Source of the DNA: a virus
IMG/VR virus record: IMGVR_UViG_3300026518_000034
Coordinates: 1 to 34,256 of that record
Length of the DNA stretch: 34,256 nt
Strand: one strand, 5' to 3'
The position numbers were made by a program, and so were the translations under genes. Shown here one piece after another: positions 1 through 34,256 of this stretch. Under the pieces are notes generated by a model. That model was not told the origin of the DNA. It searched no databases and was given only the letters and a program-made list of their open reading frames with translations. Within the stretch, counting starts at the first letter, position 1. Every line of letters starts with the position of its first letter.

Positions 1-1
1 A

Positions 2-607
2 AAGGCAGCACCAAGTACAGGTTCATTTTTATGGGACTCTGGAGCATATAAAGTAGATATCGTAGAAGCAGCAATCTTTCAAACAGATTCTGGAGCAACA
101 ATGTTTAAATTAACACTTAAAGACCCTGAAGCAGATAAGACTTTGACTGAGTATGCAAATACTTCATACACTGCAAAATCTGACGATAAAGATGGTGCAT
201 ACAAGAAAGGAGATAAAGTAGAGAACAAATCTGGAGCAAAACTTTTCAAATCTTTACTTTCAGCATTACACCTTGAACCAACAGCTTTAAGTATTTCTGA
301 TGGAAAAACTGAAGCGTATGGAAAAGAAGTTGATGCAAAAATTATCGATTTAGCAGGACGTGGAGTAATTGCACTGGTTCGCCAAGTAGATGATTCTGCA
401 AATAATGAAAAATATGGTGAATCAAATGTTATTGAAGGTTTCGCAGATATCGAAGGAAATATTGATGACTCTCCAGAGCCTCTAAAAAAATGGTTAGCTA
501 AAATTGAGAAAGCACCAGTGCTTGTCAAAAAAGCTAAAAAATCTTCAGGCGTGAAAGAAACTTCGGAAGAGACTAAGAAAGCAGCTGCTGCTATTCTTGA
601 TATTTAA
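2..607 (+). CDS. Probable phage ssDNA-binding protein, 5' truncated by the window
   Basis: The reading frame is open to the first base, so the gene begins outside the window and the ATG at 101 is probably internal. The visible N-terminal part, with a GSFLWDSGAYKVDI stretch followed by alternating hydrophobic strands, resembles OB-fold ssDNA-binding proteins of phage replication modules. The last 40 residues are a Lys/Ala/Ser/Glu-rich flexible tail. The position directly before a helicase and a resolvase fits a replication role. In N4 the SSB also activates hairpin promoters, which would suit the RNA polymerase encoded further right. The family assignment rests on pattern and context only; another DNA-binding structural protein is possible. 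Confidence 0.5.
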   Translation, partial: KAAPSTGSFLWDSGAYKVDIVEAAIFQTDSGATMFKLTLKDPEADKTLTEYANTSYTAKSDDKDGAYKKGDKVENKSGAKLFKSLLSALHLEPTALSISDGKTEAYGKEVDAKIIDLAGRGVIALVRQVDDSANNEKYGESNVIEGFADIEGNIDDSPEPLKKWLAKIEKAPVLVKKAKKSSGVKETSEETKKAAAAILDI

Positions 608-630
608 TTCAGAACCAATTGGTTCTGAAT
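607..630. terminator. Perfect 24-bp palindrome after the SSB gene
   Basis: Two 12-base arms (ATTCAGAACCAA and its complement) meet without a spacer and directly follow the stop codon. It could end the upstream transcript or form a protein-binding site. No strong T-run follows, so intrinsic termination is uncertain. The core is two inverted copies of the GAACCA hexamer that is abundant throughout the window. Confidence 0.35.
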
Positions 631-646
631 TTCTGAAAGATGGAAA

Positions 647-2122
647 ATGAAAGAACAATTAGGGTTTGAATTATCAGGCGAACAAAAAGATATACTAGAG
701 GCTGTAGAATCTAATGATAAAATAATTGGAATTGAAGCAGTAGCTGGTTCATCTAAATCAACAACAATTAAAGCTATTGGCATTAACGAGCCACACAAAT
801 CGATTAAATATATTGTGTTTTCAAAAGAACAGCAACGTGAAGCACAAACTAATTTTCCAAACAATATTGAACCATCAACGATTCATAGCTTAGCATATCA
901 AATAGTAAAACAACATTTTAAAATATCAATTGGTTTTCTTTCATATAGAAATATTACTGGTAGATTTAGATACGAGCAAAAACTTGTTATTATAGATCTA
1001 TTTTCTAAATTCTGCACATCATATGAATTATCTATTGATGAATTCTTTAATACAAATGAGCAGGCAAAAAATGCACCATACGCAAAAAAACAAGTAAAAT
1101 CATTATTAAAGCAAATGATGGATGGTTCACTTCCATTCACTCACGATGCATATCTTAAACTTGCTTCAATTATTATGCATAGCAATCTAAGCACACCAAC
1201 TCAGACAGATCTATTGGTTCTAGATGAATCTAATGATGCTTCAGGAGCAACAATTAGATTATTCGAACTTTATCCAGCAAAGCAGAAACTGTTTCTTGGA
1301 GATAGAGCTCAGACAATATTCAAATTCTTAAATCTTCATTCATCATTTGACCATTATGAAAATATAGCAAAATTTCTTCCATTATCTACTACATTCAGAT
1401 GCTCTATTACAATTGCAGAGAAAGTTCAAGACTTCATGCAATCATATTATAAGCAAAATTTTAAATTTATTGGAGTATCTGAACCAAGTAGCAAGATAGA
1501 ATCTACGATATATATTTCAAGATTCAACGCATCATTAGTTGATAAAATTCTTGAGTTTGCGCAATTAGGAGTAAGTTACAACCTTACTCGACATCCAGAT
1601 AGACTATTCTCATTGTCTAAAGATTTAGCATATGCAAGCAAGAACAATCAGCGAATATCAGATGCAGAATTCAAATACATTGAAGAAGACATTGAAGAGT
1701 ATTATGCAAATTATGATGCACTGAAAGCAGACTTCCCAAATCTTATGAAATATCTTTTTGATATATATCAAGAAGATAAGACAATTGCTAACACTATTAA
1801 AAATGTTGGTAGAGTCGGAAAGTCAGGTATCATTGCAGCATATGAATCAGCAATGGAAAATTGGCACAGAAAAGAACGAAGCAATATTACATTATCATCA
1901 TGCCATGCAAGCAAAGGAACCACATATGATAAAGTCTTTATTATGGATGATCTTAATGAGAAAGTTTTAGAATCTATGATGAATATAGAATTCAATAAGC
2001 AAACACAAGAAGATGAAGATAATATTCTACTTGGATATGTTGCATGCACAAGAGCACGATTTAAAATTGAAAATTGCGAGTTCATTGATTTTGATGAAAC
2101 AACACAATTGCTAATAGATTAA
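647..2122 (+). CDS. Superfamily 1 (UvrD/PcrA-like) DNA helicase
   Basis: This 491-residue protein has the SF1 helicase motif order: Q-motif Q13, Walker A AVAGSSKST at 31-39, motif Ia STIHS at 77-81, motif II DESND at 193-197, motif III GDRAQ at 218-222, motif IV TTFR at 248-251, motif V HASKG at 420-424 and motif VI VACTRAR at 465-471. It should unwind DNA with ATP during replication or recombination. The usual second Gly of Walker A is Ser36, and motif II reads DESND instead of DEAQD. It is shorter than bacterial UvrD (about 720), as many phage versions are. It sits between the SSB and a resolvase. The start has only a weak purine-rich ribosome site. Confidence 0.85.
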   Translation: MKEQLGFELSGEQKDILEAVESNDKIIGIEAVAGSSKSTTIKAIGINEPHKSIKYIVFSKEQQREAQTNFPNNIEPSTIHSLAYQIVKQHFKISIGFLSYRNITGRFRYEQKLVIIDLFSKFCTSYELSIDEFFNTNEQAKNAPYAKKQVKSLLKQMMDGSLPFTHDAYLKLASIIMHSNLSTPTQTDLLVLDESNDASGATIRLFELYPAKQKLFLGDRAQTIFKFLNLHSSFDHYENIAKFLPLSTTFRCSITIAEKVQDFMQSYYKQNFKFIGVSEPSSKIESTIYISRFNASLVDKILEFAQLGVSYNLTRHPDRLFSLSKDLAYASKNNQRISDAEFKYIEEDIEEYYANYDALKADFPNLMKYLFDIYQEDKTIANTIKNVGRVGKSGIIAAYESAMENWHRKERSNITLSSCHASKGTTYDKVFIMDDLNEKVLESMMNIEFNKQTQEDEDNILLGYVACTRARFKIENCEFIDFDETTQLLID

Positions 2123-2132
2123 GGAACACACA

Positions 2133-2321
2133 ATGAAAAAATATGAAGTAAAATTAGAAGAAACTGAAATCACAATAATTGAGATATATGCAGAAGATAA
2201 AGAAGATGCATATGACAAAGCTATTGAAATGTGGAAAAATGCAGATTTTTCAAGCGCATTATCAGTTGTTAATGCATCATTAGATAATGATATAAACATA
2301 GAAGTAATCAATGAACTCTGA
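2133..2321 (+). CDS. DpnD/PcfM-like small protein
   Basis: The product has 62 residues. The N-terminal pattern YEVKLEETEITIIEIYAEDK followed by EDAYDKAIEMW matches the short DpnD-PcfM domain, a beta-strand plus helix fold seen in phage and plasmid proteins of unknown role. The start follows a GGA-type ribosome site 10 bases after the helicase stop, and the 3' end overlaps the resolvase gene by 11 bases, so the three are probably co-translated. The exact function is unknown. Confidence 0.6.
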   Translation: MKKYEVKLEETEITIIEIYAEDKEDAYDKAIEMWKNADFSSALSVVNASLDNDINIEVINEL

Positions 2322-2895
2322 TATTACATTAGTTGCAGTTGATATAGGAAAGGATGGAGCTTTAGCTACAGCAAATAAAATCTATCATATGCCAATCAAA
2401 AAGATTGAAACAAAGCCAGCTAGATATATTTTCGCAAAAGATTCTAAAGGCAAAAAGATACTGATTAAATCTGGTCCAAATAAAGGCCAATATAAGCAAA
2501 AAATAAAAACTAAAGCCAAATACTCTACTGAACTAGATATTGAGCTTCTATATAGAATATTAGACTCTCAGGACACTAATAATCGTGTACTTGCAATTGA
2601 ACTTCCAGGGAACACTATAGGAAACTCTGCTAGAAGCACTGGAACCACATTCATGAATTACGGAAAAATATTAGCTATTGCAGAACTTCTACATTATAAG
2701 ATTGTATCTATTCCAGCAAATACTTGGAAGAAGCATTTCAATCTTCCAGCAAACAAATCTCCTACTATAAATTTAGCACAATTAGAGAGACCAGATGAAA
2801 CATTCATCTCTGAACGTGGAAAGTTATATGATGGAAAAGCAGACGCTTGCATTATCTATAAATATTATATGGAGAAAGCACATGGAAATAATTAA
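2311..2895 (+). CDS. RuvC-like Holliday junction resolvase
   Basis: The 194-residue protein has an RNase H/RuvC fold signature: a first acidic residue in VAVDIGKDGALA (Asp11), a second at the end of a strand (Glu97 in LAIELPG), a W139-K stretch and a C-terminal YDGKADAC with Asp174 and Asp178. These would bind the two metal ions that cut four-way junctions in replicating or concatemeric DNA. A basic Lys-rich insertion at residues 35-70 is probably a DNA-binding hairpin. The gene overlaps its neighbours on both sides. Confidence 0.8.
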   Translation: MNSDITLVAVDIGKDGALATANKIYHMPIKKIETKPARYIFAKDSKGKKILIKSGPNKGQYKQKIKTKAKYSTELDIELLYRILDSQDTNNRVLAIELPGNTIGNSARSTGTTFMNYGKILAIAELLHYKIVSIPANTWKKHFNLPANKSPTINLAQLERPDETFISERGKLYDGKADACIIYKYYMEKAHGNN

Positions 2896-3145
2896 ACAAG
2901 TTGTTGAAAAATATAAATCATTTGATGGTAAGATTTTTGATACTGAGTATGAATGCAAAGTTTACGAAAAACGAGAATTACTAACTAAAGTACATATTGT
3001 TTTCAAAATATCTTGTGGAATAGCTGGAGTATCGAGATGGATGGAAGCTTATTCGACTTATGAAAAAGCATTAGACTCATTAAAAAATGTTGATGAAAAA
3101 AAATATGAAATTAAACAACTATATATAGATGAGATAGAAAGATGA
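2882..3145 (+). CDS. Hypothetical protein
   Basis: The 87-residue protein is not recognised. I chose the ATG at 2882, which overlaps the resolvase end by 14 bases; the frame stays open upstream to an ATG at 2795, but that part lies deep inside the resolvase gene. The C-terminal half is charged and probably helical. Confidence 0.6.
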   Translation: MEIIKQVVEKYKSFDGKIFDTEYECKVYEKRELLTKVHIVFKISCGIAGVSRWMEAYSTYEKALDSLKNVDEKKYEIKQLYIDEIER

Positions 3146-3336
3146 AAATTGATACAGATATATCATATTGTGAAATACCAATAAAAGAATCAATATGCGA
3201 AACATGCAAAAGGAATATTAATTTATATTCTAAATATCATGGAAAGCAATTGTGGTTCATTCTTGCAAAGCCTAGATATATTGGAGATGAACCAATATGC
3301 ACGCAATATCTTCCGCTGAACAAACCGAAAGACTAA
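3142..3336 (+). CDS. Hypothetical Cys-containing small protein
   Basis: The product has 64 residues, starts with an ATGA overlap and carries a CETC pair (19-22) plus Cys10 and Cys53. Four cysteines with this spacing could bind zinc, but no named zinc-ribbon family is recognised. It is the last gene before the non-coding control region. Confidence 0.6.
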   Translation: MKIDTDISYCEIPIKESICETCKRNINLYSKYHGKQLWFILAKPRYIGDEPICTQYLPLNKPKD

Positions 3337-3415
3337 AGGAATACATTTTATCATCTAATGCATTTAAATAGCTTCTAGCTATATCTATGTTATTTTTATG
3401 ATGATATGTTAGGCA

Positions 3416-3444
3416 TCGGCACATTCGCTTACGCTACGTGCCGA
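3416..3444 (+). repeat. GC-rich hairpin 1
   Basis: TCGGCAC and GTGCCGA form a 7-bp stem around a 15-base loop. The loop contains CTTACGCT (3428-3435), the exact complement of AGCGTAAG in the second hairpin. Confidence 0.6.
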
Positions 3445-3491
3445 CAATTGAGGTTAGTAGTTGAACCGAAGAAGACACATCACTTTTATTT

Positions 3492-3516
3492 AAAGGCGTG
3501 CGAAGCGTAAGCCTTT
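3492..3516 (+). repeat. GC-rich hairpin 2 with a GCGAAGC mini-hairpin
   Basis: AAAGGC and GCCTTT enclose a GC-rich loop that holds GCGAAGC (3500-3506) and AGCGTAAG (3504-3511). GCGAAGC is a known extra-stable DNA mini-hairpin, and this type of fold occurs in N4 virion RNA polymerase promoters. If it worked that way here, transcription would run rightwards towards the repeat array and the regulator genes. This role is inferred. Confidence 0.45.
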
Positions 3517-3585
3517 GAATTGGTTCATTTATTTAGAACTAATTTAAATCAGAGATTTAATTAGTTTAATTTAACTAGTATAAGT

Positions 3586-3700
3586 AGACGGTAAAAAAAT
3601 TACACTGTCTATAGACGGTAAAGTTTTTTTACCAGATAGTAAAAAATTTTTACTATGATAGTAAAGTTTTTTTCACATCATAGTAAAGTTTTTTTACTAT
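3586..3700. repeat. Array of five palindromic operator/iteron-like repeats
   Basis: Five copies of a partly symmetric element of the form (A/G)GTAAA-N-TTTTTAC(T/C) have their GTAAA half-sites starting at 3591, 3618, 3639, 3661 and 3683. The last four are 21-22 bases apart, about two turns of the helix, so they lie on one face. The third and fifth are near-perfect palindromes (ATAGTAAA and its complement at the ends). The array is 80 bases upstream of a ribbon-helix-helix gene, which makes that protein the likely binder. Confidence 0.75.
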
Positions 3701-3780
3701 CAATACAAAATAATATTTAATAATATTTTAAGCATACTAAATATATACTTTTAGTACAACTAAAAAAGGAAACAAAATAA

Positions 3781-3951
3781 TGGCAAAAACAGAATCAGAG
3801 AAATTAAAAAGAATTAGTTTCACAATGCATCCTAGGTTTGTAAAAATGTTATCTGCTTTAGCTGAAAAAAATTCAGGGGCTACAATGTCTTATGAAATAA
3901 GAAGGTTAATTGAAAATGAATACAACAAGCAATTCGGAGATTTCAAATAAT
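3781..3951 (+). CDS. Ribbon-helix-helix (CopG/Arc-type) DNA-binding protein
   Basis: The 56-residue protein starts MAKTESEKLK. A predicted beta-strand KRISFTMHP (10-18) is followed by two helices, FVKMLSALAEKN and MSYEIRRLIENEYNKQF, joined by SGAT. This is the minimal RHH fold, in which paired strands of a dimer read the major groove and neighbouring dimers bind tandem repeats. The upstream palindrome array suggests a cooperative, self-regulating repressor of the downstream genes or a regulator of copy number. Its end overlaps the RepO-like gene. Confidence 0.75.
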
Positions 3952-4398
3952 GGATGGCAGAATATAGGAATATTTTACATTCATATGAGAAATAGCAATG
4001 TAAAATTAACAGGAAAACAATCAGATGTATATATGGACATAGTTAGATATTCAGTTGGATATGGACAACCATATATAAATCAGATGAGTCAAGAAGATAC
4101 ATCGAAACTATTTAAATTATCAAAACCAACTTTAAATAAAGCAATTAAAGTATTAGAAGACAGTGGATTGGTTCAAAGAGTTAAAGATACTTCTTATATT
4201 TTCGGAGGTGGTTCAAAGCCTGAAAGATTAGGTCCAGTATTTCCAAAAAATAGAAATATATGGATAAAGAAAAATAAAGATACAAAACATCAACAAAAAC
4301 AAATATCAGATTATACTAAAGAAGAGATAAACTCAATGTCATTCAATGAAAAGTACTTCTTAACTCACGGTAAAGAACCAGATCATTTAGAAATATAA
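3916..4398 (+). CDS. RepO-like winged-helix replication protein
   Basis: The N-terminal half (about residues 12-85) has the pattern of the phage replication protein O N-terminal domain: a helix with LTGKQSDVYMDIVRYSVGYGQ, then SQEDTSKLFKLSKPTLNKAI as recognition helix, then LVQRV and a wing. The C-terminal tail is Lys/Gln-rich. Such proteins bind origin repeats and load replication proteins. I chose the ATG at 3916; a TTG at 3910 is also possible, and AAGAAGG at 3899-3905 could serve both. The gene starts inside the RHH gene, so the two are coupled. A simple transcription regulator is the alternative. Confidence 0.6.
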   Translation: MNTTSNSEISNNGWQNIGIFYIHMRNSNVKLTGKQSDVYMDIVRYSVGYGQPYINQMSQEDTSKLFKLSKPTLNKAIKVLEDSGLVQRVKDTSYIFGGGSKPERLGPVFPKNRNIWIKKNKDTKHQQKQISDYTKEEINSMSFNEKYFLTHGKEPDHLEI

Positions 4399-4407
4399 AG
4401 GAACAAA

Positions 4408-4644
4408 ATGAAAAAAGAAATTTTAGCATATAGATATTGGACAATAAAAGGTTACGATCCATTCTCTGAAACAAATGATGGATGGACAACTAATTCTAAA
4501 GGAAAAGTTATAAATACATATATGATAGACGACATGAAATTAATATGCAATAAATATAACATAAATTTAGATTGTTTAAATAAAATTATTAGTATTGCTT
4601 CAGATAGAAAAATAAAGAAATCTTTTGGAACTTTAGAAATATAA
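4408..4644 (+). CDS. Hypothetical protein
   Basis: The 78-residue protein is not recognised. It starts after a clear AAAGGA ribosome site. The N-terminus is aromatic-rich (YRYWTIKGYDPF) and the C-terminus basic. Confidence 0.6.
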   Translation: MKKEILAYRYWTIKGYDPFSETNDGWTTNSKGKVINTYMIDDMKLICNKYNINLDCLNKIISIASDRKIKKSFGTLEI

Positions 4645-4653
4645 AGTAACAAA

Positions 4654-4893
4654 ATGAATAAACAACACATATGCAAACATTGTAAATATTGGAAAAAAGA
4701 TGATTTTTATATAGGATTTGGTTCATGTGAATTAATAGAAGATATAGCAGAAGATACAACATATAGAGAAAAAGATAAAATGAAAATAAACAATGCATAT
4801 ACATCAGACTACGAAGGATATAAATCGTTTAACTATACTGGTTCAGATTTTGGATGCATACATTGGAAATGGGGGTATAATAATGGCGACTAA
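4654..4893 (+). CDS. Small zinc-ribbon-like phage protein
   Basis: The 79-residue product has CKHCKYW (Cys7, Cys10), GSCE near residue 25 and FGCIHW near residue 68. Four cysteines in this C-x2-C...C...C layout, with YW after the first pair and FGC near the end, are common in small phage proteins that probably bind zinc. The role is unknown. The 3' end overlaps the next gene. Confidence 0.6.
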   Translation: MNKQHICKHCKYWKKDDFYIGFGSCELIEDIAEDTTYREKDKMKINNAYTSDYEGYKSFNYTGSDFGCIHWKWGYNNGD

Positions 4894-5401
4894 TGAAGAA
4901 GTAATATATGCATTTACAAAACGAAGAAGCAGAGAAGCAAAAAATCTATCTACAAATGGAACCACATTATGGAGCTATGATTCAGTATTAGCAAGATGGG
5001 AAAACGATTGGCTAATAATATATGGTAAAATAGCTACATACAGCAACACATCTCAAAAGCATACTGCCTTATTAAGAATAGAGTTAGGATATAATAAAAA
5101 AAATATATATTGGTTCAATAATGGAGCAACAACTTTAGAATATTCACATATTTTAGAAATGATAAATTGTATACAAAAATACAAATCAGCTAGAAGCAAT
5201 AAGAAAATTTGGAAAGACATGCTAATGGCAGCTAAGACAAAATTATTAACACATTTAGATGATCATAAATATGAACAAGGATATAAAATTAAAGTAAAGA
5301 ATTATATCAAGAAATTAGAATATCAATTCAATCTTCAGGATATCTGGAACAAAAAAGCAGACCAGAAAGTATTTGATAAAATTATTAAGGAAATTACATA
5401 A
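4883..5401 (+). CDS. Hypothetical protein with SxDSVLARW-type N-terminus
   Basis: The 172-residue protein starts MATNEEVIYAFTKRRS. I chose ATG 4883 because GGGGG lies 7 bases upstream; the frame is open to 4793, but only through the preceding gene. The N-terminal domain (YAF...NLSTNGTTLWSYDSVLARW) resembles a beta-rich domain found in many phage proteins of unknown role. The C-terminal half is helical and basic. No function is assigned. Confidence 0.6.
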   Translation: MATNEEVIYAFTKRRSREAKNLSTNGTTLWSYDSVLARWENDWLIIYGKIATYSNTSQKHTALLRIELGYNKKNIYWFNNGATTLEYSHILEMINCIQKYKSARSNKKIWKDMLMAAKTKLLTHLDDHKYEQGYKIKVKNYIKKLEYQFNLQDIWNKKADQKVFDKIIKEIT

Positions 5402-5508
5402 TGCAGAGAGAACAATATAAACATGTTGTTTTAAATAAAATATTAGATCAACAAAAAAAAGCAGAAATAAAAAAAACAGATAAGAATGCAAAGAGAATTA
5501 GTAGATAA
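5401..5508 (+). CDS. Very small basic protein
   Basis: A 35-residue reading frame (MQREQYKHVV...) starts in a TAATG overlap with the preceding stop, as several neighbours do. It is Lys/Gln-rich and helical. Short length keeps confidence low. Confidence 0.4.
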   Translation: MQREQYKHVVLNKILDQQKKAEIKKTDKNAKRISR

Positions 5509-5584
5509 TCTACATTATTATAGTACCAAAAAGAAATCAAAAAGCGAATCATTATTTAAGATAATTATGAAAAAGCTATTTTAA
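5486..5584 (+). CDS. Very small basic protein
   Basis: A 32-residue frame (MQRELVDNLH...) overlaps the previous small gene and ends in TAATG with the decayed frame that follows. It has a Lys/Ser-rich centre and no recognised family. The overlap pattern is the main support. Confidence 0.35.
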   Translation: MQRELVDNLHYYSTKKKSKSESLFKIIMKKLF

Positions 5585-5800
5585 TGCACGGAAAGTCATC
5601 AGCCGTATAAAGAGAGACATTCATAGGTACCATTAAATGCCCTACATGACAAGATCCTACATAAAGCAGAGTAAGATAAACTGCATAATAAACTTCACGC
5701 TTTATATGCTGCAGAGAAGCGACTAAACATCTCAGCAGAACTTCCTTCTAAAGACATGGCGCATTTTGAAAACAACCATAGACACATGTTTTGCACATAG
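5584..5800 (+). pseudogene. Decayed small gene
   Basis: An ATG coupled as TAATG to the preceding stop begins MHGKSSAV and is stopped by TAA at 5608. The same frame continues as RETFIGTIKCPT. After a shift of one frame near 5627-5648, protein-like sequence resumes (LHDKILHKAE), is broken by TAA at 5672, and continues for 41 codons (DKLHNKLHALYAAEKRLN, later MAHFENNHRHMF) to TAG at 5798. One frameshift and two stops would turn this into an intact protein of about 70 residues. The function is unknown. Confidence 0.4.
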
Positions 5801-5816
5801 GCTTTATGCCTGTGTG
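5794..5816 (+). terminator. Terminator-like hairpin
   Basis: CACATAGGC pairs with GCCTGTGTG (one G-U pair) around a five-base loop. Only TTT follows, so termination would be weak. It separates the decayed gene from the next promoter-like site. Confidence 0.4.
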
Positions 5817-5866
5817 TTTACTAAAGATACTTATTTTTATTAAGCACACATTAACATTGGTTCAAC

Positions 5867-5872
5867 TATAAT
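5867..5872 (+). promoter_or_regulatory. TATAAT -10 element
   Basis: A consensus TATAAT lies in the intergenic region five bases before the structured segment starting near 5875. No good -35 is seen at normal spacing, but a T-rich stretch lies upstream (5831-5840). Confidence 0.4.
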
Positions 5873-5874
5873 AC

Positions 5875-5970
5875 GAGCCCTCGACATCCTAGAACGCTGC
5901 GTACAAGCAATCTAGGTTGGTTTGCCATGGAGCTCGACACAAGCAAATTCCGTAAAAATAGTCGGAGCTC
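5875..5970 (+). ncRNA. Structured leader or small RNA candidate
   Basis: This non-coding segment has GAGCCCTCGAC (5875-5885), a CCTAGA/TCTAGG hairpin (5888-5916), GAGCTCGAC (5930-5938) and GTCGGAGCTC (5961-5970). The last element can pair with the third, or less well with the first, so two mutually exclusive folds are possible. It follows a TATAAT and ends 24 bases before the next start codon. It is not a tRNA: no T-arm or acceptor pattern fits. Confidence 0.35.
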
Positions 5971-5994
5971 TAATTTAAAAACACAAGGAACCAC

Positions 5995-6309
5995 ATGGAA
6001 AACTTTGAAGACACAACAGAACTAGAGAACTTACGTACACAATGCAAAAAACTAGAGAAACAATTAGTAAAGCACTTAACGTCGGTATCAGACATACTAA
6101 GTAGCGCATTAGATTATATTGATGCAAATAAAGACAATATTGAAGCAGAAACTGCACAATCATTAGGATTAATTATTGCAACATTAGGACTTCAAAACGA
6201 AGCAGTAGCATGTACTTTATCAAACCCAGAGCTATCAGTTCAGGAATTACGAAAAGCAATCAAGAAATTAAATAAAAATCCAATTATTAAAGTAAAGGAA
6301 GATGAATAA
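5995..6309 (+). CDS. Hypothetical coiled-coil protein
   Basis: The 104-residue acidic protein has a heptad-like N-terminal helix (residues 5-35), a DYIDANKDNI middle and a Lys-rich C-terminus. It starts after AAGGA within AAGGAACCACATG. It heads the cluster leading to ribonucleotide reductase. No family is recognised. Confidence 0.65.
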   Translation: MENFEDTTELENLRTQCKKLEKQLVKHLTSVSDILSSALDYIDANKDNIEAETAQSLGLIIATLGLQNEAVACTLSNPELSVQELRKAIKKLNKNPIIKVKEDE

Positions 6310-6485
6310 TGCAATCATTAAAAGAATATAAAACTCTTTTAGAGTCGGCAATTGAAATGATTAATGAATATGAACAACGAAATACAAAAGCATCATCAGC
6401 ACGTATCAGAAAACTATCAAATCAAATTGGTAAAGATGGAAAGTTCTTACGTAAAGATCTTATTGAGGCAGACAAAGGAAAATAA
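6309..6485 (+). CDS. Hc1/histone H1-like small basic protein
   Basis: The 58-residue protein reads LKEYKTLLESAIEMINEYEQ then NTKASSARIRKLSNQIGK and LRKDLIEADK. A helix, a short NxKASSxRxRK turn and a second basic helix match the short phage proteins annotated as histone H1-like Hc1, probably DNA-binding. Start and stop are both TAATG overlaps. Confidence 0.5.
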   Translation: MQSLKEYKTLLESAIEMINEYEQRNTKASSARIRKLSNQIGKDGKFLRKDLIEADKGK

Positions 6486-6598
6486 TGAAAAATATTTTAA
6501 ATAAATTAAATGCAGAATCTAAATGTACAGTAGGATTCAAAATGTTTATGTATTTTTCTTTTGCAATTATATGGCTAGAATTTCTTAGGATTGCATAA
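6485..6598 (+). CDS. Small single-pass membrane peptide
   Basis: The 37-residue frame has a basic N-terminus and one hydrophobic segment (MFMYFSFAIIWLEFL). It starts and stops in TAATG overlaps, the latter with nrdA. The function is unknown. There is no lysis context that would justify calling it a holin. Confidence 0.5.
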   Translation: MKNILNKLNAESKCTVGFKMFMYFSFAIIWLEFLRIA

Positions 6599-8739
6599 TG
6601 TCTATTGAATTCGCAGAAAACAAGCAGCATTTAGTTGTTAAGCGTAATGGGTCTATTGAACCATATGACAAAGAGAAAATGTACAAGGTGCTATATTGGG
6701 CATGTGATGGCAGAAAAGCTCTTATAGAGTCTATATTGAATTCTGTGGACATTAAAATCTACAATAAAATTCATATTGAAACTCTATTTGATGAGGTTCT
6801 CGACACTACTTACAATATGATTTCTCAATTAACTCCAGTATATGAAGAAGTAGCTAAAAAGCTATACATTCAGAAGACATACAAGGAGCATTGGGGAATT
6901 AAGCGCAACGAGTATCCATCTCTAATTCAATATTTTGACACATTCGGAAATAATGAACTTATTGATATATATCAATATTTCACTAAAGATGAATTGAAAT
7001 ATCTAGATGAATTTGTAAAGCCAGAGAGAGATCTCAGATCTTCTTATCTCGGATTACAGGTATTCTTTGAGAAATATTCAATTCGTGGAAAAGAACTTCT
7101 ACAGCATGGTTTCATGAGAATGGCTATACAGGCATACATAAATGAACCAAAAGAAAGAAGACTTGGGAAGATAGTAAAACGATACAATAACCTTTCATTA
7201 GGAATATATACTGAAGCTACTCCAAAGTTTAAAAATTCACTCCGCAAGAAGTTCTATGGAGCATCATGCTGTGTTCATAAAATGGATGACAATTCCGAAT
7301 CTATTAATGACACTTGTTCAGACATTGGACAATACAGCAGAGCAGACGGAGGAAATGCATGTGACGTATCAGATCTCAGGGCATCTGGTTCATCTATAAG
7401 CACAGTTGGTTCATCATCAGGACCAGTTCCATTCATCAAAAAAATTGAAGCAGCTGTAAATGCTTTTAATCAAAACAACACAAGACCTGGAGTTTGTGCA
7501 GTTTATTATCCATGGTGGCATGCAAATGTTATGGATATGATTCCATTGATGGATGAAGGTGGCAAGGAGAACCAACGTGCAAGAGATCTAAAATTTGGCA
7601 TTAAGCTAAATCGCTTGTTTCTGCGAGCAATAGAAAGAAATGAAGATGTATATCTATTTGATCCAAAAGTAGTTCCACATTTCAATCATTTGTATGGAGA
7701 AGAGTTCGACAAAGCTTACGATAAAGCAGTTGATGAAAAACTATATTCTAAAGTAATTACTGCAAGAACAATAGCATTGTCAATTGCTAAAGAAAGACTT
7801 GAAACAGGAAATCTTTACATCTTCTTTATTGAGAATGTAAATGAAAATACTCCATTTAAAGATATGATTCATAGTTCAAATCTTTGCACAGAAATATTCC
7901 TTCCAACAAAAGCATCTGAATATATTGATTCAGTAACTACAGAGAATATCTCTACAGGTGAATATAATACTGTTAAGCTTGAAAAAACAGGACTTACAGC
8001 ATTATGTAATCTTAGTTCAATCAATGTAGATGCATGGTATGAAATGACACGAGCACAAAAGGAATCAGTAGCATTAGAGCTTCTAGAAGCATCTGATAAT
8101 CTTATTGATATTCAATCATATCCTACTAAGAATGGTGAGATATTCAATCGTAAATTTAGAGCAATTGGTATAGGGATGAATAATCTTGCATATCATTTCG
8201 CAAAGAATAATATCAAATGGGACAGTAAAGAAGCATTAGATAGAATGGATGAGATTTCTCAATCTATGCACAATATATTTAATGAGAAATCTGAACAACT
8301 AGCTAATGAGCGTGGTTCATTTAACTGGATTGACAGAACCAAATTAAAGAATAGACGCTTTGCAACATTGTTCGCAATAGCTCCAACAGCAACTTCTAGC
8401 CTTATAGCAAATTTGACTGAAGGAATTGAACCAATTACGAAACTTCTTTCTGAGAAGACTGGAACATATTCTACTAAACAATTAGCACCTGATATGTTAA
8501 ATCTTTCAGCAAGTTATGAGCTTTCATCTCAAATTCCAACTAAAGCATTATATCATTTAGCAGAAGTGAGACAAGAATATTTAGATCAAGGACAATCAGT
8601 GAACACATACTCAAAAGATATGACGTCAGCATATGAAGTTATTAGTGATATTGTTTATGCAGAGTCTATTGGACTCAAAGCATTATACTATCTTCAATCA
8701 AATACAGCCATTGAAGGTTGTGATTCATGCGGGAGTTAA
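6598..8739 (+). CDS. nrdA: Class I ribonucleoside-diphosphate reductase, large subunit
   Basis: The 713-residue protein reduces ribonucleotides to deoxyribonucleotides for phage DNA synthesis, working with the NrdB radical subunit encoded next. An ATP-cone lies at about residues 10-90 (VVKRNGSIEPYDKEKMYKVL). The redox cysteines are Cys225 (ASCCV) and Cys470 (TALCNLSS). The active-site NLCTE is at 428-432, with the radical Cys430 and Glu432. The C-terminal CDSC pair (708-711) would be recharged by thioredoxin or glutaredoxin. The length is near that of E. coli NrdA (761). The start is a TAATG overlap. Confidence 0.95.
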   Translation: MSIEFAENKQHLVVKRNGSIEPYDKEKMYKVLYWACDGRKALIESILNSVDIKIYNKIHIETLFDEVLDTTYNMISQLTPVYEEVAKKLYIQKTYKEHWGIKRNEYPSLIQYFDTFGNNELIDIYQYFTKDELKYLDEFVKPERDLRSSYLGLQVFFEKYSIRGKELLQHGFMRMAIQAYINEPKERRLGKIVKRYNNLSLGIYTEATPKFKNSLRKKFYGASCCVHKMDDNSESINDTCSDIGQYSRADGGNACDVSDLRASGSSISTVGSSSGPVPFIKKIEAAVNAFNQNNTRPGVCAVYYPWWHANVMDMIPLMDEGGKENQRARDLKFGIKLNRLFLRAIERNEDVYLFDPKVVPHFNHLYGEEFDKAYDKAVDEKLYSKVITARTIALSIAKERLETGNLYIFFIENVNENTPFKDMIHSSNLCTEIFLPTKASEYIDSVTTENISTGEYNTVKLEKTGLTALCNLSSINVDAWYEMTRAQKESVALELLEASDNLIDIQSYPTKNGEIFNRKFRAIGIGMNNLAYHFAKNNIKWDSKEALDRMDEISQSMHNIFNEKSEQLANERGSFNWIDRTKLKNRRFATLFAIAPTATSSLIANLTEGIEPITKLLSEKTGTYSTKQLAPDMLNLSASYELSSQIPTKALYHLAEVRQEYLDQGQSVNTYSKDMTSAYEVISDIVYAESIGLKALYYLQSNTAIEGCDSCGS

Positions 8740-8741
8740 AT

Positions 8742-9767
8742 ATGAAACATATAATATCACTAGAAAAAAACACATCAAATAGATTATTTGATCCAAGTTC
8801 AGACGGAGGAGTATTCCTTCGCACTGATAATGTAGAGCATAGGATTCTCAAAGATCTTTGGGAAAAATCAAATGCTCTATTTTGGACAGTCAATATGATT
8901 AATTTTGACAAAGACTCTATCAAGAATATTCCTGAAAATGCTCAGAGAATGTTTAAGTTGAATAACGGGTATCAATCTCTTATGGACTCTGGAGTAGTTG
9001 GCTTATACAATCATCTAGCACTTTTAACATCAAGCAATGAAGTAGCTCTATCATACCAACAAATTGCATTCATGGAGTCAATCCATGCAACTAGCTATTC
9101 AGATGGCTTGCTTCAGATGTTTGATTCTGAAGCTACTGAAATAATTGATGTAGTATATACTGATCCTGTAGTAAAGACACGATTATCATCTGAGATAGAT
9201 TATTCTGATCAGTTAATAGCTGAACCAAACCAGAGAAACACTGCTCTTGCAATAGCAGCTACATATCTTCTTGAGTCAATTAAATTTCCATTTAGTTTCT
9301 TTGTCACTTTCTCAATCAATAAGGCATATAGCAACTGCATTAATGGTTTTGCTCAACTTATATCTCGTATCGCTACAGATGAATTAGAAATTCATGTACC
9401 TACGAATAAATATATTTTGAAAAAGCTTATCAAAGAAGGTGCAATATCAATTACTGAAATTGAGGAAATGGCATTAGAGATTCAATTTCAGGAGAAATCC
9501 TGGAATAGATATCTTCAAGAAGATGGACCAATTCCTGGATACAATATAGCTATTGGTGATGCATTCATTGAATACTTCACAAATAAAACATTACGTGATC
9601 TTGGTTCTAGTATTGAACCAATTAAGCCTAATGATACGATTCAATGGTTCAATCATATTAGAAATCCAGATAACAAGCAGGTGTCTCAGCAAGAAATGAA
9701 ATCATCTCAATACCAAAAAGGTGTTATTAAAGACGACTTATATCTATTTGATAAGGAGAATAAATGA
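8742..9767 (+). CDS. nrdB: Class I ribonucleotide reductase, small (radical) subunit
   Basis: I chose ATG 8742, just after the nrdA stop and behind GGGAG; an ATG at 8727 inside nrdA adds five residues. The 341-residue protein carries the di-metal ligands Asp82, Glu112, His115, Glu178, Glu214 and His218 and the radical tyrosine Tyr119 in ESIHATSY, spaced as in E. coli ExxHxxxY. The last ligand pair reads DELEIH, so Glu214 and His218 are four apart, where E. coli NrdB has three (DEALH). The acidic C-terminus (DDLYLFDKENK) would dock to NrdA. Confidence 0.93.
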   Translation: MKHIISLEKNTSNRLFDPSSDGGVFLRTDNVEHRILKDLWEKSNALFWTVNMINFDKDSIKNIPENAQRMFKLNNGYQSLMDSGVVGLYNHLALLTSSNEVALSYQQIAFMESIHATSYSDGLLQMFDSEATEIIDVVYTDPVVKTRLSSEIDYSDQLIAEPNQRNTALAIAATYLLESIKFPFSFFVTFSINKAYSNCINGFAQLISRIATDELEIHVPTNKYILKKLIKEGAISITEIEEMALEIQFQEKSWNRYLQEDGPIPGYNIAIGDAFIEYFTNKTLRDLGSSIEPIKPNDTIQWFNHIRNPDNKQVSQQEMKSSQYQKGVIKDDLYLFDKENK

Positions 9768-9982
9768 GTCAGATAATGATAAAGACACATCCTAAATCTA
9801 TTTTTACAAGATTCCATAACAATTCTCAATTTGCAAATGAAGTATTTTCATCTTATTATCCAAACATAAGTTCAAAACCAATAGACGTACTTCAAGTTAA
9901 ATTTCTTGATAGCAACCTAAGCTATAATGTTTTAATAGAATTTATGTATAAAGATATAGAAAAACAGGAAAAGCAAAAATGA
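9764..9982 (+). CDS. Hypothetical protein
   Basis: The 72-residue product starts in an ATGA overlap with nrdB. It is beta-rich with a Lys/Gln-rich tail and is not recognised. Coupling to nrdB suggests coordinated expression only. Confidence 0.6.
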   Translation: MSQIMIKTHPKSIFTRFHNNSQFANEVFSSYYPNISSKPIDVLQVKFLDSNLSYNVLIEFMYKDIEKQEKQK

Positions 9983-10161
9983 CAATACTTGAATATGAGA
10001 AAAAGCTACAGATGATTAGAACATCTGATGCTTCATATGAAATAAAAAGAAAAGCAATTCAAGATCTTGAGAGAAAATTCAATACAAAATCATCTCAAGA
10101 AATTGCAATTAAGCAAATGATTGAGTCAGCACCAGATACAGATGATATAGGAGACAACTAA
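9979..10161 (+). CDS. Hypothetical helical protein
   Basis: The 60-residue product starts with an ATGA overlap and is a charged, probably coiled helix (LEYEKKLQMIR...IKRKAIQDLERKF) with an acidic tail. It resembles no named family that I can support. Confidence 0.55.
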   Translation: MTILEYEKKLQMIRTSDASYEIKRKAIQDLERKFNTKSSQEIAIKQMIESAPDTDDIGDN

Positions 10162-10470
10162 ATGAAAACAAATGATGGAGGAGAAAAACTTCAATCTACT
10201 GATGAAACTCTAAAGCAACGTGGTTCACGGTATGGTTCATTCGCAGAACATGCAAAACTTTCTCAGACACTAAAAGAAGCTATCGAGTATCATATACAAC
10301 ATCATGGACATACGGAGCTAATGACTCCAAGCATGTACGAAGCAATTGGAATGATATGTCATAAACTTGCTAGAATAGCAAATGGAGATCCAACATATGA
10401 CGATTCGTGGAGAGACATTAGTGGTTACTCAGAATTAATTGTTAAGGAATTAAATGGAGAAATTATTTAA
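10162..10470 (+). CDS. DUF6378-like phage protein
   Basis: The 102-residue protein contains QRGSRYGSFAEHAKLSQTLK followed by EAIGMICHKLARIANGDPTYDDSWRD and ISGYSELI. The RYGxF...MICxKLARIxNGDPxYxDSWxDIxGY pattern is widespread in phages and matches a domain of unknown function usually found near nucleotide-metabolism genes, as here beside MazG. The start follows AGGAG. Confidence 0.65.
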   Translation: MKTNDGGEKLQSTDETLKQRGSRYGSFAEHAKLSQTLKEAIEYHIQHHGHTELMTPSMYEAIGMICHKLARIANGDPTYDDSWRDISGYSELIVKELNGEII

Positions 10471-10559
10471 TGTCAGTAGATGAATTAGTTTTAGTAGGTG
10501 TAATATGGAACGCTATATTACAGACAGTTTGGTTCATAAGAACCAAAGATAAACATTAA
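10470..10559 (+). CDS. Small membrane peptide
   Basis: A 29-residue frame starts in a TAATG overlap. It is one hydrophobic segment (LVLVGVIWNAILQTVWFI) with a positively charged end (RTKDKH), giving an N-out topology. The function is unknown. Confidence 0.45.
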   Translation: MSVDELVLVGVIWNAILQTVWFIRTKDKH

Positions 10560-10570
10560 AGGAGTTTATT

Positions 10571-10948
10571 ATCAAATGGAAAGATTCTCTCCGTAAATGG
10601 AGACAGGAACGAGGACTTACAAAACCTCAAGACGACATAAATGAAGAAACTGGAAATCCAGCAATTGTTGATATGCTTCTGGAAGAAGTATATGAATTGA
10701 AAGATGCAATTCTAGAAGGGGATACACATGAAATCATTGATGCATTAGCAGACACAATTGTGTTATCTTCGAACCACATAGGGCAAATGAAATATGATTT
10801 AGATTTAGTAATGAAAGAAGTACTTAAAGAAATTTCATCCAGATGTGGTTCAACTAATCAAGAAACTGGAAAATGGGAGAAAGATAAATCTCAAGATCCA
10901 TCAACTCTTTATAAAGCAAATTATAGAACTTGCAAGGTTAAATCATGA
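10571..10948 (+). CDS. MazG-like nucleotide pyrophosphohydrolase, non-AUG start
   Basis: The core (LLEEVYELKDAILEGD, then EIIDALADTIVL with Glu/Asp metal ligands, and ISSRCG...TGKWEKDKSQDPSTLYKANY) is typical of phage all-alpha MazG-like NTP pyrophosphohydrolases, which hydrolyse (d)NTPs or alarmones. The first in-frame ATG (10673) would remove family-like sequence KWKDSLRKWRQERGL. AAAGGAG at 10558-10564 precedes ATT (10568) and ATC (10571), both in frame; ATC has the better spacing and gives MKWKDSL. The frame opens after a stop at 10550. A sequencing error is the alternative. Confidence 0.75.
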   Translation: MKWKDSLRKWRQERGLTKPQDDINEETGNPAIVDMLLEEVYELKDAILEGDTHEIIDALADTIVLSSNHIGQMKYDLDLVMKEVLKEISSRCGSTNQETGKWEKDKSQDPSTLYKANYRTCKVKS

Positions 10949-11103
10949 CACTGCAAGAAGCTCTAGAAATGCTTAAAAAGCTTAATGAACTCAAATGTAC
11001 CAATGGAAAGAGATATCTTCATATTTCTAAGCTATTGAACTCTGATGCTACAACTCACAACATTCAAGAAGCAAAAAAATTTCTTACTTCAATAGATGGC
11101 TAG
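10945..11103 (+). CDS. Hypothetical protein
   Basis: The 52-residue product starts in an ATGA overlap with the MazG-like gene and is not recognised. It is helical at both ends. It is the last gene of the plus-strand module, and its stop lies inside the convergent hairpin and overlaps the end of the opposing giant gene. Confidence 0.55.
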   Translation: MTLQEALEMLKKLNELKCTNGKRYLHISKLLNSDATTHNIQEAKKFLTSIDG

Positions 11104-11112
11104 TAGCCATCT
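11094..11112. terminator. Bidirectional hairpin at the convergent boundary
   Basis: AGATGGCT and AGCCATCT form a perfect 8-bp stem with a three-base loop. It contains the stop codons of both converging genes. On the minus strand a run of seven T follows about 20 bases later. It probably limits read-through in both directions. Confidence 0.5.
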
Positions 11113-14100
11113 ACTAATTGTGTGATAGGTACATCTACAGAATTTTCGATAAGACCAACTGTATTATTGATCCAATTGAATGGATTCAATCTCCTACTCC
11201 ATGAGCTAAACATTGAACTTTCTAGAGTATCATTAGGTAAATCAAAAAATGTTTTACCAGCAGAATCAGCAATAACTTTAGCAGTATTATTTTTAATCAA
11301 CTTAAGATTTACTCTTTGGATATTAGCAAAATATTTATAGAATGCTTGAGGACCAAGTTTGTCAAGCCACTTCACATATTTACTATTAATGATTTTACTA
11401 TAATTGATAAAATTGTCAGTTACATCTCTTAATGCTTGCTTTTTATCTGTTCCATTCTCTATAGCATACCAATATGTAGCTGCTCTAAAATGCAAATCAC
11501 TTTCTTGGGTTATATTCAATAATGCTTTTCCGAGAGCACTATTTCTTGTAAGAAACATATTATTGACTATATCTTTTATTACTTTATTCTCTCCAATAGC
11601 ACTATCATAAAATTCTCTTTCTATTTTATTTACTATAATATTATTATCTTCTTCAAGATTAACATCTTCTACAATTGTTTGATATAATCCAGCTTCAATA
11701 AGTGGCACTAATGGATTAGATTTTAATTCTACAGTAAGGTCTGCAAGCTCTTTTTCTAATTTAGCTTTTTTAATACCTTCATGCATTTCAATCTTTCTTT
11801 CAAGATCTCTTCTTCTTTTTTCATCTTTCTTCCATTTGTCAAGACTTTTTTTACTTAATATCAAATACTTCAATGCATCAGATATAGGCATTCCACTAAA
11901 GAATAAAAATTTAGCATTACTCAATATATTTCCAATAATTGTTTTTGGAAGTTTTATTACTACCATGCTTTTTGTAATTGCCATTAATGCCATTGCATAT
12001 TGCTCAGCAAGACGAACATATCTTTGTTGTTTTACAGGAAGATTCTTTATGAATTTTATATTAGATATTGATGCTTCATTGTATCCAAATAATTGCTTCA
12101 TTAAATCTTTTCTTATATATATTTCTTTGCGTGGTTCAGGATCTTGATTTCCAGGATTACGTTTTATGTCTTCAAGTCTATTCTTTCGTATAATATACTT
12201 ACGTGTGGCTGGTGGAAGTAACCCCCATAATTCCTCACCTTCTGATTGCACTGAATATCTTCCACTTTCATCTGCTCCAAGCTGTTTTAATTCAGCTTTT
12301 GTTTTCATTGTTTCAGATGCATATACTCTCACAAATTCTTTATCTAGCATATCTTTTGTTGAACCATCTTTATTCATTTTTTTAAGTGTTTCATATTTAT
12401 CTTTATATATTAGATCAATTAGTTCTTCATTATTAGTATCAGTTTCAACTTGAGTATTTTTTCTTCCAAATGTTCTTGATAGTAAATCTGTACCACGTTG
12501 CTCAAGATCTATATATTTTTCTTTATCTTCAAGTGTATTTTCATATCTAAAATCAATTATATTTCCATCAAGATTATACACAGGATACATCTGTTCATTC
12601 TTTCCGTTTCGTGCAGCATACTTAATTGCATCACTAATCTTTTTTCTAAGAGAATTTTCACTTAATGCTGGATTGTCTTGCTTAATTTTTTGACTAAGCA
12701 ATAATCCTTTTACTTGTAATCTCTGGAGGCCAAATGCCCCATCAACTCTACTTGTAATTCCTGCATTATCATTATAATATACTCCATATTTTATTTCTGA
12801 TATATCTGCATCATCTTTGTGCATAGGACCATCTAATTTATATCCAAGATCTTTCATCTTCTTTAATGTATATGCATCAAGTGGAGCATATACTAAATCT
12901 TTATTTGCATCATTTCTCTCATGCAATTCTCCCTTTACCATCTCTTGAACCACGCCATGTAAACCCCAATCATACTTAGATGTCTTGTTCATTCCTTTAG
13001 CAAGTAGTAGAAAACTAGATACTCCATTTGCATCTATATCTATAAGTTCTTTAATATTATTTTTATATTCAGGACTAGTATCTTTTAGTGCATATAAGCT
13101 TATCAATTTATCTATGAGCATAGATGTATCTTCTATGCTGTATGATTTGTCATATGAATTTTCTCCATACGGAATAGAATATCTGGTCCCAAAGTGTCTC
13201 GCAATATTTTCTGCATTACTTCTCAAGCCTTTCTTAGTTCGCATATATTTTGCAACACTCTTCGCATCTTTTATCATAGTGGAACCAATTAGCTTTTCAT
13301 TATAGTTAATATTCATAATATCATTTTCAAGATCTTTGATATCTTTATCTAATTTACTTGGTTCATCTATATAATATTTAAGCACTTCAGCATCAGTACT
13401 TACAGCTTGAAAATCACTTCTTAGAACAACTTTATTTAATGCTTTGTTATACTTTAAATTTTTATTTGAGAATATATCAATCTTTGTAAATCCTACAGCT
13501 ATATCAGCCATAGTTCCTTTTACATACATATCTCTCATTCTATCTAAATGACTCTTGAACATCATTGTTCTATCTGTTATTTCTATAAGTGTTTTTCTCC
13601 CTGAACTAAAATCAGCAATCAAATCTTGAAGGAGTTTATAATATTTACCACCAGCCTCTCTCATTGCAGTATCTAGATTAATTCTGTATTTTATATACTC
13701 ATCTGTATCTTTATCTGATATAGTTGAGTATATTTTAGTGAGAGCTGGAAGTGCTTTTGTAAAGTGCCAAGTTCTATACATTCGGCCTTTAGTTTTATCT
13801 GTAGCTTTTTTCATCTCACCTTGTGCATATTCAAATAATTTATGCAGAGTCTTTTGGTTCTCTATCTCTTGATCTTTTGTAAGCTTTCCGCTTTCTTTTA
13901 CATCTTTAGCTTTTAGGTTTAATTTTTCCAATGAATTGTTCACTACTCCATGAATTAGATCATCAGCTTTATCTGCAGTATTATTCATCCATTCAGAGAA
14001 TTTCTTATCTACTCTAACTCCAGCATTTTCTTTGACTAAATTGGCTTTAGTATAGTTTATTTCTCCAAGCTTGACTGCAAGTCTTGTAAGTTCTGCATCT

Positions 14101-15293
14101 ATATTCTTTCCACGACCACGCTTTACATTTATATTGTGAAGAAAATCTTGTAATGCTTTCATAGCTTTATAGAACAATCTGCTTATAACTGAATCTCCTT
14201 GTTCAGACGAGTTATCATATTTTGTATCTACATTTGCAAGAGCATTTTTTACATATTTATTAGTGAGTCCATATGCAAAGAATTCTTGTATTCGTCTATT
14301 TGCATCTATTACTGTAGAATCATCAATCTTTCCTTCAAATATATATTTATACATATCTTTAGCTTTTTGTATCTCTGCTTCATTATATGGACCTTCATCT
14401 TCAGGAAGAAAATCTTTGTATGTTAATTGCTTTTTAGCTGTTCTATACAGTGTATATAGATCATCTTTTACATCTTGTCCTAGAACGCCAAGTTGTTTAT
14501 TGAATAGTGTACGAATATAAGCATGCACAGTCTCATGGACCAATGCTTCTTCATTACTCATAATAAATCTATTTCTTGCAATTTCAGATATATCTGCAGT
14601 AGCAACTCTTATTTGTCCTGTAACTGGATTAAATTCTCCAACTGGTTCCAGTATATTCTTTGCAATATCTTTTGTTACTGTAATTTTCATGACTGATAAT
14701 TCTTTCACAAGCTTTTGCATCTTTCTACTTAGATTTTGAAGATGAGCACTGTGCTCAGCGTCCCAATGACCATTAGCACTATTTCTGTCTATCTCTGCAA
14801 GCTTATTTTGAACCAAATCAATTCTTTCATTTAATATATCAGATGAACCAATAGCTTCATCCACTGTTTCACCATTTGAATCTACATTGAATAATGATTC
14901 GATATCTTCTTCGTATCTCGGTGTATTAATGATTGCACGTTCAAGGTCACTAGATGTCCTACCATATGACTGAAGACCTTCTGTAGTCTCTTTATATCTG
15001 ATAGGAAGTCCATTCAATAGCTCTATAGTAATTGTTCCATCTTCTGATATATCAATATCTGTTACTATGTCTGAATTAAGGTCAGATGAGCCACTCTCAT
15101 AGTATGTTATAACTCCTGCATTGAGTTTTATTTGCATATTCATAGCTCTATTATGAAGAACTATTGCCTCTCTGGCATATCCATCTAGTTCCTTTGTGTA
15201 ACTAGATTGGTTTGTTTTTTTTAATTCTAATACTACATCTTCAACATCATCATTTGATAGATATATTCCTCTTGCATAATTAGTACATGTCAT
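11100..15293 (-). CDS. Giant virion protein, C-terminal part of the virion RNA polymerase, with zincin motif
   Basis: This 1397-residue protein follows the RNA polymerase gene after three bases, with GGAG eight bases before ATG. HETVH at 253-257 with Glu337 in EFFAYGL has the layout of a zinc metallopeptidase. Around residues 1250-1340 the sequence QESDLHFRAATYWYAIENG followed by NYSKIINSKYVKWLDKLG matches a conserved region of large phage polyvalent proteins. By position and size it corresponds to the C-terminal domain of N4 gp50, needed to package the enzyme. It is probably packed and ejected with the DNA; the peptidase could cut cell-envelope or virion proteins. The function is inferred. 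Confidence 0.65.
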   Translation of the reverse strand: MTCTNYARGIYLSNDDVEDVVLELKKTNQSSYTKELDGYAREAIVLHNRAMNMQIKLNAGVITYYESGSSDLNSDIVTDIDISEDGTITIELLNGLPIRYKETTEGLQSYGRTSSDLERAIINTPRYEEDIESLFNVDSNGETVDEAIGSSDILNERIDLVQNKLAEIDRNSANGHWDAEHSAHLQNLSRKMQKLVKELSVMKITVTKDIAKNILEPVGEFNPVTGQIRVATADISEIARNRFIMSNEEALVHETVHAYIRTLFNKQLGVLGQDVKDDLYTLYRTAKKQLTYKDFLPEDEGPYNEAEIQKAKDMYKYIFEGKIDDSTVIDANRRIQEFFAYGLTNKYVKNALANVDTKYDNSSEQGDSVISRLFYKAMKALQDFLHNINVKRGRGKNIDAELTRLAVKLGEINYTKANLVKENAGVRVDKKFSEWMNNTADKADDLIHGVVNNSLEKLNLKAKDVKESGKLTKDQEIENQKTLHKLFEYAQGEMKKATDKTKGRMYRTWHFTKALPALTKIYSTISDKDTDEYIKYRINLDTAMREAGGKYYKLLQDLIADFSSGRKTLIEITDRTMMFKSHLDRMRDMYVKGTMADIAVGFTKIDIFSNKNLKYNKALNKVVLRSDFQAVSTDAEVLKYYIDEPSKLDKDIKDLENDIMNINYNEKLIGSTMIKDAKSVAKYMRTKKGLRSNAENIARHFGTRYSIPYGENSYDKSYSIEDTSMLIDKLISLYALKDTSPEYKNNIKELIDIDANGVSSFLLLAKGMNKTSKYDWGLHGVVQEMVKGELHERNDANKDLVYAPLDAYTLKKMKDLGYKLDGPMHKDDADISEIKYGVYYNDNAGITSRVDGAFGLQRLQVKGLLLSQKIKQDNPALSENSLRKKISDAIKYAARNGKNEQMYPVYNLDGNIIDFRYENTLEDKEKYIDLEQRGTDLLSRTFGRKNTQVETDTNNEELIDLIYKDKYETLKKMNKDGSTKDMLDKEFVRVYASETMKTKAELKQLGADESGRYSVQSEGEELWGLLPPATRKYIIRKNRLEDIKRNPGNQDPEPRKEIYIRKDLMKQLFGYNEASISNIKFIKNLPVKQQRYVRLAEQYAMALMAITKSMVVIKLPKTIIGNILSNAKFLFFSGMPISDALKYLILSKKSLDKWKKDEKRRRDLERKIEMHEGIKKAKLEKELADLTVELKSNPLVPLIEAGLYQTIVEDVNLEEDNNIIVNKIEREFYDSAIGENKVIKDIVNNMFLTRNSALGKALLNITQESDLHFRAATYWYAIENGTDKKQALRDVTDNFINYSKIINSKYVKWLDKLGPQAFYKYFANIQRVNLKLIKNNTAKVIADSAGKTFFDLPNDTLESSMFSSWSRRLNPFNWINNTVGLIENSVDVPITQLVDGY

Positions 15294-15296
15294 ATG

Positions 15297-18200
15297 TTAT
15301 TCTCCACAATGCTTGTCTACAGTTTTTTTATCTGCGACTTTCTTTGTTGCTATTTTAGCATCTTTTTTGATATTAGTGCTTAAGTCCTTTGTAATTATAG
15401 TCTTAATAATTTTGTTAATATCATCAGTAGGCGTAATCTTTTTCTCATATTTACTTTGTTCATTATCATCATAGTTCGGATTATATTCGTATTTAGCAGA
15501 AACAGTATTTCCATCTCCATCCAACACCTCAGCATATGCATGTTGCACATTTAGTTTCTTGGAAAATATTTCAGCTCTATTATTCTCGGACAATATTTCA
15601 ACTTCATGCAATTGTTTTAGGTGTTGAGTGATAGCCTCAAGATAATCATAATTTTCTTTATTGTGCACAATTGACAGCACATCAAGATCGCCTGATGTAA
15701 TTTCTTTTGATTTCATTGTTCTTATGAAAGATTGCATTGTCTCATGAACCAAATGATAATCTTTGTTTAACTCAAGCCATTGCTTGTTGTATTCTCTGGT
15801 TCCGTCTATTACATCATCTATATTGAAGTAGTTTGCATCGTGCACTCCAAGTGCAATATATTTACTTAATACTTTTGCTTGTATACTTCCATCGAAGTAG
15901 TGAATTGGAACCACTGCGCCAGAGCTATACGCTTCGATAAGTTTATACACTTCCATTTGTGAGTGATCCATTGTTTTATTCTTGAGTCTCAGTCCAGGAC
16001 TTGCAACATTTCCAAGTAGCTCAACATCTCCATCTCTACCAGATGCTTTTAGTTTTTTTGCTATCAAGAGTCGAGACTTAATTCCTTCATCTGTGTCGAG
16101 AACACTATTTAGTACTGGGAATACATCAGATAGATCCTGAATCATATCAGTCATTTCTTTTTCTGTTATTGGAGCCACAAGTCTTTTAGCTTGCTCTTTA
16201 GTACTTCCACTTTCTTCCATCAGGTCTTTGACTTTTTTTTCATAAGCTTCACGTATTTTTCTATCAAGAACATTCTTGGCCAGTCTGAATTGGAATGTAA
16301 ATATCTCATTCATATTTTCTGTGAGAGCAATAAATGGTTTATATTTATCAGACAGTACTTTTTCAAGCACAACACCAAATGCATTTTTATTTTTTTTGCT
16401 AGGAATTATGTATCCATTTAATTTGTTTAATTCATTTTGGTGAAGACGAAAATCTTTTGTTTTAGTGAATATTCTGCCATAGTCTTGGTTCCCAATTGCA
16501 ACTCCTATGTCTTCAAGTTCTTTGCGAAGCTCTGAACCACGTTGCTTTAATGCTTCAGATTCACTAGTTCCTTTCTTTGCTTTTGCATATTGATTTTTAA
16601 CACTATAGTATTCATTGACTTTTGAATAGAATTCATTCTCTGCAATTCTAGCTGTAGATTTCACGATTGATCTGATAGAACTTCCATAGTTTAACACCAT
16701 GAATGGGTTCTTCATGAAATTTCTACTTATCTTTATGATCTTTTCGCCATCCATCTTTATCTTCGGATCAATCAGTTTTAATATTGCAGATGGAACTTTT
16801 ACTCCAGAAGCATTAAGCGCATTAGTTAGTTCTTTAGCTGGTTCCTCATATGAATCTTCATTTCCGTCTTCAACTCGTTTACCATAGCTTGATTTATCAT
16901 TGGTAAATACTCCAACTTTTTCAAGTTCTGCTATTTGAGCATCAGTATCTTTCCCGTACAGAATAGGTGCTTGCATATTTTTAATACCATATCCTGATGT
17001 AATAGCATCTGTCTCAAGCATAATTCCTGTTTTGAATTTAAGTCCATGTGCTGCTGCATAGTTATATCTTAGAAGCTCGACAAGTCCACTTATAGCATGT
17101 TCAGGTTCTCCAAACATGCCACCATGGTTTTTTATTGCATATTGGACCAAGCCTTTCAAATCTTTCTTGAATTGAGGACTATCTTCATATTGTGATACTG
17201 TTTCATATTCAAGCTCAGCCATAGCATTACCATCATATCCATTACTTAAGTCATTGATTGTTTTCTCTATAATACTATCTTTTCCATCGAGCAATGTTTT
17301 TGCTGTTTTCTTATCTACTGGTAAATCAAATGCTTGTCCTAGCATGAGTTTAAATAGTTTATGAGTAGTATCATCCTCAGCATAATTTACGACACTTTCT
17401 CTATTGTATACTGAATATCTATGAAGTTTTTTATCTTGCCAGTTAAGTTTATTGCTATCTATCATAAATCTATTGTTTGTGATCACTTTCCATTTTGCGT
17501 ACATTTCAGTATCACTTCTAAATTCTTGATATGCTTCATCTAGATATTTGATCGAATCAGATATCATGTTATTTTTGCCACGAACTGCATCTTGTGTAGC
17601 TACGATTACATTTGCAGGATCTTTTGCTCCAAGTATTTCTTCGAGTAAGCTTATGTTTCCATTTGAACCAATCTCAGTTTGCAATGTGCTTATTGCGTTG
17701 TAGAATGATTTTCTGAATTTATACGGGGTACTACTTTGTTTGATTATTGCATCTTTATGATCACTACTTACCACATCTCCAATCATTCCACTTATTCCAT
17801 CATTTATTATCTCATTTTTTGACGGAACAGCTAGTTCTTTTGTAGTATACACTCCATGTTTATTGTCAATATTTGCAGCACTGTCATATAATTGAGCAGC
17901 AGATCTTTTGTCAAGCTTTGAGCCAATCTCTAGATGTGCATCTTCATTTGCATCTTTAAATTTTGATTTTTTTGTGAAGTTGATTATCTTTGCAATATTT
18001 TTTTCATCATCTTTTATGGCTATATCAGCTTCGCCTATTTTTAAATATCCATCATTCTCAAGTGATCTGATTGCTAGAAGTCCAAGCTCAGTCTTGAGTT
18101 TTGCTTCAAGCATTTTAGTGTTGACTGCATCATTTCCTTTAGACGCTTTTATTCCAAGAAGTTTATATGCCTTGGTCCCTATCATACTTACAGCACTTGC

Positions 18201-18755
18201 GTATGTTGAATCAACTTTTGAAATCTTATCTCTCATACTTTTAGTTATTATAGTTTTTTTATCTAAGCCAAGCATGTTTCTAATATCATCATTTGATCTA
18301 TGCTCAGGCAAAGTTGGTTCAGCGATTGTGGCAAGCCAATCATTAGTAGCTATAGCAATAGCTTTTGCAATATTCTTGTTTATTGTATATCCTGGGCTAT
18401 TCTCATTTCTTTTATATGCTAATGCAATTATACTTTGAAATCCTTCGTGGACACCAATATTTTGAAATGTAGGATTAATAAGCATAAGGTCAGTTTCTTT
18501 CGATACTACTGCAGAGCTTTTCACAAATTTTTGTACAGCATTTCCTATTGTTCGAACAACATTATTTCCAGATATATCAATTTCTGCAAGTTTTGTATTG
18601 CTCTTTGTATTTGGTTTGAAATATGTTGATAGATCAAGTTTTTCAAATTCTTTATACATTATTCCAAGTATTCCCGGAATTCCTTTTTCATCTCGATTTA
18701 GATATAGCTCTTTGATTACTAATGGCAAATGTTGTTCTAGTATTTCACAACTCAT
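15297..18755 (-). CDS. N4-type virion RNA polymerase, catalytic polypeptide
   Basis: This 1152-residue protein is a T7/N4 single-subunit RNA polymerase. Motif T holds Arg429 in NNRFMIDSNKLNWQDKKLHR, as in N4-like enzymes. Motif A is Asp583 in ETDAITSG, with Gly five residues on as in T7 D537/G542. Motif B is RNFMKNPFMVLNYG, with Arg678, Lys682 and Tyr690-Gly691 spaced exactly as T7 R627, K631 and Y639-G640. Motif C is His972-Asp973 in VHDAN. The length is close to the catalytic core of N4 vRNAP (about 1,100). It would enter the cell with the DNA and transcribe early genes. Its ATG overlaps the previous stop as TAATG, behind AGGA. Confidence 0.9.
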   Translation of the reverse strand: MSCEILEQHLPLVIKELYLNRDEKGIPGILGIMYKEFEKLDLSTYFKPNTKSNTKLAEIDISGNNVVRTIGNAVQKFVKSSAVVSKETDLMLINPTFQNIGVHEGFQSIIALAYKRNENSPGYTINKNIAKAIAIATNDWLATIAEPTLPEHRSNDDIRNMLGLDKKTIITKSMRDKISKVDSTYASAVSMIGTKAYKLLGIKASKGNDAVNTKMLEAKLKTELGLLAIRSLENDGYLKIGEADIAIKDDEKNIAKIINFTKKSKFKDANEDAHLEIGSKLDKRSAAQLYDSAANIDNKHGVYTTKELAVPSKNEIINDGISGMIGDVVSSDHKDAIIKQSSTPYKFRKSFYNAISTLQTEIGSNGNISLLEEILGAKDPANVIVATQDAVRGKNNMISDSIKYLDEAYQEFRSDTEMYAKWKVITNNRFMIDSNKLNWQDKKLHRYSVYNRESVVNYAEDDTTHKLFKLMLGQAFDLPVDKKTAKTLLDGKDSIIEKTINDLSNGYDGNAMAELEYETVSQYEDSPQFKKDLKGLVQYAIKNHGGMFGEPEHAISGLVELLRYNYAAAHGLKFKTGIMLETDAITSGYGIKNMQAPILYGKDTDAQIAELEKVGVFTNDKSSYGKRVEDGNEDSYEEPAKELTNALNASGVKVPSAILKLIDPKIKMDGEKIIKISRNFMKNPFMVLNYGSSIRSIVKSTARIAENEFYSKVNEYYSVKNQYAKAKKGTSESEALKQRGSELRKELEDIGVAIGNQDYGRIFTKTKDFRLHQNELNKLNGYIIPSKKNKNAFGVVLEKVLSDKYKPFIALTENMNEIFTFQFRLAKNVLDRKIREAYEKKVKDLMEESGSTKEQAKRLVAPITEKEMTDMIQDLSDVFPVLNSVLDTDEGIKSRLLIAKKLKASGRDGDVELLGNVASPGLRLKNKTMDHSQMEVYKLIEAYSSGAVVPIHYFDGSIQAKVLSKYIALGVHDANYFNIDDVIDGTREYNKQWLELNKDYHLVHETMQSFIRTMKSKEITSGDLDVLSIVHNKENYDYLEAITQHLKQLHEVEILSENNRAEIFSKKLNVQHAYAEVLDGDGNTVSAKYEYNPNYDDNEQSKYEKKITPTDDINKIIKTIITKDLSTNIKKDAKIATKKVADKKTVDKHCGE

Positions 18756-21700
18756 TATTCACATCCTATTATTTTTTTGATAGACTCTTTTAATGAGTCG
18801 CTTAATTTTTTATCCAGCAAGAATGTTGCTAATGCTTTTCCATTGTACTTATTCTTGGAACCAAGCACATTGCTTGCAGTTTCAGTAACTTCATTTTTGA
18901 CAAGCTTATCAGTTTCTTGCTTTAATTCATCTTTTAGCTTAGCATTTTTTTCTTTTAGTGATTCAGTTTTATCTGATTTTGCTTTTATGTTCTTGAGATC
19001 TCTTTTTATATACTCTTTCTCAGTATTAGGTAGGTTGTCATACTTTTCTTGAATTGTTTCTCCAGGTTTTACTTTCTTCTTGCCTTTGAGTACAACTTTT
19101 ACTCCCTCTCCTTTATTCATTTTTCTAGTAAGTTGTCTTCGCTCATTTGTATCTGATATTTCATATTCATATTTATATGCTGCTATTCTTCTTTCTAGAT
19201 GCTGCCAAGCTTTTTTTAGTAGTCTTGGTATCTCTTTTGAGTTTATATCTTTTTCAAGTTGCTCAATCTCTTTGTTGTTTTCAATGATCTCTGTTCTTAG
19301 ATCACTTACTTTTTTTAATACTTTGAGCAACGCACTAGACTTATCTAATTCATTTTTATTATATTTTGAGTATACATAATCTATTGCTTCTTTGAATTTA
19401 TCAGATCCATTGCCATATAGTTCTTTCACGAATTTTTCTATTCCATCAATATCTTCTTTGGAACCAAGTCGATCTATCTCTTTTGTTATTTCACTTTCTT
19501 GCTTTGGTTCAGATCTTGTGCTCTCTTCACTTTTTTCATTTGTTTTATCAGCTCTTCCGATTCCATCTTCTGTTTGCTCAGCTTCAGCAGTTCTTGTTTT
19601 AGTTTCTTCATCTTTTGTCTCCTGTTTTTTTTGTATTTGAATTTCTCCATCTTTGACTCTTGAGTATTCATTGTTAGGAAATCCTCTTGACTCTTGTTCA
19701 TATTCATTGAACTCATCTTTAGGTTTTGCTTTTTCTTTTGTATTTGTTTTAGCTACAGCAGGCTTGCTTTCAGCAGCTTGTTGTTCAGTAGGATTTATTT
19801 CTTCATTGTTATCACTTGGGATATCTATTTTAGATAGATTAAGTGGTGGTTCTTCAGTAGTAGTATCATTTGTAAATTCAGTATCTACATTTGTACTACT
19901 ATCAATTGGTTCACCTTTTATCATTGAATATAGCTTATCTATTAGCTTCTGCTCATTTTCAGCTTGAGTGATGATTCCATTTGATTGTGGTCCATGATAT
20001 ATGAATTTCTTTGAACCAAATTCATCATTACCATATTCTACTTCTACTGGGCGTTTGTCTTTATTATATTCATACTGTTTCTTGGCATTTTGCATTAGAG
20101 CAAGTTTTCTTCGCTGAGTTGCTACAAAGTTGTCAAGGCTTTTTTCTAGTGGTTCACGATACTTTGCATCTATACTTGGATTGAGTAATCTGTTAGCATA
20201 GTACATTATTCCAGTTCTGACTCTTCCGCCTTTCCCGACTCCACCCCATATCTTCTGAGTAAGCACATCGTTCATTTTGATACTTTGACCATCTGGAACC
20301 ACAGCTCCATGTTCATTAGCACCAGAAGTGTATGTATTCTCGGCTATAAGCTTTTCCATCTCAAGTAGTTTTTTGCGTGGTTCAAGCTGTTTACGCTCTG
20401 CATCATCAGATTTTGACATCTCATTTTCTACTTCTTGCAAGTCTTTATTTATATCATCAATAGGTCTATTATTAAGTTTCTGATTGTAATCTCCAGCTAC
20501 AACATTTCTTATTGCGTCTAGTTGAACGAACTGTTTCCCAAGCTCATCTCTTGATGCAACTAGATTTTGGTATTCTTCATCAAGCTTCCCAGAAGATTCT
20601 TTTTCTTTTATTGTATTATCTATATCAAGTATCTTATTAGCGACCTCATCTATCTGGGCACTATATACATTGTTTGCATGTTTCTTTTCTTCATCTGAAA
20701 GTACTGGCTCTTTTCCATTTTGCATATTAATTATATGCTCTTTGAGTTTTCCAGACATTGCAAGATCGTTGAATACTTGTACGCTATTCTTTAATTCATC
20801 AATAGATTTCTCACTATCAGATTTCTCAGGTGTTAATTTATTTGAATCCACCTCTGACAATCCAGGAGCAGTTACTTCTTCAGTATTTTTGGAACCAAGA
20901 TTGATATTGCCAATCTCATGCATAGTTTGAGTTGCGCCGGCAATATGTCCACCAGCAATTCCTTCTATTCCAGATACTTTAGCGTCAAGTTGGTTCTGGG
21001 CATTTGAGATAATACTTTTAATATCATCACCTTTTTTTCCAGTGCTAATTTGTTTTCCAAGTATATCGGCCCATTGTTGTAGATATTCCTCAGTTCCTTC
21101 TACTGCTGCACCTTTTCCTGAAGCGGATGCAATCCTTCCAGCAGTTTTTAGCACAGATTGCCATAATTTATCAGTTTCTTTCTTTCCAAGTACTGACACT
21201 GAATCCTTAAGCGCAGCATGAATAGCTGGCTTCATAATTATTTTTGCACTCTCAAGTCCTATATATGTTTGTGCAGCAGCAGATGGTACAGCTATTGAAA
21301 TATCTTTTAGTCCAGCATGTTTTTGGTTCTCAGCTTCATTTCTTGATGCAAGCGTGTCATTTACCATTCCAGTGAACATTGCTGTAGCTCCAGCTCTTTC
21401 AATTCCTTTCATTAGTACTTTTTGAGCTAGGTTCATTCTTTTGCTTGCGATATCTGCGTATTTTTTAGCTTGAGAAGCCTTCCCTGCTTTTAGCAGTTCT
21501 GCAGCTTTTTCATATGTTTTTGCAATCTTGCTTCCGTTCTTTACTGCAAACAATCCTGCTTTAATTTCTCCAGCTCCGAACATAAATGTCATTACGCTTC
21601 CAACTACATTTCCTACTATGTTTCCACTTGTTACAACTTTATATGCAGCTTTACCATAGTCTCCATTTTCAATATCTTTTTCAATATTTTTTTGCTCTTT

Positions 21701-22840
21701 TGCGGTTTTATCCTGGTCTACATTGAATAGTGTATCTGACATCTTTCCAATATTTTCTGTAGTATAATATTCTTTTGTATCATTCCATCCATCTCCTCCG
21801 AGATAGCTTGCAACTGCATTCATCTTGAAGCTATGATTTATAGCATCTTTTTTATCTGCTTCAAGTTGTTTCTTTTCTTCAGGAGTTTTAGCTTGTCCTA
21901 TCTTGTAGTTATAATATGCTTCCTCACCTTTTCCTATAAGCCAATCAGGAACATCATTAAATATTGCATCTATTGCCTGACCAGTGGTTCCGACAATACT
22001 ACTTCCAGCACCCTTTGCAACAGCCTCAGCAAAGTTATCGCCATTTGTTTTTTCGAATGCTTTTGATATGTCAGCAGCATCTTCAGATGTTAGCATATTC
22101 TGCTGACCTCCATTCTGGATACCATTAAGAACTGCTTTAGCTTTGTTTGAATTTACATTTGTTTCAGGATTTATAGCTGACTCTATAGTTACTGGCTTTC
22201 CATCTGCGCTTGCATATGACATAAGCTCTCTACCATATGAGTCTGGTTGGTTCCAGTCTTTACTTTTAATTGTAATATTTAGTGGATCTTTTTCAATAAC
22301 ACCTTTGTCATTCATATATGAACCAGTGAGATTAGTTGGCTCAATATTTCTAATTAAAGGTGCTTTCCATCCAGATTCATTTCCTGCAAGGTCTGCAGCT
22401 TTTTGTATCATTTGCTGATTTCCGACATCTATCATATCTTGAGTTGTCAAATCATTTACATTCTTTCCGAGTGCGTTAGCTACATATTGCAATTGACCAG
22501 ATTTATTTTTGTTGCTTTTAACATATGCAAGTGGATCTGAGTATATTGGATTGTTATTGCTATCATATCCTGTGATATGAGCAGTCTCTACAGCATCGTA
22601 GGCATATGCATTTGGAGCTAGCACTTCCCTAGAGGATTTTCCGTTAAGGCTCTTTGTGTATTCAGTATCTGCATCTTGCATTCCAAGAAGTGTGTCATTT
22701 TTATATCCACCAAGGACATCTAGTTTTTGTTGTGATCTTTGTTGAAGTGCATTAGCTTTGTTTTCAACAGCAGACTTTGAACCAAATGCATTGATTTCAT
22801 CTGATAGATATTTTGAAGGGTCTCTTAGATATTGAGGCAT
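18755..22840 (-). CDS. Giant virion protein, N-terminal part of the virion RNA polymerase
   Basis: The 1361-residue protein directly precedes the polymerase gene. The N-terminal 300 residues are Asn/Gln/Ser-rich. A hydrophobic stretch at 406-433 (GNIVGNVVGSVMTFMFGAG) and a further non-polar helical region to about 600, ending GTEEYLQQWADI, could contact the membrane. About 720-1130 is polar and disordered, and the last 200 residues are a Lys/Glu coiled coil. It matches in place and size the N-terminal domain of N4 gp50, thought to help injection. No enzyme motif is seen. It starts after AAGGA in AAGGAACCACAATATG, downstream of an extended -10 promoter. Confidence 0.6.
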   Translation of the reverse strand: MPQYLRDPSKYLSDEINAFGSKSAVENKANALQQRSQQKLDVLGGYKNDTLLGMQDADTEYTKSLNGKSSREVLAPNAYAYDAVETAHITGYDSNNNPIYSDPLAYVKSNKNKSGQLQYVANALGKNVNDLTTQDMIDVGNQQMIQKAADLAGNESGWKAPLIRNIEPTNLTGSYMNDKGVIEKDPLNITIKSKDWNQPDSYGRELMSYASADGKPVTIESAINPETNVNSNKAKAVLNGIQNGGQQNMLTSEDAADISKAFEKTNGDNFAEAVAKGAGSSIVGTTGQAIDAIFNDVPDWLIGKGEEAYYNYKIGQAKTPEEKKQLEADKKDAINHSFKMNAVASYLGGDGWNDTKEYYTTENIGKMSDTLFNVDQDKTAKEQKNIEKDIENGDYGKAAYKVVTSGNIVGNVVGSVMTFMFGAGEIKAGLFAVKNGSKIAKTYEKAAELLKAGKASQAKKYADIASKRMNLAQKVLMKGIERAGATAMFTGMVNDTLASRNEAENQKHAGLKDISIAVPSAAAQTYIGLESAKIIMKPAIHAALKDSVSVLGKKETDKLWQSVLKTAGRIASASGKGAAVEGTEEYLQQWADILGKQISTGKKGDDIKSIISNAQNQLDAKVSGIEGIAGGHIAGATQTMHEIGNINLGSKNTEEVTAPGLSEVDSNKLTPEKSDSEKSIDELKNSVQVFNDLAMSGKLKEHIINMQNGKEPVLSDEEKKHANNVYSAQIDEVANKILDIDNTIKEKESSGKLDEEYQNLVASRDELGKQFVQLDAIRNVVAGDYNQKLNNRPIDDINKDLQEVENEMSKSDDAERKQLEPRKKLLEMEKLIAENTYTSGANEHGAVVPDGQSIKMNDVLTQKIWGGVGKGGRVRTGIMYYANRLLNPSIDAKYREPLEKSLDNFVATQRRKLALMQNAKKQYEYNKDKRPVEVEYGNDEFGSKKFIYHGPQSNGIITQAENEQKLIDKLYSMIKGEPIDSSTNVDTEFTNDTTTEEPPLNLSKIDIPSDNNEEINPTEQQAAESKPAVAKTNTKEKAKPKDEFNEYEQESRGFPNNEYSRVKDGEIQIQKKQETKDEETKTRTAEAEQTEDGIGRADKTNEKSEESTRSEPKQESEITKEIDRLGSKEDIDGIEKFVKELYGNGSDKFKEAIDYVYSKYNKNELDKSSALLKVLKKVSDLRTEIIENNKEIEQLEKDINSKEIPRLLKKAWQHLERRIAAYKYEYEISDTNERRQLTRKMNKGEGVKVVLKGKKKVKPGETIQEKYDNLPNTEKEYIKRDLKNIKAKSDKTESLKEKNAKLKDELKQETDKLVKNEVTETASNVLGSKNKYNGKALATFLLDKKLSDSLKESIKKIIGCE

Positions 22841-22857
22841 ATTGTGGTTCCTTGCTA

Positions 22858-22889
22858 GGTATAATATTTATTCAACATTATACCATAAT
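22858..22889 (-). promoter_or_regulatory. Extended -10 promoter before the giant virion genes
   Basis: On the minus strand TGGTATAAT is a perfect extended -10 inside the 13-mer ATTATGGTATAAT (22889-22877), shared exactly with 25183-25171. GGTATAAT is also one arm of an 8-bp inverted repeat (22858-22884), so the site is symmetric. The -10 lies 37 bases before the start codon. Confidence 0.6.
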
Positions 22890-22900
22890 AAGGACTGAGG

Positions 22901-24646
22901 TTATCTATTGATCAGATTTCTAAGTCTATTGCCTCTTGCTGCATTTAGAGCCATTCTTGTTTTATATTCGTCTGAATTTTCATTATGACTACCATAGTTA
23001 TCATATTTTGAGAGAATTGCTTTAACAAGTTCAGGATCATATCCAGATTCAAGCAATGATTTTTCTATATCACCAAGATGATTGGTTCCTTTTCCGTATA
23101 TATTAATGAGCTTATCAGCATCTGCTTGTATGTTTTTCACCTGCTCTTCTTTTTTGTTTTTATTATATGCTTCAGCTCTTTTCATTCTTGCAGCATGCTC
23201 TTCATTTGTTTCAACAAGAGGAGCAATATTTGGATCTGAATTTAGTCTCTCTTGCCTAGCATTAGCTAATGCATCTAACTCATCAAGTGTTGGAGCTTTA
23301 AATTGCTTTGCCGTTTCAGAAGCATCTCTTTCTTTGAGAAGTTTTTTATATTTATCTGTTGCAAGCAATTTATCTACTCTCTTTTTATCAGATGAACCAA
23401 GTTTTGCATATTCTTTTCCAAATGCTACAGGATCTTTTGCAAATAGATTAAATACATCAGGATTGGTTCCAGACTTATTTAATGCTTGTGAGATAGGATT
23501 TAGTACTTCTTTTTTTGGAGAAGTTTTTTTAGTAGTTTTATTGGATGATTGATTATTTCCTGATCCAAGTCGATTAAGTATCTTTTTATAATTATTTCTA
23601 TTTGCAAGTATTTCATCTATCTGGCTAGCTGAGACATAATTAGGCGTCATCAGTGCTATCTGCTTGTCTGTTAGCTTTGGTACAGATGGTTTTAATGATC
23701 TTGCATACCCATTATTTGATCGTAAGTTATTTACAAACTTAACTGCATCGTTTCCCATTTCTTTTGAATCGGGCAAGTCATAGTTATCACCAAAAGTTCC
23801 ATGTCTAAGTTTTGATAATACATATGCTTTTGCTTCATTTGGAGATATCTTTCCACTATTGACAAGGCTTTCTATTGCTTGTTGAGATTTGCTATCATCC
23901 CATTTTAGCATAAAATCTGGAGATGCTATTCCTTTAATGCTTTCATATACTTTTTGTATATCTCCACCGCTGTATGGATATTTTCCTTTTCCAGATGATC
24001 CTGAACCACCTCGGGATGCATTTGATTTATCTATGTCTTTTGCGAGCTTTATTTGATCATATGCATTCTTTGCTCTATCCTTTTCTGCATCGTTATATGA
24101 TTTTACTCTTGCAGCTTCATTTGCAAGTAATTCTTTTTTACTATCAAATCCTTGAGACAGCAATGCTTGAGCTTTTGCAGCATCAGTTGCATCTCCTCCA
24201 GCAGCAAGTATTTTGTTAGACACATATTGGTTAACTTCTTCCTTTGTAGGGTTATATCCATCTGTGTATGCTGCATTGAATATTCTCATCTCTTCTGGAG
24301 TCAATTCTCGTTGCCCATTATTAGTTATTTCATTATACTTTTGAACAACGTCATTGTTCATGTTAAGCAGCACATCTTCAGGTCTAACTGTTTGATTGTC
24401 AAATCCTTTTGCGAGATCAGTTGTAGCATTACGAACACCAAGCTTTCTTTGATATTCATCTTGTTGTTGCCCAAATAGCACATCAGCTCTTGCATCAGCT
24501 TTTGCCTGTCTAGCTTCTTCGACTTTTCTAGCTCTTATTTGATCAGCTTGAGCCATTATTGTTCCGACATTTGATAATGCTTTTTGGGCACCTCTAGTTG
24601 GATCAAGGACTTGACCAATATGCGTATCTAATTTCATCATTGCCAT
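22901..24646 (-). CDS. Internal virion/ejection protein (N4 gp51 position)
   Basis: The 581-residue protein is Lys/Ala/Asn/Asp-rich and largely helical. The N-terminus (IGQVLDPTRGAQKALSNVGTIMAQADQIRAR) continues as a charged coiled coil to about residue 70. Glycine/serine linkers near 210-225 and Lys/Thr-rich linkers near 370-380 separate helical blocks. Position between the polymerase and a small internal protein matches N4 gp51, a virion protein. No enzymatic motif is seen. AAGGA precedes ATG by six bases. Confidence 0.55.
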   Translation of the reverse strand: MAMMKLDTHIGQVLDPTRGAQKALSNVGTIMAQADQIRARKVEEARQAKADARADVLFGQQQDEYQRKLGVRNATTDLAKGFDNQTVRPEDVLLNMNNDVVQKYNEITNNGQRELTPEEMRIFNAAYTDGYNPTKEEVNQYVSNKILAAGGDATDAAKAQALLSQGFDSKKELLANEAARVKSYNDAEKDRAKNAYDQIKLAKDIDKSNASRGGSGSSGKGKYPYSGGDIQKVYESIKGIASPDFMLKWDDSKSQQAIESLVNSGKISPNEAKAYVLSKLRHGTFGDNYDLPDSKEMGNDAVKFVNNLRSNNGYARSLKPSVPKLTDKQIALMTPNYVSASQIDEILANRNNYKKILNRLGSGNNQSSNKTTKKTSPKKEVLNPISQALNKSGTNPDVFNLFAKDPVAFGKEYAKLGSSDKKRVDKLLATDKYKKLLKERDASETAKQFKAPTLDELDALANARQERLNSDPNIAPLVETNEEHAARMKRAEAYNKNKKEEQVKNIQADADKLINIYGKGTNHLGDIEKSLLESGYDPELVKAILSKYDNYGSHNENSDEYKTRMALNAARGNRLRNLINR

Positions 24647-24655
24647 AATGCGTCC

Positions 24656-25141
24656 TTATTGATTGTTCGGATTGAAAATCTGTTGAATATGTTTATTGTC
24701 AGCTATAGTTTTATTATAGTTATAGTCATTTTGCTTGGCTTGTTGATCCATTAGATGTCTTTGTTTGTCTGCAGTTTTCTTGTTATCAAGATAACTAGCA
24801 AGCCCTAAACCAAGTTGTCCGACGCTTAAACCAAATCCGCCCCATCCATCCATGCCCCAGTTAATTGAACTAGTATTTATTGAACCAAGGCTTTTGTCAG
24901 ATATAGGAGATTTAAGATAGTCGTTATTTATCATGCTCTTGTCAAAGGAAGCAGTGCCTGATGAATCAAATGTAAGCCCAGATGAACCAAGCAAACTTTG
25001 TTGCTCTGGAGTCATATTTGATATGCTTTCCATTGTAATATTTGCTGGATTAAACATTGATGCAAATCCTTGTGTTGGAGTATATGCATTAGTGTTGTCA
25101 GTAGTAACAGTACTATTTCCTACTGTATAATTTTTTCCCAT
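24656..25141 (-). CDS. Small internal virion protein (N4 gp52 position)
   Basis: The 161-residue protein has a Thr/Asn/Ser-rich N-terminus, a central Gly-rich amphipathic segment (WGMDGWGGFGLSVGQLGLGLASYL, about 95-118) and a Lys/Gln-rich helix. Such a layout suits a small ejection protein that inserts in membranes, as T7 gp14 does. It corresponds in place to N4 gp52. A promoter with an extended -10 lies just upstream. Confidence 0.5.
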   Translation of the reverse strand: MGKNYTVGNSTVTTDNTNAYTPTQGFASMFNPANITMESISNMTPEQQSLLGSSGLTFDSSGTASFDKSMINNDYLKSPISDKSLGSINTSSINWGMDGWGGFGLSVGQLGLGLASYLDNKKTADKQRHLMDQQAKQNDYNYNKTIADNKHIQQIFNPNNQ

Positions 25142-25170
25142 TTTGTCTTCTCCGATATTGTATTATTGCT

Positions 25171-25183
25171 ATTATACCATAAT
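25171..25183 (-). promoter_or_regulatory. Extended -10 promoter before the internal-protein genes
   Basis: The minus strand carries ATTATGGTATAAT, identical over 13 bases to the site at 22889-22877, with the -10 30 bases before the start codon. Both occur in the only two intergenic gaps of about 55-60 bases in this part of the late region. Confidence 0.6.
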
Positions 25184-25197
25184 TATATTATAGCTTG

Positions 25198-27060
25198 TTA
25201 TGCTTCATAATATTTATTTAAAGTTTCTCGCATAAGTCCACGTTGCGTCATTATCTCAGGTGTCTGGTCCATTCTAGCATTCATGTCCAGAAATGTATAG
25301 TCATCAAATTCAGATTGCTTCCACGCTATATCTTGTATGCTAGTTGGAGTAGTGGTGTCTCCTTGTGGTTCACCTGCTGGAGGTTGCTTTATTGGATCAA
25401 TATATGTTGTATATATTTTCATTCCAGTGTTAAGCCATCCTGCAATTTTATTCATAGCAGCGCCTGGTGCTTTACTAAAATTACTGAACACACTAGCTGA
25501 ACCAGCTTTTATCATTTGAAATCCAGCAACTACATAATCAGAAAATCCAGCTTGCACAACTCCACTATCAGCAATAGCTTCGACTACTTGAGGAGTAAGC
25601 TCTTCTGCTGCTATTTCAGTACTCTGTTCTCTTGCATATTCTTGTATTGCTTGTTTTGTGGCTTCTTGCCTTAAGTTTTCATATATTGCGCCTATTGCTG
25701 TTGCAATAGCAACGTACCCAACTAGCTCAGAAAGCTTTCCAAGTATCACTATAGATGAACCAAATGATATAGCAGTTTGGTATTGGCCATTTTTCATAAG
25801 ATATTGGGCTATCAATCCCATTGCCAATGTGGCAATACTTAGCGTCAATGCTAATGCGCCAAAGAATGCAGCAGCCTCAGCAACAGTACTAATTGCAGCA
25901 GCAGAGACTCCAGATAATGCACCTGCAGAGTATACAGCTATCACGATAGCAACTACCATTACAATTATAGCTATAAAACATTTCCATCCATGACAACTTT
26001 CTTGTTCATAACCATTATCTAATGAATTTACAAGCATGTTTGTGAAGTCAGCTGGCTTAAGTTCTGCAGCAGCATCTTTTCGTATATAATTTTCAGTAGT
26101 TCCTAGTGCTTGTCCAAATATAGGTTTCGTACTATATGAGTATGCAAGTTCTCCAGGAAGCACTGGATTGTACTCATGAAGCAATTGTTCTACTTGAAAG
26201 TAGAAACTAAATGGATCTTTTTTTATAGATAATGCTTTGTCTTTTATATCAGATATTAGCACAGACACACTAGAATCATTTGCGTCTTTAATTCTTTTGT
26301 ACTTATAGCTTATTGTAGCTTTCACTGTATATAGTCTATTCTTATTTGCTCTGGTTCTTCCAAATCCAGTTCCACTGATATCATTTACTCCATGTACTTC
26401 TTCTATTGTTTTGCTCACGATACTTGTAGTGCTTTCAAACAGTAGATCATTAGTGTCCATTATTGATGCAAATGTGCATTGGTTCACATCTGTTTTATAT
26501 GTTATCATGCTATTAGAGTATACTGGAGAAGCCTTAATCCTTCTATTAAGTTCACTATCTGATGGAGCAATTAAAGCTGGATCGTATAGGCTGTTATATC
26601 CTCCTTCTATCATATCAATTATTTGCTTATCAGTTATTTTATTAGTTGAACCAATTAGATTTCCAGAGAATTCTTGACTATATTGCATTTTGACTTCATA
26701 CTCTTCATCTAATGTGCTATTATTATTTATGTATATTGCTACATCTTGGTCAGATAATGTTACTGAACTTCTATCTAGATGATATGGTTTGAAATACATC
26801 CATGCGCTTACGACATGATCCCAATTATTTTTCTGTAATTCAGACACACTGGTTCCAAGTAGTTTATATAATTCTACTGAAGCAGTATCATTTGGAACAT
26901 ACCCTCTCCACATATATAGCTTACCAAACACTTCAATACTATTACCATTTTCATCAGTAATTGTTTTAGTTGGCCAATATCTAAGTACAGTATTCTTTAT
27001 CTTAAGGTTACGCACATATGTATTCTTTATCGGCGTACCTAAATCAATTTCCATGAACAT
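25198..27060 (-). CDS. Virion protein with membrane segments (N4 gp53 position)
   Basis: The 620-residue protein has a beta-rich N-terminal half to about 350 and three hydrophobic segments at about 361-380, 396-420 and 430-460. A helical Glu/Ala-rich region and a Pro/Thr linker near 565-580 follow. The N-terminal half resembles virion surface or connector domains. The hydrophobic block could insert into the host inner membrane during injection. It starts after AAGGA seven bases upstream. Assignment rests on gene order. Confidence 0.5.
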   Translation of the reverse strand: MFMEIDLGTPIKNTYVRNLKIKNTVLRYWPTKTITDENGNSIEVFGKLYMWRGYVPNDTASVELYKLLGTSVSELQKNNWDHVVSAWMYFKPYHLDRSSVTLSDQDVAIYINNNSTLDEEYEVKMQYSQEFSGNLIGSTNKITDKQIIDMIEGGYNSLYDPALIAPSDSELNRRIKASPVYSNSMITYKTDVNQCTFASIMDTNDLLFESTTSIVSKTIEEVHGVNDISGTGFGRTRANKNRLYTVKATISYKYKRIKDANDSSVSVLISDIKDKALSIKKDPFSFYFQVEQLLHEYNPVLPGELAYSYSTKPIFGQALGTTENYIRKDAAAELKPADFTNMLVNSLDNGYEQESCHGWKCFIAIIVMVVAIVIAVYSAGALSGVSAAAISTVAEAAAFFGALALTLSIATLAMGLIAQYLMKNGQYQTAISFGSSIVILGKLSELVGYVAIATAIGAIYENLRQEATKQAIQEYAREQSTEIAAEELTPQVVEAIADSGVVQAGFSDYVVAGFQMIKAGSASVFSNFSKAPGAAMNKIAGWLNTGMKIYTTYIDPIKQPPAGEPQGDTTTPTSIQDIAWKQSEFDDYTFLDMNARMDQTPEIMTQRGLMRETLNKYYEA

Positions 27061-27076
27061 TTATTTTCCTTGATAT

Positions 27077-27838
27077 TTATATATACATTGCAATATTATC
27101 TATTGGAAGAACTTTAAACTTACTAAATCCATTAAGTATAAGGTCATTAACATTGAATTTTACTGCACCTAATTCTTTTCTGCTTATAAAGTCTTTTGTG
27201 CATTGGATCCCAACAGTGCTAATTATTCCACTATTAATTTGAGATACATTTTTGTAGCATAATTTGCTTGGACAATTGTATGAGCATCCCATGCTAGTAA
27301 ATAATCTAATTTTATTTTTGCATCTTATTGTATTTAATTTTTCAATATTAGAATTCCATTGCCCATGTAAAACTATTTCATCATATTTATCACTATAGTA
27401 TTCAAGCTCTTCAATATTATTTATATTTTTTATTACACTAGATTCAATTTTATAGTTAGTAAAATCATTGCGTATCCATTCAGCTAAATTGTCATTAGTT
27501 ACTATGACACTATTCCCTTTTACATTATTTTTAGACAGTAGCTTTTTGCTGCTATTATAAGTTTCAAGATTTACATAATGAGAAGTCAATGGAATGCTAT
27601 AGTATATTCCATGCTCTCTCAATTCATTAATTTCATAATCTGTTATTTCTCTTTTATAAAGTCTTCCTCCATATAATTTACATTGATCAGAAAATCCAAA
27701 TACACTATTTATATTAGGAATATGGCTATAGTATGATGAAAGATATTCAGTAATTATCTCATCTTTTCTTGCTCTGAGTGATACGGTATAATCAATCATA
27801 TTATGGAATCTTGAATAGGGCTTGAACAATCTATGCAT
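27077..27838 (-). CDS. U32-like TIM-barrel protein with cysteine cluster
   Basis: The 253-residue protein resembles the U32 peptidase/radical-SAM-like barrel group: alternating strands such as YYSIPLTSHYV, NSVIVTNDNLAEWIR, KYDEIVLHG and KIRLFTSMGCSYNCPSKLC, then GFSKFKVLPIDN at the end. Cys185, Cys189, Cys194 and Cys213 could bind a metal or iron-sulfur cluster. The start is unclear: ATG 27838 overlaps the cupin gene by 43 bases, while ATG 27799 gives a 4-base ATGA overlap. It is unusual inside a late module and may modify a surface molecule. Confidence 0.45.
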   Translation of the reverse strand: MHRLFKPYSRFHNMIDYTVSLRARKDEIITEYLSSYYSHIPNINSVFGFSDQCKLYGGRLYKREITDYEINELREHGIYYSIPLTSHYVNLETYNSSKKLLSKNNVKGNSVIVTNDNLAEWIRNDFTNYKIESSVIKNINNIEELEYYSDKYDEIVLHGQWNSNIEKLNTIRCKNKIRLFTSMGCSYNCPSKLCYKNVSQINSGIISTVGIQCTKDFISRKELGAVKFNVNDLILNGFSKFKVLPIDNIAMYI

Positions 27839-28185
27839 TTTGATTCTTCTTCTAAATCATTTAGATAGTCTGTCTCCATTATTTCTCCATCTTCATCGCG
27901 TAAAGCCTGTATGCAGTATCCAACACTCATTGGCTCAATAGCAATTATTGTATGATATACTTCTTTTGGAACCTTTATCCATGAACCAGATTCATACTCT
28001 TGTTCTGACAAGATATTTCCTGCACAATCTTTTGTTTGTATATTTATTCTACCTTTTGCTACAAAATGCAAATGATCAAATTGATGCTTATGACCAACTT
28101 TTGTATCGCCTTTATTTACAAACACCATTTCTCTAACCCACACGTTGCCATATACATTTATAGTAGCTATTTCATTATTATTCAT
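27796..28185 (-). CDS. Cupin-domain protein
   Basis: The 129-residue protein has cupin motif 1, GHKHQFDHLHFVAKG, with His32, His34, His38 and His40, and motif 2, GSWIKVPKEVYHTI, with His78. These would bind one metal ion in a small beta-barrel, as in sugar isomerases or dioxygenases. The acidic C-terminal tail ends with CIDC. It is coupled to the U32-like gene and may act with it on a common substrate. The substrate is unknown. Confidence 0.7.
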   Translation of the reverse strand: MNNNEIATINVYGNVWVREMVFVNKGDTKVGHKHQFDHLHFVAKGRINIQTKDCAGNILSEQEYESGSWIKVPKEVYHTIIAIEPMSVGYCIQALRDEDGEIMETDYLNDLEEESKCIDCSSPIQDSII

Positions 28186-28188
28186 AAA

Positions 28189-28713
28189 TTATCCTTTATA
28201 TTTTGGTAAACTATTAACAATAGATGATAAGCTAGGAAGCACAATGTTTCCATTATTATAATCTAATAATTTTGAATCAACAAATGACCATATCTCAGAA
28301 ATCCATAGCCCAAGACTTTCAGCTCTAGACCTATAAGCATTATCATATCCTACATATTTGCCTATAGAATTAGTTGATGAAAAATTGTATTTTTTGACAA
28401 CAGATAAAATGTAATTATTAATTACTTTTTTTATTGCAGATATTTGTTCTTCATCTGAAAGTGGATTATTTATTTTTTTTGTATATGATTTTTTAACTTC
28501 AATCCATTCATCAATAGCATATTGATATTTATTATCTACAACAGTACGAACAGTCCCATCGTTTAATCTTTCAGTAATTTCAGGGTAGTCAGTACCATTA
28601 TACAACACTACCATTATTTTTTCATCTAATGGTATTCCTATTTCATATGAAATTCCATTTACCATTACTTGGTTACCGTGATATGAAAAACTACTACAAT
28701 CTGTTATCTTCAT
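28189..28713 (-). CDS. Tail fibre chaperone-like protein
   Basis: The 174-residue protein has a beta-rich N-terminus (VMVNGISYEIGIPLDEKIMVVLYNGT) and a helical C-terminus with SRAESLGLWISEIWSFVDSKL and LPSLSSIVNSLP. This pattern is that of DUF4376/tail-fibre assembly proteins, which are usually encoded directly after the fibre gene, as here (two-base gap). It would help fold or cap the fibre. Confidence 0.5.
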   Translation of the reverse strand: MKITDCSSFSYHGNQVMVNGISYEIGIPLDEKIMVVLYNGTDYPEITERLNDGTVRTVVDNKYQYAIDEWIEVKKSYTKKINNPLSDEEQISAIKKVINNYILSVVKKYNFSSTNSIGKYVGYDNAYRSRAESLGLWISEIWSFVDSKLLDYNNGNIVLPSLSSIVNSLPKYKG

Positions 28714-28715
28714 TG

Positions 28716-30704
28716 CTATCCTACCTTTATCAGTGTTCCAACACTGCTACTTGTTATTGCATGCCATGCACCATTTGAGTCAATTCCCCATACATCAACT
28801 CCAACAGTTTGAGTTGAGCTTGCTACAGAAAACGAATCGCCTACTCCATCAATGCTTGTTGAATAAGTATATATATTAGCAGCATATGGGTTGGTGTTGA
28901 CAGTATCTGCAGTAGTATCTCGCCTAGCTGATCCAATTGCGAACTTTTGATAAGAAATTCCATTTATTAGAGTACCTGGTTTTACTGAATATATACCAAT
29001 TGGTAGCATTACATATGATTTTAATGGGGGGACATCAAATGTTATGGGGAATTCTTTTCCTATTTGAGTAGCCATCCCTCCATGTATTGGACCATAGTCT
29101 ATTATACCTGGAGCATTTGATGGAACCCCACCATAAATTGCTACTTTCATTCCTGTTTGTATAAATGCTCCTGAACCACCATAAGTAGTAGGAAGTCTAT
29201 GGTATCCACCAGTTCCATACAATGGAACATCATTAAATGAGCTATATGTAATTGTTCTTGTTCCATCAAATGGATGATAAATTGTAGCTGATACAGATCC
29301 TGATGCATCAGCTTGCTCCTGTGTATATGTTATAGTAGCAGTAAGTCCTGTATTTGCACTTCCACCACAGTTCCAACCAGCACCAGCCGGAAACCCTTCT
29401 GGACTAGTTCCTATTGCTCTTACGTTAAGGGTAAGTCCATCTCTATATATCATATACCATATTTGATCATCAACGCATATACCATATGATGCATTATTAG
29501 TAAGAACAGTAGATGCCGTTCCTTGGTTTGCATATGAAAAAAAGTTCTGCATAAATGGAGTGTCTGAAAGTAAGGTAGGCCCTATACTATTTGAAAAGTC
29601 TATACGACCTTGATCCGTTATAAAATCAAGATTACCTGCAGTTATAGTGTTGCTGGTTATTTTGTTTGAATTTATTGTACCAGTTTTTATAATACCACCA
29701 TCAATATCAGTGCTACTTCCGTCTATTCCAAGTCCTTCAAATTTAACATCACCTGTGAACTTTATCTTTCCTGTTGCAGTATCTATAGCAAATGGGGTAT
29801 ATCCACTATCAGTTCCTTGGACTTGGAATGTATCAGCTTGTATTGTAAAATCGCTTCTTCCGTTATAATTACTATTTGTCCATCCACTTATTGAACCATC
29901 TGCTCCTGTTATTAATTTTGATGTTGTTGCCGTATACACACCATTAGCATCTATAGTTACATTATCGCTTGCATCTATACTTACTTTTTGTGGTCCTATT
30001 GCTGCAGATATGTACTCAGATTGGTTAGCAGTAGCACTCAATGTTCCATCATTATTCAACCCTATCGTAGTATATCCAGTCTTTATAATGTCTGCTGTAG
30101 CTTCAACACCAGTTACTGGATCAGTCACTACACTGCTTAATGCATCCAAACTTGTTGTATTTGAACTTGTGGCGTCTGCATATGTTTTTACATTATTTAA
30201 GTACCATGCACTATTAGTTATATAGCTATTTGGGTCACTAAATTCAGAAGCCATGACTTGTTGCGATATAGCAGTTGCATCATCAGCAGTTATCTTTGTA
30301 ACAAGAGTATCACTTATAGCAGCAATAGAATTATCTGACTCAGTCTTATTTGTAGTTATTAGTGCATTTAGGGACTGATCTTCATTTTGCAAATTAACTA
30401 CATCCTGATTAATACCAGTTTCCATATTTTTGACATATGTATCAAGATCATCTACAGATTGACTTATCGGAGCAGTGCCGTTTGCAATTTCAGTTGTTAT
30501 TGCATCATCTAGCCATGTTGGTATATTTCCTGACATATTTCCAGTATACATCCCACCAGAACTCAATACAAATGTATTACTACTAGCTTCTATAGACTTG
30601 GTTCCACTATCAGTTACTTCTACTGAATCTTGACTTTTTACTTCAAGAATATTCTTTGATTTAATTTCTGACGAATTTTGAAATATTTCCGTCCATACAG
30701 CCAT
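28716..30704 (-). CDS. Tail fibre / receptor-binding protein
   Basis: The 662-residue protein has a helical N-terminal attachment region with Asp/Asn/Ser repeats. A gpJ-like central part follows (FTIQADTFQVQG at 286-297, FAIDTATGKIKFTGDV at 305-320, IDGGIIKTGTI at 334-344). The C-terminal half is beta-rich, Gly/Thr/Tyr-rich and probably trimeric and receptor-binding. IDGGIIKTGTI before a variable C-terminal domain is common in phage fibres. No lyase motif is visible, so it is called a fibre and not a degrading spike. Confidence 0.75.
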   Translation of the reverse strand: MAVWTEIFQNSSEIKSKNILEVKSQDSVEVTDSGTKSIEASSNTFVLSSGGMYTGNMSGNIPTWLDDAITTEIANGTAPISQSVDDLDTYVKNMETGINQDVVNLQNEDQSLNALITTNKTESDNSIAAISDTLVTKITADDATAISQQVMASEFSDPNSYITNSAWYLNNVKTYADATSSNTTSLDALSSVVTDPVTGVEATADIIKTGYTTIGLNNDGTLSATANQSEYISAAIGPQKVSIDASDNVTIDANGVYTATTSKLITGADGSISGWTNSNYNGRSDFTIQADTFQVQGTDSGYTPFAIDTATGKIKFTGDVKFEGLGIDGSSTDIDGGIIKTGTINSNKITSNTITAGNLDFITDQGRIDFSNSIGPTLLSDTPFMQNFFSYANQGTASTVLTNNASYGICVDDQIWYMIYRDGLTLNVRAIGTSPEGFPAGAGWNCGGSANTGLTATITYTQEQADASGSVSATIYHPFDGTRTITYSSFNDVPLYGTGGYHRLPTTYGGSGAFIQTGMKVAIYGGVPSNAPGIIDYGPIHGGMATQIGKEFPITFDVPPLKSYVMLPIGIYSVKPGTLINGISYQKFAIGSARRDTTADTVNTNPYAANIYTYSTSIDGVGDSFSVASSTQTVGVDVWGIDSNGAWHAITSSSVGTLIKVG

Positions 30705-30705
30705 G

Positions 30706-31071
30706 CTATTCTCCTGTAGGAGCTACAAGTATTTTTTCTATTAGGACATTTATACTTTCAGTTCCATCTGCAAATGTAATAGTTATACTTCCCTGGTATC
30801 CAGGCTTTAGATAATATCCATCTTCTTGAGGTCCTCTGCTAATAGATAATATTCCAGTAACTGTAGACGAAATTGATCCTTTGAGTATTCCGTTTAATGC
30901 ATCAACTACAGTCATGTTAGAATTGTGAACCAATGACATGTCTTTAATATCAATAAGTCTAAACTCAGCTGTATTCATATTTGTAAGATCTTGAGGTAGA
31001 AAGCTATCTTTCTCTATAACTTTTATAGCAAACTCAAAATCTTGCCCCTTTGGTATTACGAAATCTGCCAT
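30706..31071 (-). CDS. Small beta-rich virion protein
   Basis: The 121-residue protein starts MADFVIPKGQDFEFAIKVIE and has a PQDLTNMNTAEFRLID segment and C-terminal strands. This is an Ig-like/BppU-type virion domain usually found next to fibres or baseplates, perhaps an adaptor that links the fibre to the particle. It is two bases before the fibre gene. Confidence 0.55.
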   Translation of the reverse strand: MADFVIPKGQDFEFAIKVIEKDSFLPQDLTNMNTAEFRLIDIKDMSLVHNSNMTVVDALNGILKGSISSTVTGILSISRGPQEDGYYLKPGYQGSITITFADGTESINVLIEKILVAPTGE

Positions 31072-31081
31072 TCGTTTATCC

Positions 31082-31936
31082 TTATGTAGTTGTATTTAGG
31101 TAATCTATAGATGTGCGCCATTTAGTTACATCATCTGCAGTTAATGCTCCAGGGTCACTAGCACTAAGCAGTAATCCAATCATATTTGCTGAACTGTTTG
31201 CAGCATGTTGGACTTTATTATCATCAAATGCTTTCTCTTGTCTAATTGCAACTTGTTCTTGTCTCTTAGTCAATCCAGGAGTAGCAGGAGCCAAGTCAGT
31301 AATAGTATTGATTTTGTTTGTAGCACTATCTACTGTCCATGTTATTGTACCATTTTCTCTATATGATTTAGCAAGTGTAGCATATACAGACATTTTAAGT
31401 TGTTGCATCTGTTCCCATTTGGTTCCCTTATCAGATACTGCTGTCGAAGGTAATTTTACTGTATCAGTAGTAGAAGGAAGATTATCTAGCACTACACCTA
31501 AATCTTTTTCCATTGATGCTTGTTCAGCCCATCCCTTAATTACAATTTCATCTCTTTGAGCGTCTATCAATTTTCCTTGTGATACTGCATTATCTTTATC
31601 TTGAGCAAGCTTATCTCTTTGTTCCTGAGTGAGTAATGTATCTTCACGAAGCTTAGTTAATTGATATGTTCCATCTCTTTCTTCTTTTGCAACAGCTAAT
31701 GCAGTACTCATGCTATTTGCAGTAATGGAACCAACCATCTGAGTTAACATTCCGCTAAGAATATTTGCTTTATCTGGATCAGTCATATTGCTATTCTCGA
31801 AAAATGATTGCATTGTTTCTTTTGCATGAATATAAACACTATCCTTATCCATTGAAGCATTCATTAATTCTCTATAGTATTTTGTTACATCTAAAGGATT
31901 CACCGATTCTTTAGTATATATTTGTGTTGATGCCAT
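31082..31936 (-). CDS. N4 gp54-like virion protein
   Basis: The 284-residue helical protein contains NPLDVTKYYRELMNASMD, then a Gln/Lys/Asp-rich coiled coil (about 95-135). Its location two genes after the capsid gene and its size match N4 gp54, a virion protein. It starts after AAGGAACCAAATG. The precise role in the particle is not known from the sequence. Confidence 0.6.
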   Translation of the reverse strand: MASTQIYTKESVNPLDVTKYYRELMNASMDKDSVYIHAKETMQSFFENSNMTDPDKANILSGMLTQMVGSITANSMSTALAVAKEERDGTYQLTKLREDTLLTQEQRDKLAQDKDNAVSQGKLIDAQRDEIVIKGWAEQASMEKDLGVVLDNLPSTTDTVKLPSTAVSDKGTKWEQMQQLKMSVYATLAKSYRENGTITWTVDSATNKINTITDLAPATPGLTKRQEQVAIRQEKAFDDNKVQHAANSSANMIGLLLSASDPGALTADDVTKWRTSIDYLNTTT

Positions 31937-31951
31937 TTGGTTCCTTTTTTA

Positions 31952-31992
31952 TAGATATAATTGAACCACCCTAGAGTGGTTCTATATATCTA
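31952..31992. terminator. Long hairpin between two virion genes
   Basis: Outer arms TAGATATA/TATATCTA and inner arms GAACCAC/GTGGTTC with loop CCTAGA form a 41-base hairpin. It reaches into the stop codon of the upstream gene. No T-run follows on the minus strand, so it may process or stabilise mRNA, or attenuate expression, instead of terminating it. Confidence 0.45.
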
Positions 31993-32520
31993 GTCTTCTG
32001 AAGGCTTAATGTCTTCGTAGCTGATAGTATATCTTGGACGCATAGTAACTCTACTTAATCCAGTCTTTTGGTCTTTGACATGCTGAGGGATACGAACCTC
32101 TTTAAGTACATCTAAGTGTCCTTGCATTACTTCTACTGGAAGGTTTAAAGGCAGAATCTTCTGTCCTAGGTCAAACCACTCATTTCCACAATTTACTGTG
32201 CAACTTGTTGTTTGGTTATTCACACGCTGATCATTATCAATGATTGTTACAATCTTTGTCTTACGTGCAGACTCTTCCATCTCACGAGCTAATTCACCCA
32301 TAGTCTTTTTCTTCGACTTCTTTGGTTCATTTTTATCTTCTTGAACTTCTTCAGTTTTTCCATTAACTTCATCAAGTGCTTGTTTTACTGCAATATCAGG
32401 AGTCTCCTGTGCTTCATAATATTCATCAATTTTTGCTTGAAGCTTTGCTTCTCCAATATTAGGACTAAATTGTAGACCAAGCTCTTTTGCTTCTGTCTTT
32501 AAATTTTCGAGTTTACTCAT
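31990..32520 (-). CDS. Virion protein with HeH/LEM-like N-terminus (N4 gp55 position)
   Basis: The 176-residue protein begins LKTEAKELGLQFSPNIGEAKLQAKIDEY, a helix-extended loop-helix (HeH/LEM) DNA- or protein-binding motif common in capsid-adjacent proteins. A charged Lys/Glu linker (about 55-80) and a beta-rich C-terminus with Cys at about 127 and 131 follow. It lies directly after the capsid gene, as gp55 does in N4. Confidence 0.55.
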   Translation of the reverse strand: MSKLENLKTEAKELGLQFSPNIGEAKLQAKIDEYYEAQETPDIAVKQALDEVNGKTEEVQEDKNEPKKSKKKTMGELAREMEESARKTKIVTIIDNDQRVNNQTTSCTVNCGNEWFDLGQKILPLNLPVEVMQGHLDVLKEVRIPQHVKDQKTGLSRVTMRPRYTISYEDIKPSED

Positions 32521-32558
32521 TTTCTAATTCCTTTGAGGTTTTTTAGTTTTATTTTTTT

Positions 32559-32564
32559 ATTATA
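32559..32564 (-). promoter_or_regulatory. Weak TATAAT -10 candidate after the capsid gene
   Basis: TATAAT on the minus strand lies 39 bases before the next start and just after the capsid hairpin. It lacks the TGG extension of the sites at 22877 and 25171. Confidence 0.25.
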
Positions 32565-32576
32565 GTTAAGTTATAG

Positions 32577-32604
32577 TTAATCTGACCTTAATAGGTCAGA
32601 TTAA
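32577..32604. terminator. Hairpin after the major capsid gene
   Basis: TTAATCTGACCT and AGGTCAGATTAA form a perfect 12-bp stem around TAAT, right after the capsid stop codon. A hairpin here would keep capsid mRNA high relative to downstream genes. No T-run follows on the minus strand. Confidence 0.6.
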
Positions 32605-32616
32605 CAAATGGTTGGC

Positions 32617-33801
32617 TTACTTAGAAGCACAAGTATAGATAGCAAGTAATTTCTCCTCCTCAAGAATCAATCCCGCATAGAAGAAATTGTATGAGAAGAA
32701 ACCTTGAGTTCCATAAGGGTTAGAAAGTTCAACAGAGCTTGGAGCTTTAGAGTTGAATTTAATTTTACCTTTACCTTTAAGGCCAACAGTACCAAATGCA
32801 CCTTCAGTTGGGAAAAGGATTGCGTGAACATCAAACTTACCAGTAAGGCTGTCACCAGTATATGCTAAAGTTCCAGAGTAAGCAGTAGTTCCATCACTTA
32901 CTGTTGCACCAGCACCAGCATATACTACAGCAGCTTCAGACTCGATGAATCTTACTTCGTGCATTGCACCAACTTCACCTTCAGCAAGGCTTGCAGCACC
33001 AGCATATTTATGAGCAGGAACATATACGTACTCAGTTTCAGCACCTGTACCACGAGTTAAGTTCTCAAGGTCAGATTTGACATCTGCATCTACGATTGCA
33101 TAGAATGCTTTTGCGATTGGTTGTGTACCAATTTTAGTTGAACCAGTTACGATAGAAGTATTTTTCTTAGCACGGTTACGAACTAGTTTACGAACACCTT
33201 TACGAATCAAGTCGTAAGATACTTTCCAAGCTGCATCGTCAGAACCATCTGCTGCTGCACTAGTACCAATTGTAGCTTTAGAAGTTGCAACACCAGAATA
33301 CATTACTGTACCAGTTCCAAGCATATCTAATTGAATTAGATCTTCAAATCTACTATTTGCAAGCTCACCAAGTTCCTCACGGTAACGCACTTGAATTGCA
33401 TCTTCAGAAAATAACTCTACTTCATCAGTATAGTCAATCATCTCACCATAGCGTGCAAGAGTTGCTTCTACTGTTACTTTTTGGAGTGAACGCTTATTTA
33501 CAGCTCCAGCACCCTCAGCAAGTTGTGCATTAGTTAGTGAAGTTGAGACTTCATCAGCAGTACGAGCAGTCATGTATCCTTTTGCTGCAAAATCAGCATC
33601 ACCAGTAGTGCGGTCATACATATGTAAGAATTTACTTACCTTATAAGTTTTACCCATTTTTGTAGGCATTGATTTTCTAGAAGAAAACTGTCCATACACA
33701 TTTACTCTGTTTGCTGCTTTAATACCAGCTCTGTCATAATAATGTGTGATTGTATTTGCGCCTGCAGTACTGTTAGTACCATCTCCGTATACGTTTGCCA
33801 T
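32617..33801 (-). CDS. Major capsid protein, N4-gp56 family
   Basis: The 394-residue protein is near the length of the N4 capsid protein (about 400). The N-terminus (ANVYGDGTNSTAGANTITHYYDRAGIKAAN) is followed by PTKMGKTYKVSKFLHMYD, a domain of the N4-gp56 major capsid family (HK97 fold). The middle holds EATLARYGEMIDYTDEVELF and DLIQLDMLGTGTVMYSG. AAGGA lies eight bases upstream of ATG. Base use is more GC-rich (GCA, GGT, CGT codons) than in its neighbours, as expected for a strongly expressed gene. Confidence 0.9.
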   Translation of the reverse strand: MANVYGDGTNSTAGANTITHYYDRAGIKAANRVNVYGQFSSRKSMPTKMGKTYKVSKFLHMYDRTTGDADFAAKGYMTARTADEVSTSLTNAQLAEGAGAVNKRSLQKVTVEATLARYGEMIDYTDEVELFSEDAIQVRYREELGELANSRFEDLIQLDMLGTGTVMYSGVATSKATIGTSAAADGSDDAAWKVSYDLIRKGVRKLVRNRAKKNTSIVTGSTKIGTQPIAKAFYAIVDADVKSDLENLTRGTGAETEYVYVPAHKYAGAASLAEGEVGAMHEVRFIESEAAVVYAGAGATVSDGTTAYSGTLAYTGDSLTGKFDVHAILFPTEGAFGTVGLKGKGKIKFNSKAPSSVELSNPYGTQGFFSYNFFYAGLILEEEKLLAIYTCASK

Positions 33802-33837
33802 AATTTAATTCCTTTTTATTGTGGCTCAGTCAAGCTT

Positions 33838-34256
33838 TTACAGCTTGTCCTGAAGTTGAGCATACCACTTCTCGAAGTCTTCATCAGAATCCTCTAAGTA
33901 GTCGATAGCTTTTTTGGTTCCAGTGCCTTTTCTAGTTGGCACTGCACTTTTTCGTTTGTCGGCTTTTTGCTTCACTGATTTACGCTTCTGTTCAGCTTCC
34001 TTGACTTTCGCCAATTCAGCTTCTCTTGCAGCTTTTGCTTCAGCCTCCACTCTAGCTTGCTCTTCTGTAGCACGTTGAGTTTGCTCAATCTCTGCGAAAT
34101 ATACTTTTGCAGCTTCTTTGTAGTATTCAAAATCTGATTTGGAACCACCATCATAGACTTTAAGTTTTGAAGCAATTGGTTGCACTTTATCATACATTCC
34201 GTTTTTAACGTCAATATGTAATGCTTTGATAGTTGCAGGATTAGAACTAAGTTCTT
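33838..34256 (-). CDS. Capsid-adjacent protein, 5' truncated (N4 gp57 position)
   Basis: The frame is open to the window edge. It reads SSNPATIKALHIDVKNGMYDKVQPIA before the ATG at 34197, so that ATG is probably internal. The visible 139 residues include a Glu/Ala/Lys coiled coil and a Lys-rich linker ending EKWYAQLQDKL. A charged helical protein just upstream of the capsid gene could be a scaffold or head-assembly protein. Position fits N4 gp57. Confidence 0.5.
   Translation of the reverse strand, partial: ELSSNPATIKALHIDVKNGMYDKVQPIASKLKVYDGGSKSDFEYYKEAAKVYFAEIEQTQRATEEQARVEAEAKAAREAELAKVKEAEQKRKSVKQKADKRKSAVPTRKGTGTKKAIDYLEDSDEDFEKWYAQLQDKL

Follow-up and report, generated by a model that had tools for sequence, protein, structure and literature searches.

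The hexamer GAACCA and its complement TGGTTC mark the genome of an N4-like phage, and among such phages the class of the marking word goes with the type of the phage primase (gp43, phrog_2135) and not with that of the capsid or virion RNA polymerase. Within the window, the whole stretch of 34,256 bp that was analyzed, the word is probably the template site, 5'-TGGTTC-3', where the phage primase would start primers. An earlier note on this DNA had offered a primase, a modification enzyme, a packaging signal, or a genome-wide protein-binding site as possible explanations for the word. The primase is the best supported of these because word class and primase subtype go together, also in genomes whose capsid and primase genes are mismatched, while ~100 copies on both strands do not fit a packaging signal and, as detailed below, a modification target also fares poorly.

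Abundance and placement of the word

The word occurs 103 times in the window (51 as GAACCA and 52 as TGGTTC), with 41 copies to the left of 11.1 kb and 62 to the right, in agreement with the earlier counts of 40 and ~60 and with the balanced strands (18 versus 22) described for the left part. Markov models predict 11.5 copies at order-0, 10.2 at order-1, 17.9 at order-2 (5.8-fold excess), and 33.8 at order-3 (3.0-fold excess); the order-1 value (10.1-fold) upholds the approximately ten-fold excess originally claimed. For each order from 0 to 3, GAACCA has the highest z among all hexamers, and in an order-4 model the signal disappears, since the 5-mer GAACC is enriched too. Words one mismatch from GAACCA mostly occur close to their expected count.

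Coding sequences contain 93 copies, compared to 21.6 ± 3.6 under a codon-shuffled null that keeps the proteins and codon use and 28.2 ± 4.1 when the neighboring bases are fixed as well. GAACCA is the top hexamer under codon shuffling (z 18), with its own overlaps GGTTCA, GGAACC, and AACCAA at ranks 2–4. The excess therefore survives both the Markov and the codon-shuffling checks that the earlier note had proposed, and its suggestion that codon choice is bent toward the word is borne out, including three instances of GGA ACC ACA (1916, 2641, and 4958) that are all in frame with ORFs. All six strand and frame classes lie above the codon-shuffled null: along the gene direction, GAACCA is observed 22/13/8 times in frames 0/1/2 (12.6/0.7/0.6 under the null) and TGGTTC 3/10/37 times (1.6/1.0/5.2 under the null).

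The base 5' of GAACCA is most often T (T 60, G 26, A 15, C 2) and the base 3' most often A (A 55, C 26, G 14, T 8), and the resulting consensus TGAACCAA is present in 32 copies versus 1.3–2.4 expected (orders 0–2). The sites are distributed across the entire window (positions 1–34256; 51 on the plus strand and 52 on the minus strand) and are candidate primase sites, for which the template strand would read 5'-TTGGTTCA-3'. Spacing per strand is 0.4–0.8 kb and is similar in five records with different words; amongst these five, spacing is significantly even only on the plus strand of the window and the minus strand of contig G044, and contig G036 is clumped. No regional strand switch of an origin kind was seen for the word. 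Three inverted pairs occur between genes: GAACCAATTGGTTC at 612–625 (copies at 612/620), directly 3' of the first gene and also resembling a terminator stem, TGGTTCATAAGAACCA at 10530–10545 (10530/10540), and GAACCACCCTAGAGTGGTTC at 31963–31982 (31963/31977). The palindromic pairs previously placed at 612/620 and 31962/31976 are both real, though the coordinates of the second were off by one.

Word class follows primase type

The window covers part of the genome of an N4-like phage of the Schitoviridae type. The virion RNA polymerase region, an N4-like marker, spans three successive ORFs on the minus strand (11100–22840), where phrog_2206 matches the separate ORFs at 11100–15293 and 15297–18755 (E 3e-122 and 6e-84) and the ORF at 18755–22840 matches the region at the equivalent place in relatives. 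The major capsid protein (32617–33801, minus strand; phrog_1357, E 1.6e-83) is of the N4 family and AD45 type, matches 457 phage records, and is about 70% identical to that of Alteromonas phage AD45 and about 27% identical to that of N4. An assignment to the Crassvirales, based on the virion RNA polymerase, was dropped when the capsid matched N4-like phages. The plus strand carries an SSB-like gene cut by the left window end (1–607; full copy at L470 9845–10507, phrog_743, E 1.2e-6), a UvrD-like DNA helicase (647–2122; phrog_1967, E 2e-55; PF13361), and the large and small subunits of ribonucleotide reductase (6598–9767; phrog_84 and phrog_86). The first gene of the window had no match in named phages, and a search for tRNA genes as a clue to the host found none. 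The virion RNA polymerase, the capsid, and the primase family phrog_2135 are shared with the Schitoviridae, among which N4 has the same top word, but the window differs in the division of its virion RNA polymerase into three ORFs and in its AD45-type capsid.

GAACCA is the top strand-symmetric hexamer across the whole genome of phage N4 (203 versus 62 expected), and its word class recurs in N4-like phages whose hosts are E. coli, Agrobacterium, and Pseudomonas. Phages phi50-12, OLIVR1, phiCB2047-B, and Zuri, which have different hosts, are marked by words related to GAACCA, and related words among other relatives include TAACCA, AACCAA, GATCCA, and GTACCA. The G044 word is AGTACCAA (60 versus 5.2 and 45 versus 4.4), and the primase of this contig is 43% identical to that of contig G043. 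Phages of the AD45 type carry words of their own, and in G032, which has a divergent primase, the words fall outside the scheme of CCA and A-N-CTA words. Unrelated Xanthomonas phages served as controls. A triple-motif scan of viral contigs was set aside, as its top scorers were mostly one-strand TGAACCA clusters, read as repetitive protein genes.

A CCA word is present at 54 of 69 N4-type primase loci and at 0 of 43 AD45-type loci (scanned with the AD45-type primase alignment A3), where the words are TARCTA, ANCTAG, or ANCTAC. After dereplication, the split is 40/50 versus 0/32. At a threshold of z > 2, GAACCA and AACCAA are enriched at 67% and 77% of the N4-type loci (n = 69), respectively, compared to 0% and 2% of the AD45-type loci (n = 43). 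No word was detected at 14 of the 69 N4-type loci, and these signal-less loci are mostly GC-rich.

Genomes with mismatched modules agree with this division. The window/G043 and G036 combine AD45-type capsids with primases nearer to that of N4 and have CCA words, while G037 combines an N4-leaning capsid with an AD45-type primase and has no GAACCA excess. Because the window pairs an AD45-like capsid with an N4-class word, an N4-type primase was predicted directly upstream, and contig G043, which overlaps window positions 1–632 (96.7% identical over 632 nt), carries an N4-type primase directly upstream of the overlap. This contig has 101 copies of GAACCA (60 + 41). The virion RNA polymerase was rejected as the reader of the word, as that of the window is G003-like and yet its word is N4-like; both this enzyme and the DNA polymerase were also set aside on the grounds that the N4 and AD45 polymerases have no detectable match in G036.

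Candidate primase start sites and alternative explanations

From these sequence patterns, we infer that the primase is the reader, that TGGTTC is the template strand, and that selection acts on Okazaki-type priming. The phage's own helicase-primase, of the N4 gp43 family (phrog_2135), would read the exposed single-stranded template at the fork as 5'-T(T)GGTTC(A)-3' and begin a short (G)AACCA primer. Selection would maintain approximately one site per 0.5–0.8 kb per strand, through synonymous codons within genes and through inverted pairs between them, and the presence of sites on both strands would allow either strand to be primed as the lagging strand anywhere. A switch of primase lineage would then bring a switch of word, CCA-ending with the N4/G043-type and A-N-CTA with the AD45-type. 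The chances appear even that N4-like phages as a group have a lineage-specific priming code, with words of 6–8 bases read by their primases, sites kept on both strands at intervals of about 0.6 kb through synonymous rewriting, co-evolution of word and primase gene, and joint replacement of the two in module exchange.

The gp43 primases, which may be of the archaeo-eukaryotic type, share DxD and FR motifs, and N4 gp43 matches PriCT_1 above the cut-off. A helix-bundle domain has been reported to bind primase recognition sites (PMC8718748), and PriCT-1 likely corresponds to this domain. A fold search with the gp43 C-terminus returned no significant match (E 0.098 for the primase domain of monkeypox E5, which is suggestive only), and a primase sequence search against solved structures returned nothing significant.

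It is possible, though rather unlikely, that the reader is a different product of the replication block (the Sak4-like annealing protein or SSB) or an unrecognized DNA-binding protein, for example in recombination-dependent replication or genome compaction. The gp43-family primase, Sak4-like, and SSB-like genes adjoin in G043, outside the window proper, with the SSB-like gene downstream of the other two; the Sak4-like and SSB-like genes travel with the N4/G043-type primase, and the words of G036 and G044 (TGGATCCA and TGGTACCA) have partial palindromic symmetry, as would fit a double-strand binder. However, words also occur in AD45-type phages, most of which gave no Sak4 match. Annealing proteins and SSB have no known sequence specificity, which also counts against such a reader.

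A context-dependent bias of mutation or repair in phage replication, acting without selection for the word, would be compatible with a DNA-level excess that affects both strands and every frame, but is improbable, as it must be six-base specific and switch with primase type, and there is no clear depletion of the precursor words that lie one step away. Such a bias would be replication-linked too, and is hence hard to separate fully.

The short, genome-wide word, with its three intergenic inverted pairs resembling uptake-sequence terminators, recalls uptake sequences, Chi, and HIP1-type repeats. A Chi-like recombination hotspot or a host motif copied by the phage is nonetheless very unlikely, given that the near-equal strand counts show no polarity, that the word follows the phage primase lineage and not the host, spanning the hosts named above, and that 50 kb of E. 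coli K-12, the N4 host species, is not enriched in GAACCA (16 versus 22). Slightly more doubtful still is a target of phage or host DNA modification, or of restriction escape. The word is short, defined, and on both strands, but targets of modification generally show no enrichment, and matches to the methyltransferase families PF01555 (N6/N4), PF00145 (C5), and PF05869 (Dam-type) are absent in the window, G043, G036, G044, and N4. Lastly, an artifact of codon or dipeptide usage can effectively be dismissed: Glu-Pro (GAA CCA) and Gly-Ser (GGT TCx) placements do make up the largest shares of copies, but the codon-preserving nulls with their frame breakdown contradict it, the rarest placements are the most enriched (xGA ACC Axx, 13 versus 0.7; xxG AAC CAx, 8 versus 0.6), and the AD45-type relatives are flat for GAACCA.

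Known primases and implications for N4-like phages

The reading of the word as primase start sites can be compared with two studied enzymes. The core site of the phage T7 gp4 primase is 5'-GGTC, and its template word shares the form xxGGTxC; the same test applied to 5-mers of the T7 genome places GGTCA at rank 1 and GACCA at rank 6. The T7 enzyme differs in being of the Toprim/zinc type and in having a shorter word, whose enrichment is only about 1.6-fold. The primase-polymerase of phage NrS-1 recognizes the template 5'-TTTGGTTA-3' and primes at GTG too (PMC8718748), and this template word is nearly the same as the TTGGTT core of the window and the TTGGTTA of phi50-12. Primase, helix-bundle, and helicase domains are joined in the NrS-1 enzyme, and gp43 differs in their order, with the helicase first. 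The 8-nt site, thought to mark an origin, occurs just twice in the NrS-1 genome (PMC7102993), as opposed to about 100 copies of the word per 34 kb here.

If the priming interpretation is true, the specificity of a primase could be read directly from phage genome sequence, and phage N4, a laboratory model, would offer an immediate test case for gp43 priming at TGGTTC. The six- to eight-letter preference of a replication enzyme would shape codon choice genome-wide, and the exchange of a primase gene would leave the recipient with mismatched start sites, which would limit the movement of replication modules between phages.

The word in the window

The window covers 34 kb of a larger N4-like phage genome. 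It carries genes for the virion RNA polymerase (11100–22840, minus strand, phrog_2206, in separate ORFs), an N4-family capsid, helicase and ribonucleotide reductase. Among named phages, the capsids most similar to its own are those of Alteromonas phages AD45-P1 to P4 (~70% identical). The polymerase is split over three successive ORFs (1397, 1152 and 1361 aa); that of N4 is a single 3500-aa protein, and Alteromonas phage PT11-V19 has more than one gene for it.

The over-representation of GAACCA/TGGTTC proposed in the earlier note was borne out, with 51 + 52 copies against Markov expectations of 11.5, 10.2, 17.9 and 33.8 (orders 0–3) and the highest z among all hexamers under each order. Codon choice does not explain the word, as a synonymous-codon shuffle preserving proteins and codon usage yielded 21.6 ± 3.6 against 93 observed in window genes, and a stricter shuffle with neighbouring bases fixed yielded 28.2 ± 4.1. 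Enrichment in the genes extends to all three frames and either strand, which places the selection or bias at the level of DNA instead of protein or codons. Around the copies the consensus is TGAACCAA, with C rare immediately 5′ and T rare immediately 3′, and words one mismatch away from GAACCA are mostly at expectation.

Words of relatives and controls

GAACCA was mostly near the control word in 37 records related to the window by capsid. One capsid relative (L059, a contig fragment without primase) has a moderate excess (21 vs 7.5) with differing flanks. When relatives were screened for words enriched both along and against gene direction, TAGCTA-like words were found in four genomes (G003, G004, G015 and G027), AACTAG/ACCTAG in AD45 and G018, and GGATCC/GATCCA in G036. 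Both-orientation analysis of distant named N4-like phages identified GAACCA as the top hexamer in N4 (203 in genes of the whole genome vs 62 expected) and OLIVR1, TAACCA/AACCAA/GAACCA in phi50-12, AACCAA in phiCB2047-B, and AACCAA/GAACCA in Zuri. As controls, E. coli (16 vs 22), T7 (27 vs 20) and T4 (23 vs 22.5) were flat for GAACCA, and phages CP1 and CP2 were at expectation.

Several other words were observed. Genome G032 (L215–L218), with a divergent AD45-leaning primase (25%) plus a Sak4-like gene, has CGTACG, CCCTGC and CTGCAG, outside the A-N-C-Y-A scheme. CCCGGG is strongly over-represented under the codon null in Alteromonas phages PT11-V19 and R22Y (L083 and L248; 14 vs 0.7 and 7 vs 0.4). 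GATCCA is missing from genes of N4 (L247/L479; 0 vs 38 expected) and T7 (L251; 0 vs 18), consistent with GATC avoidance in coliphages.

Word class and primase subtype

These phages have a single primase family, phrog_2135 (N4 gp43), with N4-type and AD45-type subtypes. Among loci gathered around each, z exceeded 2 for GAACCA in 67% and for AACCAA in 77% of N4-type loci (n = 69, ≥14 kb), compared to 0% and 2% of AD45-type loci (n = 43), where TAGCTA, AGCTAC, TAACTA, AACTAG and ACCTAG occur instead. Some loci stem from near-identical contigs or one contig; after dereplication, a CCA word was present at 40/50 N4-type and 0/32 AD45-type loci. The N4-type loci without signal are mostly GC-rich. CTAG and CTAC words group on the AD45-type primase tree, as they would for any vertically inherited gene.

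Several genomes combine a capsid of one type with a primase of another, which allows the primase to be separated from the structural genes. AD45-type capsids occur together with CCA words in the window and in G036, whose primase is closer to that of N4 than to that of AD45 and is followed by Sak4, an SSB-like gene and a helicase, in this order. This primase (L210 7448–10069, minus strand) has a Hint/intein-like insertion within the Walker A motif of the helicase domain. As G036 also holds the sole homologue, among compared genomes, of the window's first gene, a G036/N4-type primase was expected in the missing upstream part. A search based on that gene found contig G043 (IMGVR_UViG_3300026518_000038), which overlaps window 1–632 at 96.7% identity and encodes a primase (L470 6217–8355), a Sak4-like gene (8725–9453) and an SSB-like gene (9845–10507), with 60 + 41 GAACCA copies. 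Fifteen consecutive plus-strand copies lie in ~5 kb of G043 (L473 4542–9643); the remainder of the contig is mixed. In a further relative, G044, the primase shares 43% identity with the G043 enzyme and the word is a different one, AGTACCAA (60 vs 5.2 and 45 vs 4.4). Conversely, G037 has no GAACCA excess; its primase is of the AD45 type and its capsid leans towards N4.

Proposed priming at the word

N4 gp43 has a PriCT_1 domain, the G043 primase model has an MCM-like AAA+ N-terminus, and N4-type primases have in common DxD, FR[IL] and mostly TT[KR]xH motifs; a structure search did not confirm the C-terminal fold. Linked to the primase are the Sak4-like and SSB-like genes, whose products may be the readers of the word instead. 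Copies are clearly evenly spaced on just one strand each of the window and G044, and G036 is clumped. No earlier report of the word was found in open-access literature, which is no proof of novelty.

The T7 primase core is GGTC, and the same test on T7 ranked GGTCA first and GACCA sixth among 5-mers. The primase-polymerase of phage NrS-1 recognises template 5′-TTTGGTTA-3′ (PMC8718748), which resembles both the phi50-12 word and the N4-like family's TTGGTT core, and NrS-1 itself has two 8-nt sites only (PMC7102993). Chance alone would supply few copies of a 6–8-letter recognition word for lagging-strand priming, and the density seen in five records, one per 0.4–0.8 kb per strand, fits such a need; the phage primase would start primers at these sites.

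Follow-up and report, generated by a model that had tools for sequence, protein, structure and literature searches.

An N4-type virion RNA polymerase encoded by three genes with cysteines at the chain ends that face the breaks

The virion RNA polymerase (vRNAP) of the phage genome fragment IMGVR_UViG_3300026518_000034 (34,256 nucleotides, the whole stretch analysed and hereafter the window) is of the N4 type but is encoded by three abutting genes, A, B and C, and every cysteine in the three products lies at a chain end that faces one of the two breaks. Sequence comparison extends the cuts, the domain identities and this cysteine rule to many genomes, and the rule is repeated in crass-like phages. 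The rule, by which cysteine is absent except at chain ends facing a break, appears to be a new result; literature searches of open-licence papers returned no description of either terminal cysteines or a split N4-type vRNAP. The pieces are probably rejoined head to tail by interchain disulfides (A-S-S-B-S-S-C) for packaging and injection.

Layout and domain identity of the three genes

The three open reading frames all lie on the minus strand, with the lengths that the original prediction had given: gene A (18755..22840, 1361 aa), gene B (15297..18755, 1152 aa) and gene C (11100..15293, 1397 aa), 3910 aa in total. The start codon and ribosome site predicted at each junction are likewise present. 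At the A/B junction (18753..18767, minus strand) the stop and start codons share one base (TAATG), with an AGGA ribosome site 8 bases upstream; at the B/C junction (15291..15305, minus strand) a GGAG ribosome site and the stop codon are followed by a 3-base gap and ATG.

A single reading frame broken by sequencing or assembly error, or by pseudogene decay, is the simplest rival to a natural split, and it can call on the "potential frameshift" under which the split of the AD45 phages stands in GenBank and on one frameshift-like break in locus L069. The L069 break, however, is without an adjacent start codon and without cysteine, and all other breaks differ from it. The window aligns with a Sulfurimonas MAG contig (L031) at 97.1% identity, gapless, over 3,915 nt, and this independent assembly retains the B/C break, so that frame-fusing indels, named beforehand as a possible refutation, find no support. 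The three-gene layout is common to L001, L002 and L003 (25–53% identical), other diverged relatives are often cut too, into two, three or four pieces, and starts, ribosome sites and tails are conserved in relatives as low as 25% identity. The error or decay account is therefore refuted for the window, with practically no probability left to it, and the split is judged from these comparisons to be genuine.

Profile search and structure prediction, proposed earlier as checks, bear out the N4-type assignment. In the PHROG vRNAP profile phrog_2206 (3406 positions), B matches positions 1025–1959 (E 6e-84) and C matches positions 2273–3010 as well as another stretch (E 3e-122); A has no match in this search. 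A is nevertheless 41% identical to residues 1–979 of an L020 protein in which A and B are fused. Its identity to the N-terminal domain (NTD) of the fused relatives, L013 and L020, is 38–41%, and hhalign pairs it with the N4 NTD at 96% probability over 112 columns. The claim that the flanking proteins are related to N4 domains thus holds, for C by sequence and for A through its fused relatives and hhalign. B corresponds approximately to N4 residues 950–2130, and its AlphaFold model (pLDDT 72) has N4 mini-vRNAP as its best PDB match (3c3l, E 1.7e-26); the top 10 PDB matches are all N4 vRNAP (E 1.7e-26 to 2.6e-21, probability 1.00). As predicted, the middle gene alone holds the complete T7-type catalytic domain: Arg429, Asp583, Arg678, Lys682, Tyr690 and Asp973 are invariant among relatives and align with the identical residues R424, D559, R666, K670, Y678 and D951 of N4 mini-vRNAP. 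The product of C is the C-terminal domain (CTD), comprising C1, with a zincin-like HExxH motif at residue 253 (14523..14537, minus strand) that is invariant in most relatives, and C2; the N4 C1 subdomain likewise carries HExxH (PMC12633501). The AlphaFold model of C residues 1–480 has a pLDDT of 57, and neither Pfam nor a direct sequence search of the PDB was informative. Residues 1003–1018 of B (VHETMQSFIRTM) resemble the HExxH region of C; this stretch follows motif C and recalls a T7 RNAP helix, and the likeness is taken as chance.

The three genes are thus an N4-type vRNAP cut at its two interdomain linkers, which in N4 lie at 907–1006 and 2102–2123 (PMC12633501). The neighbouring genes follow the order of the Schitoviridae, as judged by position and by the head profile, with the vRNAP beside gp51, gp52, tail plug and gp56-type head genes. 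The gp51-like (22901..24646, 581 aa, in the same place as N4 gp51) and gp52-like (24656..25141, 161 aa) ejection proteins, both on the minus strand and without cysteine, are assigned by position, the gp51-like protein having no match in profile search; the major head protein (32617..33801, minus strand), at the position of N4 gp56, matches phrog_1357 (E 1.6e-83). N4 gp50 has the same arrangement of NTD, T7-type RNAP and CTD with HExxH, the same catalytic residues and the same place between early genes and the series from gp51 and gp52 to the major head protein. It is, however, one Cys-free chain of 3,500 residues, whereas the window encodes three chains, separated at the two linkers, with cysteine at the cut ends only.

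Cysteines at break-facing chain ends

A, B and C together contain exactly four cysteines, all encoded on the minus strand: Cys1360 of A (codon 18761..18763) and Cys3 of B (18747..18749) face the A/B junction, and Cys1150 of B (15306..15308) and Cys3 of C (15285..15287) face the B/C junction. The background cysteine content of the other window proteins is 0.66%. In the N4-type loci cysteine occurs on both sides of 44/44 breaks (88/88 ends), at most 7 residues from a C-terminal end or at residue 3–6 from an N-terminal end, and at none of 66 free chain ends. The tally comprises 33/33 breaks in an initial set and 11/11 in loci added once the rule was stated, where all seven cut loci obey it; raw p-values overstate the independence of these related sequences. 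Internal cysteines number 5 in about 131,000 residues; chains with a single one are C of L002, C of L011, B of L023, L024 and L075. Among other tight gene pairs, 1/71 has cysteine on both sides.

Absence of cysteine from N4-type vRNAPs has been noted before and read as avoiding disulfides during transit (PMC3715699, PMC3915230). The uncut forms N4, JA-1, PEV2, pVco-5, L032, L038, L039, L066 and L074 are Cys-free, and L075 has one cysteine. One of them, L032, from a Campylobacteraceae MAG contig, falls inside the split clade and is 33% identical to C, yet is an uncut single chain of 4252 aa. On the tree the break state changes at least nine times, and the cysteine state changes along with it. 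Extra small links in some chains (224, 360, 374, 644 and 877 aa, and others) have cysteine at either end; the open reading frames in the gaps of L012 and L022, considered as homing endonucleases, are such links, with cysteine at both ends. The apparently split vRNAP of Pseudomonas phage PA152 proved to be a wrong-strand annotation, the true frame being open and Cys-free over the stretch fetched.

The closest known cut systems are the Alteromonas phages AD45-P1 to P4, in which the cut likewise separates RNAP and CTD (2495 + 1409 aa), with cysteine at residue 2493 and at residue 4 and none elsewhere; unlike in the window, there are two chains, NTD and RNAP being fused, and the annotation records merely the potential frameshift. 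The suggestion that the arrangement would be new if undescribed needs qualification accordingly: a split is not unique to the window, and the two-gene form has so far gone unrecognised.

The same rule in crass-like phages

The virion RNA polymerases of crass-like phages have cysteine on both sides of 16/16 breaks tallied (32/32 ends). Like the window, phi14:2 (g067/g066/g065) and phiCrAss001 (gp47/gp50/gp49) have three giant virion proteins with junction-facing cysteines, and those of phi14:2 have exactly four junction-end cysteines, placed as in the window. The catalytic subunit, by contrast, is a beta-beta' fusion type whose fold is unrelated to the T7 type, and it is not matched by HMMs of A and B.

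These phages also bear on whether an RNA element for translational coupling could have given rise to the cysteine codons incidentally. The genes overlap or abut at most junctions, and TGT makes up 58/66 of the cysteine codons, as such an element might require; yet the spacing between the facing codons ranges from 12 to 199 nt, the frame varies, TGC is also used, and cysteine codons are absent from tight junctions elsewhere in these loci. In phiCrAss001 (gp47 and its partner gp50), DAC15 and cr116_1 the linked genes lie on opposite strands; an RNA-level cause is excluded by these cases, and we regard this explanation as refuted, with a negligible residual probability.

Possible end-to-end linkage and its meaning

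The terminal cysteines point to covalent end-to-end joining, where the original prediction had left separate packaging or assembly in the head open. We infer that the bond is a disulfide, and likewise its timing and its role in packaging and injection. A giant injected RNA polymerase would be produced in three chains, with breaks where the N4 enzyme has its two flexible linkers, and with A as membrane and injection domain, B as polymerase and C as packaging and regulatory domain; injection and encapsidation in N4 reportedly depend on the N- and C-domains (unpublished results quoted in PMC4496689). Each cut-facing end would be a short flexible tail bearing a single cysteine, and the tails of B are predicted to be disordered (pLDDT <50 at 1–54 and 1123–1152). 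Facing cysteines would pair, restoring one linear N-to-C thread that could be packaged as a unit and pass the tail channel in order, and the host cytoplasm would then reduce the bonds and free the polymerase from its neighbours. Because the cytoplasm in which phages assemble is reducing, the disulfides would have to arise late, either within the capsid or once the cell has lysed. Such late formation sits ill with C being thought necessary for packaging; pairing of A with B, not of A with A, would need non-covalent guidance; and a few N4-type chains have a single internal cysteine, while crass-like polymerases retain several.

The reducing cytoplasm would also suit separate packaging with non-covalent association, in which the terminal cysteines at each contact act as a thiol clamp or as ligands of a metal (zinc or iron-sulfur), and N4 RNAP and CTD have been observed in contact, through a weak interface, as well as apart (PMC12633501). 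Each junction, however, offers two cysteines only, with no other conserved ligand in the tails; they lie in predicted disordered tails and not in a folded interface, and their position 1–9 residues from the very end is left without account. We consider this explanation unlikely. Less likely still, and by a clear step, is post-translational ligation into one peptide chain, as an intein remnant or by trans-splicing or native chemical ligation. Cysteines at junctions are typical of such chemistry, and uncut L032 indicates that a single chain is functional, but the cysteines stand at residue 3–6 rather than 1, a Met-Lys-Cys start would not expose cysteine, no intein domain lies between the parts, most of which abut (0–30 nt), and in crass-like virions the pieces have been detected as distinct proteins (PMC10172136). 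Virions of phiCrAss001 contain other disulfides, and mass spectrometry of them exists in reduced and non-reduced form (PMC10172136).

Terminal disulfides thus remain the favoured reading for the window. That they reflect a general principle of virion delivery, in which giant injected enzymes travel as a polypeptide train with ends coupled by terminal disulfides in N4-type and crass-like phages, seems fairly likely, if slightly less so. Among human gut viruses, crass-like phages are the most abundant. The proposal can be tested in the cultured phages AD45-P1, phi14:2 and phiCrAss001, and annotators gain a simple mark by which natural splits may be told from frameshift errors. The finding bears on the passage of a polymerase of some 400 kDa through a tail channel about 35 Å wide (PMC12633501) and across two membranes, and the cysteine rule would predict the order of the pieces and their covalent connection from sequence alone, crass-like phages included.

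Three genes for one N4-type virion RNA polymerase

The virion RNA polymerase (vRNAP) of the window, a linear IMG/VR fragment of 34,256 bases, is encoded on the minus strand by three consecutive genes: A (18755–22840; 1361 residues), B (15297–18755; 1152 residues), and C (11100–15293; 1397 residues). These open reading frames were confirmed as originally described, as were ribosome sites before the starts of B and C; one base is common to the A stop and the B start, and B and C are separated by 3 bases. Genes for the large and small subunits of ribonucleotide reductase (6598–9767) adjoin the vRNAP genes, as they do in the AD45 phages.

In a PHROGs search, B matched positions 1025–1959 of the 3406 in the N4-type virion RNA polymerase profile, C matched positions 2273–3010 and a second stretch of the same profile, and A had no match. 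The catalytic residues proposed for B (Arg429, Asp583, Arg678, Lys682, Tyr690, and Asp973) correspond exactly, in alignment with N4 and other vRNAPs, to residues 424, 559, 666, 670, 678, and 951 of N4 mini-vRNAP, and an AlphaFold model of B (pLDDT 72) has N4 mini-vRNAP structures as its best matches (Foldseek E 1.7e-26). Two relatives have A and B fused in one protein, and A shares 41% (L020) and 38% (L013) identity with the N-terminal part of these fusions; a profile of A with fused relatives matches the N4 N-terminal domain (NTD; hhalign 96%, 112 columns). B extends over about 950–2130 in N4 numbering, and flexible linkers lie at 907–1006 and 2102–2123 of N4 gp50 (cryo-EM; PMC12633501); thus, each cut coincides with a natural linker or lies next to one. 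The N4 gene order is also kept: vRNAP, two small ejection-type genes, a plug-type gene, and the major head protein. Several relatives have a second HExxH motif between RNAP and C1 (L012, 8511–9593; L026, 8450–9574; the B proteins of L001 and L011), as would result from duplication of the zincin-like module or from its placement on a separate link.

Reality and spread of the split

The split is both genuine and frequent. A Sulfurimonas sp. MAG contig (L031; JALWON010000323.1) matches window positions 12,420–16,334 on the minus strand with 97.1% identity over 3,915 nt, gap-free, and has the identical B/C break, which upholds a genuine split over an artefact. The match suggests a Campylobacterota host for the virus, with the proviso that a phage contig can be mis-binned. 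Relatives in viral contigs have the vRNAP in two, three, or four pieces. A two-gene form is also present in Alteromonas phages AD45-P1 to P4, which are in culture; GenBank labels it a potential frameshift, but in the AD45 region (L007; NC_021532.1, 672–12396) both genes are complete and carry a Cys at the ends that face the junction. A Campylobacteraceae MAG contig (L032) positioned inside the split clade encodes an uncut chain of 4252 residues. A 62-codon ORF between A and B of one relative (L003, 7977–8165) has no Cys and appears not to belong to the chain. The vRNAP of Pseudomonas phage PA152 (L055; MZ322319.1), annotated as several ORFs, was set aside: the annotation is on the wrong strand, and the true frame is open and Cys-free over the stretch fetched.

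Cysteines at the breaks of N4-type loci

N4-type vRNAPs are known to lack cysteine, which has been interpreted to mean that disulfides would hinder passage through the tail and periplasm (PMC3715699, PMC3915230), and our counts for N4, JA-1, PEV2, and pVco-5 were zero. A, B, and C have four Cys in 3910 residues (A1360 of 1361, B3, B1150 of 1152, and C3), one per break-facing chain end, and none at the two free ends. Across 18 split loci, Cys stands on both sides of all 33 breaks, 1–7 residues from the C-end and at residue 3–4 of the N-end; free ends with Cys number 0 of 50 (25 loci), and four internal Cys were observed vs. about 648 expected at 0.66%, the rate in other window proteins. In a few loci whose longest ORF begins upstream, the start was placed at the ATG immediately preceding the Cys; with longest-ORF starts, the Cys is still among the first 18 residues. 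The cysteines follow the position of the cut: two-piece forms have a single pair, and extra links of 360 (L012), 224 (L022), 374 (L026), and 644 aa (L024) have Cys at each end.

The rule held at 11/11 breaks in seven split loci fetched after it was stated. One of these, L069, has an additional NTD/RNAP frame break (8560–8830) with neither an adjacent start codon nor Cys, which is probably a frameshift error rather than a natural split. No Cys occurs in the covered stretch of uncut L066 and L074, and uncut L075 has one. Among 71 further closely spaced gene pairs from these loci, a single one is flanked by Cys on each side of the junction. On a tree of C, the break state changed at least three times for NTD/RNAP, twice for RNAP/CTD (C-terminal domain), and four times for extra breaks, and the Cys state changed with it in every case, giving nine independent contrasts, all concordant. 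An RNA element at the junctions is argued against by the variable spacing between paired Cys codons (12 to 199 nt) and by the use of both TGT and TGC.

Crass-like phages and proposed disulfide coupling

Among the proteins packaged by phiCrAss001 are three giant ones associated with RNAP: gp47, gp50, and gp49 (PMC10172136). gp47 has a single Cys, third from the end; gp50 has three, at residues 5, 1334, and 2404 of 2412; and gp49 has Cys5 only. In the phi14:2 proteins g067/g066/g065, the four junction cysteines are the only ones, and giant virion RNAP proteins of crass-like phages and Lightbulbvirus (L043, L044, L045, L047, L052) likewise have Cys at junction-facing ends. Among eleven crass-like or related genomes, the rule was kept at 16/16 breaks, with Cys on 0/22 free ends. 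cr116_1 (L051; NC_055882.1, 9998–20863), in which an endonuclease-type ORF seems to divide the RNAP gene (gp051/gp050/gp049), fits at two further breaks, provided that gp051 and gp049 are parts of a single gene. The gp47-type gene is encoded on the strand opposite its partner in phiCrAss001, DAC15, and cr116_1, which excludes an mRNA-level cause. The chain order readable from the cysteines, gp47-gp50-gp49, agrees with fusions in relatives: gp50 and gp49 matches fall within one crAss002 protein, and the RNAP region follows a long N-terminal part in cr55_1 gp70 and FpV4 gp32. For crAss002 gp33 (L046; NC_055828.1), the true start probably lies 32 codons downstream of the annotated one, since an internal MSC at residue 33 would agree with the rule. 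HMMs of A and B found no match among crass-like giant RNAP proteins, and that of C found one weak match (crAss002 gp32, E 1e-5); judged by sequence comparison, the shared pattern is read as convergence with N4-type loci.

In N4, the N-terminal domain is reported to serve injection and the C-terminal domain encapsidation, on the basis of unpublished data that PMC4496689 cites; with these roles in separate domains, the parts of a cut enzyme must be linked or otherwise kept together. We propose that the facing cysteines of A/B and B/C would pair as interchain disulfides, formed inside the particle or during the last stages of its assembly; the host cytoplasm would then reduce them. The B tails that hold the cysteines (residues 1–54 and 1123–1152) are predicted by AlphaFold to be disordered (pLDDT below 50), and other disulfides are present in phiCrAss001 virions (PMC10172136). 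Cysteines at the extreme ends would make the joined chain linear, not branched, as would be required for threading through the N4 channel of about 35 Å (PMC12633501). The enzyme is of a known kind, and its three-way split with terminal cysteines is a variant for which we found no description in the open-licence papers searched. The principle of coupling would itself be a novelty, should the bonds be demonstrated.
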